Program-made: the position numbers and the translations under genes | Notes under the pieces: generated by a model | What the model saw: the letters and a program-made list of their open reading frames with translations, nothing else | What the model was told of the DNA's origin: nothing | Databases searched by the model: none | In this document: positions 1 to 57,902 of the stretch, in pieces | How the letters are laid out: each line of letters opens with the position of its first letter | Position numbering within the stretch: position 1 is the stretch's first letter | Origin: Roseovarius gaetbuli | GTDB taxonomy: Bacteria; Pseudomonadota; Alphaproteobacteria; Rhodobacterales; Rhodobacteraceae | Assembly: GCF_900172365.1 (NCBI RefSeq) | Contig: NZ_FWFJ01000026.1 | Coordinates: 1 to 57,902, forward strand | Length of the DNA stretch: 57,902 nt | Direction: 5' to 3'

Positions 1-108
1 AAATGGCTGGCCTATTACAACGCCGAACGGCCGCACTCCACCCACGGCATCTTGACCCCGAATGAGGCCTATGCAAGCAAAACAGAACCAACGAGATTAG
101 CAGCCTGA
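1..108 (+). CDS. IS3-family transposase, C-terminal fragment
   Basis: Thirty-five codons of the C-terminal end of a DDE transposase (OrfB/integrase-core type) are present, ending at TGA 106-108. The peptide carries the YYNxERPHS signature with a following TPNEAY stretch, which is typical of the end of the rve integrase core in IS3-family elements. The catalytic D, D and E residues lie outside the window. It reads towards the truncated DUF6035 gene on the opposite strand and is most likely the element that disrupted it. Subgroup cannot be assigned from this little sequence. Confidence 0.8.
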   Translation, partial: KWLAYYNAERPHSTHGILTPNEAYASKTEPTRLAA

Positions 109-164
109 CATGAAACCCTGATCCACCATAACAGGGCTGCAAACTGGTCGAAAAACTAGGACCA
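1..164 (+). mobile_element. Right end of an IS3-type insertion sequence (partial)
   Basis: The window opens inside an insertion sequence. The transposase stop is at 106-108, followed by about 55 bp of non-coding IS end. The outer end appears to be the ACTGGTCG...CTAGGACCA stretch at about 143-164, ending in CA as IS3-family ends do. The left end lies outside the window, so neither the mate inverted repeat nor the target duplication can be checked. The boundary at 164 is inferred from where the DUF6035 reading frame loses its family likeness. Confidence 0.65.
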
Positions 165-536
165 CCTCTCTGTTAGTTTGTCATGCCTTGCAGATTTTTG
201 CCTACCTTCATACTGCTGCGCTCTAATAGAACGCGGATCGTCTGGTCTATCGGTTGTCCAAGGGCATTCTTTCCCGGCATCGCCATAGTGTTTGAAGTAT
301 GGAGATGAGCCGTTTCCACCTGGATTGCGGGCAAACGCAATGTATACAGGTTTCCTACAGCAGGCGCACTCAGCATATGCATCTTGCCCGCGAGAATGCG
401 CCTCCGTGATCTTCATGCGCATTTCTCCGACCAAAATCCTATCGCTAACCAACAAGTCAGCAATACGAACAACTTGACCGTCAGTTCCGACGGTTGCGGC
501 AAGAACTTGTCGCGTAATGGTTCCAGAGGGGGTCAA
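156..536 (-). pseudogene. DUF6035/CoiA-like protein, truncated by the IS
   Basis: This is the N-terminal part of a protein resembling the DUF6035 (CoiA-like) family. A CxxC pair (CACC), a PYFKH stretch and an ECPW stretch form a likely zinc-binding module, followed by an IRAQQYEGRQ motif of the kind seen in the family. Members are usually several hundred residues long; this one stops after about 126. The last codons and the amber stop (156-158) come from the IS end, so the gene was interrupted and its 3' part is missing. The possible start at 536 is TTG, with an ATG about 40 codons later as the alternative. Family assignment is from memory of the motif pattern. Confidence 0.55.
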
Positions 537-700
537 TATGCGACCCTAAGCATTCCCAGTTGAGTTCTGCTCCATGAAGCCTCCTGCAATAAGTCCAAAC
601 AATGAGAAACAGCATTCTTGCACCTATATATAGTCAGAAAGTTGTCTCATTGAAGCCAAATGCGCGAAGCTTAACTTCTGTGGCCACACGAACCAGAACG

Positions 701-751
701 GCTGGGGGCCAGCCCCCCACACCCCCCGGAGTATTTCAGCCAAGAAGAAGG
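701..751 (+). repeat. Rhodobacteraceae GC-rich intergenic repeat, copy 1
   Basis: A C/G-rich inverted segment (GGGGGCCAGCCCCC) runs into CCCCCCGGAGTATTTCAGCC and then AAGAAGAAGGA. The same arrangement occurs at 10513-10574 on the other strand just before bchZ. From general knowledge, repeats of this pattern are very common between genes in Rhodobacteraceae. Here the purine tail serves as the ribosome binding site of puhE. The rest of 537-758 shows no gene. Confidence 0.6.
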
Positions 752-758
752 ATCACGC

Positions 759-1578
759 GTGCATAGCCCCTGGATCGCAGCCCTGTCCGCGCTTTTTCTC
801 TGGTGGTTTTCCACCGGGGCGATCCTTGTGGTGGTGCGGATTGCCGACCGCTCTGGCGCGGTAGCGCGGCGTTTGGCGGTGTTTGCCACGCTGCCGGTGA
901 TGGCGCTTGGCATCTGGGGGTATGAAACGACATTGAGCACCCTCACGACCGGAGCGGTCTATGGCGCGTTTTTGTCGGCACTGGCGATCTGGGGCTGGAT
1001 CGAGCTTGCGTTTCTGACCGGTGCGATTGCCGGGCCGAACACCCATCCCTGCCCCGAGAACCTGCCGGGGTGGGAGAGGTTCATTCGCGCCTGGGGGACG
1101 ATTGCCTATCACGAGATGGTGTTGGTGGGCGTGCTGATCATCATGTGACTTTATGGCCAGGGGGCGGCAAATGCCTTTGGCCTCTGGACGTTTACGTTGT
1201 TATACTTTGCGCGCATCACCGCCAAGTTGAACCTGTTTCTGGGCGTGCCAAAGATCAACACCGAATTTCTGCCCCACGCGTTGCGCCATCTGGCCAGTCA
1301 TTTCCGTGTGGGTCCGTTCAGCTGGTTCTTTCCGATCTCGGTCTCGGCGCTTTCCTTTGCCGTCGCCTGTTGGCTTGAACGGCGTTATTCGGCATCGAGC
1401 ATCGAGCATCGAGGCAGGCGTTGGCTTTGCCCTCTTGGCGGCAATAAGCGGGCTGGCGCTTTTGGAACACTGGTTGATGGTGTTGCCGCTGCCCGATGCG
1501 AAACTCTGGCGCTGGATGCTTCCTGCGCCAAAATCTTCAAATGACACGACAAGACCGGAGGGACACCATGGATTTTGA
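759..1578 (+). pseudogene. puhE: puhE (photosynthetic complex assembly protein), two lesions
   Basis: This is a DUF3623/PuhE membrane protein, a factor for photosynthetic reaction-centre assembly, with a GTG start at 759 after an AAGAAGAAGGA ribosome site. Recognisable blocks are the N-terminal WWFSTGAILVVVR, then GWIELAFLTG, then ARITAKLNLFLGVP, and a C-terminal [17 protein letters not shown]. Two lesions disrupt it. An in-frame TGA sits at 1146-1148 (codon 130), with the family sequence continuing in the same frame beyond it. A 7-bp tandem triplication at 1392-1412 shifts the frame; removing one copy restores it. The reconstructed gene would end at 1578, overlapping hemA, which matches the conserved puhE-hemA pairing. 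The gene order says this was real PGC, now inactive. Confidence 0.9.
1392..1412 (+). repeat. GCATCGA x3 tandem repeat in puhE
   Basis: Three perfect head-to-tail copies of the 7-mer GCATCGA. Seven is not a multiple of three, so expansion from two to three copies shifts the frame. Deleting one copy in silico rejoins the PuhE N-terminal frame to the family-typical C-terminus. Confidence 0.9.
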
Positions 1579-2782
1579 CGCCATGTTCACGGCGCAACTT
1601 GATGCGCTGAAAGAGGAAGGCAACTATCCCATTTTCGCAGAGTTGGAGCGGCAATGCGGCGCCTTTCCGCGCGCCAGGAGCCATGACGAGGATACGCCCG
1701 ACCAGGTGACGGTCTGGTGCTCGAACGACTATCTCGGGATGGGGCAACACCCCACTGTGCGTGAGGCGATGAAAGATGCGGTCGATCGCTGTGGCACCGG
1801 TGCCGACGGGACCCGGAACATTTCGGGCACCGCGCATCACCACCTTGTATTGGAACGCGAGCTTGCCGATTTGCACGGCAAGGAGGGCGCGCTTTTCTTC
1901 ACCTCGGGCTATGTTTCGAACTGGGCGGCCCTGTCGACGCTTGGGTCGCGCCTGCCGGATGCGGTGATCCTGTCGGATGCGCTCAACCACGCCAGCATGA
2001 TCGAAGGCATCCGCCACAGCCGCGCGAAAAAGGTGATCTGGAATCACAACGACCCCGAAGATCTTGACCGCAAGCTGGCCGCCCTGCCTGCCAATGCCCC
2101 CAAGATCGTGGCGTTCGAGAGCGTCTATTCGATGGATGGCGACATCAGCCCGATGGCCGAGATCGTCGAAGTCGCCGAAAAGCACGGCGCGATGACCTAT
2201 CTTGACGAGGTTCATGCCGTCGGCCTTTACGGGCCGCGTGGCGGTGGTGTTTCGGAACAGCTTGGCCTCGCCGACCGGATCACCCTGATCGAGGGGACGT
2301 TGGGCAAGGCCTATGGCTGTATGGGGGGCTATGTGACCGGATCGGCGGCGATGTGCGATTTCATCCGCTCGTTCGCCAGCGGGTTCATCTTTACCACCGC
2401 CCTGCCGCCCGCCGTGGCCGCCGCCGCCACCGCCAGCATCCGCCATCTCAAGGTAAGCTCGGACGAGCGCCGCGCGCAGAAGGCCCAGGTGGCACAGCTG
2501 CGCGCCAAGCTTGATGCCCAGGGCATTCCGCATCTCGACAACCCAAGCCACATCATCCCGGTGATGATCAAGAATCCGGTCAAATGCCGGATGCTGGCCG
2601 ATATCCTGATGCGCGATTACGGGATCTATGTGCAGCCGATCAATTATCCCACCGTGCCCAAGGGCCCCGAGCGGCTTCGTTTCACGCCGGGGCCGTTGCA
2701 TTCGGATGCGGATATCGACCACCTTGTGGCGGCGCTCACAACCTTGTGGAAGCAATGCGCGATCGCCCACGCGGTCGCCTGA
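1568..2782 (+). CDS. hemA: 5-aminolevulinate synthase
   Basis: A pyridoxal-phosphate enzyme that condenses glycine with succinyl-CoA to 5-aminolevulinate, the first step of haem and bacteriochlorophyll synthesis by the Shemin (C4) pathway. The product is 404 aa, the usual ALAS length. Visible features are the [11 protein letters not shown] entry motif, the [11 protein letters not shown] segment, an HNxxSM block (HASM), [10 protein letters not shown] with the cofactor Asp, and the EGTLGKAYG region with the Schiff-base Lys. The start ATG at 1568 follows GGAGG, which is better supported than upstream in-frame codons lying in puhE. It is intact despite decay of the surrounding PGC, as expected for an enzyme still needed for haem. 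Confidence 0.97.
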
Positions 2783-2869
2783 CAAGAGCGTGAGCAGGGG
2801 CGCGCGGCCATTGACTTGCGACCCACGTTTACGCCTTAGTAGAGGGGTACGTAAGCGCGAGGCCACCCC

Positions 2870-3316
2870 ATGACACTCAAGCTAACCGCGATTCACTTTA
2901 CACTGGCTTGCGTGCTTGTCTCGGCGCTGTCCCTGCCTGCTTTCGGGGCGGACATTGCCCGTGGCAAGACCATTTTCAAGGATTGCCGGGCCTGTCATTC
3001 GGTGGTCGACGAGACCGAAACCGTGATCATTCGCGGCGGGCGCACCGGGCCCAACCTTTATGGCGTGGTTGGTCGGCACGCCGGAAGCATGCCGAACTTT
3101 TACTATTCAACCTCGATGGTTAGCGCCGGCAAACAGGGGTTGCGCTGGAATGAAGAGGATTTCGTGGTCTATGTGAAGGACGCGACCCATTTCCTGCGCG
3201 CCTATCTTGATGATCCAAGCGCGCGCGGCAAGATGGCCTATAAATTGAAGGATAGCGCCAAGGCGCGTGATGTCTGGGCGTACCTCGAAAGCGTCACCAG
3301 CGCGCCTGCCAAATAG
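2870..3316 (+). CDS. cycA: Cytochrome c2-type class I c cytochrome
   Basis: A soluble periplasmic electron carrier of 148 aa with a cleavable signal peptide ending near AFGA. The haem site is CRACH, and the sixth-ligand Met probably lies in the KMAYKL segment near the C-terminus. Class I c2/c551 proteins of this size re-reduce the photo-oxidised reaction centre or its cytochrome subunit and also act in respiration. In roseobacters and Rhodobacter it lies directly after hemA, as here (87-bp gap). It is intact and converges with the dxs pseudogene 11 bp away. Because it can serve respiration, its preservation does not imply a working photosystem. Confidence 0.9.
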   Translation: MTLKLTAIHFTLACVLVSALSLPAFGADIARGKTIFKDCRACHSVVDETETVIIRGGRTGPNLYGVVGRHAGSMPNFYYSTSMVSAGKQGLRWNEEDFVVYVKDATHFLRAYLDDPSARGKMAYKLKDSAKARDVWAYLESVTSAPAK

Positions 3317-3327
3317 GCGCACGGGCT

Positions 3328-5188
3328 TCAGAGAATCTGGCGCAGCGGCACAACCTCGGCGCGCGCCGTCAGGGCATCCTTGATCGTCGCGGCGATATCG
3401 CCCGCGCTCATCCCTGCATCGGCATACATTTCCGCCGGGCTTGCCTGCTCGATAAAGCGATCCGGCAGGCAAATAGTGCGCAGCACCAGCCCCTTGTCGA
3501 ACGCCCTGCGACGCGCCAGCTCGTGCATGACGATGGCGCCAAAGCCGCCCATTGCGCCCTGTTCGACGGTGATCAGGGCGCGGTGGTGCGTGACCAGCTG
3601 CATCAAGAGGTCAGCATCTAGCGGCTTGGCAAAGCGGGCATCGGCGACGGTGGCCGAAATCCCCTCGTCGCCAAACGCATCAGCCGCCGCAAGGCATTCG
3701 GCAAGATGTCCGCCAAAGGACAGGACCGCCACATCTTCGCCCTCGCGGATCACCCGGCCCTTGCCAATCGGCAAGGCCACGCCCCGCGTCGGCAGGGCCA
3801 CCCCGCGCCCGGCGCCGCGCGGATAGCGAAAGGCAATCGGGCCATCGTCATGCGCGGCGGCCGTGGCCACCATATGCATCAGGTCCGCCTCATCCGCCGC
3901 TGCCATTACGGTAAACCCCGGCAGGTTGGCGAGATAGCCGATGTCGAACGCCCCGGCGTGGGTCGCACCGTCGGCGCCCACAAGACCGGCCCGATCAATG
4001 GCACAGCGCACCGGAAGCCGCTGAAGCGCGACGTCATGCACCACCTGATCATAGGCGCGTTGCAGGAAGGTCGAACAGATCGCGCAAAACGGCCTGAGCC
4101 CGCTGGCGGCCATGCCGGCGGCAAAGGTCACGCCATGCTGTTCGGCAATCCCGACGTCAAATACCCGCGCGGGAAAGCGCTCGGCCATCGCATCAAGCCC
4201 GGTGCCGCCGGGCATCGCTGCGGTGATCGCCACGACCCGGTCGTCGCGCGCGGCCTCATCGGCCAAAGCCGCGCCAAAGACCGAGGTATAAGACGGCGCG
4301 CCGCCGCTCGATTTGGCCTGTGTGCCGGTGCCGACGTCAAACTTGGCGACGCCGTGATACTTGTCGGCACTGGTCTCGGCGGGGGCATAGCCCTTGCCCT
4401 TGACCGTGCAGAAATGGATCAAAACCGGCCCGCAGAACGCTTAAAAGCTGACCCATGTCATGACCATCAATCGGGCCAACATATTGAAACCCAAGCTCTT
4501 CGAACACGGTGCCGCTTCCGGTCAGGCCAGTCACCAGTTGACGCGCGCGGCGCGCGCCTTCGCGCATCGGCGGCGGCAAGGCGGCCTCGAATCCTTCGGC
4601 CAGCGATGTCATCCGCGCCAGCGGCTCGCTGGCGTACATCCGGCTGAGGTAAGACGACATCGCGCCGACCGGCGGGGCGATGCTCATTTCATTGTCGTTG
4701 AGAATGACAAACAGGCGGCACCCCTCGGAGCCCGCATTGTTGAGCGCCTCATAGGCCATGCCGACACTGATCGCGCCATCGCCGATCACGGCAATCGCGT
4801 CGCCCGTCGCCTGCCCCATGTCGCGGCCCACGGCAAAGCCGAGCGCGGCGCTGATCGCGGTCAAACCATGCGCGGCGCCGAACGGATCATGGGCGCTTTC
4901 GCTGCGTTTGGTAAAGCCCGACAGCCCGCCCTTTTGGCGCAGGGTACGGATGCGATCACGCCGCCCGGTCAGGATTTTATGAGGGTAACACTAGTGGCCC
5001 ACGTCCCAGATCAGCTTGTCCACCGGCGTATTGAAGACCGCGTGAATGGCAACGCTCAACTCGACCACCCCAAGGCTTGACGCAAGGTGCCCACCGGTTT
5101 CCGACACCGCCGAAATCACCTCCTGGCGCAGATCAGAGGGGCCGGCAACGCGATCCAAAAGCGGTGTGTGGGGTTTGGTATGTGTCAT
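3328..5188 (-). pseudogene. dxs: PGC-linked dxs (1-deoxyxylulose-5-phosphate synthase), three lesions
   Basis: DXS makes 1-deoxy-D-xylulose 5-phosphate from pyruvate and glyceraldehyde 3-phosphate for isoprenoid (phytyl and carotenoid) synthesis. The thiamin-diphosphate domain ([16 protein letters not shown]) and the transketolase C-terminal domains ([22 protein letters not shown]) are easily recognised. Lesions are a short N-terminal deletion after PSDLR that removes about a dozen residues, an in-frame TAG at 4991-4993 between GH and CYPHK where the family has Q (CAG to TAG), and a frame-shifting deletion near 4437 between LLSVLR and [14 protein letters not shown]. The last open part (to 3328) is the long C-terminal half. 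Many roseobacters have a second dxs elsewhere, so loss here could be tolerated. Confidence 0.92.
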
Positions 5189-5305
5189 CGCGCCGTCCCT
5201 TCCGTGGTGCCTTTGCACCGGCCTCGCAACCAAAGAGGGGCGCGCGGACGGCGCTTTTCGTGATGTGGCGAGGGCGGCGCGATTGGCACCGCCCCACGCC
5301 CAGTC

Positions 5306-6397
5306 CTAGTTGCCGTAATCCGGCGCATCCGTGCTGGCCAGTTCGGGCCAGTCCTTGATCACATTGGTGCCTTGCAGCGGTTGCTGATAACCCTTGTGAC
5401 AGGTCTTGCAGGCCGCCTTGGGCGCATCGCCCTGCATCGGGCCAAGCCGGTTTTCAGGAAGCAACCCGCCGACCGGAACAAGATAGTCGTTGTTCAGCTC
5501 CTGAACCATCGAGATGCCAAGCAGCTCGGTGCCCCATTGCGGTGTGACCTGCGATCCATCGTAAAACGCGCGGGTGTTGTGGCAAAAGACACAGTTCACC
5601 CCAAGCGAGTTGGCGATATAGTTCATCAGCGCATAGGTCCGCTCGGCGTTTTGGATGCCGGGATAGCCGTCTTTGCCGGGGATACCGGCGACGCGGCTGT
5701 CAAGGTCATGCACCTTGATGCTTTCACCATCGAGCAGGAACTTTTCAAGCGCATCCGAGGGCAGCGATGAATACTGGCTTAGCGGGGTGACCCGGTTCTG
5801 ATTGGCCGACCAGCCCTCGACGGTTTCGTTGACCGGGGTGATCTTGAACCAGATATCGCTTGGCACCGGCTGGCCACGGTGACAGGTAAAGCAGGTCACG
5901 CCGACCTGTTTGTTGGCGTTCACATGGCCATCCCAGTTCTCGTTGATGTTCTGGGTCATCGCGATCATCAGGCTCGCGACCGTCGACTGATAGCTTTCGG
6001 GATCTTCAAACAGATCGGGAATGCCGGTCCATGACCGCATCGCCACCAGCAGGCGGTCATAGTTTTCCACCGTAAGATCGGCAAAGGCGGGCACCACGTT
6101 TTCGCGCACATCGCCTGCGGTCTGCTCCCCGCCCTGCGGCACCACCGGCGCCGAGGTCGAGGCGAGAAACACCTCGATGCCGGGATCAGGCGCGGCCAGG
6201 TCGGCCTTGAACTCTGGCCGCGACATGCCGGTGCCGCGTGGCCCCGTCTGCAGGCTCTCGGTGGCCATGGGTTGGCCCCATGTCACCAACAGAGCCGCCA
6301 CAAAGACCGCGCCCCCGACCACACCGACAGCAACGGCAGGCCCATAGATATCCTTGGGGTTTTCGCGGTTCCATTTATCAAACCATTTCGGAAACAT
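5306..6397 (-). CDS. pufC: Reaction-centre cytochrome c subunit (triheme form)
   Basis: The membrane-anchored periplasmic cytochrome that reduces the special pair of the type II reaction centre. The product is 363 aa with an uncleaved N-terminal membrane segment (GPAVAVGVVGGAVFVAALLV). Three CxxCH haem sites are visible: CFTCH, CVFCH and CKTCH. The usual first haem site of tetraheme PufC is absent: the stretch after SWTG reads IPDLFEDPESYQSTV with no cysteine. Triheme PufC is known from Rhodovulum sulfidophilum, so this need not be a defect. It starts 3 bp after the pufM stop in the puf operon. The frame is complete. Confidence 0.95.
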   Translation of the reverse strand: MFPKWFDKWNRENPKDIYGPAVAVGVVGGAVFVAALLVTWGQPMATESLQTGPRGTGMSRPEFKADLAAPDPGIEVFLASTSAPVVPQGGEQTAGDVRENVVPAFADLTVENYDRLLVAMRSWTGIPDLFEDPESYQSTVASLMIAMTQNINENWDGHVNANKQVGVTCFTCHRGQPVPSDIWFKITPVNETVEGWSANQNRVTPLSQYSSLPSDALEKFLLDGESIKVHDLDSRVAGIPGKDGYPGIQNAERTYALMNYIANSLGVNCVFCHNTRAFYDGSQVTPQWGTELLGISMVQELNNDYLVPVGGLLPENRLGPMQGDAPKAACKTCHKGYQQPLQGTNVIKDWPELASTDAPDYGN

Positions 6398-6400
6398 GGA

Positions 6401-7387
6401 TCATTCCCCCCGACCAATAAAGGCTTCATAAGAGCCGTAAGCGTCATAGCCATAAGACCCGTCATAGAGCGGTGCAAAGTTGTGCTCTTGCGCCCAGATG
6501 AACCAGTTGTCGACAACCGTGCCCGTCAGCAATATCCCGATGCCGCCGGTGATCGGCGTGAGAACGGCGAACCACCAGGCCCAACGGTGAATACCCTCCA
6601 TCGTGGCGTTAAAGCCCATGGTCCAGCGCCAGAACAGGGCGGCGCGTTCAGAGGCTGTGCCGCGGTCGAATATCTGCTCCAGCTCGCGGTCGCCGCCAAA
6701 GCGGGTGACCGCCAGAATGGTCGCGCCATGCATCGCAAACAGCAAGACAGAGCCATAAAGGAACACGATCGAGAAACAGTGGAACGGGTTGTAGTAAAGA
6801 TTGCCGTAGCGGATGCTGAACGCGGTGGTCCAATCGAGGTGCGGGAAGATGCCGTAAGGCACGGCCTCACTCCACGAGCCCATCAGGATCGGACGGAACA
6901 GCCCCAGCACAAGGAACAACCAGATCGCCGAGGCAAAGGCCCAGGCCACGTGCTTGCCCATCTTTTGCTGTTGCGCCAATTGGTAGGTGCGCATCCACCA
7001 GGCCATGACCGACACCAAAAGGAAGAACGAGCTGATGATATACCAGCCCCCGTCATTGAGCGGCGGCATCGACAGACCGTATTTCGGGCTTGGCGGTTCA
7101 AGCGCCAGCCAGAACAGCTGTCGCAGGAATTCCGGCAGGGACCAGCCGACCTGTGCCAGCATGTTCATGCCGACGATAAAGAACCACATCAACCCGCTTG
7201 CTAGGCTTACGACGCCCAGCATTCCAAGGTTGACCGGCCCGATCTGGGCATTGCCGATCCAGCCAACGAGGGTGGAAAAGAACGGCTTGCCTGCGCGTTC
7301 GGCCATCATCTCGCCGCTGTCATCCATGCCCCATTCAGGTTTGCCCTGAACTTGCACTTGGGTGAAGATATTTTGATACTCAGCCAT
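6401..7387 (-). CDS. pufM: Photosynthetic reaction centre M subunit
   Basis: One of the two core subunits that bind the bacteriochlorophyll special pair, bacteriopheophytin, quinone and non-haem iron. The product is 328 aa, starting at [11 protein letters not shown]; the ATG is at 7387, after a GGGGGG stretch on the coding strand. Five hydrophobic helices are evident, and the family segments [36 protein letters not shown] and GIHRWAWW supply the pigment and iron histidines. It ends in the usual short tail and is followed immediately by pufC. No lesion is seen. Confidence 0.98.
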
Positions 7388-7389
7388 TG

Positions 7390-8229
7390 TTACATCCCCC
7401 CTTGGCCAGGCCAGATCGGCAACTCCAGCCACCAGTTCCACCATTCAGGCCAGCCTTTGGTCCAGACCGGGCCAGAGATGATGATACAAACCGCCGAGAA
7501 GAACACGGCGTTGATGGCCAGGAGAAACCCCAGCCGGTGAATCCCCAGCGTGCCCACCGAATATCCGATGAGATCGCGAAAGAAGGTATCCTCGTGATCC
7601 GGCGTCTTGGCCTCTTCGCCCTCTTCGGGGTTGGCCGCCGACAGGATCAGACCACCATGCAGCGCAAGCGCCAGGGTGGTGGTAAAGAACAGGGTCACCG
7701 CCAGCATATGCGCCGGGTTGTAATGGAAATGCAGATAGGCATAGCCGGTGTTGGACACCCAATCGAGGTGGCTGAAAATCCCATAGGGAAATCCATGCCC
7801 CCAGGCGCCCATCAGAAGCGGGCGAAAGATCACGAGCGTGACATAGGCGAGAATGGCAAAGCTGAAGGCAAAGGGCACATGGTAACCCATCCCAAGCTTG
7901 CGGCAGATCTCGACTTCGCGCAGCGCCCAGCTGATGAAGGCGGCGGTCGCGCACATCGTAATGATCTGCCAAAGCCCGCCATCCATCAGCGGCGCCATGC
8001 CCAACCCGTATTTAAGGTCAGGCGGCGCGATATTGATTAGCCATGGGTTGAACGTGCCCTGTTGGGACGCCCCCCAAAAAATAAGGAGTGTGCCGAGGAG
8101 GGCGAAAAATGCTGTCGTGACCCCGAAGAAACCGACATAAAAGGGCCCGACCCAAAAATCGAAAAGATCGCCGCCAACCAGCGTTCCCCCGCGGACACGG
8201 TACTTTCTTTCAAAACTGAGCAAAGCCAT
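7390..8229 (-). CDS. pufL: Photosynthetic reaction centre L subunit
   Basis: The second core subunit of the type II reaction centre, 279 aa, starting [15 protein letters not shown] (ATG at 8229), with [18 protein letters not shown] following. Helix and ligand segments [30 protein letters not shown] and [11 protein letters not shown] are those expected for PufL, including the histidines that ligate bacteriochlorophyll and iron. The stop abuts the pufM start (2-bp gap). A GC-rich hairpin lies upstream, between pufA and pufL. The frame is intact. Confidence 0.98.
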
Positions 8230-8292
8230 CACGTGGTCCCCGCGTTGTCCGGCTGTCCGGTCCACCCTGTCAGCCGATAGTTTCGTTAAGTG

Positions 8293-8322
8293 GCTGCGGG
8301 CGAGGCGCGCCCCGCCCGCAGC
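8293..8322 (-). promoter_or_regulatory. pufA-pufL intercistronic hairpin
   Basis: Perfect 10-bp arms GCTGCGGGCG / CGCCCGCAGC enclose a 10-nt loop 20 bp after the pufA stop. In Rhodobacter such a hairpin stabilises the upstream pufBA message and gives more antenna than reaction-centre subunits; the same role is inferred here from position. It has been preserved although the cluster is decaying. Confidence 0.75.
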
Positions 8323-8341
8323 GATTATGTGGGCCGCACGA

Positions 8342-8503
8342 TCACTGCCCGTACTTCGCAGCGGCGATTTCAAACCAGTTGAAACCGTCGGTGCTCAGAA
8401 GCACGAGGTGAATCATTGCAGCCAGCAATAACAGGAATACGCCCTGCGCCACGAACACGCGGCGGGGGTCGAATATCAGCCATACTTTGTAAAACTTAGC
8501 CAT
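8342..8503 (-). CDS. pufA: Light-harvesting 1 alpha subunit
   Basis: A 53-aa single-helix antenna polypeptide that, paired with PufB, binds bacteriochlorophyll in the LH1 ring. It begins [17 protein letters not shown], the classic LH1-alpha N-terminus. A hydrophobic helix follows with the bacteriochlorophyll-ligand His in [11 protein letters not shown], and the short tail is [12 protein letters not shown]. The gene was found by translating the minus strand from ATG at 8503 to TGA at 8342-8344. It lies 14 bp after pufB and 112 bp before pufL. Intact. Confidence 0.96.
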
Positions 8504-8517
8504 TTTCTACCCCTTCC

Positions 8518-8667
8518 TCAGAACCACGGGAACCAGATGAAGGTTGCAATATGTGCAACCACTGCAATCGCCGTGAACAGCCAAAGGCCACTCATGTAGA
8601 CGGAATGCAGCTCCTGGGCCTGCTCGTCGGTGAGACCTGTGAACGACAGGTCGGATTTATCAGCCAT
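8518..8667 (-). CDS. pufB: Light-harvesting 1 beta subunit
   Basis: A 49-aa antenna polypeptide starting [19 protein letters not shown] at 8667, after a GGAGGAAAG ribosome site. The single membrane helix holds the ligand His in the [13 protein letters not shown] segment, and the FIWFPWF ending is typical of LH1-beta. It is the first of the structural puf genes, in the conserved order pufQ-B-A-L-M-C, and is intact. Confidence 0.96.
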
Positions 8668-8721
8668 GAACTTTCCTCCGGAACGTTATGCTGACGTCGC
8701 GAACCCCGCGACCGGGTCCTT

Positions 8722-8740
8722 CGGGGCCATCATGGCCCCG
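8722..8740. other. Perfect palindrome between pufQ and pufB
   Basis: CGGGGCCAT-C-ATGGCCCCG, with 9-bp arms around one central base, lies in the 123-bp gap between pufQ and pufB. In RNA it would form a hairpin near the 5' end of the pufBA segment. Processing or stabilisation of the message is plausible by analogy to other puf leaders but is not shown. Confidence 0.5.
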
Positions 8741-8790
8741 CAGGTTTCTGTCCGCCCGTGACGGGCAGGCAGCTCTTGATCCCGGCCCTT

Positions 8791-9018
8791 TCAGACCGAG
8801 AAAATCAGTGGCGTGGTCCGATCCGCCTCGGCCCAGGCGCGCGCCAGCGGGCCGCGCAGATCAAGGGTCCGGTGCTGGATCACGTCGCGCACCCAACGCG
8901 CGCTTGCAAACGGCAGCGCGAGGGCGAAAATCATTGCAAAGTAAACCTTGAATTCCAGACCACGTCGGCGGGCCTGACGGCTGCGCACCCGTGGCGGATT
9001 TGATGTCATGTCAGTCAT
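8791..9018 (-). CDS. pufQ: PufQ, bacteriochlorophyll synthesis cofactor
   Basis: A small single-span protein of 75 aa found at the head of puf operons, implicated in supplying bacteriochlorophyll precursors to the assembling complexes. The N-terminus is basic (RVRSRQARRRGLEFKVYF), followed by one hydrophobic helix (AMIFALALPFAS) and a short cytoplasmic or periplasmic tail. The ATG at 9018 lies 4 bp after the ancestral bchZ stop, which fits the bchCXYZ-puf superoperon. Recognition is by position and by the RRxGLEFKVYFA block. Intact. Confidence 0.88.
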   Translation of the reverse strand: MTDMTSNPPRVRSRQARRRGLEFKVYFAMIFALALPFASARWVRDVIQHRTLDLRGPLARAWAEADRTTPLIFSV

Positions 9019-9022
9019 CGTT

Positions 9023-10498
9023 TCAGTCCTCCTCTCGAACTGTGTCCCCGACGGCACGGGGGGAAATCGCTTGTATGGTCTGCAACACCACGCGCTCGTC
9101 GCCCTGGCGCAGGGCCGCCTCTTCAGCAGCATCGCGCAGCGCCTTGGCGGCGGAAATCCGGGTCAGAACCGGGTGGCTTGCCACGATCCGGTCCAGCTCT
9201 CGGCTGGCGTCGGTGTCCTAGGGGAAATCGCGGCGCAACGGCGTGAGGGTCGCATCGACAGCATCCATTTCGGTGCCGAGCGGCAGGATGTGAAACAGCG
9301 CGTCAAACAGGCTGTTGCACACCTCCTGCATGATCCAGGTGGCGCCGGCATAGCCCATCATCGGCGTGCCCGTGGCGCGCCGGATCGCAGCCCCCGGAAA
9401 GCTTGCGGGAATGAACGACGGTTGCGGGCCGTGGCCCGACTTGAGTTCGGCCAGATACATTTTCTCGTTGATCGAGCCCATCAGGATCAGCGGCCGCTTT
9501 TGGGCGACAAGCGCGCGCACTTCCTCGTTGTTGGTCTTGGTGCCCGCACTGCGTGAGACCGCAAAGGCACAGGGCAGGCCCATGTCGTTTTCAAGGAAAT
9601 TTCGGATCCTGCGGGCATAGGTTTCATTGGCCACGATGGCGAAATTGGCGGTGGCAAAGAAGTCCTGCGTCACGCTGCGCCACAGATCCCAGACCGGCTT
9701 GATCGTCGAATGCTTTTCGCGCTCGATAAAGGGTTCGGGGTCAAGCCCAAGCATCTCGCCGAGCTTGCGCAGGAACAGCGTGGTCGAGACCACCCCGATC
9801 GGCGCCTGCAGGTAGGGTTTGCTCAAAACCTCGGCAAGACCGCGCCCGAATTCCCGGTACATGCAGATATTGACGTCGGCATTGGCCAGGTTGCGCATCT
9901 CGGCCAGATGCGCGCCAAGCGGCATCACCATATTGACCTCGGCCCCGATGCCCTCGACCAGGCGGCGGATCTCGTGCAGGTCACTCGGCATGTTGAAGGT
10001 GCCATACATCGGCCCAAGGATATTGACGCGCGGCGCGGCACCCTCTTCGCGCTTTTTCTCGGGCGGCATACGCCCCTTGGTCATGCCAAACTCGGTGAAC
10101 AACCAGGTCATCGCCCGATCCGCCGACTGCCATTGATCCTCATCAATGGTGCGCGGCAAAAAGCGCTGGATATTGGTGCCCTGCGGCGTCACGCCACCAC
10201 CGATCATCTCGGCAATCGAGCCAGTGACCACCACCGCCGGAAGCGCCGGATCAAGCGTGCCCCAGGCGCGTTTCATGGCCTCTTCGGTGCCCGATCCCAT
10301 CTCGGCCTCGCCAAGACCGGTCACGACAATCGGCAATTCATGCGGCGGCAAGGCGTCGGTGTAATGCAACACGCTCGTAACCGGCAGATTTTCACAGCCC
10401 ACAGGACCGTCGATCACCACCTGCAAGCCCTTGATGGCGCAGAACGCGTAAACCGCACCCCAATACCCGCCCGCGCGATCATGATCCTGAATCAACAT
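9023..10498 (-). pseudogene. bchZ: bchZ (chlorophyllide a reductase Z) with premature amber
   Basis: BchZ is a subunit of chlorophyllide a oxidoreductase (BchXYZ), the nitrogenase-like enzyme that reduces ring B. The frame starts at ATG 10498 and carries the expected [16 protein letters not shown] and [11 protein letters not shown] segments. At codon 427 a TAG (9218-9220) interrupts the phrase [22 protein letters not shown], where relatives have W (TGG to TAG). The same frame then continues for another 64 family-like codons to TGA 9023-9025, which gives the normal length of about 491 aa. The truncated product would lack its C-terminal helices. A GC repeat lies just before its start. Confidence 0.93.
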
Positions 10499-10512
10499 GG
10501 CACACCTGCCGG

Positions 10513-10574
10513 TTTCTTCTTGCCAGAAATATCCCGGGGGAGTCGCCCCTTGGGCGACGGGGGCAGCGCCCCCA
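10513..10574 (-). repeat. Rhodobacteraceae GC-rich intergenic repeat, copy 2
   Basis: Read on the minus strand, a GGGGGCGCTGCCCCC-type palindrome and a GTCGCCC/GGGCGAC hairpin run into CTCCCCCGGGATATTTCTGG and then CAAGAAGAA, just before the bchZ start. It matches copy 1 (701-751) in pattern and in its position 5' of a gene. It sits between bchY and bchZ, inside an operon. Confidence 0.6.
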
Positions 10575-10601
10575 AAATGCGATATGCCTGCCGAATGCGC
10601 A

Positions 10602-12164
10602 TCACATCATCTCCTGCGCTTTGGCGGCGCGGGCTTGCTTATCAAGCTTCCTTTGATGCGCTGCACGGAAATCAGGGCGCAGGTTGGGGCTACCCTCCCA
10701 GATGCCTGCCGTGTCGCCGGTGCCCACCCCCTCAAAAAAGGCGCGCATATCGTCCATCCGGCCCTTGTTGGCGATGGCGGCATTGACCACCTCGGCCAAA
10801 CTTCCCGCCCCGGCCGGGCCCATAAGCGGGCGCGCCGAAATCAGATTGGTGAAGTAAAGCGCCGGGGTGCCAAGTTCCTTGGCCTTTTGCACAACCGGGG
10901 TTGTGCCAATCGCCAGATCCGGCTTGATCGCTTCCATCGCGGCGCAATCATCCTCAAGCGAGGCGCGGAACTTGACCTTTACCCCTTTGGCGGCAAGCCA
11001 TTCTGCATCAGCCTCCGACCAGGGCGTTTTCGGACGGGCGGTGCCCACGTAAGGAATATGCGCGCCGCTTTCGATCAAAAGACGCGCCACAAGCAATTCA
11101 CTGCCTTCATAGCCCGAGAGCGTGATCGTGCTCTTGATCGGCGCACCGGCAAGCGCGCCCTTTATCGCGGGCAAGAACGCGTTTTGGGCGGCGGCCACCT
11201 TGTCGGCGGCAAGGCCAAAGGCATCACCGACCCCGGCAAGCCAGGCGGCGGTGCCGTCGTGGCCGACCGGCGCGCTGCCGACGATGGGGCGGCCTGCGGC
11301 CTGAAACTCGCGCACGGCGGCGGTATAGAACGGGTGGATCGCGGCCACGGCGCCACAATCCAGCGCGGCGTAAAGCTCTCGCCATTCACGACAGGGCACG
11401 ACCGGCCCCGTAGCAAGGCCCATCGGCGCCAGCATCTGGCCGATCATCATTGGATCAACCGGGAACATCTCGCCCAGAAGGGTCACTGTCGGGCGATGCG
11501 ATTTGCCGCCTATGGGCGCGGCAACCGGCCCTGCCATGACCTCTTTGCGCGCATAGTTGAGCATCGCACCCGCCAGCACATCCTTGGCCTCGGCATGGGT
11601 CGGAATGCCAAATCCCGGCACATCAATCCCGACAATCCGCACGCCATTGATCTCGCGTGGCAACAGGCGCAGCGGCACACCGCTGGCGGTTGGCACGCAA
11701 AGGTTGGTCACCACAACCGCGTCAAAACGGTCCGGGTCGACCATCTCATGCACGCTTTCGCGGATATCCTCGAAGAGCTTGCCGGTGACCAGCGTTTCGG
11801 AATTGAACGGCACATACCCAACCGAGCGGCGCGCGCCGTAAAAGTGGCTGACGAAGGTCAACCCATAGACGCAACAGGCCGAACCGGACAACACCGTCGC
11901 CACCCGCTTCATCCGCAAACCCACGCGCAACGACCCAAAGGCCGGGCACATGGATTGGGGCTGATCATGCGGCCCCTTGGGATAATCGGCGGCATATTTG
12001 TCGAGCAGCTCAGACTGCCCGGCCATGCGCGCGGCCTTTTCCAACTCGGCGCCGGACTGACAGGCCCCGGCACCGTCGCCCGCGATCATCGGCGCCTCTT
12101 CGTTTGGCGTGCCGGTGATCACCTCGACCGAGCCTGCCGCGTCATATGTAACTTCATCGCTCAT
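10602..12164 (-). CDS. bchY: Chlorophyllide a reductase subunit Y
   Basis: A 520-aa NifD/BchN-like subunit of the chlorophyllide a reductase that makes bacteriochlorophyll a precursors. Expected cluster-binding cysteine segments are present near the N-terminus ([30 protein letters not shown]). The length fits the family. It starts at ATG 12164 and is open throughout. The product would have no intact BchZ partner unless another copy exists, so it is probably an unused remnant not yet broken. It lies 72 bp downstream of bchX. Confidence 0.95.
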
Positions 12165-12236
12165 GCCGGGCGCCTTGCGGGGGCGTGCCGGTAATCCGGG
12201 GCATCGCGCTTGCTTTTGGCGCTCTGCGCGTGGCTC

Positions 12237-13238
12237 TCATGCCTCATCATAGACCACCTCAAGGGACGCTTTCGGCGCGGCGTATTTACCGCGCATGTCC
12301 TCATCCGTGGCGGGTTCAAGCACGATATCGCCGCCGGTATCCTTGCTGTCGAACAGCGCCAGAAGCCCGTCCTGATCAAGCGGATCAGGGCGCACGGGCG
12401 GCGCGATTGAAACCGCATCGGCCAGCTCTGCAAACAGGTCGCCCCATTGGCTCTGCGCGGTGCCGACGATCTGGTAATTGGCGGATTTCTTGCGCAGATC
12501 GTCATCCTGCAGGATTGCCGCCAGAACCGGAATGTTCACCGATTTGGCAAAGGCCTGCGCCTCGCCGGAATGGTCGTCCTTGTTGATCACAAGGCCCGCG
12601 ACCCCGACATTGCCGCCCAGCTTGCGGAAATATTCCACCGCCGAGCAGACGTTATTGGCCACGTAAAGCGACTGAAGGTCGTTGGAGGTCACCAGAATAA
12701 CCTTTTGCGCCATGTCCCGCGCAATCGGCAAACCAAAACCGCCACACACCACATCGCCCAGAAAATCGAGCAGGACGTAATCAAAATCCCAGTCGTGAAA
12801 CCCGAGCTTTTCCAAAAGCTCGAAGCCATGGATGATTCCGCGCCCGCCACAGCCGCGCCCAACCTCGGGGCCACCCAGCTCCATCGCGAAAACACCGCCG
12901 CGCTTGAAGCAGACATCGCCGATCTTGACCGGCTCGCCGGCCAGGTTCTTCTTGGTCGAGGTCTCGATGATCGTCGGACAGGCCTTGCCGCCGAACAACA
13001 GGCTTGTGGTGTCGGATTTCGGATCACAGCCAATCAGCAACACGCGCTTGCCGCGCTCGGCCATCATGTGGCTCAGGTTGGCGAGGGTAAAGGATTTGCC
13101 GATGCCACCCTTGCCATAGATGGCGATGATCTGGGTCTTTGATTTCGGCTCTTCGGTGACGATATCGGCCAGATCCTGATGCGCCTCGTCGCGCAGGCGT
13201 TGGTAGAAATCCTTGAGATTCGGTATGTCGTCCTTCAC
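12237..13238 (-). CDS. bchX: Chlorophyllide a reductase iron protein subunit X
   Basis: A NifH-like ATPase of 333 aa that delivers electrons to BchYZ. The P-loop [10 protein letters not shown], the switch segment [12 protein letters not shown] and the 4Fe-4S cysteine region (GRGCGGRG, with [10 protein letters not shown]) are all intact. The start is GTG at 13238, overlapping the bchC stop (GTGA), as expected for a translationally coupled bchC-bchX pair. No lesion is visible. Confidence 0.96.
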
Positions 13239-13967
13239 GCCGCGTCCTTCCAGTTGAGTATCATTTTCAGGCAGGTCGGATCGCTGAACGCGGTCCGATA
13301 GGCCTGTTGCGCGTCTGTGGGGAGTGCCTGATGGGTGATCAGCCCGGCCAGCGACAGGGCGCCGCTTTCCACAAGCGCGCGGGTCGCGGTCAGGTCGTCA
13401 TGCGACCACTCCGCAGCCGCGCGTAGGCGCGCCTCTTTCATAAATGCCATCGGAAAGGCAAAGCTCAGCGCGTCGGGGTAAAAACCTGCCAGAACAACCT
13501 CGCCGGCCTTGGCCAGACGGCCGATCAGGGTGTTGAGAATCTCGGGATCGCCCGAGGCGTCATAGATCGCGCGGTAATCCGCGTGACCCGCTCGGCCTTG
13601 GTCACAAGACGCTGCGACGCGCCGCCAAAAAGGCCAAAGGCATCGGCGAAACAATCGGCGCCGGGCACGAATACATGATCGCCAACGCGATAGCCGGTGC
13701 CGGGTGCGGCCTCGACCACTTCGCCCGCGGCCTCATAGCCGGGAACCAGCGGACATCCCATGCCCGGAAAGGGCGGCATCTTGCCCGACCAGAACAGTTT
13801 TTCCGTGCCTGTCGAGATGCCGGAGTGGGCCACATCAACCACCAGATCACCCGTACCCGGAGCCTTGAGCTTTAGGGTTTCAACGCCAAGGTCTTCGGGA
13901 CCTTTCAGATGAAAGCGCAGGTTTCGATGACGGCCTCCGATCACAATCCCGGCGTGAAAAAATGCAT
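13235..13967 (-). pseudogene. bchC: bchC (bacteriochlorophyllide dehydrogenase) with internal deletion
   Basis: BchC oxidises the 3-hydroxyethyl group late in bacteriochlorophyll a synthesis; it is a zinc-free medium-chain dehydrogenase of about 315 aa. The N-terminal half is clear ([46 protein letters not shown]), and so is the C-terminal part ([43 protein letters not shown]). The join near 13575-13590 drops roughly 90-100 residues, including the nucleotide-binding core, and shifts the frame. The first codons also do not read cleanly: the family-like frame begins only at [12 protein letters not shown], so the start is uncertain (candidate ATG 13967). Clearly non-functional. Confidence 0.92.
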
Positions 13968-13980
13968 GGAGATTCTCTTG

Positions 13981-13998
13981 TGTAAGTCTATATGCACA
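13981..13998. promoter_or_regulatory. PpsR/CrtJ operator, bchC promoter, site 1
   Basis: TGTAAGTCTATATGCACA fits TGT-N12-ACA exactly. It lies in the bchC upstream region about 14 bp before the candidate start. PpsR/CrtJ represses bch, crt and puc genes aerobically through paired sites of this type. Confidence 0.75.
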
Positions 13999-14006
13999 TC
14001 TATTTG

Positions 14007-14024
14007 CGTCCATCATTCTTTACA
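14007..14024. promoter_or_regulatory. Degenerate PpsR/CrtJ operator, bchC promoter, site 2
   Basis: CGTCCATCATTCTTTACA is one base away from TGT-N12-ACA (C instead of the first T). It lies exactly 8 bp from site 1, the spacing known for the paired CrtJ sites of the Rhodobacter bchC promoter. It is read as a mutated second operator. Confidence 0.55.
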
Positions 14025-14042
14025 CCTTTGCGCCGCATGGCG

Positions 14043-15163
14043 TCACGCGGACTTGACGCAACAGACCGCGCTTGCAACGTAGGGCCTTGGCGCGAAGGGA
14101 AATTTGACATCCTGAAACCCCGCCTCACGGCACATTTCCGCGATGCGCTCGGGCGACCTAGCGCGCCCGGTCCCCATCGCCATCGTGTAAAATGCGAAAT
14201 AGACATCGCCCTCGGGTGCGGGACGGGCGCCACCGGCCATCGGCTCGGCGATGATCAGGCGGCCATCGGGCGGCAAGGCAGCATGAACCTTGGCCAAGAG
14301 CGCGCGCACGCTTGCATCGTCATGGTCATAGAGCACCCGGACCAGCGATATTGCATCGCATCCCACGGGCAGGGCATCGTCGCGAAACGAGCCCCGCGAA
14401 AGCGCGATGCGCGCGCCAAGATCGAGGCTCTCCAGCCGGGTTTGCGCCGATGAAATCACCTCGGGCAGGTCAAACAACGTCAGCGACAGGCCAGGGTATT
14501 GCGCCGCAACCTCTTGCAAAAACGCACCTGAGCCGCCGCCCCCTGAGCGACACCACACGCAGCACATCCTGCGCCACCAAGCCGTGCGATTGCGCCATGA
14601 GGTCGGAGTATCGGCCCGCAATCTCGGGCTCCATTTCGGCCGCCGCCCCAAAGACATAAGGCCAGAAGCGCGCCAATTCGGTCTCGCGCTCGCCACGCAA
14701 AAGGGTCACCGGATCGGCCATATCGGCGTAAAACGCACCGTGATGACGGATCATCGCCTCAAGCCCCGGCACGCCCAAAATCGCGCCCCCCCCTGCGCGA
14801 GAGGGCAAAGCGCCCGTCGCGGCGACCCTTCAACAGGCCAAGCGCCGCCCCCGCCTGAAGCAGGATTTGCATGTGCTCTTCGGGCACGCCCGCCCGCGGA
14901 CCAAGATCGCGCGCAGAGTGCGGGGCCTCGGCGAGACGCTGAAACACCTCAAGTTCGACCAGGGCCGAAAGAACCTGAGATTGAACAAAGCCTTGAACAA
15001 TATCGAAAATCGCCGCTCCATCGCGCCGCGCCACGCCGCGCGTCAGGGGGAAACCGCTGGCCCATCGTTGAAATCCGGGGCGCGCGATCAGCCGGGTGAT
15101 CCAGCCGCCCGGCCCGCGCTTCGGGCGCGCCGGGGTCTCGGGAAGATCCCCCGTTGCCATCAT
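14043..15163 (-). pseudogene. crtF: crtF (hydroxyneurosporene O-methyltransferase), two frameshifts
   Basis: CrtF methylates the 1-hydroxyl of acyclic carotenoids in the spheroidene pathway. The N-terminal dimerisation region (DIVQGFVQSQVLSALVELEV), the middle (GVPGLEAMIRHHGAFYADM) and the SAM-binding C-terminal half (LTLFDLPEVI, SLVRVLYDHDD) are all recognised but lie in different frames. Lesion 1 is a run of eight C (14786-14793; G8 on the coding strand), where one base too many shifts the frame after FALSRRG. Lesion 2 near 14535-14560 removes roughly ten residues before the GGGSG motif and shifts the frame again. The start is ATG 15163 or 15160, just after crtE. Confidence 0.9.
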
Positions 15164-15167
15164 GCCC

Positions 15168-16062
15168 CTAGGCCCGCATCCGCGCAGGCAGGACCGGCAT
15201 GATCCGCTCGGCCTGCATCTGTACCATCTGCGCCAGCTGCGCCTCGCCCTCGCAGGACGGAATCGACGAAATCGCCCCCGCCAGAATATCCTTGAGCCGG
15301 TCCGTCGCGCCAAGCACGCCAAATTCGGTCACCGCGTTAGGCCGCCCGTACAGGTCATCCTGACCGACGGGTTTACCCAGGGTATCGGCATCCAAAAGCG
15401 CATCGCGCAGGTCATCGGCCACCTGAAAGGCGGCACCGATGCGCGCGCCAAGCTCGTATCAGGGCTCTGGCTCATGGCCGGCGGCAATCGCGCCCATTTG
15501 GGTCGCGGCAATGAACAACGCGCCGGTTTTCGAGCGGTGATAGGCCTCAAGATCAACCTCGGCCTCGCTTTCCCAGCCCTGCCCCGCGCAAATGCCGTTC
15601 GGCATGCCGCTGCGCCGGTCCAGCGACAGGATAAGGTGATTTGCCCGCGTCGCATCCTGCGGGCCGACCCGCGCCAGCACCTCAAACGCCATGATAATAA
15701 GCCTATCGCCGGTCAGCACCGCAAGCGGTTCGCTAAAGGCGCGATGCACCGACGGCTTGCCGCGCCGGATGTCGGCATCGTCAAATCAGGGCAGATCATC
15801 GTGCACGAGGCTGGCGCAGTGAATAAGTTCAAGCGCAACGGCGGCGGCATCTGAAATCTCGGGGCGATCATCGCCACAAGCCATGGCGACCGACATCAGG
15901 ATCGTCGGGCGAATGCGTGCGCCGCCGGGGCTTGTGGCATAATCAAGCGCGCGCAAGGCGGGTCGGCGCCATATCGGTCTGACCACGGGTGATCGCCTCG
16001 CCAACAGCCTTTTGAATGCGGGTCTTGATGGTGATCAGCGCGTCCTTTCCGCCGTATGTCAT
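15168..16062 (-). pseudogene. crtE: crtE (geranylgeranyl diphosphate synthase), frameshift and two stops
   Basis: This is a polyprenyl synthase of the GGPP type that feeds carotenoid and phytyl synthesis. The first Asp-rich region (VHDDLP...FDDADIRRG), GICAGQGWESEA and VADDLRD (second Asp-rich region) are present. Lesions are a 2-bp (GC) loss in a GC run near 15948-15955 before LDYATSPGG, an in-frame TGA at 15786-15788 right after DDLP, and an in-frame TGA at 15459-15461 after EPEP where a W is likely. The candidate ATG at 16062 overlaps a PpsR operator, so the true start is uncertain. The stop is 5 bp before crtF. Confidence 0.9.
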
Positions 16063-16074
16063 TTATATATGACA
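16057..16074. promoter_or_regulatory. PpsR/CrtJ operator 1, crtE-crtD intergenic region
   Basis: TGTCATTTATATATGACA is a perfect TGT-N12-ACA palindrome, with TGTCA/TGACA arms. It lies between the divergent crtE and crtD genes. Confidence 0.8.
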
Positions 16075-16081
16075 TCTTATA

Positions 16082-16099
16082 TGTAAACTATCATGGACA
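16082..16099. promoter_or_regulatory. PpsR/CrtJ operator 2, crtE-crtD intergenic region
   Basis: TGTAAACTATCATGGACA fits TGT-N12-ACA. It is 7 bp from operator 1, so the two form a tandem pair able to repress both divergent crt genes. Both sites here are intact, unlike the pair at bchC. Confidence 0.75.
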
Positions 16100-16127
16100 G
16101 CTTGCGGGCGCGAGTCAACAATCCCTT

Positions 16128-17669
16128 ATGAAAACCGCCCAAGCCTCTTCAGCCGCGCACGGCAAGGTCGTGGGCGTCGGCATCGCGGGCCTTGCGGCGG
16201 CGGCGCGGCTTGCGCATGCGGGCCTCGGCGTCACGGTGCTCGAGCGCCACGCCGCCCCCGGCGGCAAGATGCGATGTGTGCCGTCATCGGCTGGGCCGGT
16301 GGATGCCGGGCCAACGGTTTTGCCACTGCGGCCGGTGTTCGAGGCCCTGTTCGCCTCGCTTGATGAACGGCTTGAAGATCACCTGACGCTGGTGGCGCAA
16401 CCGGTTCTTGCGCGGCATTTCTGGCCGTGCGGCAGCACGCTTGACCTGTTTGCCCAAGAGGCGCAAAGCGCCGCCGCCATAGAGACCTTCGCAGGCGCGC
16501 GCGCCGCCGCGCAATTCACCGCCTTTTGTGCCCGTGCCCGCCGCCTTTTCGCGGGTTTTGACGGGCCAATGATGCAAGCCGCCGCCCCCTCGCCGCTTGC
16601 ACTTGGCCGGGTCGTGGCGCGCGATCCGGGCCTGTTGCGCGCGATGGCGCCACTTTCAAGCCTTGCGGGCACGCTGGCGCGACAGTTCGATGACCGCGTC
16701 TGGCGCAGCTTTTTGGCCGCTATGCCACCTATGTCGGCGGCTCGCCCTATCGCTCGCCCGCGCTTTTGTCGCTGATCTGGCAGGCCGAGGCGGCAGGTGT
16801 CTGGGTGGTCAAGGGCGGCATGCACCGGCTTGCCCAGAGCCTTGCCGCGCTTGCCACTGCGCGCGGCGCCACCTTTCGATACAACGCCCATGTCACCCGG
16901 ATCGACACGGCGGACGGGGCGGTTAGCGGCGTAACCCTTGCCGATGACAGCCGGATCGAGGCCGATAGCGTTTTGTTCAACGGCGATCCGCGCGCTTGCC
17001 AGCGGCCTTCTGGGCCCCGCCGCAACCACCGTTGCGCGCCAGACCCTCAAGGCCGAGCGCAGCCTTTCGGCGCAGGTCTGGGCCTTTGCCGCCAAGTCGG
17101 CGGGCGTCGACCTTGTTCATCACAACGTGTTCTTCTGCGCCGGCCCGAAGGCCGAGTTTGACGATCTGCACGCCGGGCGCCCGCCACGTGCGCCGACGAT
17201 TTACCTCTGCGCGCAGGATCGCGGCCTGCCTGATGCGCCACCCGAGCGTGAACGCTTTGAAATCATCCTGAACGCGCCACCGCTTTGCGGCCTGTCGCAC
17301 CCCTCCGAGGAGTTTGCCCCATGTCAGACACGCACCTTTCTGACCCTGGCCCGCTTCGGGCTGCGCTTCGATCCGCTGCCGGAGGCGTTTGCGCTGACGA
17401 CGCCGGGGCGCTTCGAGCGGCTGTTTCCGGCCAGCCTCGGATCGCTTTACGGGCAGAGCCCGCATGCGATGATGGCGGCGTTTCAGCGCCCGACGGCGCG
17501 CACGCCGATAGCGGGGCTTTACCTTGCGGGGAGCGGGGCGCATCCGGGGGCGGGGGTGCCGATGGCAACGCTCTCCGCCCGGCACGCGGCCGAGGCGATC
17601 TTGAGCGACCGAACTTTAACCTCGACGTGCCCCCAAACGGCTATGCCTGGTGGTACGTCGACGGCATAA
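16128..17669 (+). pseudogene. crtD: crtD (hydroxyneurosporene/methoxyneurosporene desaturase), two frameshifts
   Basis: A FAD-dependent carotenoid 3,4-desaturase of the phytoene-desaturase family. The ATG at 16128 leads into a dinucleotide-binding motif (GVGIAGLAAA) and the family segments PGGKMR and DAGPTVLPLRPVFEALFA, and the far C-terminus is typical (GLYLAGSGAHPGAGVPMA). Lesion 1 near 16704-16707 is a single-base loss, after which FGRYATYVGGSPYRSP is read in another frame. Lesion 2 at about 16989-16995 is a 2-bp (GC) loss in a GC run, after FNGDPRA. The rest reads cleanly to TAA 17667-17669. It is divergent from crtE across two PpsR operators. Confidence 0.9.
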
Positions 17670-18538
17670 GCGATGATGGCAAACGCGCCGTCAGCGTGAT
17701 CGGCTTTATCGGGTCGGTCTTTTCCCCCTGGTATGCCTGGTCGGGGCGGCGCAATCCGGCCAATCATGTCTGTCTGAACGTGGCCACCTACGGCCCCGGC
17801 GGGCGGTTCACCATGACCGATCGGGGCACAAACGCCCTGCGACAGACCCCCGACAGCCTTGTGATCGGGCCCTCCGCGATGCACTGGCGCGACGGGGTTT
17901 GGGTGATTGATATCAATGAGGTATCCTCGCCGCCGTTGATTTCGCGGGTTCAGGGACAGATCCGCCTGACGCCCTCGGCCCTGACCGGGGTCGAGTTGGC
18001 GCTCACGCCGGATGGCGCGCATATCTGGCGTCCCTTTGGGCCGACATCAACCATCGAGGTGGACCTTGATACGCCCGGCTGGCGATGGCAGGGGCACGGC
18101 TATTTCGATGCTAATTTCGGCACCCGCGCGCTTGAACAGGATTTCGAGCGCTGGACATGGGGGCGGTATCCGCTTGGCGGCGGCAGCACCTGTTTTTACG
18201 ACGCCACCCGCCTTGACGGCAGCACGCTTGCCGCAGCGGTGTATTTTGACGCGCAGGGCCACGGCGAGGTGATCGAGCCGCACCCCAAGGCGCGCGTGGC
18301 CCGAAGTCTCTGGGGTGTGGCGCGCGGGACCCGCGCCGATGCCGGGTATCGCCCGAAACAGGTCAAAGCGATGCTGGATGCGCCGTTTTATGCGCGCTCG
18401 GCGGTGCGCACTTGTCTTGACGGCGAAGAAACCGTCGGCGCGCACGAAGCGCTTGATCTCAAACGCTTTCGCAATCCTGTGTTAAAGCCGATGCTGGCGA
18501 TTAGGGTGCCGCGCCGCGCCCGGTGGCGGTTTGATTAA
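17627..18538 (+). CDS. crtC: Acyclic carotenoid 1,2-hydratase
   Basis: CrtC adds water to the psi end group of neurosporene or lycopene in the spheroidene/spirilloxanthin pathways. The frame is open and ends at 18538. Family segments are PPNGYAWWYVDGISDDG, IGFIGSVFSPWYAWSG, FGTRALEQDF and DAPFYARSAVRT. I chose GTG 17627 because the conserved AWWYVDG block lies after it, although this overlaps the crtD end; GTG 17696 (280 aa) is the alternative and gives the length of the Rhodobacter protein. Open frame upstream of 17627 is the crtD overlap and should not be included. With CrtB, CrtE and CrtI lost at this locus the enzyme probably has no substrate. Confidence 0.88.
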   Translation: MPPNGYAWWYVDGISDDGKRAVSVIGFIGSVFSPWYAWSGRRNPANHVCLNVATYGPGGRFTMTDRGTNALRQTPDSLVIGPSAMHWRDGVWVIDINEVSSPPLISRVQGQIRLTPSALTGVELALTPDGAHIWRPFGPTSTIEVDLDTPGWRWQGHGYFDANFGTRALEQDFERWTWGRYPLGGGSTCFYDATRLDGSTLAAAVYFDAQGHGEVIEPHPKARVARSLWGVARGTRADAGYRPKQVKAMLDAPFYARSAVRTCLDGEETVGAHEALDLKRFRNPVLKPMLAIRVPRRARWRFD

Positions 18539-18996
18539 CTTGCCACGTCCGGGTTGAGCCGCAGCACCGAGAGGTTCAGCATTCCAGCGATGCTGACCCA
18601 GACGAGATAGGGGAAAAACAGCATCCCCGCGACGCTATCCACCATCCAGAGCGCAATCATCGTGAGCGCAACAGACAGCCAGAGCAACATCAGAACGATC
18701 AGGCCAAGGCGCATGTTCTTGAGGCCGAAAAACACCGGCGTCCAGAGCCCGTTGAGCGCAATCTGCAAAGACCAGAGCGCCATCGCGATGCCATTGCCAT
18801 CACTGACCGCAACCCGCGCGCCGGCCGCTGCCATGCAGACGTAAAGCAAGGTCCAGACCACCGGGAACATCCAGTTGGGCGGTGTCCAGACGGGTCTTCT
18901 TAGCTTGGCATACCAGTCGCCGGGCATGAAAAGACTGCCGGTCGAGCCCGCGGCGAAACACGCGGCGAGAAAGATCGCGAAGCAAATCCAGATCAT
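18535..18996 (-). CDS. tspO: TspO/MBR tryptophan-rich sensory protein
   Basis: A five-helix outer-membrane or membrane protein of 153 aa homologous to the mitochondrial benzodiazepine receptor. In Rhodobacter it binds tetrapyrroles and modulates photosynthesis gene expression. Visible hallmarks are WYAKLRRPVWTPPNWMFPVVW, the GLWTPVFFGL segment and the WVSIAGMLNLSVLRLNP end. The ATG overlaps the crtB stop (ATGA) and the 3' end overlaps the crtC stop by 4 bp, both as in ancestral PGCs. Intact; it may be retained for porphyrin or stress functions. Confidence 0.95.
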   Translation of the reverse strand: MIWICFAIFLAACFAAGSTGSLFMPGDWYAKLRRPVWTPPNWMFPVVWTLLYVCMAAAGARVAVSDGNGIAMALWSLQIALNGLWTPVFFGLKNMRLGLIVLMLLWLSVALTMIALWMVDSVAGMLFFPYLVWVSIAGMLNLSVLRLNPDVAS

Positions 18997-19241
18997 GCTG
19001 TCCCTCTACCCTGCGCGGCGCTGCACCTCAAGCCTGCGCTACGCTCAAGATCCTGCGCCTTGAGGCGCGCAAGGGCGGCATAGAGCGTATCGCTCCAATC
19101 GGTGGCCGGGGCGGTGGTTCCGGCGGCGGCATCCACCAGAAAGGCGGTTTCGGGCAAGGGGCGCGCATAGATCAGCGGCGAATGCGGCAGGATCGCGCCG
19201 CTGGCAACGCGCAGCATCGCCAGGGCAAGCCAGCCAAGCTT
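18993..19241 (-). pseudogene. crtB: crtB (phytoene synthase) 3' remnant
   Basis: About 80 C-terminal codons of phytoene synthase survive: KLGWLALAMLRVASGAIL, then ARPLPETAFLVDAAAG, then a WSDTLYAALARLKAQD tail. The stop overlaps the tspO ATG, matching the ancestral crtI-crtB-tspO order. Reading 5'-ward, crtB likeness ends at about 19236-19241, where the antisense of bchD begins. The Asp-rich active-site motifs are gone. Assignment rests on the tail pattern and the position, since the catalytic part is missing. Confidence 0.7.
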
Positions 19242-20037
19242 CTGGTGATCGCAGATGAGGTAACGCCCGATGACCTGCGCCTTGCGGCCGAGCTTGTCTA
19301 TCCCCCGCGCGCCACGCAAGTGCCGCAAGAGCCCGACCCGCCCGAGCAAAGCCCGCCCGAAGAGCCACAGGACCAAGCGCAATCAAGCGCCGAACTGGCG
19401 GATATGCCCGACGACATCCTGATCGATGCGATTGCCGCCCTGCTACCGCCTGCCCTGCTCGATCAGCTGACCCGGACCCGGCCAAGCCGCAATACCGCCA
19501 CCGGATCGGGCGCAGGGCAACGACGCAAGACGCGGCAACGCGGCCGCCCGTTGCCTGCGCGGCCCGAGGCGAAGGGCGCGGTCGAACTGTTGCTGGCGCA
19601 GGCCTATGCCCGGCGTGACCGGGTGGCGATGATCGCCTTTCGCGGCACCACCGCCGATGTGATCCTTGCCCCGACCCGCGCCCTTGCACAGGCCAAGCGC
19701 CAACTTGCGGGCCTGCCCGGTGGCGGCGGCACGCCCTTGGCAAGCGCGCTTGAGGCGACCCTTGCCCGTCAGGCACAAGGTCAGGGTCTTAGCCCCGCGA
19801 TCGCGCTTTTGACCGATGCGCGCGCCAATATCACGCTTGAGGGGCAAGGCGACCGCCTACAGGCCGCAGCCGACACCAAACGCCTTGCCAGCCTGTTGCG
19901 GGCCGAGGGTCTGCCGATGATTGTCATCGACACGGCGATGCGGCCGGGCACCGCCCCCGCGCAGCTGGCGTCTGATATGGGCGCGCGCCGATGCGCGGAT
20001 GATTTCGACGGCTGTGACCGCCACGCTTGGGGTTTGA
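19236..20037 (+). pseudogene. bchD: bchD (magnesium chelatase subunit D) multiply deleted remnant
   Basis: BchD is the ATPase-platform/VWA subunit of Mg-chelatase, normally about 550-570 aa. Only C-terminal parts remain: DLRLAAELVYPPRATQVP, then an acidic/Pro-rich linker, GRPLPARP, and EAKGAVELLLAQAYARRDR with RVAMIAFRGTTADVIL. The AAA-like N-terminal half is gone, cut at the junction with crtB. A second, in-frame gap between PLPARP and EAKGAVELLL removes the stretch with the DxSxS MIDAS motif. A third lesion near 19980-20000 shifts the frame just before the true tail, which reads RMISTAVTATLGV and ends at TGA 20035-20037, four bp before bchO. Confidence 0.85.
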
Positions 20038-20040
20038 GCG

Positions 20041-20914
20041 ATGGATTGGGGCCGCGATCTTGCCGCCTGGCCGCTGAATGACGTGTCGCGCCGCATTCAC
20101 CACCCGCCGCATCATTGGCACGTTCAGGAGATGGGCAGCGGGCCGCTTGCTCTGTTGATCCATGGTGCCGGGGCCTCGACCCATAGCTGGCGCGATATCA
20201 TGCCCGCCCTGGCCCGCACCCACCGGGTGATTGCGCTTGATCTGCCCGGTCAGGGGTTTACCCGCGCCGGGGCGCGCCGTCGCCTTGGCCTTGCGGGGAT
20301 GAGTGAGGATATCACCAGCCTTTGCCTGGCCCAAGGCTGGCAGCCGTCATTAATCATTGGCCATTCCGCCGGGGCGGCGGTGGCGGTGGCCCTTGCGCAG
20401 AACCTGGCCGGGCCGACCGGACAGCCACCCGATATCCTGAGGATAAATGCCGCTTTGGGCCGATTTGAAGGGGTTGCCGACTGGCTTTTTCCGGCCTTGG
20501 TCAAGTTGTTGGCGCTCAATCCGTTCACCGCGTCGCGGTTCACCCTCGGAGCGGACAAGACCACCCGCGCGCGCCGTTTGATCGAGGGCACCGGATCACG
20601 GATTTCGCCAGAGGGGCTGGCGCTTTACGGGCGTCTGATCGGGGATCGCGAGCATGTGGATGCGACCTTTCACATGATGGCGCAATGGTCTTTGGACGGG
20701 CTTTTGGAGGCCCTGCCGGGGATCACGGCGTGCCTTCTGGTGACCGGCGCGCACGATCTGGCGGTGCCGCCCGAGACATCCATCCGCGCCGCCAACCGTA
20801 TGCCCCGCGCGCGCGATCACGCTTGACGGGCTCGGGCACCTTGCGCATGAAGAAGACCCCGAGCGCGTTCTTGGCGTGATCCTTGATCCGGCTAACTGGC
20901 CCGACGCGCCCTAG
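20041..20914 (+). pseudogene. bchO: bchO (magnesium chelatase accessory hydrolase), C-terminal frameshift
   Basis: An alpha/beta-hydrolase of the BchO family linked to Mg-chelatase. It begins MDWGRDLAAWPLNDVSRRIH. The oxyanion segment LLIHGAGASTHSW, the nucleophile elbow GHSAGAAVA and the acid region TGAHDLAVPP are present. In the GC run at about 20804-20814 a 2-bp loss shifts the frame, giving a premature TGA at 20824-20826. The correct tail (LDGLGHLAHEEDPERVLGV, with the catalytic-type His) lies in another frame and would end at TAG 20912-20914. About 30 residues are lost. The original stop overlaps the lysR stop on the other strand. Confidence 0.88.
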
Positions 20915-21843
20915 ATCGCCCCCCAAAACCCATTGATGCGGCGCACCTCGTCATGCCAGAGCGCGATGAAGGATTGCGCCAGTTTCGAGGGGGGGCGATG
21001 CGCCGGGGTAAGCGTGGCAAAGGCCAAGGTGATACCGGGGCGAAAGGGGCGAAACACCACCCGATCCTGATCCGCCCCGCGATAATGCAAATAGCTTTCC
21101 GCGCTCAGCGTGTCGATGATCGCACAGGCCAAACCGTCTTCGACAAAGGTCAAAAGCGGCAGGTAATATTGCGTCTCAAAGCGCACATCCAAGTGTCGCC
21201 CGGCCATCGAGAACGCCTTGTGAAGCTCTTTATGGCTGTGGTGATCCGCATGCAGCGCGGCGAGCGGCCTGCCGTCAAGATCGGCTGGCGTCAGCACCGA
21301 TTTTTGTGCAAGCGGGTCATCGGCGGGCAGCGCGCAGATGCAATCGCTGGCGAAGGGTTCGGAGCGCACCAATTGGGTATTCACCCCGAATTCGACACCA
21401 AGATCGGCAATCCCGAGGTCATAGCTCTGGGTTGACATCAATTGGTGCACCTGCGGCGAACTTCGGGTCAGCACGGTCACCTTGATCCCGGCATGGGCCT
21501 CGGTGATCCGGCTTATCATCCGCGGCAACAGGAACACCGAGGGCCCCGGCATCGCCACGATCCGCAGGCTGCCGCTTTCAAGGTTGCGCAGATTTTGCAT
21601 GTTTCGCTGCGCCGAGGTCAACCGGTCAAGGATTTCCGTCGCCTCAACCAACAGGTAATGCGCCTCGGGCACCGGCGACAATCGCTTGCCCTTGCGTTCG
21701 AAAAGGCAAAACCCAAGCTCGGTTTCAAGCTGGGCAATTGTGCTTGAGATGGCCGGCTGGGTGCGCCCAAGGTTGCGCGCTGCCTGGCTGACCGAGCCGG
21801 CAAGCATCACTTCGCGAAACACTGTAAGTTGCAGAAGGTTCAT
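20911..21843 (-). CDS. LysR-family transcriptional regulator
   Basis: A 310-aa LysR-type regulator. The N-terminal winged helix-turn-helix (FREVMLAGSVSQAARNLGRTQPAISSTIAQLE) is followed by a periplasmic-binding-protein-like effector domain. It is divergent from the TAXI-TRAP operon, separated by 174 bp containing an AT-rich palindrome, and so most likely controls that operon in response to its substrate. The effector is unknown. Its 3' end overlaps the end of the bchO pseudogene by 4 bp, which marks the right border of the PGC remnant. Confidence 0.88.
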   Translation of the reverse strand: MNLLQLTVFREVMLAGSVSQAARNLGRTQPAISSTIAQLETELGFCLFERKGKRLSPVPEAHYLLVEATEILDRLTSAQRNMQNLRNLESGSLRIVAMPGPSVFLLPRMISRITEAHAGIKVTVLTRSSPQVHQLMSTQSYDLGIADLGVEFGVNTQLVRSEPFASDCICALPADDPLAQKSVLTPADLDGRPLAALHADHHSHKELHKAFSMAGRHLDVRFETQYYLPLLTFVEDGLACAIIDTLSAESYLHYRGADQDRVVFRPFRPGITLAFATLTPAHRPPSKLAQSFIALWHDEVRRINGFWGAI

Positions 21844-21854
21844 CGGCGCCCCGC

Positions 21855-21873
21855 ATATAAGATATTTTTATAT
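21855..21873. promoter_or_regulatory. AT-rich palindrome, possible LysR operator
   Basis: ATATAA-GATATTT-TTATAT stands out in the GC-rich surroundings, 12 bp upstream of the lysR start and in the shared promoter region with the TRAP operon. It contains a T-N11-A arrangement as in LysR boxes. Binding is inferred from position only. Confidence 0.4.
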
Positions 21874-22017
21874 TAACCCAATAATTTGCGATTTGTATTT
21901 ATGTTTTTTCTGCGCCACCATGCGAGCCATCGGGGGGCGCGGCCCAACGCCATTGGGCGTTGCTATTGGCCAACTCACGACCCGCCCGCAACGAAAACAA
22001 CAGTGGAGACGTCAAAC

Positions 22018-23028
22018 ATGACATTTATGAAACGATTTTCGGCCACGCTGATGGCTGGCGCGCTCTTGGCAGGGCCCGCTCTTGCGCAGGACATGACCTT
22101 TTTCCGCATCGGCACCGGTGGTGCCGGGGGCACCTATTTTCCGATTGGCGGCATCATTGCCAACGCCATTTCCAACCCGCCCGGCTCGCGCGCATGCGAT
22201 GAGGGTGGCAACTGTGGTGTGCCGGGTCTTGTGGCGATGGCACAATCGACCAATGCGTCGGCGCATAACGTGAATGCCGTGCAGGCAGGCCAGATGGAGG
22301 CCGGTCTTACCGGGGCCGCGACGCTTCATTTTGCCTATAAAGGGATCGGCGTCTTCGAGGGCAATCAAAAGCCCGACGTGCGCGTGATTGCCAACCTTTT
22401 CCCCGAGGATCTGCATCTTGTGCTGCCCAAGGGCGCGAGCCTTGACGGTCTGGCCGATCTCAAGGGCAAGCGCGTCGGTATCGCACAGGCGGGATCAGGC
22501 ACGCAGATCGCGGTTGAGCTGATCCTGGCCGCGCATGGCATCACCCGCGATGACATCGAAGAGGCCGAGCTCAACAACACCCAAAGCGCCGAACGTCTGG
22601 CCGATGGTCAGCTTGACGCCTATTTCTATGCGGCCGGCACGCCGGTTGCGGCGATGATCCAGCTTGATAACACCAAGGGCATGGAGCTTTATGACTGGAG
22701 CGAAGAAGAGCTGGTCACCGGCAATACCGCCGTACCCTATTATATCAAGTCGCTGATCCCGGCGGGCACCTATCCCGGCGTCGATTACGACGTTGATACG
22801 CTGGCCGTGTCGGGGATGCTGATCACCAACGCCAATCAACCCGAAGAGTTGATCTATGAGATCACCAAGGCGCTTTGGTCCTCGACCGCGCGCAAGCTTC
22901 TGGACAACGGCCACCCCAAGGGCAAGGCGATCACTGTTGAGACCGCGCTTGAAGGCGTTGAGGGTATTGGCGTGCCGCTGCATCCCGGTGCCGAGAAGTA
23001 CTATCGCGAAATCGGCATGCTGAAGTAA
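22018..23028 (+). CDS. TAXI-family TRAP transporter solute-binding protein
   Basis: The periplasmic binding component of a TAXI-type TRAP system, 336 aa. A signal peptide (MKRFSATLMAGALLAGPALAQ) precedes the typical FFRIGTGGAGGTYFPIGG entry. The middle segment DLKGKRVGIAQAGSGTQIAVE and the DAYFYAAGTPVAAM region are characteristic of the family. ATG 22018 follows GGAG; ATG 22027 is a possible alternative. It is followed after 87 bp by the fused permease and then an FAD oxidase, so it is part of one transport/catabolic operon. TAXI substrates include glutamate-like and other organic acids; the ligand here is not evident. Confidence 0.93.
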   Translation: MTFMKRFSATLMAGALLAGPALAQDMTFFRIGTGGAGGTYFPIGGIIANAISNPPGSRACDEGGNCGVPGLVAMAQSTNASAHNVNAVQAGQMEAGLTGAATLHFAYKGIGVFEGNQKPDVRVIANLFPEDLHLVLPKGASLDGLADLKGKRVGIAQAGSGTQIAVELILAAHGITRDDIEEAELNNTQSAERLADGQLDAYFYAAGTPVAAMIQLDNTKGMELYDWSEEELVTGNTAVPYYIKSLIPAGTYPGVDYDVDTLAVSGMLITNANQPEELIYEITKALWSSTARKLLDNGHPKGKAITVETALEGVEGIGVPLHPGAEKYYREIGMLK

Positions 23029-23115
23029 GCCAGCGCGCCCATCGGGGGCGGGGTCATCTGACACCCGCCCCCATTTCAGCCCCCCAATTGCCCCCCCCGA
23101 CAGGAGAGTTACGCC

Positions 23116-25344
23116 ATGAGCAGCGAGCACACGCTGGATGCCAAGGCTCTGGAAGAGCTTGAGAAAAAGTACGATTCCGCGCTCAACACCCGCGATAACG
23201 GGCCCCTGCTCAAGAAAATCGGGTATTGGGCGACGATCATCTTTGCGCTCTATCACATATGGACCGCAGGCTTTGGCACGCCGGTCGATCATGTGCATAT
23301 GGGCATTCACCTTGCGGGGCTTTATTTCTTTATTTTCATCAGCTTCCCACTGATCCGCACGGCAAGCAGCCTGCATTACAAGGGCCCAAGTCTTGCGGCG
23401 CCGGGCAATGTGCCGCTCTATGACTGGGCCTTGATCGTGCTGAGCATCACCGCCGCCCTGTTTCTCTGGGTAAGCTGGCGGGGCTTTACCGGCTTTGGCC
23501 TTGATATCCCCGAACAAACCCTGCGCCAGGGCAATCCGACCACGACCGATGTGGCGCTTGGCACGATCCTGGTGATCTCGACGCTGGAAATCGCCCGCCG
23601 GACGATTGGCTTTGTTCTGCCGATGATCATCATGGTGTTCATGATCTACGCGCTGTTCGGTCCGCAAATGCCCGCCCAGATCCTGCGCCATCCGGGCGTC
23701 GACTGGCGGCAGTTCGTCAACAACATGTATTTCCCGTCCGAGGGCATCTTTGGCATCACCCTTTGGGTGGTCTCGACGGTGGTGTTCCACTTTGTGCTGT
23801 TTGGCGTCGTCGCCCAGCGCATGGGCCTTGGCCAGTTTTTCATCGACAACGCGATGATGCTGGCGGGGCGCTATACCGGCGGGCCTGCCAAGGTGTCGGT
23901 CGTCTCCTCGGCGTTTTTCGGCACCATCTCCGGCTCGTCGATTGCCAACACCGTCTCGACCGGCTCGCTTACCATCCCGAACATGAAAAAGATGGGATAC
24001 CCCGGCCATTTCGCCGCCGGGGTTGAGGCCGCATCTTCGGCCGGTGGCCAGATCACCCCGCCGATCATGGGCGCGGCCAGCTTTCTTATGGCCGAGTATC
24101 TCGAGGTGCCCTATACCACCATCGTGATCGCCGCCATCGTACCCGCCTTGATGCATTATATCGGCGTGATTTCGATCGTCCATTTCACTGCCCGCCGCCT
24201 TGGCCTTACGGCCTATGCCAAAGAGGATCTGCCCCGCTTTCTGGCGGTCTGGCGCGAGGGCTGGGTCACGATCGTGCCGCTGATCGCGCTCTTGATGGTG
24301 CTGTTTTCCGGCTATTCGCCAAATATGGCGGCCTTCATGGGGTTGATGCTCTGTATCATCGTTGGGTTCTGCGGCATCGACAAACCCGCGACCCTGATCA
24401 TCCCGCTTGGGCTCTTGGGCTTTATCTTCTGGAAGGCCTCGCCGATGAGCGGCGCCGGTTTTTCGCCGACAATCGCCGGGGTGCTTGGCGCGCTCACGCT
24501 TATTGGGTCGCTGCACCGCAACAAACGCCAGGATTTCGGCGATCTTCTGGATAGCTTTCACGTCGGCGTGCAATACGCGCTTGCGGTCGGGGCGGCCTCG
24601 GCGGCGGTGGGCATCGTGGTCGGTGTGATCAACACCACCGGTGTCGGCTTTCGCATGGGGTTCATGGTCACCAACGGCGCCTCGGATCTGTCGATGATGA
24701 TCGCGCCGATGCTCGACTGGATGCCGATCGAGGCCTTCAGCCAACCCTCGTTGCAACAGTTCATCTCGCTGGTTCTGATCGCGATGGCCTGTATCCTGAT
24801 GGGGGCCGGCCTTCCGACGACGGCGCTTTATATTATGCTGGTTGCGGTCGCCACCCCGGCGCTCAGCCAGCTTGGCGTGCCACCGCTCGCGACGCATATG
24901 TTCGTGCTTTACTACGGGGTGATTTCCGAGATCACGCCGCCGGTCTGTGCCTCGGCCTATGCGGCGGCGGGGATTGCCAATGCCAACCCGTTCCGCACCG
25001 GGATGACCGCCTTTACGCTTGGCCTTGGCAAGTTGATGGTACCGATGGTGTTTGTCTATGCGCCGACAATCCTGATCGTTTTGCCGGAATATTTCACGCT
25101 TGGATCCTTCCTTCAGGTCTCGATCACCTGCGGGTTCGGGATTTTCTGCGTCGGGGCGGCGGTGGCCGGGTTCCTGTTGGCGCCCCTGCGTGGGCTCTGG
25201 CGGTTTAGCTTTTTGGTCGGCGGCGTGCTTTTGGTCGCGCCCAGCCTCGGCAGCGACATCGCCGCCCTTGTGGTCATGGCGCCCGCAATCGCGATGCAGG
25301 TGATCGCAAGCCGGGCGGCGGCGGTTCCGGCGCAGAGCGCATGA
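23116..25344 (+). CDS. Fused TRAP transporter permease (4TM-12TM)
   Basis: A 742-aa inner-membrane permease in which the small (DctQ-like) and large (DctM-like) subunits are fused, as is normal for TAXI-type TRAP systems. It has many hydrophobic helices, with typical DctM-type loops (GTISGSSIANTVSTGSLTIP, GGQITPPIMGAASFLMAEYL, ITPPVCASAYAAAGIA). A solute is driven in with sodium or protons. The ATG at 23116 follows GGAGAG. Its TGA overlaps the next start (ATGA), so it is translationally coupled to the D-amino-acid-dehydrogenase-like gene. Confidence 0.93.
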   Translation: MSSEHTLDAKALEELEKKYDSALNTRDNGPLLKKIGYWATIIFALYHIWTAGFGTPVDHVHMGIHLAGLYFFIFISFPLIRTASSLHYKGPSLAAPGNVPLYDWALIVLSITAALFLWVSWRGFTGFGLDIPEQTLRQGNPTTTDVALGTILVISTLEIARRTIGFVLPMIIMVFMIYALFGPQMPAQILRHPGVDWRQFVNNMYFPSEGIFGITLWVVSTVVFHFVLFGVVAQRMGLGQFFIDNAMMLAGRYTGGPAKVSVVSSAFFGTISGSSIANTVSTGSLTIPNMKKMGYPGHFAAGVEAASSAGGQITPPIMGAASFLMAEYLEVPYTTIVIAAIVPALMHYIGVISIVHFTARRLGLTAYAKEDLPRFLAVWREGWVTIVPLIALLMVLFSGYSPNMAAFMGLMLCIIVGFCGIDKPATLIIPLGLLGFIFWKASPMSGAGFSPTIAGVLGALTLIGSLHRNKRQDFGDLLDSFHVGVQYALAVGAASAAVGIVVGVINTTGVGFRMGFMVTNGASDLSMMIAPMLDWMPIEAFSQPSLQQFISLVLIAMACILMGAGLPTTALYIMLVAVATPALSQLGVPPLATHMFVLYYGVISEITPPVCASAYAAAGIANANPFRTGMTAFTLGLGKLMVPMVFVYAPTILIVLPEYFTLGSFLQVSITCGFGIFCVGAAVAGFLLAPLRGLWRFSFLVGGVLLVAPSLGSDIAALVVMAPAIAMQVIASRAAAVPAQSA

Positions 25345-26582
25345 GCACGCCGCAGCCCACCGCCGTGATCGGCGGCGGCATCGTCGGGATTTGCACCGCC
25401 ATTGCTCTGGCCGAGCGCGGCACGCCGGTGCGCCTGATTGATCGCGATGCGCCCGGTCAGGGGGCCTCGATGGGCAATGCCGGGGTGATCTCGCCGTTTT
25501 CCGTGGTGCCGCAATCGCTTCCGGGGTTGTGGCGCGATATCCCGCGTTGGGTGCTTGATCCGTCGGGGCCAGTGCATCTGCGCCCGCGCCATGCACTTCG
25601 GTTCTTACCCTGGGCGCTCAGGTTTCTGCGCGCGGGGCAACGTGACCGGGTTGAGGCCACTGCGGCGGCGATGCATGCGCTGAACCACGACAATGTCACG
25701 CTCTACCGCCAGCTTTTGGTCGGCACCGGATATGAAGACCTGATAAAAGACAGCTATTACGTGATGGCCAGTCGCGGCGCGGCCCCCGCCCGGCTTGACA
25801 GTTTCACCAATCAGCTGCGCTTGAAATATGGCGCCGAGCTTGAAGCGATTGATACCGCCGCATTGCGCGATCTTGAACCGGCCCTGTCGCCTGCCTTCAA
25901 ATCCGCGCTCTTGATCAAGGGACAGGCCCGCGCGCTTTCGCCGGGGCGTATTTGCGCGGTGCTGGCCGATAAGCTCTGCGGTTTGGGCGGCACCGTGGTT
26001 AAGGCCAGGGTCACCGGGCTTTTGCGCACCGACGAGGATTGGCAGATCAATACTGACAGCGGCCCGATCCGCGCCGCAAATGTTGTTCTGGCCGCCGGCG
26101 CCTGGTCGACGCGGCTCTTGGCGCCGCTTGGGATTGATGTCCCGCTTGAGGCCGAGCGCGGCTATCACCTTGCCTTTCCTGATGCGCCGGTCACGCTCAA
26201 CAATTCGGTTATGGACACCGATATGAAGCTCGTCGCGAGCAGCATGGAGGGCGCATTGCGCGCCGCGGGCACCGCCGAATTCGGCGGGCTTGAGACCGAG
26301 CCAAGCCCCGCGCGGGCACAGGCGCTTGCGAAGGTCGCGCGCAAGCTTTGCCCGGATCTCGCAGAAGCACGCTATGAAACTTGGTCGGGCCTGCGCCCAT
26401 CGTTTCCCGACAGCCTGCCGGCGATTGGGCCGATCAAAGGGCAACCCGGCCTTATCGCCGCCTTTGGCCATAGCCACTGGGGGTTCATGATGGGGCCGAA
26501 AACCGGGCGGCTGGCCGCCGGTCTTGCCATGGGCGAGCGGCCCAACATCGACCTTTCGCCCTATGATCCGGCGCGCTTCTAA
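25341..26582 (+). CDS. FAD-dependent oxidoreductase, D-amino acid dehydrogenase-like
   Basis: A 413-aa DAO-family flavoprotein. It has an N-terminal FAD-binding Rossmann motif (VIGGGIVGICTAIALAERG), an MGNAGVISPFSV segment as in DadA, and a C-terminal FGHSHWGFMMGPKTGR segment that closes the flavin site. It most likely oxidises a D-amino acid or a related amine delivered by the upstream TRAP transporter. It overlaps the permease stop by 4 bp, which supports co-translation. The substrate cannot be told from sequence alone. It converges with the diguanylate cyclase gene (4-bp overlap). Confidence 0.85.
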   Translation: MSTPQPTAVIGGGIVGICTAIALAERGTPVRLIDRDAPGQGASMGNAGVISPFSVVPQSLPGLWRDIPRWVLDPSGPVHLRPRHALRFLPWALRFLRAGQRDRVEATAAAMHALNHDNVTLYRQLLVGTGYEDLIKDSYYVMASRGAAPARLDSFTNQLRLKYGAELEAIDTAALRDLEPALSPAFKSALLIKGQARALSPGRICAVLADKLCGLGGTVVKARVTGLLRTDEDWQINTDSGPIRAANVVLAAGAWSTRLLAPLGIDVPLEAERGYHLAFPDAPVTLNNSVMDTDMKLVASSMEGALRAAGTAEFGGLETEPSPARAQALAKVARKLCPDLAEARYETWSGLRPSFPDSLPAIGPIKGQPGLIAAFGHSHWGFMMGPKTGRLAAGLAMGERPNIDLSPYDPARF

Positions 26583-27634
26583 CGGGGGCAGAGCGCCCTA
26601 GCCGATGCCGCGCAGCGGGGGGCATCGTCGCGCAAGGCGGGCTCGTAGATCACATGACACCCGCGCCCGCGCGCCTTGGCGGCATAAAGCGCGAGGTCGG
26701 AATCCGCCATCATCCGCGCCATATCGGGGGCCTCATAGGCACAGCTAAGCGTCGCGCCGATGCTGCCTGAGACCCGGCATTCCTGACCGTTATACAGGAC
26801 CGGCTCTTCAAGGCGCATGATCAGACGTGTGGCAATCTCGGTCAGCCGCTCACGCCCGGTCAGCCCGGCAAAGATCAGCACGAATTCATCCCCGCCGGTG
26901 CGCGCGACAAGATCGTCCGCGCGGGTTTCCGCCAAAATGCGCCGGGCCACATCCTGCAACACCTGGTCTCCGGCGGCATGGCCCATCGTGTCATTCACCT
27001 GTTTGAAGAAATCCAGATCGAGATGCATCAAGGCAAAATCTTGTTCGGTCTGCATCAGCCGCTCAAGCACATGATCCATCGCGCGGCGGTTCTTGAGGCC
27101 GGTCAGCGTGTCGGTATAGGCCTGCTCCTCGGCGGCAATGCGCGCCCCCTGAAGCCGCAGGTTAAGCTTGCGCGACGCCTCCATCGCGGCCGATTTCGCC
27201 TCGATCAGATAGAGCATCTCGATGGTCAGGTCAGTCGCCGGAAAATCCCCGGCATTCAGGCTGAAGTCGCGCACGGCATCGACCACGGAAATACCAAAGG
27301 ACAGGTTGATGATCGCCCCCCCCGGCGGCCCAAGCGACGCCCCGTCTTTCGACAGGGCAATCAGCACACCTTTCATGCCGGTGCGCAGCCCGTCGCGCAA
27401 ACGCAAATGCAGCCGCGCGCCATGACAGCCCCGCAGCCCCTCCATCGTATCGGCCACATGCGGACGGCGCAGTTCAACCCGCTCCAGGAACCGGGCGCCG
27501 ATCAACGGCTTTGCGTCAAATACCTTGTGCAGGGTCGGCCCGGCATGCACCACATGCCCGGTGCCATTGAGCACCGCGTGCATCGGGCACAAAAGATCAA
27601 GCAGGTCGTAGGAAGAATACTTTTCGTCACTCAT
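26579..27634 (-). CDS. Diguanylate cyclase with HNOBA-type N-terminal domain
   Basis: A 351-aa c-di-GMP synthase. Residues about 1-150 form a PAS-like H-NOX-associated (HNOBA) region, followed by a helical linker with a coiled-coil look (EAKSAAMEASRKLNLRLQGAR) and a C-terminal GGDEF domain. The active site RTGGDEF and the allosteric I-site RADD (five residues upstream) are both intact, so the enzyme should be active and product-inhibited. Its ATG overlaps the H-NOX stop, so the two are coupled. Known H-NOX/cyclase pairs tie nitric oxide to biofilm formation; here the partner is unusual (see the H-NOX entry). Confidence 0.88.
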   Translation of the reverse strand: MSDEKYSSYDLLDLLCPMHAVLNGTGHVVHAGPTLHKVFDAKPLIGARFLERVELRRPHVADTMEGLRGCHGARLHLRLRDGLRTGMKGVLIALSKDGASLGPPGGAIINLSFGISVVDAVRDFSLNAGDFPATDLTIEMLYLIEAKSAAMEASRKLNLRLQGARIAAEEQAYTDTLTGLKNRRAMDHVLERLMQTEQDFALMHLDLDFFKQVNDTMGHAAGDQVLQDVARRILAETRADDLVARTGGDEFVLIFAGLTGRERLTEIATRLIMRLEEPVLYNGQECRVSGSIGATLSCAYEAPDMARMMADSDLALYAAKARGRGCHVIYEPALRDDAPRCAASARALCPR

Positions 27635-28233
27635 CCAGCGAGCCCCCCAGCCCCAAGTTCAAAGCTCCGGCCGCTGGCAAATGCCGTTTCAAGCAGGCGA
27701 ATCAAGATCACTTCGCGCCCTGCGCTTGCGCCTCTGTGTTCCAGAAACACCAAGGCGCCGTAATCATCCGCCATCGCGCGCAAAACCCCCATCACCACAT
27801 GCCCCAAACGCAGATCGTGATGTTCGGACAAGCCGACATTCAGGCTATAGCTGCCCTCGCCATGATCGCGCAGTTCAAGCAGCGGCAAATCAAGGTCCGC
27901 CACGGCAAGGCGCGCGCGCTCGGGCAGATCATCAAGGGAATGCAGAAAATCCACAAAATCCACCCCGCCAAAGCGCAAAAGCCGTCTCGGCGCCTCAATA
28001 TTGGGGTGTGAAATCATGTAAGTGCCGATATCTTCAAGCAGATCCGGCACCGCCTTATCAAGGCGCTGCCCCAGGGCCGTAAGGACCTTTTTGGTCACTT
28101 GCGGCTCATAGGTCATCATCGCCTCAAACTCGGTATACCCCAGATCGAGCCGTCTTATCGTTTCAATCCAAACATCGCGCCCATAGGTGTCGCGAACAAA
28201 TCTTTCTATGGCGCGGTTAACCAGCCCGTGCAT
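27631..28233 (-). CDS. H-NOX domain protein lacking the usual haem-ligand His
   Basis: A 200-aa H-NOX (HNOB) protein; I start it at the family-typical MHG (28233) rather than four codons upstream. The N-terminal MHGLVNRAIERFVRDTYG is clear. In canonical H-NOX the proximal haem His lies in an LDxLH stretch; here the stretch reads SLDDLPERARL with Pro at about residue 104. The YxSxR motif that holds the haem propionates is also not conserved (SYSLN). His98 lies six residues earlier and is not an obvious substitute. The protein may bind haem weakly, differently or not at all. It is encoded with an HNOBA-GGDEF partner. Confidence 0.85.
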   Translation of the reverse strand: MHGLVNRAIERFVRDTYGRDVWIETIRRLDLGYTEFEAMMTYEPQVTKKVLTALGQRLDKAVPDLLEDIGTYMISHPNIEAPRRLLRFGGVDFVDFLHSLDDLPERARLAVADLDLPLLELRDHGEGSYSLNVGLSEHHDLRLGHVVMGVLRAMADDYGALVFLEHRGASAGREVILIRLLETAFASGRSFELGAGGLAG

Positions 28234-28362
28234 CGCATTCTCCACTCATACCGCGCAACTGTGCCATGCTCAGGTTAACAAGCATTGAACGCCTGAAATT
28301 CAGGCAATTTTTCGCAAAGGTCGGCCAAGGCTTGCCATGGCAGGGGGGCATTGCTACATCTT

Positions 28363-28456
28363 TCACATCCGTTGGGGTGCCCGTTTCGGGCTGAGAGGTC
28401 GCAAGACCAACCCACCGAACCTGATCCGGCTCGCACCGGCGGAGGGAACGGAAACT
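28363..28456 (+). promoter_or_regulatory. TPP riboswitch (THI element)
   Basis: The conserved segments appear in order: TTGGGGTGC, GGGCTGAGA, a short GGTCGCAAGACC hairpin arm, ACCC, GAACCTGATCCGG and a closing GGAGGGAACGGAA. It lies about 60 bp upstream of the ABC ATPase start and should reduce expression when thiamin pyrophosphate is plentiful. This also fixes the function of the following operon as thiamin-related. Confidence 0.93.
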
Positions 28457-28516
28457 GCGCCACACCCCGGCGCCCTTCCTGCCTTTTGCCATGCGTCAAA
28501 CAAAGGAAGGCCGCCG

Positions 28517-29245
28517 ATGCGCCCGAAACCGCCCGACCTTGTGATCGAGGGGAGCGCCCGAATTGGCGACACGCCGATTTTCGGGCCGCTGCGCCTCGTC
28601 ATGCCTGCCGGGCGCTGGACCTGCCTGCTTGGCCCATCCGGTGTTGGCAAAACCACGCTATTGCGGCTTTTGGCAGGGGTCGATGACGTGACCGATTTCA
28701 CCGGCACGATCACCGCCTCTGACGGGCTTGCCTTGCCGGGGCGGATGGCGCTGATGGCGCAGGGGGATCTGTTGATGCCCTGGCTTGACGTGCTGGGCAA
28801 TGTCACGCTTGGCGCGCGCCTGCGTGGTGCGCCGCGCGACAAAGAGCGCGCGCTTGCCATGCTGGAGCGCGTCGGCCTGGCCGATCATGCGGGCAAGACG
28901 CCGGATGCTCTTTCGGGGGGCCAACGCCAGCGGGTGGCGCTTGCGCGCACCCTGATGGAGGATCGCCCCATCGTTTTGCTGGACGAGCCATTTTCGGCGC
29001 TTGATGCGCGCACCCGCGCCCAGATGCAGGACCTGAGCGCGGAACATCTTGTCGGGCGAACCGTTTTGATGGTCACCCATGACCCGGCCGAGGCCGCCCG
29101 CCTTGGCGATGCGATCCATATCCTGTCCGAAACCGGATTGACCGACTTCGCGCCGCCCAAGGGCGCGCCGCCACGCCCGGTCGATGATAGCGAAACACTT
29201 GCCGCGCAGGGCCGCCTTCTGGCGCTGTTGCGCGCCACCGCCTGA
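28517..29245 (+). CDS. thiZ: Thiamin-precursor ABC transporter ATP-binding protein
   Basis: A 242-aa ABC ATPase with Walker A (GPSGVGKTT), signature ALSGGQRQRVALART, Walker B (IVLLDEP) and the H-loop VTHDP. The start ATG at 28517 follows AGGAAGG. A TPP riboswitch upstream and tenA plus a permease downstream point to uptake of thiamin or its pyrimidine precursors (ThiXYZ type). ThiQ (thiamin transport) is an alternative name, since the families are similar. The usual ThiY binding protein is not encoded next to it. Confidence 0.85.
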   Translation: MRPKPPDLVIEGSARIGDTPIFGPLRLVMPAGRWTCLLGPSGVGKTTLLRLLAGVDDVTDFTGTITASDGLALPGRMALMAQGDLLMPWLDVLGNVTLGARLRGAPRDKERALAMLERVGLADHAGKTPDALSGGQRQRVALARTLMEDRPIVLLDEPFSALDARTRAQMQDLSAEHLVGRTVLMVTHDPAEAARLGDAIHILSETGLTDFAPPKGAPPRPVDDSETLAAQGRLLALLRATA

Positions 29246-29267
29246 GCCCATGCAAAAGGAGCCCGCG

Positions 29268-29924
29268 ATGCGCCCCACCGATCACCTCAAGTCGCTGTGC
29301 CAGCCTGACTGGACTGCGGCCACCAGCCACGCCTTTACCAACGATCTGGTCGCAGGAACTCTCGCGCAGGATAAAATGCTGGCCTATCTGCGCCAGGATT
29401 ACCTGTTCATCGAGGGGTTCGTGCGGCTGTTGGCCTCGGCCATCGCACAGGCACCCAGCCTTGGCGATGCGATCCCTGCGGCGCAGTTTCTCGGCCTGAT
29501 CTCGGGGCCCGAGAACACCTATTTCCTGCGCGCCATCCCCGCCCTTGGCGGCACCACCGAACCACCCGCCCCCGCCCATCCGGTAACGCAAGAGTTTCAG
29601 GCGCTGATGGCAAAGGCCGCCCGCTCGGGGCGCTATGAACAGATGCTTGCGGTTCTGGTCGTCGCGGAGTGGTCCTACCTCAGCTGGGCCAACCCGCATG
29701 CCGATAAGGCCGGGGACCTGCCGTTCTGGTTCGGGGAATGGATCAGCTTGCATAGCGGTGCAGGGTTCGAAGCTGTGGTCGCCTATCTGCGGGATCAGCT
29801 TGATCGCGCATGGCAGGGCCTTGGCCCCGACGAGATGCGCGCGGTGGAAGAGACATTCATCACCGCAACCCGGCTTGAGCGGGCGTTCTTTGATGCCGCA
29901 AGCCTGGGATATAAAACCGCATGA
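29268..29924 (+). CDS. tenA: TenA-family aminopyrimidine salvage enzyme
   Basis: A 218-aa helical TenA/THI-4 protein. Members hydrolyse aminopyrimidine breakdown products of thiamin so that the pyrimidine can be reused. The usual nucleophilic Cys segment is replaced by VVAEWSYLSW, so this looks like the TenA_E type, which works on formylated aminopyrimidine. A C-terminal E-x-x-F segment (ERAFFDAA) is present. ATG 29268 has AAAAGGA upstream; it lies between the ATPase and permease genes with a 22-bp gap and a 4-bp overlap. Operon context fits salvage of imported pyrimidine. Confidence 0.85.
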   Translation: MRPTDHLKSLCQPDWTAATSHAFTNDLVAGTLAQDKMLAYLRQDYLFIEGFVRLLASAIAQAPSLGDAIPAAQFLGLISGPENTYFLRAIPALGGTTEPPAPAHPVTQEFQALMAKAARSGRYEQMLAVLVVAEWSYLSWANPHADKAGDLPFWFGEWISLHSGAGFEAVVAYLRDQLDRAWQGLGPDEMRAVEETFITATRLERAFFDAASLGYKTA

Positions 29925-30679
29925 TGACGCGCCTCGTTACCATCATCGCCTCGACGGCCCTTGCGCTTGTCCTCTGGCAGGCTCTGGTGATGCTGGCCGA
30001 TCTGCCGCCCTTTATCCTTCCCGATCCGGTGCGGGTATTCGAAACGCTGTGGAAAAGCCGCGCGCTGATCGCCCATCACGCCACCATCACCGGGGCCGAA
30101 GTCCTGCTTGGGCTGGCTCTGGGGGCGGTGCTTGGCGGGTTTTCGGCGATTGGTCTTGCCGCCTCGCCGATGGCGCGCCGGTTGATCCGGCCGATGATGG
30201 TGTTCAGCCAGTCGATCCCGGTCTTTGCCCTCGCGCCGATCCTGACGCTCTGGCTGGGTTATGGGCTTTGGTCCAAGGTGGCGATGGCTCTTTTGATCAT
30301 CTATTTTCCGGTCACCTCGGCGTTCTTTGATGCGCTGATGCGCACGCCGCAACACTGGCTTGATCTGGGGCGAATCATGGGCGCGAACCGGCACCGCCTT
30401 ATGTGGCATATCCGGGTGCCCGCGGCCCTGCCGGGTTTTGCCTCGGGGTTGCGACTGGCAGCTGTCTATGCCCCGATCGGGGCGATTATTGGCGAGTGGG
30501 TCGGTGCGTCAAAGGGCCTTGGCTACCTGATGCTTCTTGCGAATGGGCGCGCCAAGATTGATTTGATGTTCGCTGCGCTGATCGTGCTGGCGGTGCTGAC
30601 GCTTCTGCTGCATGCCGGGGTGGATCGGGCCTGTCGCAAGTGGCTCGATGGCAAGGCTGCGCGGCATGGGCCCGCCTAG
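29921..30679 (+). CDS. thiX: Thiamin-precursor ABC transporter permease
   Basis: A 252-aa BPD-type permease with about six membrane helices. The EAA-type loop (LGRIMGANRHRLMWHIRVPAALPGF segment) couples to the ATPase. It is homologous to nitrate/taurine/HMP-type permeases (SsuC/ThiX). It overlaps tenA by 4 bp in the TPP-riboswitch operon. No substrate-binding protein follows; the next gene is a cation transporter. Confidence 0.83.
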   Translation: MMTRLVTIIASTALALVLWQALVMLADLPPFILPDPVRVFETLWKSRALIAHHATITGAEVLLGLALGAVLGGFSAIGLAASPMARRLIRPMMVFSQSIPVFALAPILTLWLGYGLWSKVAMALLIIYFPVTSAFFDALMRTPQHWLDLGRIMGANRHRLMWHIRVPAALPGFASGLRLAAVYAPIGAIIGEWVGASKGLGYLMLLANGRAKIDLMFAALIVLAVLTLLLHAGVDRACRKWLDGKAARHGPA

Positions 30680-30741
30680 GAAATGCCCGCCTGTGCAAGT
30701 CCAATGCGGCATGTTAGTGCTTGACCGGAAAGCGAGAGCCA

Positions 30742-31356
30742 ATGTCAGGGCACCACGATCACACCAGCAACTTTGAAGGCATGTCTGCCGATTACAAACG
30801 GCGGCTCTGGATCGTAATTGCCTTGAATGCCACGATGTTTTTGGTCGAGATGAGCGCCGGCCACCTCGCACAATCCCAGGCGCTTCAGGCCGACGCGCTT
30901 GATTTCCTCGGCGATGCTCTGACCTATGGCATCTCGCTTGCGGTGATCGGCAAGTCCGCCCGCATTCGCAGCGCAGTCGCCCTCGCCAAAGGCATAAGCC
31001 TCGCCCTCATGGGGGCATGGGTGTTCGGCTCGACCCTCTACCGGGTGTTTTACCTCGGCCTGCCTGAGGCCTCGATCATGGGCAGTGTCGGGGTCTTGGC
31101 GCTCGCCACAAATGTTGCGAGTGTGCTTTTGCTGCTGCGCTATAAGGACGGGGATGCCAATGTGCGCTCGGTCTGGCTGTGTTCTCGCAACGATGCGATC
31201 GGCAATGTCGCGGTGATCATTGCCGCCCTGGCCGTCTGGGGCACGGCAACGGGGTGGCCCGATGTGATCGTGGCGGCGGTGATGGCGGGGCTGTTCCTGT
31301 CCTCTGCCTTTCAGATCGTCACTCAGGCCTTGCACGAACGTCGCCACAAAGCGTAA
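30742..31356 (+). CDS. Cation diffusion facilitator-type transporter
   Basis: A 204-aa membrane protein of the CDF family, which exports divalent metals against protons. About five or six helices are visible. TM2 carries the metal-site aspartates (QADALDFLGDALTYG) and TM5 carries SRNDAIGN, positions equivalent to the second half of the metal site. The N-terminus is His-rich (SGHHDH). It is shorter than full CDF proteins because it lacks the cytoplasmic ferredoxin-like domain. ATG 30742 is used. Metal specificity cannot be predicted. Confidence 0.8.
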   Translation: MSGHHDHTSNFEGMSADYKRRLWIVIALNATMFLVEMSAGHLAQSQALQADALDFLGDALTYGISLAVIGKSARIRSAVALAKGISLALMGAWVFGSTLYRVFYLGLPEASIMGSVGVLALATNVASVLLLLRYKDGDANVRSVWLCSRNDAIGNVAVIIAALAVWGTATGWPDVIVAAVMAGLFLSSAFQIVTQALHERRHKA

Positions 31357-31396
31357 CTGCGCAGCAAGGTCACCTTTGAAATCTCGAAGGGCAGTA

Positions 31397-31774
31397 TCAA
31401 GGCAAAGCGGCGCGTTGCGCCCAGCTATCGCGAAGCGCCGCCGACTCTGCCGTAAAATGCCGCCCGGTTGGCGCACACTCCGTGATCCGGTCGATCCGGA
31501 AATGCCTGAAATCCTGTCGCAGGGTGCACCAGGCAATCAGAACCACCACATCAATTTAATAAATTAACGCCAAGGGTTGGATCGCCCTGCGGCTTTGACG
31601 CTCTTCCAGATCGAGATAGGCAATTTCAATCTCGGCATCATCGCGGATATATCGAAGCAACTGCTCGGCATCGGCCCCATCCCGCGACATCCGGTTCCAG
31701 CCCGAAACATGCAAGGGCACCTGCGGCGCCTTGCCCGGCATCGCACTGGCGATCTTTTCCCCGGCCCGCCGACC
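31397..31774 (-). pseudogene. YafY/WYL-type transcriptional regulator, 3' remnant
   Basis: The minus strand encodes a WYL-domain C-terminus: AEQLLRYIRDDAEIEIAYLD, RRAIQPLALIY, and after an in-frame TAA at 31556-31558, VVVLIAWCTLRQDFRHFRID and RITE. The stretch FRHFRIDR is a strong WYL hallmark. The stop interrupts the domain in the same frame, and the N-terminal helix-turn-helix domain is missing. The frame ends at TGA 31397-31399. It is adjacent to the cation transporter and mttB and looks like a decayed regulator of one of them. Confidence 0.75.
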
Positions 31775-31827
31775 CGCCCCTTTTGCGGGCGCGGGGTGGG
31801 CGGGTGGGAGCGCCCGCAAAAGGGGCG
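31775..31827 (-). terminator. Long GC-rich hairpin after mttB
   Basis: Perfect 17-bp arms (31775-31791 and 31811-31827; core CCCCTTTTGCGGGCG) enclose a 19-nt loop, starting 9 bp after the mttB stop. No T-run follows in the mttB direction, so it is either an atypical terminator or an mRNA 3'-protecting structure. Confidence 0.6.
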
Positions 31828-31836
31828 CCACCAGCC

Positions 31837-33399
31837 TCAGAAATCCGTCGGCGCGCCGCCTTCGGCCTTGCGCCGCTCAACAAAGGCCGCAAGTTCCTCG
31901 CGGATGCTTTCGCCCATGGGCGGTGCCTCAAAGCTCTCGATGATATCAAGATAGATCTGATGCGCGCGCGCAGGCGTCCAGACCGCCCCGGCCGCCTCCC
32001 AGGCCTCGTAATTGCGCCAATCACTCAGGAAGGGTTGATAAAACGCCGTCGTGTAACGATCCTGGGTGTGCTGAATGCCAAAGAAATGGCCCTGATCACC
32101 GACTTCGCGGATAGCATCAATGGCGATATCATCGACACCTGTCGCGGTTAGCATCGGGTCCATATACCGCTGGATATGCTGCAATATCTCGCAATCCATC
32201 ACGAATTTCTCCGGGCTCGCGATCAGCCCCCCTTCAAGCCAGCCAGCCGCATGATAGACCATATGCGCGCCCGATTGCACCGCCGACCAAAGGCTGTTCG
32301 AGGTCTCCCATGTCGCCTGAGCATCGGGCACATTGGCGGCGCAAACACCGCTTGCGCGCATCGGCAGTTTGTAAAACCGCGCCATTTGCCCGGTCATCTG
32401 GGTGGCGCGCATATATTCGGGGGTGCCAAAGGCGGGCGCGCCTGATTTCATGTCAACATTGCTGGTGAACGTCCCGATGGCACAGGCCGCGCCGGGCCGG
32501 ATCAGTTGCGCCAGCACAACCGCGCAGAGCGCTTCGGCCAGCGATTGCGCAACCGCGCCCGCCATGGTGACCGGGGCCATCGCGCCGGCAAGCGTAAAGG
32601 GCGTCACCACAAGCCCCTGATTGCGCCGCGCCATCCGCATCCAGCCATCGAGCATCGGAAAGTCATGCTTGAGCGGCGAGGTCGAGTTGATGTTGGTGTA
32701 CATCCGCGGCTTTTCCTCAAATTCCTCATGGCTGAGACCGCCCGCGATGCGCACCATCTCCATCACATCCTCGACGCGTTCCTTGCCAAGGCAATAGGCA
32801 TGCGCCACCTTGTCGGTCAGGGTCAGCTTGTCATAAAGCACGTCAAGATGGCGGATACTGGCGTGGATGTCCTGTGGCTCGACCGGATAGCCGCCGATGA
32901 AATGCACGCAGTTGAAATACTGGCTCAGCATCAGAAGGTGCTGACACATCTCGCGGGTGCCGGTCACCTTGCGCCCGATTTTCATGTCCCAATAGCTTGG
33001 CGGCGACGACACGTTGCCAAAGTTGAGATGCTGCCCGCCGATCGTCAGGGTGTGATCGGGATTGCGCGGGGTGATCGTCCATTGCTCGGGGGCCATGGCG
33101 ATCATCTCCATCACGAAATCGCGCCCCATTCGGACGTTCTCGCCCTCGATGGTGCAGCCCCCCGAGGCGCGCAGGATTTCGACCGCTTCGGGATTGAGGA
33201 AGGTGATGCCGATCTCTTCGAGAATGCGCATCGCGCCGTCATGCACGGCGAGCACGCCGGCCTCGTTCAGGGGCTCGGTCGGGCGGTCGATATTGATTGG
33301 CGGGTTCCACGGCATCTGTTCGATGACCGCGCTGCCGCGTCGGGCCACACTGCCCGCGCGCCCGCCACTGCGTGTTCTGCGTTTGAGATCTTCAGCCAT
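31837..33399 (-). CDS. MttB-family (trimethylamine methyltransferase-like) protein
   Basis: A 520-aa protein of the MttB superfamily. Members transfer methyl groups from methylamines or betaines to a corrinoid protein. Long conserved segments are present, such as NFGNVSSPPSYWDMKIGRK and GVCAANVPDAQATWETSNS. No in-frame amber codon lies in the gene, so it is a non-pyrrolysine member (glycine-betaine or proline-betaine type substrates are likely). No corrinoid protein gene is adjacent. Start MAEDLKRR (ATG 33399) has GGAGAG upstream, better than the longer frame. Confidence 0.9.
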   Translation of the reverse strand: MAEDLKRRTRSGGRAGSVARRGSAVIEQMPWNPPINIDRPTEPLNEAGVLAVHDGAMRILEEIGITFLNPEAVEILRASGGCTIEGENVRMGRDFVMEMIAMAPEQWTITPRNPDHTLTIGGQHLNFGNVSSPPSYWDMKIGRKVTGTREMCQHLLMLSQYFNCVHFIGGYPVEPQDIHASIRHLDVLYDKLTLTDKVAHAYCLGKERVEDVMEMVRIAGGLSHEEFEEKPRMYTNINSTSPLKHDFPMLDGWMRMARRNQGLVVTPFTLAGAMAPVTMAGAVAQSLAEALCAVVLAQLIRPGAACAIGTFTSNVDMKSGAPAFGTPEYMRATQMTGQMARFYKLPMRASGVCAANVPDAQATWETSNSLWSAVQSGAHMVYHAAGWLEGGLIASPEKFVMDCEILQHIQRYMDPMLTATGVDDIAIDAIREVGDQGHFFGIQHTQDRYTTAFYQPFLSDWRNYEAWEAAGAVWTPARAHQIYLDIIESFEAPPMGESIREELAAFVERRKAEGGAPTDF

Positions 33400-33509
33400 G
33401 TCATGCTCTCCGCGTGCTCGTCTGATGTAACGAAACACCGCTCTTGCGGGCGCAACATGCCGCTTTGCGACTTATCCTGTCGTTTTTGATTTTCGCGACC
33501 TCAGGCCGG

Positions 33510-34400
33510 TCACGCCGCCGCCCTCGCGGCCACCCGCCGCCCGGTGAACCAGAGATAAATGGCAAGGCTCACCACGACCACTGCGCCGCCCGCAAGCATA
33601 AGTGGCGTCGGCGCCTCGCCCATCCCAAGCCAGACCCAAAGCGGCCCCAGAACGGTTTCAAGCAACAGCACAAGGCTGACGTTCGAGGCATGGGTGTAGC
33701 GCGAGGCCAGCGAGAGCGAAAAGAACGAGACCGGCAAGATCACCAACCCGCAGATCGCAATCGCCCAGACATTGCCCTGCATCATCACGCTGCTTCCGGT
33801 GATGGTCGCGCCCGTGGCACCAGCGATCAGCGCGCCAAGGCCGATCACCAGAAGGATCGGTATCTGTGGCTGGGCGCGCAGGATGACAAAGTTCATCGCC
33901 AGAACCATCGCCACGCCCAAGCCCGCCAAGGCCCCCCAAAGTGCCGTGCGATCAAGGCCGACGCCTGCGCCCTCGCCGCCGAAGACCGCCAAAGCGATGC
34001 CCGCCATCACCACCGCAATCGTGACCCATGTGGCCGGGCGCGTCGGTTCCTTGATGATCAGCCGGGCGAAAAGCGCGGCAAAGACCGGCACCGTCGCCAC
34101 CGAGAACAGCACGATCGACACCGGCGCATGGGCGATGCCAAGGCTAAAGAGCGTCGCATTGAAATACTGGCACACAAGGATCAGCACGCCGTATCCACTG
34201 GCCAGCACCGCAAGATCACGCCGCCGCGTCCGGCTCGTCAGCGCCCAAAGCACCAGCATCACCATGCCCATCAAAAGACCGCGCCAGCCGACCATCTGAT
34301 AGCCGCCCATCTCTGACAATCGCATGAACAAGGCATCCGGCGTCAGCGTCAGCGCACCAAACACGGCCAGGATCAGGCCAAACAGCGGGTGGCGCGTCAT
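33510..34400 (-). CDS. EamA/DMT-family exporter
   Basis: A 296-aa drug/metabolite transporter with ten predicted helices and two EamA repeats, for example GWRGLLMGMVMLVLWAL in the first half and WLGMGEAPTPLMLAGGAV in the second. It is the third gene of a DUF3572-HAD-EamA operon; its ATG overlaps the HAD stop by 4 bp. Substrate unknown. No defect seen. Confidence 0.85.
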   Translation of the reverse strand: MTRHPLFGLILAVFGALTLTPDALFMRLSEMGGYQMVGWRGLLMGMVMLVLWALTSRTRRRDLAVLASGYGVLILVCQYFNATLFSLGIAHAPVSIVLFSVATVPVFAALFARLIIKEPTRPATWVTIAVVMAGIALAVFGGEGAGVGLDRTALWGALAGLGVAMVLAMNFVILRAQPQIPILLVIGLGALIAGATGATITGSSVMMQGNVWAIAICGLVILPVSFFSLSLASRYTHASNVSLVLLLETVLGPLWVWLGMGEAPTPLMLAGGAVVVVSLAIYLWFTGRRVAARAAA

Positions 34401-35107
34401 GCCCCAAGCCAGCCGGTGATATGTCCGATATCGGGAAACACCGCATCCGCCAGCGGCGCTAGATCGGCCTCTTGTGCCGGGCCGGTCAACACGCCGATGG
34501 TCTGCATGCCCGCGGCGCGCCCGGCCATCAGATCATGCGTGCTATCGCCGACCATTGCGATGCGCGCGGGATCAAGCGCCATCGCGGTGGCAAAGGCCAA
34601 AAGCGGCGCGGGCGAGGGTTTTGCCCCATGCCCGGAATCAAACCCGGCGATGAAATGGAAATGCCCGGCCACGCCTGCCGCCCCAAGATGCGCGCGCGCG
34701 CCGTGCTCGGTGTCATTGGTCATCACCCCAAGCCGCAGCCCCGCCCGCGCCAGCCCGTCCAGAAAGGGCACAAGCGGCACCGCAGGCGCAAGCGGCGCTC
34801 GGGCGGCGCTTTGCATCAGGTAGATCTCGATCTCGTCCACCGCGCGGCGCGGCAATGCCCGCGCAAGACATTCCGCCGCCTCGCGATTGGTGCCCGCGAT
34901 GATCGGACTGGTCGGGCGAAACCGCCGCAGCGCAAGGTCGTAATCCGCCACATCCGCAAGCTGCTGCATCACGCTCGCGTCGTTCTCGGCAAGCTCGCTG
35001 ATGACGCCATGGGCCCAGACACTCCAGGTGGCGTGAAAATCAAACAGCGTGCCATCCTTGTCAAACAGGATGCCATCGACACGGTGGTCTTGCGCGGGCC
35101 CGCTCAT
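34397..35107 (-). CDS. HAD-family hydrolase (Gph-like phosphatase)
   Basis: A 236-aa haloacid dehalogenase superfamily phosphatase. Motif I is FDKDGTLFD with the nucleophile Asp, motif II is GVMTNDT, the Lys of motif III lies in GHGAKPSPAP, and motif IV is MVGDSTHD. The helical cap lies between motifs I and II. It is close to phosphoglycolate phosphatase in layout, but the substrate is uncertain. It overlaps neighbours by 4 bp on both sides, in one operon. Confidence 0.88.
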   Translation of the reverse strand: MSGPAQDHRVDGILFDKDGTLFDFHATWSVWAHGVISELAENDASVMQQLADVADYDLALRRFRPTSPIIAGTNREAAECLARALPRRAVDEIEIYLMQSAARAPLAPAVPLVPFLDGLARAGLRLGVMTNDTEHGARAHLGAAGVAGHFHFIAGFDSGHGAKPSPAPLLAFATAMALDPARIAMVGDSTHDLMAGRAAGMQTIGVLTGPAQEADLAPLADAVFPDIGHITGWLGA

Positions 35108-35388
35108 GTCCAGTTGATCTGTTCGGCGCCGGGCAAGGCCACGCGCGCCATCATCGGGGTTTCATAGCTCAGCCCCTGCATATCGCAGAACTCCACAACC
35201 CAGGCGTCGTCCATCATTAAGAAGTCTAAAACCGCGCCAAGGAATTCCGGCTCGGTGGCGCGCGACCGCAAATCGGCCTCTGACGCGCCGCTTGCCCCTA
35301 AAAATACCGGCAAAAGCTCGTCATGCCCGGCCAGCCAGGCCAAAGCCTGCAATGCGATCGTCTCGGCGGATTCTTGCTGCATGGTCAC
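35104..35388 (-). CDS. DUF3572 family protein
   Basis: A 94-aa protein matching the alphaproteobacterial DUF3572 family: an N-terminal AETIALQALAWLAG, LPVFLGASGAS in the middle, and FLGAVLDFLMMDDAWVVEF near the C-terminus. Function unknown. It is the first gene of the operon with the HAD hydrolase and the exporter. Start ATG 35388 or 35382. Confidence 0.85.
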   Translation of the reverse strand: MTMQQESAETIALQALAWLAGHDELLPVFLGASGASEADLRSRATEPEFLGAVLDFLMMDDAWVVEFCDMQGLSYETPMMARVALPGAEQINWT

Positions 35389-35474
35389 CTAGGTTAATTT
35401 CGTGAAAGGTTTTCTTAACTTCTTACATGGATAGTTGAGCATGCAAAAAGGGCAAGTCAGAAAGGCGCTGTGCC

Positions 35475-36866
35475 ATGTCAGATAAAATTCTGATTGTCGA
35501 TGATCTGGCCACCAACAGGATTGTCCTAAAGGTCAAACTGTCGGCGGCCCATTACGAAGTGGTTCAGGCCAGTTCGGCAACCGAGGCGCTGGCAATGGCC
35601 GCCAGCACCCGGCCCGACCTGATTCTGGCCAGTGCACATCTGTCGGGCACGGCCGCCGCAGAGTTCGTGACCGCCCTGCGCAAGATCAAAGCCCTGACCA
35701 CCACACCGATCATCCTGTTGCAGACCCATTCCTGTGTGCATGAACGCCATGCGGTTCTGCGCGCAGGGGCCGATGATATCCTGACAAAACCGGTGCAAGA
35801 GCCGCTTTTGCTGGCGCGGCTGCGCAACCTTTTGCGCCAGCATCACAACAATCACGACCTGACCATGCAATCAGAAGTGCCGCATGTGCTCGGCTTTGCC
35901 GAGGCGCGGCGCGAGTTTCAAAGACCGGGCCGTATCGCCATCGTTGCGCGCTCCAAGCCGGAGGCGCTCGCGCTTCAGGGGATGATGACCCAGGATTCGC
36001 CCCATCAGTTCAGCGCTTACGGGACCGAACAGGCCATGCCGATTGCCCCGGATCAGCAAATCCCGGATGTTTACCTTTTGCGGATCGGGCTTGCCGATGC
36101 CGAAGAGGGCTTGCGCCTTCTGGCCGAGCTCAAGGCCGCGCAGCGTACCCATTGCTGTCCGGTGATCGCGCTTTTGGATGACGACACAAGCCCGCTTGCC
36201 ATCACCCTGCTGGATATGGGGGCAAATGATGTGATCATCGGGCTGGCGGACCGCGATGAACTTGCGCTTCGGATGGACAATCAACTTTGCCACAAACGCT
36301 GGAGCAAGCAAATGCGCACACAGCTTTTGCTGGACCTTCAGGCGGCTGTGGTCGATCCGCTGACCGGCGCCTATAACCGGCGCTATGCCCTGCCCTTCCT
36401 GAATCGCCTGATTGAGGAAACGCGCCAGAACGAGGGCAGCTTTGCCGTCATGGTGGCCGATCTAGATTTCTTCAAACAGGTCAATGACCGCTACGGTCAT
36501 GCCGCCGGCGACAGTGTTCTTTGCGCCGTGACCAATCAGCTTCGCGCGCATCTGCGTGAAGGCGATATGCTGGCGCGGATCGGCGGCGAGGAGTTTCTGA
36601 TCGTGACCCCCGGCAGCAATCGCTTTCACGCCCAGAAGACCGCAGACCGGCTCTGTCACGTGATCCGCCAGACACCGATCACCGTGCCGGGCCAGAGCGA
36701 GCCGCTGCATGTGACCATCAGCATCGGCGTGACGATGGCAACGCCCAGCGCTGCCTATGTCGCCCCGACCGTTGATCTGTTGCTTGATGAGGCCGATCGC
36801 GCGCTTTACCTGGCCAAGGCGCAGGGGCGCAACAAGGTGACCTTTTGCGCCCGCTCGGCGGCCTGA
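35475..36866 (+). CDS. pleD: PleD-like diguanylate cyclase with degenerate receiver
   Basis: A 463-aa response-regulator layout: receiver 1 (residues about 1-120, DILIVDD-like start and TKP Lys), receiver-like region 2 (about 150-280) and a GGDEF domain. The active site GGEEF and the I-site REGD upstream are intact. In receiver 1 the acidic pocket D9/D10 is present, but the phosphoacceptor position, Asp53 in Caulobacter PleD, is Ser here (LILASAHLSG). Activation by phosphotransfer is therefore unlikely. The start ATG 35475 is monocistronic, with an A/T-rich promoter region upstream. The 3' end overlaps the antisense end of the AraC gene. Confidence 0.85.
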   Translation: MSDKILIVDDLATNRIVLKVKLSAAHYEVVQASSATEALAMAASTRPDLILASAHLSGTAAAEFVTALRKIKALTTTPIILLQTHSCVHERHAVLRAGADDILTKPVQEPLLLARLRNLLRQHHNNHDLTMQSEVPHVLGFAEARREFQRPGRIAIVARSKPEALALQGMMTQDSPHQFSAYGTEQAMPIAPDQQIPDVYLLRIGLADAEEGLRLLAELKAAQRTHCCPVIALLDDDTSPLAITLLDMGANDVIIGLADRDELALRMDNQLCHKRWSKQMRTQLLLDLQAAVVDPLTGAYNRRYALPFLNRLIEETRQNEGSFAVMVADLDFFKQVNDRYGHAAGDSVLCAVTNQLRAHLREGDMLARIGGEEFLIVTPGSNRFHAQKTADRLCHVIRQTPITVPGQSEPLHVTISIGVTMATPSAAYVAPTVDLLLDEADRALYLAKAQGRNKVTFCARSAA

Positions 36867-37803
36867 GGCGGGCAATCAACCAGTTTTTTTCCTGACGAAA
36901 GGCGCGCGGCGACTGGCCCCATACCTCGATGAAGGCGCGGGTAAAGGCGCTGCGGCTGGTAAAGCCCACCATCTCTGCGATGCGTTTCACCGGCTCGCGG
37001 CGCTCAGTCAACAACTGCGCCGCGCGCGCAAGGCGAAGGGCGCGCAAAAACCCCATCGGCGCGCGACCGTAAGACATCTGAAACCGCTCGGCAAAGCGGG
37101 ACCTGCTCATGCCTGCGACCTCGGCAAGCCCTTCCAGGGAATGCGCGGCGCCCGGATCATCCAGCATCGCGCGCAGGCTGCGCCACAGGCCCGGATCGGC
37201 CAGCGCGCAAAGCCAGAGAACCGCCGGGTCACCCGCATCCAGCCGCTGGCGCAGCATCTCGATCACGCATTGCAGCAACAAAACCCGGATCATCGCCCGC
37301 CGCCCGGTGCGCGATTGCGTCACCTCGCCGACGAGGGCATTGATCGCCTGCGCCGCCCCCGGCGCATCGCCAAGGTCAAGCGTCAGCGGCACACGCATCA
37401 GATCGACAAGCCCGTGCGTGTCGCGCAGGCCAAGCTTGACCGTCGAGCAGAGCACAACCATGTTTCCGCCACCCTCGCCGCGCTCAACATGCTGTTCAAG
37501 ATCAAGGCCCGCAGGCTGGCAGACCGGCAATCCGACCTGACCACCGCCATGATTGCGCAGCGAATGATGCAGGCTTGAAGGCACAAGCACCAGCCGCCCA
37601 GGCGCGAGATCAATCGGCGGCAGGGATTGAAAGCTTAGCTGCCCCCGCCCGCCCAGAACATAATGCAAGGTCGCCCCCGGCGCACGCCCAAGGCCGAGCG
37701 AGCAAGCCCCTTCAAGCGCGCAAATGGCGAACGGATCGGCCTCGATGTCCAACTCGGTCAGGACACGGTCATGCGGGTCAGGGTTTGGATGGGTCATATG
37801 CAT
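36718..37803 (-). CDS. AraC-family regulator (cupin-type N-terminus)
   Basis: A 361-aa frame with an N-terminal cupin-like ligand domain (LHYVLGGRGQLSFQ, DLAPGRLVLVPS) and a C-terminal double HTH (SLEGLAEVAGMSRSRFAERF and RIAEMVGFTSRSAFTRAFIE). Typical members stop soon after the SPRAFR motif. Here about 60 more residues of low-complexity basic sequence follow, all antisense to the pleD 3' end (149-bp overlap). A lost stop or small frameshift at the C-terminus is possible. It is divergent from the Tat-dependent hydrolase pseudogene, so it probably regulated that gene. Start ATG 37803 or 37797. Confidence 0.82.
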   Translation of the reverse strand: MHMTHPNPDPHDRVLTELDIEADPFAICALEGACSLGLGRAPGATLHYVLGGRGQLSFQSLPPIDLAPGRLVLVPSSLHHSLRNHGGGQVGLPVCQPAGLDLEQHVERGEGGGNMVVLCSTVKLGLRDTHGLVDLMRVPLTLDLGDAPGAAQAINALVGEVTQSRTGRRAMIRVLLLQCVIEMLRQRLDAGDPAVLWLCALADPGLWRSLRAMLDDPGAAHSLEGLAEVAGMSRSRFAERFQMSYGRAPMGFLRALRLARAAQLLTERREPVKRIAEMVGFTSRSAFTRAFIEVWGQSPRAFRQEKNWLIARLRPPSGRKRSPCCAPAPWPGKARDRPHQATDQRSGRHRQRWALPSSRRC

Positions 37804-37934
37804 GGGGACATTTTGTCATGCCTTGGCAGAACTGGCACCAAAACTAATCGTGAAGCCACGTTTTCAGGACGAAAAGGCACATCGGACCTGCCAGCTTAAG
37901 GCATGCGAAACCACTCATTAAAAAGGATGCCAAG

Positions 37935-38758
37935 ATGTGCAATTGCAACGACCACGATCATGGAAATAACCCAAGGTTCACCCGCCGCCAGGCCCTGACC
38001 GGCACCGCAGCGCTTGGCGCGGCGACCGCCGCCACCCTCGCCGCAGGCACCGCCGAGGCGCAGACCACAGACCCCTATGCGCCCCCCGCCGAACCGGCCC
38101 TGCCGCCAAGTGACATGGTGCTTGATCTGTCGCGCACGGCGCTTGTGGTCACCGACCCGCAGGTCGATTTCCTGTCGCCCGACGGGGTGACATGGGGCGT
38201 GGTCGGCGAAAGCGTGACGCGCAACCAACGGTTGAAAACATCGGTCGCCTGTTTCGCGCGGCCAAGGCCAAGGGCCTCACCGTGGCGATCTCGCCGCATT
38301 ACTATTACCCCACCGATCACGGCTGGAAATTCGAAGGCGCGCTTGAAAAGCTGATGCACAAGATCGGCATGTTTGATCGCGCGGGGCCGCTGTCGCTCGA
38401 CGGGTTCGAGGGATCTGGCGCCGACTATATGCCTGAATATAAAGAGTATATTCATGACGGAAAAACCATCATCTGTTCGCCGCACAAGGTTTACGGCCCC
38501 GAAACCAATGACATGGTCCTGCAACTGCGCAAGCGTGGCATTGATCAGGTGATCCTTGCGGGCATGTCGGCCAACCTGTGTACCGAAAGCCATATGCGCG
38601 AGCTGCTTGAGCAGGGGTTTGAGGTGGCCGTGGTCTCTGATGGCACCGCCGCCGCAATGCTGCCCGAGGGCGACGGATATCTCGCCGCGCTGATCAACTT
38701 TCGCTACATGGCCAACGCCGTCTGGAGCACGGACGAGGTTGTCGAAAAGCTGGGCTAA
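37935..38758 (+). pseudogene. Tat-exported isochorismatase-like cysteine hydrolase, frameshifted
   Basis: An N-terminal Tat signal (RFTRRQALTGTAALGAA) on a Cys/His-rich leader (MCNCNDHDHG) precedes a cysteine-hydrolase domain. The catalytic Asp (VVTDPQVDFL) lies in the first frame; the Lys (CSPHKVYG region) and the Cys (GMSANLCTESHMRE) lie in a second frame. A one-base loss at about 38220-38230 (AACCAACGG, next to VTRN) shifts the frame. Apart from this the protein reads normally to TAA 38756-38758. A single indel could be a sequence error as well as a real mutation. It is divergent from an AraC regulator. Confidence 0.82.
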
Positions 38759-38898
38759 CCTCTGCCCGGCCCGGCGCGCCCGTCTTCGGGGATGAGGGCG
38801 GCGCGCGCCTTGCCTGCACCTTCACCGGTGCAGGCATTTTCATTTGACCCAAACCGTCGTAACACTTTGTCAAACACTCCATTTTGCAGGGATTTCAC

Positions 38899-39771
38899 AT
38901 GACTGACACGATGATCGGCGTAATCGGCGGCTCTGGCCTATACGAGATTGACGGGCTCGCGGATGCCACCTGGCAGGCGGTTGAAACCCCTTGGGGCGCG
39001 CCCTCGGATCAGATCCTGACCGGCACGCTTGAGGGTGTCAAAATGGCGTTTCTGCCGCGCCATGGGCGCGGTCACGTGCATTCGCCGACCACCGTGCCCT
39101 ATCGCGCCAATATCGACGCGCTCAAGCGGCTTGGCGTCACCGATGTGATCAGCGTGTCCGCCTCGGGCTCGTTTCGCGAAGACATGGCGCCGGGCGATTT
39201 CGTCATCGTGGATCAGTTCATCGACCGCACCTTTGCGCGCGAAAAATCCTTCTTTGGCACCGGATGCGTCGCCCATGTGAGCGTTGCGCATCCGACCTGT
39301 CCGCGCCTTGGTGCGGCCTGCGAAGAGGCGGCGCGCGCGGCCGGTGTCACCGTGCACAAGGGCGGCACCTATCTGGCGATGGAAGGCCCGCAATTTTCCA
39401 CGCTGGCGGAATCGAAAATGTACCGCGAGGTCTGGGGCTGTGACGTGATCGGCATGACCAATATGCCCGAGGCCAAACTCGCCCGCGAAGCAGAGCTTTG
39501 CTATGCCTCCGTCGCGATGATCACAGATTACGATAGCTGGCACCCCGATCACGGCGAGGTCGATGTGACCGCCATCATCGCCACCTTGATGGGCAATGCC
39601 GACAAGGGCCGCGACATGGTGCGCCGCCTGCCCGCGCTTTTGGGCGCGGATCGCGCGGCCTGTCCGCATGGCTGTGACCGCGCGCTTGAATTCGCCATTC
39701 TCACCGCCCCCGAGGCCCGCGATCCGGCCCTTGTGGCCAAACTTGACGCGGTCGCGGGCCGTGTTCTCTGA
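38899..39771 (+). CDS. mtnP: S-methyl-5'-thioadenosine phosphorylase
   Basis: A 290-aa purine-nucleoside phosphorylase family 2 enzyme that cleaves methylthioadenosine in methionine salvage. Substrate segments present are GVIGGSGLYEI, FLPRHGRGHVHSPTTVPYRAN, AMEGPQFSTLAESKMYR and GMTNMPEAKLAREAELCY. ATG 38899 follows CAGGG. It is intact and 17 bp before the LysE-type exporter gene. Confidence 0.95.
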   Translation: MTDTMIGVIGGSGLYEIDGLADATWQAVETPWGAPSDQILTGTLEGVKMAFLPRHGRGHVHSPTTVPYRANIDALKRLGVTDVISVSASGSFREDMAPGDFVIVDQFIDRTFAREKSFFGTGCVAHVSVAHPTCPRLGAACEEAARAAGVTVHKGGTYLAMEGPQFSTLAESKMYREVWGCDVIGMTNMPEAKLAREAELCYASVAMITDYDSWHPDHGEVDVTAIIATLMGNADKGRDMVRRLPALLGADRAACPHGCDRALEFAILTAPEARDPALVAKLDAVAGRVL

Positions 39772-39788
39772 CCAAAAAGGGCCCTGAC

Positions 39789-40387
39789 ATGCCGCTTGAT
39801 CTCTGGCTGACCTTCGTGGCCGCCTCGACCGCGCTTTTGCTCATTCCCGGCCCGACAGTTCTTTTGGTGCTAAGTTATGCCCTGTCACAGGGCCGACGGG
39901 TCGCGCTTGCCTCGGCGACGGGCGTGGCCTTGGGCGATCTGATCGCGATGAGCGCCTCTCTCCTGGGGCTTGGCGCGCTTGTGCTGGCCTCGGCCACGCT
40001 GTTCACGCTGCTAAAATGGATTGGCGCGGCCTATCTGGTCTGGATGGGGCTGAAATTGCTGCTCACGCCGCGCATCGATGGACTTGAGACCGTGGCCACG
40101 CCCGACAGCACGCCGTGACCGCGCTCAACCCCAAATCCATCGGGTTTTTCATCGCCTTCGTGCCGCAGTTCGTCACTCTTGATGCCCCGCTTGCCCCGCA
40201 ATTCGTGATCCTGACCGCCACCTTCGTCGCGCTCGCCGCGCTCAATGCGCTTGCCTATGCCCTGCTGGCCGATCGCCTGCGCGCCACGATCAGGCGACCT
40301 TCGGTGATCACATGGCTGACACGCTCGGGCGGCGTGGCCTTGATCGGGATGGGCGTTATGACCGCAACCCTGCGCCGCGCGGCATGA
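39789..40387 (+). pseudogene. LysE/RhtB-family amino acid exporter, frameshifted
   Basis: The N-terminal half (TALLLIPGPTVLLVLSYAL, then helices through WIGAAYLVWMGLKLLL) is in one frame and ends at TGA 40116-40118. The C-terminal half (VTALNPKSIGFFIAFVPQFV and two more helices) is in another. Between them a short segment that normally joins the halves seems missing, with a frame change near 40100-40118. The product would be split in the middle of the transporter. It lies directly after mtnP. Confidence 0.82.
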
Positions 40388-40464
40388 CGCGACGCTGGTA
40401 AACTCTTCGCGCGCGGACCTGCCGAGACTGGACGCGGTCTGGCTTGGGCGTCACAACAAAAGCC

Positions 40465-40833
40465 ATGACACGGATCACCGATAAATCATGGCGCTACGCC
40501 ATGGGCCGCCGCTTTGAGGCCTTCACCGACGAGGTGTTTCAGGTCATCCGCTGGATTTTGCTGGTCGGGTTCGCAAGCTATCTGGCGCAAACCTATGATC
40601 CGCTGATTTTCGACGTGACCTATTGGCTCCTCGCAGGGCTTCTATTTGCCTACCTCGCCTCGCGCTTTTTGCTGCGCCCGGAAATTCCGTTTCTCGCCAA
40701 ACCTGCGACGCGCGGTCAGCGGCTGTTGCAAACCGCGCTCAACTTCATGGTCTGCGTGGTGATCTTTGCACTCGTGCTCTGGGGCGTCGGCGCCCTTACA
40801 CAGGCCATCGCAGAATACCGCCGCGCCACCTGA
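40465..40833 (+). CDS. Small integral membrane protein, unknown function
   Basis: A 122-aa protein with three hydrophobic stretches (IRWILLVGFASYLA, VTYWLLAGLLFAYLA, LNFMVCVVIFALVLWGVGALTQ) and a basic N-terminus. I do not recognise a family. The start is given as ATG 40465; an upstream TTG (40444) is less likely. It lies between the LysE remnant and apt with no clear operon partner. Confidence 0.6.
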   Translation: MTRITDKSWRYAMGRRFEAFTDEVFQVIRWILLVGFASYLAQTYDPLIFDVTYWLLAGLLFAYLASRFLLRPEIPFLAKPATRGQRLLQTALNFMVCVVIFALVLWGVGALTQAIAEYRRAT

Positions 40834-40902
40834 TCCCTTGCGCTCGCCCCTGCCTTGCGCCTACACCGGGCCGGCAATGCCACAACCCCGAAAGCCTCGC
40901 CA

Positions 40903-41442
40903 ATGCCCAAAACCAAAACCGTCAAGGATTACATTCGCACGATCAAGGACTTCCCCCATGACGGGATCATGTTTCGCGATGTAACCACGCTTTTCGCCGA
41001 CGCGCGCGGGTTTCGGATCGCCATTGACCAGATGGTACAGCCCTACGCAGGACAGCGCATCGACAAGGTCGTCGGCCTTGAAGCGCGCGGTTTCATCCTT
41101 GGCGGGGCCATCGCCCATCAGCTGTCCGTCGGCTTCGTTCCGGTCCGCAAAAAGGGCAAGCTGCCCGCTGCGGTGATTTCCGAGGACTATACGCTTGAGT
41201 ATGGCGAGGCGACCGTCGAGCTTCACGATGACGCCATTCAGCCGGGCGAGAAAATCCTCGTGGTCGACGATCTTTTGGCCACCGGTGGCACTGCGGCGGC
41301 GAGCATCCGCCTGATCGAGCGTTTGGGCGGCGAAATCCTAAGCTGTGCCTTCATCATCGACCTGCCCGATCTTGGCGGGCGCACCCGCCTTGAAACCATG
41401 GGCATGGAGGTGCACGCTCTTTGCTCTTTTGACGGGCTCTAA
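40903..41442 (+). CDS. apt: Adenine phosphoribosyltransferase
   Basis: A 179-aa purine salvage enzyme converting adenine and PRPP to AMP. It has the [15 protein letters not shown] region, [15 protein letters not shown] and the PRPP-binding loop [17 protein letters not shown] 40903 ([14 protein letters not shown]) is chosen; it lies 17 codons inside a longer frame. Intact. The 3' end is followed within 5 bp by the 57-bp tandem repeats. Confidence 0.95.
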
Positions 41443-41446
41443 GGTA

Positions 41447-41617
41447 TTGATTCCGCATGTTCGAGAAGCTCAAAACCGGTGCCCACTTTTGAGCAACATG
41501 CTCTTGATTCCGCATGTTCGAGAAGCTCAAAACCGGTGCCCACTTTTGAGCAACATGCTCTTGATTCCGCATGTTCGAGAAGCTCAAAACCGGTGCCCAC
41601 TTTTGAGCAACATGCTC
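41447..41617. repeat. 57-bp palindromic unit, three perfect tandem copies
   Basis: The same 57-bp sequence occurs at 41447-41503, 41504-41560 and 41561-41617. Each unit contains arms GCATGTT..GCTCAAAA and TTTTGAGC-AACATGC that pair around CCGGTGCCCAC, with a six-base bulge (CGAGAA) on the left side. The layout resembles the short palindromic intergenic repeats of alphaproteobacteria. It follows apt and may act as transcription end or mRNA 3' structure. An open frame across the copies is an artefact of the unit length (19 codons). Confidence 0.9.
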
Positions 41618-41665
41618 TAGCATGTCTTTCATCGTTCCATAAATACTCAAATCCGGCGATCGCCC

Positions 41666-42692
41666 CTAATGCAGCTGCTGCCAGAATATCCCAAGATGGC
41701 GCTCTACGATCTCCGTGTAGCGCCCGCTGTCTCGCAGGGCCTTCAACCCGGCATTGACCCGGTACAAATGGGTTGTCCCGCGCCAGTGCTTTTTCGAGAT
41801 CACCACATGAAGTGCCTCCCGCGAGAGCGGCTGATCAAGCGGCACAACGCGACCGCGCAGACCCATCGCCACAATCCTGGATGCGCCCCCGAACACATTC
41901 ACCGTCACCGCATCGACCTCGCCTGCCATCAGCGCCTCGAAACAGGCCTCGGGGCTTGCGGGCTGGATCAAGGTGACCTTGCCCTCACTGATCCAACGCC
42001 GGTCGGCCCGGTCCAGATCATCGGTGATGTCCCCCGCCGGGCGACACAGGCGGCGCCCGACAATATCGGCGTCACTCTTGTACGTCAGCCCGCTGTCCGC
42101 CCGCTTGAACAGCATGATCGGCAGATCGAGAACCGGCTCGGAAAAGTGGAAATTCTGACAGATCTTGCCCCCCCCCGGATGCCCCGCAATCGGGTTTAAC
42201 CCAGGGAAAACCCATGTCATAGCGCTGTTCATCCAGAAGCGGAAACAGGTGCTGCATCCAGTCATCGACCCAGATCACCTCGTAAGGCACCGGCGCCGGG
42301 CTTAGTTCAAGCGCCGCGTTCAAAAGCTCGGTCACAAGCCCGTTGCCCGGCCAGTCCTGATCGGTGACGGGCGCGTGATTGCCGCCTGTCAAAAGGGTCA
42401 TTTCCGCGCCGGACTGTAACAGCGGCGTCGCATCGGGTACGACGCTGGTGGCAGGGCACGGGATATAGAGCTCGGCGCCCGCGGCGACGTCTTGTTGATT
42501 GTCTGCAAGTTTGGCCTGATTGGCATAATAGATCAGGGTCCATTGATCCTGATCCTCATAATGCGCGGCGGCAATGGAAATCAGGGTGTCGCCCGCCTGT
42601 GCGCGATAGGTGACGTCGCAAAGCGCCTGTGCCATGCCCGGCAGCACAAGCATCAACGCCGTCCAGATCATGCCTTTGAATGCGCGTGCCAT
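41666..42692 (-). pseudogene. LysM plus family-3 solute-binding protein A, frameshifted in poly-G
   Basis: An exported protein with signal peptide MIWTALMLVLPGMAQA, a LysM domain (YRAQAGDTLISIAAAHY), and a substrate-binding domain like amino-acid/polar-ligand SBPs (NGLVTELLNAAL, then after the break ICQNFHFSEPVLDLPIMLF and VGRRLCRPAGD). A nine-C run at 42168-42176 (G9 on the coding strand) separates the two frames; eight G would restore the protein. Such a LysM-SBP fusion is uncommon and suggests a cell-wall-held sensor or scavenger. It is a close paralogue of the gene just upstream (4-bp gap). Confidence 0.82.
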
Positions 42693-42696
42693 CGGA

Positions 42697-43947
42697 TCAG
42701 AACCCCGCCCAAATGCGGGTCATGTGGCTTTCCATGATCTGCTTATTCTGTTGAAAAACTCCGCTACGCCAAAATCGCCTCGGAAACTTGGAACACTGTT
42801 CTCGTCACAGGCCAATTGACAAACGGTACTTCCAGAATGGCGTTTTAGCGGGACAATATTCTGCTGATCTTGCCCTTTCGAGCGATCAGGCGAGTTTTTC
42901 AACGGAATATGCTGATAGGTGCCATCCGCCTTGATCCCCGCCAGACCCTGATTGAAAAGCGCGATGATCGCCTCGCCTTGAGGATGGCTTTTATGCACCA
43001 CCACGTGCAGCCCCTGAATAGAGAGCGGCCGCGTCTGAACGCTCTCGACCTGATCCTTGAGGGTCAGCTCTTTGAGCGCGGTGCGCCCGGTGAATTCGTT
43101 GATCGCCACCGCATCGACCCTGCCCTGGATCAAGAGATCAAAACATTGCGCAACGCTGCGCGGTTGTTCCAGGGTGATCTTGGCCTCGGACAGCCAGCGC
43201 CGCCCTGAGCGATCAAGGTCATGGGCAAACGAACCCGCCGGGCGGCAAAGCCGCTTGCCGATCAAATCGTCATCGGCGTCAAAGGCCAGCGGTCGGGCCT
43301 TGTCGGTGAACAACAGGATCAGGATTTCAAAAATCGCGTCGGAAAAAAGGAAATTCTCACAGCGGCATTCATCGGGCTGCGCCGCGCAATCAGGCCGATA
43401 CCAGGGAAAGCCCGCATCCAGAAGCGCGTTGGACAACAGCGGATCAAGATGCGACGCCCAATCTTCAACCCAGTGGATCGCATAGCCCTGCGCCGGTACC
43501 GCCTTGGCCATGGCGGCATTGACCACATCGCAACAGCCCGCCATTGGGCAGGGTCCGCTCGGTAAAAGGGGCGAAATCGTCGGCGGTCAGCATGTTGATC
43601 TTGCCACGGGTCGCGGCATTGCCCGCCACCTGAACAATCGGGGCCGCGGAGCGGGCGGGGACACTGCGCATCTCGGTGCCACCAGTTAGCCCACGCGGCA
43701 TCCCGTTGATGCAGGCCAGCCGCAGCGTCATGCCGGTATAAATCGAATCCGGGCTTTCGCCGATCTTGTCGAGATTGGTGTTATGGATCGCCGTCCACAT
43801 GTCGGCGTCCTTATACTGGCTGTCGGCAATCAACGACAGGCTGTCGCCGCGTTTGACAGTATAAACGCCACCACAGGTTTGCCCCGCCGCCGCCGTGCCA
43901 AACATCCCGGCAACCGCCAAGAGACCACTAGCAATAGTATTCAACAT
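42697..43947 (-). pseudogene. LysM plus family-3 solute-binding protein B, frameshift and MITE insertion
   Basis: A paralogue of protein A: signal peptide (LNTIASGLLAVAGMFGTAAA), LysM (YTVKRGDSLSLIADSQY), and an SBP domain (GFPWYRPDCAAQ, CENFLFSDAIFEILILLF, IGKRLCRPAGS). Two lesions are visible: a frameshift at about 43540-43546, between LPNGGLL and DVVNAAMAKA, and a 166-bp insertion (42744-42909) that splits the C-terminus. Removing the insertion and one copy of its 4-bp target joins GTYQ to QIMESHMTRIWAGF and the stop at 42697-42699. So the ancestral gene ended 4 bp before protein A. Confidence 0.85.
42744..42909. mobile_element. 166-bp MITE with 18-bp terminal repeats
   Basis: Ends TATTCTGTTGAAAAACTC (42744-42761) and its reverse complement with one mismatch (42892-42909). 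A 4-bp target duplication TGCT flanks it (42740-42743 and 42910-42913). It contains no gene. Excision in silico rebuilds the interrupted SBP gene exactly, so the boundaries are firm. It is too small to encode a transposase and must be moved in trans. Confidence 0.93.
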
Positions 43948-44070
43948 AATACACAACCCCCAGATAATGGGGCAATAAGGCCAGACCACCCGCTTGGGTC
44001 AAGGACCGCTTTAAGTGAAAAGTGACACGCCCCACGCGCCCCGCGAGTAGCGCCTTGAAATTTGGCGGTT

Positions 44071-44709
44071 TTACATCAGCGACAGGCGCGCCTGAAGGCG
44101 CAGCGCATGGCTGGGGTCCTGGCTTGCGGCGGGCAAAATCGGATCATAGCCCGCCCGGATCAACGCCGCGATCTCGGGGCGCAGAATCACCTGCCCGCCG
44201 TCGGGCAGTGCCGCCAGCGGCGAGCGATCCTGAAACGCGCGATCCGACCACAAGAGGATGGTCTGTACGACCTGGCCCAGGGCAAGTGTTTCGGCGGGCA
44301 CCGCGCCAAGCTGCTCGTCCATGCGCAGGAACACGAAACTGGCCTTGATCGCGCCGCCCTCGTCAAAGCGGAAAATCCGGTACTGATTGGCATCCGCCGC
44401 CACAAGCCGTGCCACAAGCGGCGCGAGATCAGGCACAAGGCGATCAAGATCGGGCACCTCAAGCAATTCCTGCCAGTCGCGAAAGAAAAACAGCATCAGG
44501 TTCGCGCCAAGCTCGGGGTCGGTCTCGGCCATCTTGTGATTGGCCAGCGTCACCACCGCCTCGATCGCGCCCTTGACCACGCTCAGGGTCTTGTCATCGA
44601 CGCCAAAGACGATCGGCACGATCGGTCGGCCCCAGCGGGCAAACAGGAAACTCTCGTCGCTGCGCGTGAACAGCGCCTCAACATCTTGTGGCGTCAGAGG
44701 CTCGCTCAT
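44071..44709 (-). CDS. Hypothetical protein, Rhodobacteraceae-type
   Basis: A 212-aa soluble protein; I do not recognise its family. It begins MSEPLTPQDVEALFTRSDESF (ATG 44709), has an alternating hydrophobic core (WGRPIVPIVFGV, NLMLFFFRDWQELLE, YRIFRFDEGGAIKASFVFL) and ends in LQARLSLM. It looks like a complete globular alpha/beta protein without signal or membrane segment. It lies upstream of the SBP genes and downstream of ruvB, possibly in its own unit. Confidence 0.7.
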   Translation of the reverse strand: MSEPLTPQDVEALFTRSDESFLFARWGRPIVPIVFGVDDKTLSVVKGAIEAVVTLANHKMAETDPELGANLMLFFFRDWQELLEVPDLDRLVPDLAPLVARLVAADANQYRIFRFDEGGAIKASFVFLRMDEQLGAVPAETLALGQVVQTILLWSDRAFQDRSPLAALPDGGQVILRPEIAALIRAGYDPILPAASQDPSHALRLQARLSLM

Positions 44710-44786
44710 CGGGTGACCCTTTCGTTTTGCGCCCCCCGATAGCAAAGCTTACCCGGCGACGCCATCCCCTGCGCCCAACGCAGGCG

Positions 44787-44810
44787 CGTGGGTTTCACCC
44801 ACCCTACGGG
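44787..44810. repeat. GTGGGTTTCACCCAC hairpin repeat
   Basis: GTGGGTTTCACCCAC followed by CCTACGG, in the 118-bp gap between the hypothetical gene and ruvB. This is a widely recurring alphaproteobacterial/Rhodobacteraceae intergenic element from general knowledge. The 6-bp arms (GTGGGT/ACCCAC) enclose TTC. Confidence 0.55.
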
Positions 44811-44827
44811 ATACTGCGCCCCTCGCC

Positions 44828-45856
44828 CTAATCCTCGAACATATCCGATTGCCCCTTGGCACCGGGAACCGGCAGGCCAAGATGATGCCACCCGCCCTGC
44901 GTCAGCATCCGCCCGCGCGGGGTGCGCTGGATAAGGCCTTGTTGCAACAGGAACGGCTCGATCACCTCTTCAAGCGCGTCGCGCGATTCACTGAGCGCGG
45001 CGCTGAGCGTTTCAATGCCGACCGGTCCGCCCTGATAGGCCTCGGCGATCAGGCGCAAATATCGCCGGTCCGCGCCATCAAGCCCAAGGTGATCGACGCC
45101 CAGTCGTGTCAGCGAACTATCGGCAAGTTCCTTGGAAATCACGCCATTGCCCTCGACCACGGCGAAATCCACCACTCGGCGCAACAGCCGCCCGGCGATG
45201 CGCGGCGTGCCGCGCGAGCGGCGTGCAATCTCCATCGCGCCGGAACTGTCGGTAGGGATATTCAACAGCCGCGCATTGCGCGTCACGATCTCGTGCAGCT
45301 CTTCGATCTTGTAAAACTGAAGCCGCGTCGGAATGCCGAAGCGGTCGCGCAGCGGCGTCGTCAAAAGCCCAAGCCGCGTGGTCGCCCCGACAAGCGTGAA
45401 GGGCTGCAACTCGATCCGCACCGTGCGCGCGGCGGGCCCCGCCCCGATCACCAGATCAAGCTCGAAATCCTCCAGCGCGGGGTAAAGCACCTCTTCCACC
45501 GCCGGGTTCAGCCGGTGAATTTCGTCGATGAACAACACGTCATTGCGTTCAAGATTGGTCAGGATCGCCGCCAGATCGCCCGCCTTGGCCAGCACCGGCC
45601 CCGAGGTCATGCGAAACCCGACGCCAAGTTCCTTGGCCATGATCTGGGCCAGGGTCGTCTTGCCAAGACCAGGGGGGCCATGAAACAGCGTGTGATCCAT
45701 CGCCTCGCCGCGTTGGCGCGCCGATTGGATAAAGACCGAAAGGTTGGCGCGCGCCTCGGCCTGACCGATGAATTCGCTCAGGGCCTGCGGGCGCAAACTG
45801 CGGTCAAAATCTTCCGGAAGTTCTTCGGGGCGCACAGTCGGATCGGGCGATGACAT
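44828..45856 (-). CDS. ruvB: Holliday junction helicase RuvB
   Basis: A 342-aa AAA+ motor that drives branch migration. It shows Walker [10 protein letters not shown], Walker [11 protein letters not shown], sensor ATTRLGLL and arginine-finger region [14 protein letters not shown]. The C-terminal winged helix ends [15 protein letters not shown]. Intact. It is the last gene of the ruvC-A-B operon, 3 bp after ruvA. Confidence 0.97.
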
Positions 45857-45859
45857 GGA

Positions 45860-46528
45860 TTACCCCTTTGGCGCCAAGAGCTTGAGCGAGAGTCGGATCA
45901 ATTCCGGCGTGGCCGCATCCGGCGCCTCGCCCGCCGCCTGCGCCACGGCGCTTGCCGCCTCGCCGGGGCTATAGCCAAGGTTGGTCAGGGCCGATAAGGC
46001 CTCGGCCTGCGCGCCGCGATTGGGCCCGCCCGCCGGGGCCGGGGCGGCGGCGCGCGGCGCGCGCTCGATCACCTCGTCCGCGCCCTCATCCAGCTCCGGC
46101 GCAGGGGCCGCGCCCATCGCCATCACCGTGGGCGCCTTGTCTTTCAACTCGTTGACCACCCTCTGTCCGGTTTTTGCGCCAATCCCCTTGGCCGCCGTGA
46201 TCGAGTTCCAGTCGCCAAGCGCAATCGCGCGCCCGACGCCATCCGGCCCAAGCGCGCCCAGAATGGCCAGCGACGCCTTGGCGCCAACGCCCTGTACACT
46301 CATCAACAAGCGATGCCATTCCTTTTCGACCAGCGTCGTAAAGCCGAAGAGTTGCAGGATATCCTCGCGCACCAGAAGGTCGGTATAAAGCGCCACATGC
46401 TCGCCCACGCCCGGCATCGACGACAGCGTGCGTTCCGAGCAATAGACAAGGTATCCAACGCCGCGCACGTCGATCAAAACGTGGTCGGTGGCGCGATAGT
46501 CAATCCGCCCTGCGATCCGCCCGATCAT
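45860..46528 (-). CDS. ruvA: Holliday junction DNA-binding protein RuvA
   Basis: A 222-aa junction-binding protein. Domain I begins [21 protein letters not shown] and the helix-hairpin-helix region is around [15 protein letters not shown]. An Ala/Pro-rich linker of about 30 residues precedes the C-terminal RuvB-binding domain ([16 protein letters not shown]). Start ATG 46528 overlaps the ruvC stop by 4 bp. Intact. Confidence 0.95.
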
Positions 46529-47031
46529 GCGCTTGCCCTCTCAACCGCGTCGGCCAGCATCGTGGTGCTGCGCGCGTGGTGGGCATGACAAATCGCCACC
46601 GCCAAGGCATCCGCCGCATCCGGCCCGGCCAATTCCACGCCGGGCAATTGCACCTTGACCATATGCGCAACCTGTTCCTTGGCCGCGTGGCCTACGCCGA
46701 CAACGGTCTTCTTGACGGTGTTTGGCGAATACTCCCCGACCGCAAGGCCAAATTGGGCCGGCACCAAAAGCGCGATCCCGCGCGCCTGCCCAAGCTTGAG
46801 GGTTCCCGCACCATCCTTGTTGACGAAAGTCTGTTCGACCGCCGCCGCCTCGGGGGTATAGCGGTGCAAAATATCGGTAAGTTGGTCGTAAAGAGACAGC
46901 AACCGCGCCGCAAGATCGGTGCCGCTTGAATGGCAAATACCGTTGGCCACATGGCTAAGCCGACTGCCATTCACATCAATCAGTCCCCAGCCAAGGTTTC
47001 GCAACCCGGGATCAATTCCCAAAACCCGCAT
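46525..47031 (-). CDS. ruvC: Holliday junction endonuclease RuvC
   Basis: A 168-aa RNase-H-fold resolvase. The first catalytic Asp is in [30 protein letters not shown] supplies the catalytic Glu, and the C-terminal [15 protein letters not shown] supplies the last Asp residues. It leads the ruvCAB operon. Intact. Confidence 0.96.
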
Positions 47032-47340
47032 TTTCCTGCCCTGCCCATCTGTTTTTCAAGCGATAGCACGAAACGAGAACAAAGACCAAGCAGAATGCGC
47101 GTTTCCAAACTGCATGATTTGCGGGCAGTTCGTTGCAAATATGGCGCCATCACGTGACAGTCACGAGGATGAGAGAACGTTAAAGTACTGATACCAATGC
47201 ATTTAAATTGGCTCTGGACCCATGCATAAAACGCATAAGGACTATGCAATAAACCCGGCTTGTAGGCGCGGTTTTCTCTGACTACCTGCCCCTCAGACGC
47301 AGACAAGCGCTGCACCCCTCATAGTCAAGGAATGAAACTC
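47032..47340. other. Long leader region between ruvC and the DUF1127 gene
   Basis: A 309-bp non-coding stretch, AT-richer than its surroundings, that must contain the promoters for the divergent ruvC and DUF1127 genes. I see no protein, tRNA or strong hairpin. An AAGGA at about 47326-47330 gives the ribosome site for ATG 47341. Confidence 0.5.
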
Positions 47341-47538
47341 ATGGCCAGCATCGACAGCAGCCGCACCCTCAATCCCTCCGCCGGTTTCGGTGGGTTTTTC
47401 GCTCGCGTCCTCGGCGTGGTTTCTGCCTGGAACGAACGTCGCGCCACGCGCAATGCGCTGTCGCAGCTTTCGGATCGCGAGCTTGATGATATCGGTCTGG
47501 CCCGTGGCGATATCAACGAGATTGCACGCCAGATCTAA
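47341..47538 (+). CDS. DUF1127 small basic protein
   Basis: A 65-aa YjiS-like DUF1127 protein: a variable N-terminus, then VVSAWNERRATRNALSQLSD and the hallmark RELDDIGLARGDI. Such small proteins bind RNA or DNA and affect phosphate, stress and small-RNA regulation in alphaproteobacteria. Start ATG 47341 has AAGGA ten bp upstream; ATG 47332 is too close to it. It is followed by a strong terminator. Confidence 0.88.
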   Translation: MASIDSSRTLNPSAGFGGFFARVLGVVSAWNERRATRNALSQLSDRELDDIGLARGDINEIARQI

Positions 47539-47560
47539 TCGCGGCGAAAGCCGAAAAGCA

Positions 47561-47595
47561 AAAGCCCTGTTGCGGTTCGCACCGCACAGGGCTTT
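47561..47595 (+). terminator. Rho-independent terminator after the DUF1127 gene
   Basis: AAAGCCCTGTTGCGG pairs with CCGCACAGGGCTTT (one unpaired base) around a short TTCGCA loop, 22 bp after the DUF1127 stop. With A-run and T-run ends it can work in both directions. Confidence 0.75.
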
Positions 47596-47646
47596 GTGAT
47601 GTCTGACCCAAGGGTCAAGATAGATGGGATTAGTCGCGTAGAAGCC

Positions 47647-47991
47647 TTAGCGCAGGAATGGCCGAAGTTTGCTTGCAAACATCGCGCTTACGGCATCGGG
47701 CTGCATCACAGCCGCCCCGGCTTGTTCGACAACGCTGCCCTCCGCAAGTTGCGCAAGGCGTTCCTCATATAGGCCCGCCCCGAGATGGGCGATGATCACG
47801 GCCTTGAAGAAGATGAACCCTGCCACGAGATAAAAAATCCCGCGCAAAGAAATGCCGCCCTGGCGACGTTTCGGGCGAAAAACAATAAGCCCGTCTTTGC
47901 CGACACGACCGACATATCCACGCTCCATACCGGCGCGTTTCCGTTCAATTGATTTCAGTCGAGTGTCAAATCCTTGGAATGCGTCACCCAT
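47647..47991 (-). CDS. Hypothetical single-span membrane protein
   Basis: A 114-aa protein of unknown function. The cytoplasmic N-terminal half is basic (RLKSIERKRAGMERGYVGRV, PKRRQGG), followed by one hydrophobic helix (GIFYLVAGFIFFKAVIIAHL) and a periplasmic tail ending ASKLRPFLR. The layout is common among Rhodobacteraceae hypotheticals. It stands alone, convergent with the DUF1127 unit. Confidence 0.65.
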   Translation of the reverse strand: MGDAFQGFDTRLKSIERKRAGMERGYVGRVGKDGLIVFRPKRRQGGISLRGIFYLVAGFIFFKAVIIAHLGAGLYEERLAQLAEGSVVEQAGAAVMQPDAVSAMFASKLRPFLR

Positions 47992-48097
47992 TGCAAAAAT
48001 CCCATTTCCACGGCCCCCACCGCGATCAATAAAATTTAGGCTCGAAATGTGGCAAGACTAAGGCGGGAGGATCAGTCAGTCAGAATTTTGACTTATT

Positions 48098-48970
48098 TCA
48101 CGAGAACTTTTCCAATGTCAGGGTGGTCCAGTCACCAATCTCTTCGCGATGCGCAAGACTGTTTCCAAGGGCGCAATAAACCGAGATCACCTCGTCGGCC
48201 TGTTCGTTCAGAATTCCCGAGAGAATCACCTTGCCACCGCCCTGCAAGCGTGACGTGACGTCAGGCGCGAGATCAATCAGCGGGCCCTTGAGGATATTGG
48301 CAAAGACAAGATCGAACGGTGCGGCGGCCACAAGACGCGGGTGATCAAGACCGGCGGCCTCGACACATTCGACGCGACCGACAAGATCATTGGCGGCGAC
48401 ATTGGCGGCGGCCACCTCGACGGCGACCTCGTCGATATCACTGGCCAGCATCACGCCGGGCCAGATCCGCGCCGCGCCCATCGCCAGAACCGCCGTGCCA
48501 CAGCCGATGTCGATCACCGACTTGCCGACAAACCCGGCATTGGCCAGCCGGTCAAGCGCGCGCAGACAGCCAAGCGTGGTGCCGTGATGCCCGGTGCCAA
48601 AGGCCATCGCCGCCTCGATCAGCAAAGGCTCGCAGTCGGCTGGCACCTTGTCGGCGTCATGGCTTCCGTAGACAAAGAACCGCCCGGCCACGACCGGGGT
48701 CAGCTCGCGGCGCACCTTGGCGACCCAATCGGTCTCGGGGAGTTCGGAAATGGTGAAGGGCTTGGCGCCATGCATCACCGCCAAAAGCGCAAGACCGGCC
48801 TGATCGGGGGCCTCTTCAAAGTAAGATCCGACCTCCCAGAGGCCAGAGCCGTCTTCCATTTCGAAGGCGCCAACGCCGGTGGGTTCGGGCGTGAGGGCCT
48901 CAAGCGCTTCGGCAAGCGCCTCGGCGCTGTCTTTGCCTGTGAGCGTGGTCAGGGCGGTAAAGGTCGGCAT
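48098..48970 (-). CDS. prmA: Ribosomal protein L11 methyltransferase
   Basis: A 290-aa SAM-dependent enzyme that trimethylates L11. The PrmA segments AMAFGTGHHGTTLGCL, VIDIGCGTAVLAMGAARIW and FDLVFANILKGPLIDLAPDV are intact. The N-terminal substrate domain is the short alphaproteobacterial form. ATG 48970 (MPTFTAL) or 48976. It is transcribed after the MFS gene with a 26-bp gap. Confidence 0.92.
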   Translation of the reverse strand: MPTFTALTTLTGKDSAEALAEALEALTPEPTGVGAFEMEDGSGLWEVGSYFEEAPDQAGLALLAVMHGAKPFTISELPETDWVAKVRRELTPVVAGRFFVYGSHDADKVPADCEPLLIEAAMAFGTGHHGTTLGCLRALDRLANAGFVGKSVIDIGCGTAVLAMGAARIWPGVMLASDIDEVAVEVAAANVAANDLVGRVECVEAAGLDHPRLVAAAPFDLVFANILKGPLIDLAPDVTSRLQGGGKVILSGILNEQADEVISVYCALGNSLAHREEIGDWTTLTLEKFS

Positions 48971-48996
48971 CGTCAAACCCTTTCAGATCGGGGGAA

Positions 48997-50229
48997 TTAT
49001 TCGGCGGGCGCGGATACGAAACGCGACCAGATTGTTTCATTGCCAGCCTCGGGATGGCGCGGAATCATCATCGCAAGCGCGCAAGAGACACAAGCCATGG
49101 CCGAGGCCATGAAGAACACCGCCGCAGGCGAGACCAGCCACAAATAGCCCAGAAGGGCCGGCAGGAACACGGCGGCGATATGGTTGATGGTAAAGGCCAC
49201 GGCGGCGGTCGGGGCGATATCGCCGGGATCGGCGATCTTCTGGAAATAGGTCTTGAGCGCGAGCGCGAGCGAGAACAGGATATGATCCACCACGTAAAGC
49301 GTCGCCGCAAGAACCACGCCCCAGCCAAAGAAATAGACCCCGCCATAGGCGGTAAAGAGCAAGGCAAGCCCGACGTATTCAAAGATCAGCGTGCGCCGTT
49401 CGCCAAACATGAAAACCGCGCGCCCCATCAGCGGCGCAAAGATCATGTTGGCGACAAGGTTGATCAGGAAAAGCGCCGTGACCTCATGCACCTGAAAGCC
49501 GAATTTCTCGACCATCATGAAGCCGGCAAAGACCACGAAAATCTGGCGCCGCGCACCGGCCATGAATTGCAGCGCATAATAAAGCCAGTAGCGGCGGCGC
49601 AGGACCATTTTCTTGATCTGCGGGTTGGGTGCCTCGAACCGGGGATAGGCAAAAAAGCAGAACACCGCGACGCAGGCGGTAAAGCCGCCCGAGATCATGT
49701 AGACCGTGTTATAGGTCAGGTTGAGCGCCTCCCATGTCATCACGATCAGGACATAGGCCACAAGCGTCGCCCCCGATCCCGCCGCCATCAACCAGCCCAG
49801 CATCTGCGGCGCGCGCAGCTTGTCGATCCACTGCAATTGCAGCGATTGATTGACGGTCTCGTAATAGTGAAACCCGATCGAGCTTAGCATGGTGATGGTC
49901 AGGATGCCGCCAAGCGAGGGAAATTGCGCCGTCATCGCCGTGGCCACGCCCAAAAGGCAAAGCGCGATGAGGCCGAGCACCTGTTCATGCATGAACATGA
50001 TCAGGGCGATCACGCCAATAGCGAAAAAGCCGGGGATTTCGCGTACCGTATGAAGCCAGCCAATGTCAGAGCCGTTGAACCCCGCCACCTCGATCACGAA
50101 GTTGTTAAGCAGCGCCGACCATGTGGCAAAGGCCACTGGCATGGCGGCGGCCATCAGGAACAGTAAGGTCACGGGACGGCGCCAGAATGGCAATTGGCGC
50201 GCGTCGCCCAAGGGGAATTGTGGTTTCAT
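48997..50229 (-). CDS. Major facilitator superfamily transporter
   Basis: A 410-aa, twelve-helix MFS carrier. It begins MKPQFPLGDARQLPFWRRPV, with many aromatic-rich helices (ATWSALLNNFVIEVAGFNGSDIG; FFIGVIALIMFM-like). I cannot name the substrate. It lies between prmA and priA on the same strand, with a 119-bp gap to the priA stop. Intact. Confidence 0.85.
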   Translation of the reverse strand: MKPQFPLGDARQLPFWRRPVTLLFLMAAAMPVAFATWSALLNNFVIEVAGFNGSDIGWLHTVREIPGFFAIGVIALIMFMHEQVLGLIALCLLGVATAMTAQFPSLGGILTITMLSSIGFHYYETVNQSLQLQWIDKLRAPQMLGWLMAAGSGATLVAYVLIVMTWEALNLTYNTVYMISGGFTACVAVFCFFAYPRFEAPNPQIKKMVLRRRYWLYYALQFMAGARRQIFVVFAGFMMVEKFGFQVHEVTALFLINLVANMIFAPLMGRAVFMFGERRTLIFEYVGLALLFTAYGGVYFFGWGVVLAATLYVVDHILFSLALALKTYFQKIADPGDIAPTAAVAFTINHIAAVFLPALLGYLWLVSPAAVFFMASAMACVSCALAMMIPRHPEAGNETIWSRFVSAPAE

Positions 50230-50348
50230 GGGTTTTCTTTACGCCCAAGTTTCGGCTTTGGCGAGAGGACACACCCGTCGGCATCCGAAATCTTCAAAAG
50301 ATTTCGGACCGCTTTCTTTTCAAGAAAGCGCGCGCGCCACAACCGATC

Positions 50349-52550
50349 TCAATAGAAACTCTGCGGGTCGATATCGACGCTCAGCCGGGCCTGCGGCGGC
50401 AGCCGTACCTGTGCCACCCAAGCCGCCACCGCACCCTGAAGTGCGGCACCTTTCGGCGCCTTCACCAAAAGCCGCACGCGGTGGCGCCCGCGAATGCGCG
50501 CAATCGGCGCCGGGGCCGGGCCGAACACCTGCGCGCCCACGGCGCGCAAGGGGCCATCGCGCCGCGCAAGGTCCTCGCCGATATCAAACACAACCTGCAT
50601 ATCGGGCGAGGACAGGATGATCCCCGCCATCCGGCCATAGGGCGGCACGCCCGCATGGCGGCGCGCATCGGCCTCCGCGCGCCAGAACCCCTCTTCGTCG
50701 CCCGCAAGAATGGCGCGGATCACCGGATGCTCGGGCTGAAAGGTCTGCAACAGGGCCGTGCCGCGCCGCTCGGCCCGCCCGGCGCGCCCCGCCACCTGGC
50801 GCATAAGCTGAAATGTCCGTTCGGCGGCGCGCAGGTCTGATCCCTGAAGGCCAAGATCGGCATCAATCACCCCGACCAACGTCAACAGAGGAAAGTTATG
50901 CCCCTTTGCCACCAATTGCGTACCGATGATGATATCGGCGGCGCCTTTGGCAATCTCTTCGATCTGTTCCTTGAGGGCGCGCGCCGAGCCAAAAAGGTCC
51001 GACGAGAGCACCGCAATCCGTGCCTCGGGAAACAGCGCTGCCGCCTCTTCGGCCAGCCGCTCGACGCCCGGCCCCACCGCCGCAAGCCGATCCTCGGCCC
51101 CGCAAGACGGGCAGGTCGTCGGCAAGGGCGCGCTTTCCCCGCATTGATGGCAGATCAGGCGCTTTTGAAACCGGTGTTCGACCATGCGCGCATCGCATTG
51201 CTCACAGCCGATCTGATGACCGCAGGCGCGGCAGATCGTGGTCGGCGCATAGCCACGCCGGTTGAGGAACAACAGCGCCTGTTCGCCCTTGGCGATCCGG
51301 GCATTGGCGGCGGCCTGAAGGCTTGGCGAAATCCAGCGGTTCGACGGCAATTTCTGCCCCCGCATGTCAATCGCCGCCAGCTCCGGCATCACCGCCGCCC
51401 CAAAGCGCGCGTTTAGCTCAAGCCGGTCATATTTGCCCGCCTCGGCATTTGCCCAGCTCTCAAGGCTTGGCGTGGCCGATGCCAGAACCACCCGCGCGCC
51501 GCAGATCGCCGCGCGCAGCACCGCCATATCGCGGGCATTATAAAGAACGCCGTCTTCCTGTTTGTAAGAGGTGTCGTGTTCCTCGTCGACGATGATCAGG
51601 CCAAGGTTCTGGAACGGCAGGAACAAAGCCGAGCGCGCGCCGACCACCATCTGTGCGCCGCCCTGCCCGACCATCTTCCAGGTGCGGCGGCGTTCGGTCA
51701 TGGTCACGCCCGAGTGCCATTCCGCCGGGCGCGCGCCAAAGCGCACCTCGACCCGGTTGAGAAATTCGGCCGTGAGGGCGATTTCCGGCAAGAGCACAAG
51801 CGCCTGACGCCCTTGGCGCAGGGCCTCGGCGACGGCCTCGAGGTAGACCTCGGTCTTGCCCGACCCGGTGACGCCGCGCAAAAGCGTGGTGCCATACGCC
51901 CCGGATCGCAGGCCTTTGCGCAGCGCCTCGGCGGCGGCCTCCTGATCTTCGGTCAGGGCCTTGGACGGAAGATCGGGGTCAAGATGGGCAAAGGGCATGT
52001 CGCGCGGCGTGTCTTCCTCACGCACCGCGCCTTGGCTCACCAATCCCTTGACCACCGAGGATGTCACCCCCGCCTGATCGCTTAGCTCCTTGAGGGTAAA
52101 GCCAAGCCCGCCATAGCTGCGCAACACCTCAAACACGCGGGTGCGCGCATCCGTGATGCGGGTCGGCTCGCCCTCACCCAGACGATAGACCTTTTGCATC
52201 GACGGCGGATTGCTCAGCCCCGGCGCGCGCGTCGCAAGCCGCAGCATCGCGGGCATCGGCGTGAGGGTGTAATCGGCGGCGCGGCGCAGGAATTCCTGCA
52301 TCTCGTCGCGCATCGGCGCCACATCCAGCACCCGGATGATGCTGCGCGCCTTCTTGAGGTCGAAGCCGCCCTTGCCCGGCCCCCAGACCACGCCCAAGAC
52401 CTTGCGCGGGCCAAGCGGCACCTCGACAAAAGCCCCCGGATGACAGCCGCCCTCGGGCGCGAGATAATCCAGCGGGCGATCCAGCGGCTGCGCCGTCAGA
52501 ACCGCCACAAGCGCGCCTTCGTCAAAGAAGTCGGGATTGGACGGGGGCAA
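50349..52550 (-). CDS. priA: Primosomal helicase PriA
   Basis: A 733-aa replication-restart helicase. Walker A is GVTGSGKTEVYL, the DEAH-like box is IIVDEEHDTSYK, and two zinc-knuckle clusters (CRACGHQIGCEQC and CHQCGESAP..CPSCG) are inserted in the helicase core. The C-terminal domain ends VDIDPQSFY. ATG 52550. Intact and divergent from fsa. Confidence 0.96.
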   Translation of the reverse strand: MPPSNPDFFDEGALVAVLTAQPLDRPLDYLAPEGGCHPGAFVEVPLGPRKVLGVVWGPGKGGFDLKKARSIIRVLDVAPMRDEMQEFLRRAADYTLTPMPAMLRLATRAPGLSNPPSMQKVYRLGEGEPTRITDARTRVFEVLRSYGGLGFTLKELSDQAGVTSSVVKGLVSQGAVREEDTPRDMPFAHLDPDLPSKALTEDQEAAAEALRKGLRSGAYGTTLLRGVTGSGKTEVYLEAVAEALRQGRQALVLLPEIALTAEFLNRVEVRFGARPAEWHSGVTMTERRRTWKMVGQGGAQMVVGARSALFLPFQNLGLIIVDEEHDTSYKQEDGVLYNARDMAVLRAAICGARVVLASATPSLESWANAEAGKYDRLELNARFGAAVMPELAAIDMRGQKLPSNRWISPSLQAAANARIAKGEQALLFLNRRGYAPTTICRACGHQIGCEQCDARMVEHRFQKRLICHQCGESAPLPTTCPSCGAEDRLAAVGPGVERLAEEAAALFPEARIAVLSSDLFGSARALKEQIEEIAKGAADIIIGTQLVAKGHNFPLLTLVGVIDADLGLQGSDLRAAERTFQLMRQVAGRAGRAERRGTALLQTFQPEHPVIRAILAGDEEGFWRAEADARRHAGVPPYGRMAGIILSSPDMQVVFDIGEDLARRDGPLRAVGAQVFGPAPAPIARIRGRHRVRLLVKAPKGAALQGAVAAWVAQVRLPPQARLSVDIDPQSFY

Positions 52551-52642
52551 CGCGGCATCCTCTCTCTGAGGGGGTTTCGGTGGGCTGATCTATGAGGTAA
52601 ACGCTTGTGACAGAAAACCCAACCCGCGCAGAGGCACCCCTC

Positions 52643-53296
52643 ATGAAATTCTTCGTCGATACCGCAGAAACCGATCAAATTGCCGAACTCAACGATCTTG
52701 GCATGGTCGATGGCGTGACCACCAACCCCTCGCTGATCCTGAAATCGGGCCGCGACATCCTTGAAGTGACCAAGGAGATCGCCGAAATGGTCGAGGGCCC
52801 GGTCAGCGCCGAAGTCGTCGCGCTCAAGGCCGATGAGATGATCGCCGAAGGCCGCAAGCTTGCCAAGATCGCCGACAACATCGCCGTCAAGGTGCCGCTG
52901 ACATGGGATGGTCTCAAGGCGTGCAAGGTGCTCTCGGGCGAGGGCAACATGGTCAATGTCACCCTGTGCTTTTCCGCAAATCAGGCGCTTTTGGCGGCCA
53001 AGGCGGGCGCGACATTCATCAGCCCCTTTATCGGGCGGCTTGACGATATCAACCTCGACGGCATGGATTTGATCGCGGATATCCGCACGATCTATGACAA
53101 TTACGGTTTCGACACCCAGATCCTTGCGGCCTCGATCCGCAGCGTCAATCACGCCTATCAGGCGGCCATGATCGGCGCCGACGTGATGACCGCGCCGCCC
53201 GCCGTGATCAAGAAGATGGCAGAGCATCCGCTGACCGACGCCGGGCTTGAAACCTTTATGGCCGACTGGGCAAAAACAGGGCAGCAAATCCTGTAA
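52643..53296 (+). CDS. fsa: Transaldolase/fructose-6-phosphate aldolase-like (MipB/TalC)
   Basis: A 217-aa small transaldolase-family enzyme. It opens [20 protein letters not shown] and has the [13 protein letters not shown] segment. [16 protein letters not shown] carries the Schiff-base Lys, and later [13 protein letters not shown] is present. Small members are either transaldolase or fructose-6-phosphate aldolase; the sequence does not decide. ATG 52643 is chosen over an upstream GTG (52607), since the family starts at MKFF and AGAGG lies upstream. Confidence 0.92.
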
Positions 53297-53334
53297 CCCG
53301 TGCTATAACACCAAAAAACAAGACCGAGGCCGAC

Positions 53335-54042
53335 ATGAGCAGCAAGCCGGAAATGAATGACGCCTTGCGCGAACGCATTATCGCGCAACCCGACGTTATT
53401 CTTGAAGATCAAGACCTTATGCGTGCCCTCATCGCCGCAAACGAGCGGGCGATGGGCGGCAATATCGTTGATCTTCGCGGCATTGCGATGGATCGTCTTG
53501 AGGCGCGGCTTGACCGGCTTGAAGACACCCACCGCAGCGTGATTGCCGCCGCTTACGAAAATCTCGCGGGCACCAATCAGGTGCATCGCGCGATTTTGCG
53601 GATGCTCGACCCGGTCGAGTTCGAGGCCTTCCTGCGCGATCTTGGCGGCGAAGTGGCGCATATCCTGCGGGTCGATTCGATCCGGCTTGTGCTTGAATCG
53701 GTGCAAAATGACAGCGACCCGGCGGTGCGTCGCCTTGGCGATGTTTTGTCGGTGGCCGAGCCCGGCTTTATCAAATCCTACCTGACCGGCGGGCGCGATG
53801 TGCCTGCCCGTCAGGTGACTTTGCGCCAGATCAACGAGGGCGACATGCGGATTTATGGCCGCGACGCCACTTTCGTGCGCTCCGAGGCCTGTCTCATGCT
53901 GGATTTCGGGCCCGAGCGCCTGCCCGGCATGCTCGCCATGGGCGCCGAAGACCCGCATCAGTTCAGCCCGCAACAGGGCACCGACCTGCTGGCGTTCTTT
54001 GCCGGGGTGTTCGAGCGGTCCATGCGGCGCTGGTTGTCATGA
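53335..54042 (+). CDS. DUF484 family protein
   Basis: A 235-aa protein of the DUF484 (GAF-like) family typically found just before xerC. Recognised by ALRERIIAQPDVILEDQDLM near the N-terminus, DLRGIAMDRLEARL, and the SEACLMLDFGPERLPGMLA and MGAEDPHQFSP stretches. Function unknown. Its stop overlaps the xerC start (ATGA). Intact. Confidence 0.9.
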   Translation: MSSKPEMNDALRERIIAQPDVILEDQDLMRALIAANERAMGGNIVDLRGIAMDRLEARLDRLEDTHRSVIAAAYENLAGTNQVHRAILRMLDPVEFEAFLRDLGGEVAHILRVDSIRLVLESVQNDSDPAVRRLGDVLSVAEPGFIKSYLTGGRDVPARQVTLRQINEGDMRIYGRDATFVRSEACLMLDFGPERLPGMLAMGAEDPHQFSPQQGTDLLAFFAGVFERSMRRWLS

Positions 54043-54959
54043 TTAGCCCGGCCGCCCGCGATTCGTTGCAGGGTTGGCTGGCGTCACAAAAGGCGCTCAA
54101 GGGGGCCTCGGACAACACGCTTGATGCCTATTCGCGCGATGTCGCGGGGTTTCTTGCGTTCATGACCGAACATCACGGCCAGACCCAAGGCTTGGGTGCG
54201 CTGGCAAAAATAAGCACCGCCGATATGCGAAGCTGGATGGCCTTTACCCGTGGCCATGATGTTGGCTCGCGCTCGCTTGCGCGCAAGCTTTCGGCGGTCA
54301 AAAGCTTTTACCGCTGGCTGTCAGAGCGCGAGGGCTTTGAGCCGACCGCCGTTCTCGCCACCCGCTCGCCCAAGTTTCAGCGCAAATTGCCCCGTCCCCT
54401 GTCGCCCGAAGCGGCAAGCGATATGATCGACACGCTTGAAGTCCAATCCCTAACACCGTGGATTTCGGCGCGTGATCAGGCGGTCGTGACCCTGCTTTAC
54501 GGCTGTGGGTTGCGGATATCCGAGGCTTTGGGCCTGACCGGGGCGGATCTTCCGATTGGCAGCACACTTCGTATCATCGGCAAGGGCAACAAGGAACGCA
54601 TGGTGCCGGTGATCGCCCCGGCGCGCGATGCGGTCGAGCGTTATGTTGCCATATGCCCCTATGAGATCACCCCGCAAAGCCCGGTGTTTCGCGGTGCGCG
54701 CGGCGGCAAGCTTAATCCGCGGGTGATTCAGAAGGTGGTTGAGAAAACCCGGATGCAGCTTGGCCTGCCGGCCACGGCCACCCCGCACGCCATGCGCCAT
54801 AGCTTTGCCACCCATCTTTTGAACGCCGGCGGCGATCTGCGCGCGATCCAGGAATTGCTTGGCCATGCCTCGCTTTCGACCACGCAGGCCTATACCGGCG
54901 TCGATACCGCGCGCCTGCTTGAGGTTTACGCACGCGCCCATCCACAGGGGCGCGGCTAG
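54039..54959 (+). CDS. xerC: Tyrosine recombinase XerC
   Basis: A 306-aa site-specific recombinase that resolves chromosome dimers at dif with XerD. The SAM-like N-terminal DNA-binding domain is followed by the catalytic residues in LLYGCGLRISEALGL (Arg), TPHAMRHSFATHLL (HxxR) and LGHASLSTTQAYTGVD (His/Tyr). It is coupled to the DUF484 gene upstream as in other Proteobacteria. Intact; housekeeping, not a phage integrase. Confidence 0.95.
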   Translation: MISPAARDSLQGWLASQKALKGASDNTLDAYSRDVAGFLAFMTEHHGQTQGLGALAKISTADMRSWMAFTRGHDVGSRSLARKLSAVKSFYRWLSEREGFEPTAVLATRSPKFQRKLPRPLSPEAASDMIDTLEVQSLTPWISARDQAVVTLLYGCGLRISEALGLTGADLPIGSTLRIIGKGNKERMVPVIAPARDAVERYVAICPYEITPQSPVFRGARGGKLNPRVIQKVVEKTRMQLGLPATATPHAMRHSFATHLLNAGGDLRAIQELLGHASLSTTQAYTGVDTARLLEVYARAHPQGRG

Positions 54960-55072
54960 GGCGCGATCACTGTCACGTGGCCTCACGTAATAGTTAAGTT
55001 CCATTTCAGTTCAAACATGCAAGGGTTCGCTTGGATTAACCCTGTGCCTCTTGACCGGAATGGAGATTTAAT

Positions 55073-55660
55073 ATGAAACGCCAGTTCTTTGCCGCCGCGA
55101 CCCTCGCTGCCAGCCTTATGATGGGCCAGACGGCAGCGGCCTCGGATTGCAAGGTCGATGTCGCCGACCCGTTTGATCTTGAGGCGGCTCAGATCACCGA
55201 GATCTACGACTGCATCGAGGCCGAGATGGTCGAGAATTACACCAAGGGCGACAACGAGGTGGCCGCCACCTATCGCGACTGGACGGTTTCATCGACCCGC
55301 CCCGCCGTGGCCGGTGCGCATGGCAATCGCCTGTTGCAGACCTTTGCCAATGACGTGGCCGCCGAACAGTACCTGAAGTTTGCCGACGAAGGCGTGGTGA
55401 TGCCGGTTGGCTCGGTTCTGGCCAAGGAAAGCATCACGATCAGCAAGAAGAAAAAGAAGGCCGTCACCGGCCCGCTGTTCATCATGACCAAAGCCGAAGC
55501 CGGAAGCGCGCCCGAGACCGCCGATTGGGTCTATTCCGTGGTTCAGCCCAACGGCAAGATGATGAAATTCAAACAGAGCTTCTGTCATGACTGCCACGTG
55601 TCGTGGGAAGCACAGGACATGCTGGCCTATCCGCTGGAAGAGGTTCGCGTTTCCAACTAA
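55073..55660 (+). CDS. Cytochrome P460 family protein
   Basis: A 195-aa periplasmic cytochrome. A signal peptide (MKRQFFAAATLAASLMMGQTAAA) precedes a P460-type domain with a CHDCH haem site near the C-terminus (FCHDCHVSWEAQDMLAYPL). A Lys-rich patch (ISKKKKKA) lies in the middle. P460 cytochromes oxidise hydroxylamine or nitric oxide, and others have redox roles, so no substrate is implied. ATG 55073 has GGAG upstream. A terminator follows directly. Confidence 0.82.
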   Translation: MKRQFFAAATLAASLMMGQTAAASDCKVDVADPFDLEAAQITEIYDCIEAEMVENYTKGDNEVAATYRDWTVSSTRPAVAGAHGNRLLQTFANDVAAEQYLKFADEGVVMPVGSVLAKESITISKKKKKAVTGPLFIMTKAEAGSAPETADWVYSVVQPNGKMMKFKQSFCHDCHVSWEAQDMLAYPLEEVRVSN

Positions 55661-55681
55661 GGCCGCGCGCCTTGCAATCTG

Positions 55682-55716
55682 GCCCGGCCCCACATGGGAC
55701 CGGGCTTTTCTTTTTG
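55682..55716 (+). terminator. Rho-independent terminator after the P460 gene
   Basis: GCCCGG..CCC-ACAT-GGG..CCGGGC hairpin followed by TTTTCTTTTT, 21 bp after the stop codon. Confidence 0.85.
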
Positions 55717-55748
55717 CATCTTTGGCCTCTCTGGTTCATTAAGCCGCC

Positions 55749-56447
55749 ATGACACCACGTTTGTGCGCCTTGCTTGTCCACCTTCTGACCGCCACCGGGG
55801 CGGTTTTTGCAATGCTGGCCATGTTGGCGGCGATTGACCGGGAATGGGAACTGATGTTCCTGTGGCTGGTCGTGGCCTTCGCGGTGGATGGCATCGACGG
55901 CCCTTTGGCGCGCAAGTTCAACGTCAAAACCCATGCGCCCGAATTTGATGGCGTGTTGCTCGATCTGATCATTGACTATCTGACCTATGTGTTCATTCCA
56001 GCCTTTGCGCTGTTTGAATCCGACCTTTTGCCGGGCTGGACAGGATGGCTCGCCATGATCGTGATAACCTTTGCAAGTGCGATGTACTTTGCCGATACAC
56101 GCATGAAAACAATGGATAATTCATTCTCCGGTTTTCCGGGCTGCTGGAACATGCTGGTGCTTGTCATGTTCGCGGTCGAGCCGAATTTCTGGATCATCCT
56201 GACGTTGGTCACGCTCTTGTCGGTGGCGATGTTCCTGCCGCTCAAGTTCATCCACCCGGTGCGCACCGAACGCTGGCGCTGGATATCCTTGCCGATGGCT
56301 CTGGCCTGGACGTTCTTTGCCGGCTGGGCGGCCTGGGTGCATTTCGATCCGCAAAGCTGGGCGCATTGGGGGCTGGTGGTCACCAGCATCTATTTGATTT
56401 TTGTCGGAATCGTGCAGCAGATATTCACGCCGCGCGGCGAAGTCTGA
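55749..56447 (+). CDS. pcs: Phosphatidylcholine synthase (CDP-alcohol phosphatidyltransferase)
   Basis: A 232-aa multi-span enzyme that condenses CDP-diacylglycerol with choline. The CDP-alcohol motif DG..AR..G..D..D is seen as DGIDGPLARKF...EFDGVLLDLIIDY. Six or more helices, with the family segment FADTRMKTMDNSFSGFPGCWN typical of Pcs. Intact. A hallmark of alphaproteobacteria with choline lipids. It has no operon partner on its own strand. Confidence 0.9.
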   Translation: MTPRLCALLVHLLTATGAVFAMLAMLAAIDREWELMFLWLVVAFAVDGIDGPLARKFNVKTHAPEFDGVLLDLIIDYLTYVFIPAFALFESDLLPGWTGWLAMIVITFASAMYFADTRMKTMDNSFSGFPGCWNMLVLVMFAVEPNFWIILTLVTLLSVAMFLPLKFIHPVRTERWRWISLPMALAWTFFAGWAAWVHFDPQSWAHWGLVVTSIYLIFVGIVQQIFTPRGEV

Positions 56448-56451
56448 TCCC

Positions 56452-56907
56452 TTAGATCAGCAAGCCCGCGGCCCCCTCGTGGCGCAAAAGCCAGACCTTG
56501 GTTTCAACCCCGCCCTCACCGGAATAGCCACCAAGCCCCGAAGCGGCCAAGACCCGGTGACAGGGAATGATCACCGGGATCGGATTGCCGCCACAGGCAT
56601 TGCCAATCGCCTGCGGCGAGGCGCCCACCCGCGTAGCAAGATCGCCGTAGGTAACGGTTTCGCCAAAGGGAATGTCACACATCGCATCGCAAACCCGGCG
56701 CTGAAACTCTGATCCCGCCACGTCAAGCGGCAGGTCAAACCGCGTCAGGCCTCCCTTGAAATAGGCCGCAAGCTGGGCCAGGGCCTCGGTCAGTTCGGGC
56801 GTCAAATCCTGCGTGCCGCCCTCGCCCCACCGAAGCGCGGTGATCGCACTGCCGTCGCTGACCACGGTAAGCGGACCGATGGGGGATGACATTGAGACCG
56901 ACGGCAT
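56452..56907 (-). CDS. ogt: Methylated-DNA-protein cysteine methyltransferase
   Basis: A 151-aa Ogt/AGT DNA-repair protein that removes methyl from O6-methylguanine. The active-site motif IPCHRV is intact, with the helix-turn-helix segment TVTYGDLATRVGASPQAIGNAC ahead of it. ATG 56907 (MPSVSMSSPIG) is chosen over an upstream start in the neighbour. It is 10 bp after the membrane protein gene and convergent with pcs. Confidence 0.93.
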   Translation of the reverse strand: MPSVSMSSPIGPLTVVSDGSAITALRWGEGGTQDLTPELTEALAQLAAYFKGGLTRFDLPLDVAGSEFQRRVCDAMCDIPFGETVTYGDLATRVGASPQAIGNACGGNPIPVIIPCHRVLAASGLGGYSGEGGVETKVWLLRHEGAAGLLI

Positions 56908-56917
56908 GGCGTATTCC

Positions 56918-57598
56918 CTATCCCCGCGAGCGGATGTACAGATCGCCGGTCTCGCGGCCAAGGATCACCGCCAGGTAAACTGACAGGATCGCCGCGAAGA
57001 AACACCAGACCGAAATGAACGCATAGGCATAAAACACGTAAGTTAGCACCAAGGAGGCCGCAACCAGCCCGCCGAACACCTGTATCAGGCGATGCGACGA
57101 CAGCAAAAGCGACCCGATCACGATCACCGCGTAAACTGTGCGCAATAGGCTGCGCTCTATGATGCCCTCGTAGATCAGCGTTGTCTTGTACTCCAGCGAG
57201 CGCTCGATCACCTCTACGCGCAACCACCCCTCGATCAGGGCGGCCGGCAGGAACACCGACAGCCCCGCGAAAAAACCGGCCACCGCCATGAACAAGACCA
57301 ATCGCCTGCGCGCGGGGTCGGTTTCTATCGTCCAGACGGCAAACGGCACCCATGCCAGCCAGAAGAAGTGTGAAAAGAACAAGAAGCCGCGAGAGGCGAG
57401 GCAAACAGAGGTTTCATTGCCGCCCGCAAGCCCGAGCCAGAGGATGCCTTCCAGAACCTGCTGAATGCCGAAGACCAGCGGGAAGACCGCAAAGGCCCAC
57501 CACGCGGGCTTGGTGCGCCGCACCTCCAGAACCGTGTAAACACCCGCAGGCACAAGCACGGCGGCAAGCGTAAAACTGGCCGTTGCGGAAAAACACAT
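56918..57598 (-). CDS. DUF6629-type integral membrane protein
   Basis: A 226-aa membrane protein starting MCFSATASFTLAAVLVPAGVYTV, with seven or so helices. The MCFSA(T/E)ASF opening followed by the FGIQQVLEGILWLGL region is typical of DUF6629. Function unknown. ATG 57598; an extra four residues upstream are less likely. Probably cotranscribed with ogt. Confidence 0.82.
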   Translation of the reverse strand: MCFSATASFTLAAVLVPAGVYTVLEVRRTKPAWWAFAVFPLVFGIQQVLEGILWLGLAGGNETSVCLASRGFLFFSHFFWLAWVPFAVWTIETDPARRRLVLFMAVAGFFAGLSVFLPAALIEGWLRVEVIERSLEYKTTLIYEGIIERSLLRTVYAVIVIGSLLLSSHRLIQVFGGLVAASLVLTYVFYAYAFISVWCFFAAILSVYLAVILGRETGDLYIRSRG

Positions 57599-57847
57599 CC
57601 TGACCTCCAAGCCCCATGCGATGATGCAGGGGCGCTACGGTCAAGGCTAGCCACGCCCGCCCCGCGGGCATTGCGCTATGTCAATGCGCGGAGGGTCAAA
57701 AAGCTTTGACCTTTACGCCCGCTCCTTGAATCTCGCCGTTCATCTTGCAGATGCGGCGAATGTCTCAAAAGAGCCGATTCTGTGGAAAAACAACGTGTTG
57801 CTGTTGCAGAAAGTGTGGTTCTGAACAGAGCGCGAGCGCCTTTTCTA
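57599..57847. other. Intergenic region entering an IS end
   Basis: There is no gene in this stretch. Around 57776-57790 the sequence GATTCTGTGGAAAAAC resembles the terminal repeat of the 166-bp MITE (TATTCTGTTGAAAAACTC), so the IS boundary is placed near 57776 by inference. Between there and 57848 is non-coding IS end. Confidence 0.45.
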
Positions 57848-57902
57848 TCAGGCTTTGCGCGTTTGCTGCGGTGCAGGAAGGATCTTGGCCAGTTTGCGGA
57901 GG
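57848..57902 (-). CDS. IS1182/IS5-like transposase, C-terminal fragment
   Basis: The last 17 codons of a transposase enter from the right edge: LRKLAKILPAPQQTRKA, then TGA at 57848-57850. The pattern NLRKLAKL..P is typical of the C-termini of IS1182-like and related DDE transposases. The catalytic part is outside the window. With so few residues the family call is tentative. Confidence 0.5.
   Translation of the reverse strand, partial: LRKLAKILPAPQQTRKA

Follow-up and report, generated by a model that had tools for sequence, protein, structure and literature searches.

A broken photosynthesis gene cluster in Roseovarius gaetbuli, possibly a second loss after re-acquisition at the same site

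The window analysed here is a stretch of 57,902 nucleotides from contig C85 of the Roseovarius gaetbuli genome (genome W). The site was found to hold a broken photosynthesis gene cluster in a marine Roseovarius. Lesions were called against Roseovarius relatives, with Roseovarius sp. 217 alone serving for bchD and bchO, and three relatives for puhE. The features are as follows.

1..169, + strand: right end of an insertion sequence (IS), which we take to be IS3-family-like (end of the second transposase frame and terminal repeat GACCACCTCT; from the sequence)
156..536, - strand: open reading frame with a DUF7830 domain (Pfam PF25169), between the IS and puhE
759..1575, + strand: puhE pseudogene; W130 to TGA at 1146, 7-bp tandem duplication (+7 bp) near 1391
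1568..2782, + strand: hemA, 5-aminolevulinate synthase, open
2870..3316, + strand: cyc, small c-type cytochrome, open
3328..5188, - strand: dxs pseudogene; CAA to TAG at 4993, -23 bp near 4431, in-frame -45 bp near 5122
5306..6397, - strand: pufC, open
6401..7387, - strand: pufM, open; seven changes where nine aligned relatives are invariant
7390..8229, - strand: pufL, open; six changes at otherwise invariant positions
8342..8503, - strand: pufA, open
8518..8667, - strand: pufB, open
8791..9018, - strand: pufQ, open
9023..10498, - strand: bchZ pseudogene; W427 to TAG at 9220, C-terminal domain cut off
10602..12164, - strand: bchY, open; 14 changes at otherwise invariant positions
12237..13238, - strand: bchX, open
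13235..14010, - strand: bchC pseudogene; -1 bp near 13913, -247 bp near 13579
14043..15160, - strand: crtF pseudogene; +1 bp in a G run near 14785, -23 bp near 14540
15170..16062, - strand: crtE pseudogene; -2 bp near 15952, TGA at 15788 and 15461
16128..17669, + strand: crtD pseudogene; -1 bp near 16694, -2 bp near 16989
17675..18538, + strand: crtC, open
18535..18996, - strand: tspO, open
18993..19244, - strand: crtB remnant, about the last 100 codons
19245..19258, no strand: deletion junction; crtI, crtA, bchI and parts of crtB and bchD removed
19259..20040, + strand: bchD remnant; 5' part missing, in-frame -213 bp near 19562, -20 bp near 19984
20041..20913, + strand: bchO pseudogene; -2 bp near 20813
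20911..21843, - strand: LysR-type regulator, open; its end is the right edge of the cluster

The site, gene content and gene order of the W cluster are those of Roseovarius sp. 217, and the DNA identity to phototrophic Roseovarius is about 80% over puf-bchXYZ, which bears out the canonical order proposed in the sequence-only reading. Comparison with Roseovarius relatives, of the kind that reading had called for, confirmed the lesions: all ten genes that it named as broken (puhE, dxs, bchZ, bchC, crtF, crtE, crtD, crtB, bchD and bchO) are disrupted, seven of them (puhE, dxs, bchC, crtF, crtE, crtD and bchD) by at least two lesions. Contig C85 carries 16 frame-breaking lesions (five stops and 11 indels), and several independent disabling lesions of this kind, above the genome background, are what marks a relic cluster. 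Length differences at the chosen coordinate ends of pufA, bchC, crtE, crtC and bchO were set aside as non-lesions, as were an apparent +8 in bchY, whose 520-residue frame stays open, and, at the ends of crtB, where the alignment is poor, one stop and some indels.

The damage exceeds the earlier account. When the left half of the Roseovarius sp. 217 cluster (bchP to puhB) was used in a DNA search, only bchG', a PucC-like gene, bchP and idi were found in W, all on contig C125. There bchG is cut short and carries a frameshift, and an in-frame deletion in bchP removes ten conserved residues. For the bchF-puhB stretch of 217, short repeats were the sole DNA matches. The bchG-puhE stretch, about 16 kb in 217, is lost in W, and its flanks on C125 and C85 both end in the same kind of IS. 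Contig C85 starts inside this element, with matches to the IS at the starts of contigs C109 and C78; positions 1-758 otherwise match their own genome only at short intergenic repeats. C125 and C85 are unjoined in the assembly, and further contigs end in the same IS. One simple IS insertion was rejected as the cause, as the IS flanks of C125 and C85 have no common target duplication; contigs C52, C44 and C78 all show GAA. The deletion at 19245..19258 corresponds to about 4.8 kb in 217, and no IS was seen at this junction.

The earlier reading had also proposed looking for crtI, crtA, bchI, puhA and bchFNBHLM in the rest of the genome; DNA searches of W found none of them, nor ppsR. NCBIfam models confirmed the identity, in Roseovarius sp. 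217, of PpsR, BchF, BchB, BchH, BchL, BchM, PuhA, PuhC, AcsF, CrtI and BchI, which were not found in W. For acsF and puhC, no match was present at the site or within the approximately 0.8 Mb of W stretches examined. A protein search revealed no BchL-level match in W, whereas 36 of the 37 congeners with bchX have one (126-147 bits). The bchL/N/B and puhA genes of a functional cluster are thus not found in W, and its magnesium chelatase set is not intact, as bchH and bchI of 217 have no DNA match and bchD is truncated. Intact second copies elsewhere, which would have spoken against the earlier reading, were not found for the missing bch, crt and puh genes searched; paralogues exist for hemA (contig C105, 53% identity) and dxs (a stop-free dxs-type gene on contig C74). 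In sum, unlike Roseovarius sp. 217, W is without about half of the cluster, and the ten named genes and bchG are broken. Because ppsR, bchF, bchN, bchB, bchH, bchL, bchM, puhA, crtI and bchI have no DNA match in a genome of 99.98% estimated completeness, W is predicted to be unable to make bacteriochlorophyll. Since bchH, bchI, bchL, bchB, bchM and puhA were not found, the puf, bchX and bchY genes, although open, are likewise predicted to be leftovers of no use.

Among the genomes searched, those closest to W by SucA are G021 (98%), G020 (96%) and G071 (96%). All three lack bchX and have no cluster at the same site, where they share a common joint from cyc to LysR, positioned within about 10 bases. 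In each of them cyc is the sole cluster gene retained, with deletions on both its sides, and the bchP tails are decayed. A further rearrangement, to the left of cyc, is common to G020 and G021 and is not seen in W. The sister relationship of W and G021 has 100% bootstrap for SucA and 93-100% for the flanks, and mosaic patches occur in the flank, for example at 30.1-30.6 kb. The idea of a fossilising cluster in a roseobacter stands, but a "snapshot of phototrophy being lost" is incomplete, because the three closest genomes are already without the cluster and share one joint.

The history of cyc differed from that of its surroundings. Between W and G021, dS was 1.18 for cyc as against 0.12-0.49 in 13 flank genes, and the (W,G021) grouping was rejected at cyc (AU p = 0.006). 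Such a conflict of locus tree and species tree is the mark of horizontal transfer; it concerns cyc alone, and the G021-G071 value for cyc is also high. In the 3' 300 bases of cyc, identity was 0.78 for W-G021 and 0.87-0.89 for G021-G020, whereas in LysR it was about 0.9 for both pairs; W-G021 identity thus rises from about 0.78 to about 0.9 across the right edge of the cluster. In the 5' 150 bases of cyc and upstream of it, all pairs were low, G021-G020 included (0.73 and 0.67). The cyc gene of G021 may itself be unusual, because the G021-G071 dS (1.13) exceeds its own flank range (0.52-0.98) and the W-G071 dS (0.80) lies within its flank range. A cyc tree that holds W, G021, G020 and G071 as one clade fits equally well. 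The distances of the W cluster to 217 and azorensis, from trees read by hand, are close to the SucA distances, so no distant donor is needed.

On balance, we consider it probable, if narrowly so, that a second-hand cluster entered W by recombination after the original had been excised and then died. The ancestor of the clade would have excised its cluster and spared cyc, and the cyc-LysR joint would be an excision scar ancestral to the whole clade, W included. The stretch flanked by idi and LysR would then have come from a donor that did not belong to the W/G021/G020 group and had not lost its cluster, and the W lineage would have taken this stretch into the same site by recombination. Inactivation would have come late, after which stops, small indels and deletions built up. 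The balance tips just as slightly towards the wider statement that one chromosomal site has seen photosynthesis lost, then regained, then lost a second time, so recently that the reaction-centre genes still read through. The conflict that speaks for re-acquisition concerns cyc, a short gene of up to 148 codons and the one cluster gene that the sisters retain. Other observations also count against re-acquisition: the additional rearrangement that G020 and G021 have to the left of cyc is not something that one double crossover in W could reverse, the right break coincides with the cluster edge, and C125 and C85 are separate contigs.

A close rival, which we hold to be quite plausible but short of even, is that the clade's original copy was held longest in the W lineage and is now decaying there, while G021, G020 and G071 lost theirs separately or exchanged a deleted allele by recombination. 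The unchanged site and gene order relative to 217, the rough proportionality of cluster and species divergence and the equal fit of the one-clade cyc tree all agree with such vertical descent. So do the flank mosaic patches, which indicate recombination within the clade, the distance of the G021 cyc from that of G071 as well, and the absence from W of the rearrangement common to G020 and G021. What this account explains poorly is that three sisters have one joint in common and yet W pairs with G021, and that, in the 3' part of cyc, W stands apart from G021 and G020 alike. Furthermore, by a hand estimate, the bchP tail of G021 seems to have decayed further than a loss later than the split of W and G021 would allow. 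An ancestral copy on its way out is therefore somewhat less likely than a re-acquired copy dying, since the cyc of W is not the sister of that of G021 and its flanks are. Import of the scar into G021 from a G020-like lineage is disfavoured by the cyc dS values and by the comparison of identity in windows.

It is very unlikely that part of the cluster, such as cyc, hemA, tspO or the puf proteins, is kept for a non-phototrophic use. The frames of hemA, cyc, puf, bchXY, crtC and tspO are open, and all three sisters retain cyc between deletions, which speaks for such a use. As regards puf and bchXY, the missing genes leave no pigment to be expected, and puf and bchXY have changed at otherwise invariant sites; their open frames fit a recent death.

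In one pipeline, six of 17 well-covered cluster genes were flagged as against eight of 166 others, so the cluster lesions are beyond chance. Six of these eight non-cluster flags lie off contig C85 and are start-extension or shadow-ORF artefacts; the same pipeline flagged eight of 111 genes in control genome G023 (raw flags, before case-by-case inspection). After inspection, only three small indels were left outside the cluster, on the same contig, near 38.24, 42.2 (a G9 run) and 43.53 kb. The housekeeping genes at the right end, described earlier as lesion-free, are so at about 44-53.3 kb and not at 38-44 kb, where these indels lie; 53.3-57.9 kb has no counterpart in the compared 217 stretch. 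Several cluster lesions are 1-2 bp indels, one of them in a G run, and together with the three further indels these could be taken for sequencing or assembly error mimicking broken genes, but as a main cause error is ruled out for practical purposes by the lesion types and the genome control, namely lesions that read errors do not typically produce (stops created by substitution, five in all, losses of 20, 23, 23 and 247 bp, and a duplicated 7-bp stretch), large gene losses, and zero lesions after inspection in 145 control genes on other contigs.

The death of the cluster looks recent, judged from codon models and intact frames, because omega = 1 was rejected on the W branch for all 16 genes tested (2 delta lnL of 6.4 or more) and the puf, bchX, bchY and crtC frames are open. 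Omega was above background in 14 of the 16 genes on this branch, compared with three of 16 on the 217 branch; on the W branch the excess was nominally significant in four genes (uncorrected), and this combination fits a very recent death. On other branches, the counts of genes above background were 6/12 (azo), 7/12 (tol), 3/12 (G076) and 4/11 (L010), values that weigh against the account favoured here. Broken and open genes showed no clear rank in the codon models, which gave no clear signal for an order of inactivation. The expectation that this order could be read thus holds weakly, through a block of about 6.0 kb (pufC-pufQ, bchY and bchX) with no disabling lesion as against 16 elsewhere (about 0.001 by hand, for a block chosen after the fact).

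Open pufL and pufM are by themselves no proof of phototrophy, since both are open in a genome predicted to be without bacteriochlorophyll, and this matters for pufM-based surveys. Rhodobacter capsulatus is a working phototroph, unlike W, whose likely re-acquired copy is broken. For R. capsulatus, the portion of the literature considered here infers an early loss and a later replacement; it also describes horizontal operon transfer of photosynthesis clusters and conflict between cluster and species history in Rhodobacteraceae, where the roles of losses and transfers in the patchiness of phototrophy are debated (PMC6052148). In Citromicrobium JLT1363, excerpts of the report describe a cluster loss deduced from a site with conserved flanks, with IS or phages as proposed triggers; that genome offers the finished state only, with a single hypothetical gene at the site, whereas W is an intermediate whose sisters have finished scars (PMC3338782). 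As far as the excerpts of earlier papers go, full clusters have been compared with empty sites, and the literature searched in this form yielded no description of a decaying cluster in Roseovarius. Both the loss and the transfer of such clusters have been described before; what is probably new is a cluster in decay, and probably second-hand, next to finished scars. As an intermediate and three finished scars occur at one site in four close genomes, the mechanism and tempo of loss become measurable and a possible failed re-acquisition testable. In Roseovarius mucosus DSM 17069, low bacteriochlorophyll a is reported in the part of the source considered (PMC4511512). Its draft genome has one frameshift each in bchC, crtE and crtD, and at the locus examined (L006), unlike in W, no missing genes were flagged.

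The window comprises contig C85 in full (57,902 bases). Its photosynthesis genes are arranged as puhE, hemA, cyc, dxs, pufCMLABQ, bchZYXC, crtF, crtE, crtD, crtC, tspO, crtB, bchD and bchO, which matches the order in the phototrophic Roseovarius sp. 217 (G034), a member of the same genus, and agrees with the canonical order claimed in the sequence-only reading. That reading also named ten genes as broken, and comparison with as many as nine relatives, or with only 217 in the case of bchD and bchO, revealed that all ten were disrupted. In particular, we found 16 frame-breaking lesions, comprising five stops (puhE, dxs, bchZ and two in crtE) and 11 indels (puhE +7; dxs -23; bchC -1 and -247; crtF +1 and -23; crtE -2; crtD -1 and -2; bchD -20; bchO -2). 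Besides these, dxs and bchD had in-frame losses (-45 and -213, respectively), and crtB and bchD were truncated. The frames of hemA, cyc, pufC, pufM, pufL, pufA, pufB, pufQ, bchY, bchX, crtC and tspO were open. The cluster is almost certainly dead. A DUF7830 ORF (156-536) was present in the 590 bases that separate the IS end from puhE. In loci L009 and L020, crtD had a stop at about codon 502. The draft of R. mucosus DSM 17069 (L006) had frameshifts in bchC, crtE and crtD, three genes that are also broken in C85; despite those frameshifts, low bacteriochlorophyll a is reported for this strain (PMC4511512).

The counterpart in 217 of the stretch deleted between crtB and bchD is ~4.8 kb long and contains crtI, bchI and a gene that we take to be crtA. 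When the R. gaetbuli genome (4.13 Mb, 144 contigs, estimated completeness 99.98%) was queried with 217 DNA from bchP to puhB, matches were found to bchG, a PucC-like gene, bchP and idi, all at the start of contig C125; beyond these and short repeats, this query found nothing. The C125 bchG retained 79% of its length and was frameshifted, and bchP had lost 10 conserved residues and then three more further on. The same kind of IS was found at both contig starts, with its left end on C125 and its right end on C85. The missing 217 genes carry the NCBIfam names PpsR, BchF, BchB, BchH, BchL, BchM, PuhA, PuhC and AcsF, and others, labelled from gene order, are presumably ppaA, bchN, lhaA and puhB. 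PuhC and AcsF, which lie beyond the query, were gone from the site and had no match in ~0.8 Mb of the genome's own sequence. A BchX protein search of the genome returned bchX itself as the sole high-score match. Among the congeners, 36 of the 37 with bchX also had a BchL match (126-147 bits), the exception being G072, a genome 72% complete. Two incomplete Roseovarius genomes (G056 and G063) showed a BchL-level match without a high-scoring bchX and may have partial clusters or assembly gaps. Both dxs and hemA have paralogues elsewhere in the R. gaetbuli genome.

Sequencing error was assessed using the proteins of 217 stretches as queries, with matches of coverage <0.75 or identity <60% not counted. 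This pipeline flagged 6 of 17 well-covered genes inside the cluster versus 8 of 166 outside it; crtB, bchC, bchD and dxs were not among the six because the cut-offs dropped them. The control genome G023 gave 8 raw flags in 111 genes. Away from C85, all six flags proved artefactual, being due to over-extended starts or to shadow frames. On C85 itself, three small indels were present outside the cluster near 38.24, 42.2 (within a G9 run) and 43.53 kb, two being the on-contig flags and the third coming from a separate comparison. The genes hit are a single gene, presumably cysteine-hydrolase-like, and two in tandem, which we take to be a LysM/substrate-binding-like pair. Outside the cluster, C85 therefore has slightly too many small indels, whether from genuine decay or from local error; this excess cannot account for the stops and long deletions.

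By SucA (81 of 84 genomes matched, R. gaetbuli included), the nearest congeners were G021 (98%), G020 (96%) and G071 (96%, partial match). A protein search of these three sisters found no bchX. In searches of six genomes with the cluster and five with the right flank, the sisters retained the flanks and, of the cluster, only cyc and the final 10-60 bases of hemA, other matches being weak hits to paralogues or repeats. At all three sister loci (L301-L303), cyc adjoins the LysR gene that follows bchO in the window, with 2 to 10 bases between their stop codons. On the left, G071 had a second scar, made up of a decayed bchP tail, ~50 bases and then the hemA end, and G020 and G021 shared two homologous genes directly left of the hemA end, which we take to be metG and an amine oxidase (-like) gene. 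Neither G071 nor the 217 cluster showed this arrangement. The bchP tails of the sisters had diverged more (G021-G020, 0.69) than functional bchP between R. gaetbuli and 217 (0.84). The survival of cyc (2870-3316) in sisters with deletions on either side suggests a role outside photosynthesis. A block at 20911-26582, with LysR and transporter-like genes that we presume to be of the TRAP type, separates bchO from the next gene, which in 217 directly adjoins bchO.

The history of cyc conflicted with that of the flanks. R. gaetbuli and G021 were paired in the SucA tree (100%; G071 not among its taxa) and in flank trees (93-100%), yet their cyc dS was 1.18 versus 0.12-0.49 over 13 flank genes (one spurious partial G071 match, 35475-36866, being excluded from the dS ranges). 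For R. gaetbuli and G020, cyc dS was 0.80 versus 0.33-0.65, and for R. gaetbuli and G071 it was 0.80, inside the flank range. G021 was not wholly regular either, as its cyc dS was at the top of the range with G020 (0.65) and above it with G071 (1.13 versus 0.52-0.98). At cyc, the AU test rejected the R. gaetbuli-G021 pairing (p = 0.006) and did not reject a single clade of the four genomes. Sliding windows over the 3' 300 bases of cyc gave 0.78 for R. gaetbuli-G021, 0.79-0.81 for R. gaetbuli-G020 and 0.87-0.89 for G021-G020, versus ~0.9, 0.86-0.90 and 0.88-0.90 over LysR; the 5' part of cyc was low in every pair.

Because of this conflict and the shared cyc-LysR joint, we lean slightly towards a history in which the cluster would have been excised in an ancestor, leaving the joint of the sisters, and R. 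gaetbuli would later have re-acquired one from a lineage outside its group with G021 and G020. However, one short gene carries the whole conflict, the right break coincides with the cluster edge, the clade has mosaic recombination, and the rearrangement common to G020 and G021 stays unexplained by re-acquisition. Vertical descent, with the clade's original copy now decaying in R. gaetbuli, is a serious alternative that we consider somewhat short of probable. In the parts of the literature searched, completed cluster loss with conserved flanks is described in Citromicrobium (PMC3338782), cluster transfers accompanied by replacement have been inferred for Rhodobacteraceae (PMC6052148), and we found no report of a decaying intermediate whose sister species bear finished scars.

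Codon models in which the R. gaetbuli branch had its own omega (16 genes, 4-10 taxa, single topology, own implementation) rejected omega = 1 on that branch in all 16 genes, the lowest 2 delta lnL being 6.4 (tspO). Omega exceeded background in 14 of the 16, four at nominal, uncorrected p < 0.05; on the control branches it did so in 3/16 (217), 6/12 (azo), 7/12 (tol), 3/12 (G076) and 4/11 (L010) genes. Broken and open genes were not separated by omega across the 16 genes. These results point to death within only a small final part of the R. gaetbuli branch. At positions that were otherwise invariant across the taxa, its open genes had more changes (pufM 7, pufL 6, bchY 14) than those of most relatives, although the long-branched L010 outscored it in some genes (pufC, 9 versus 5).
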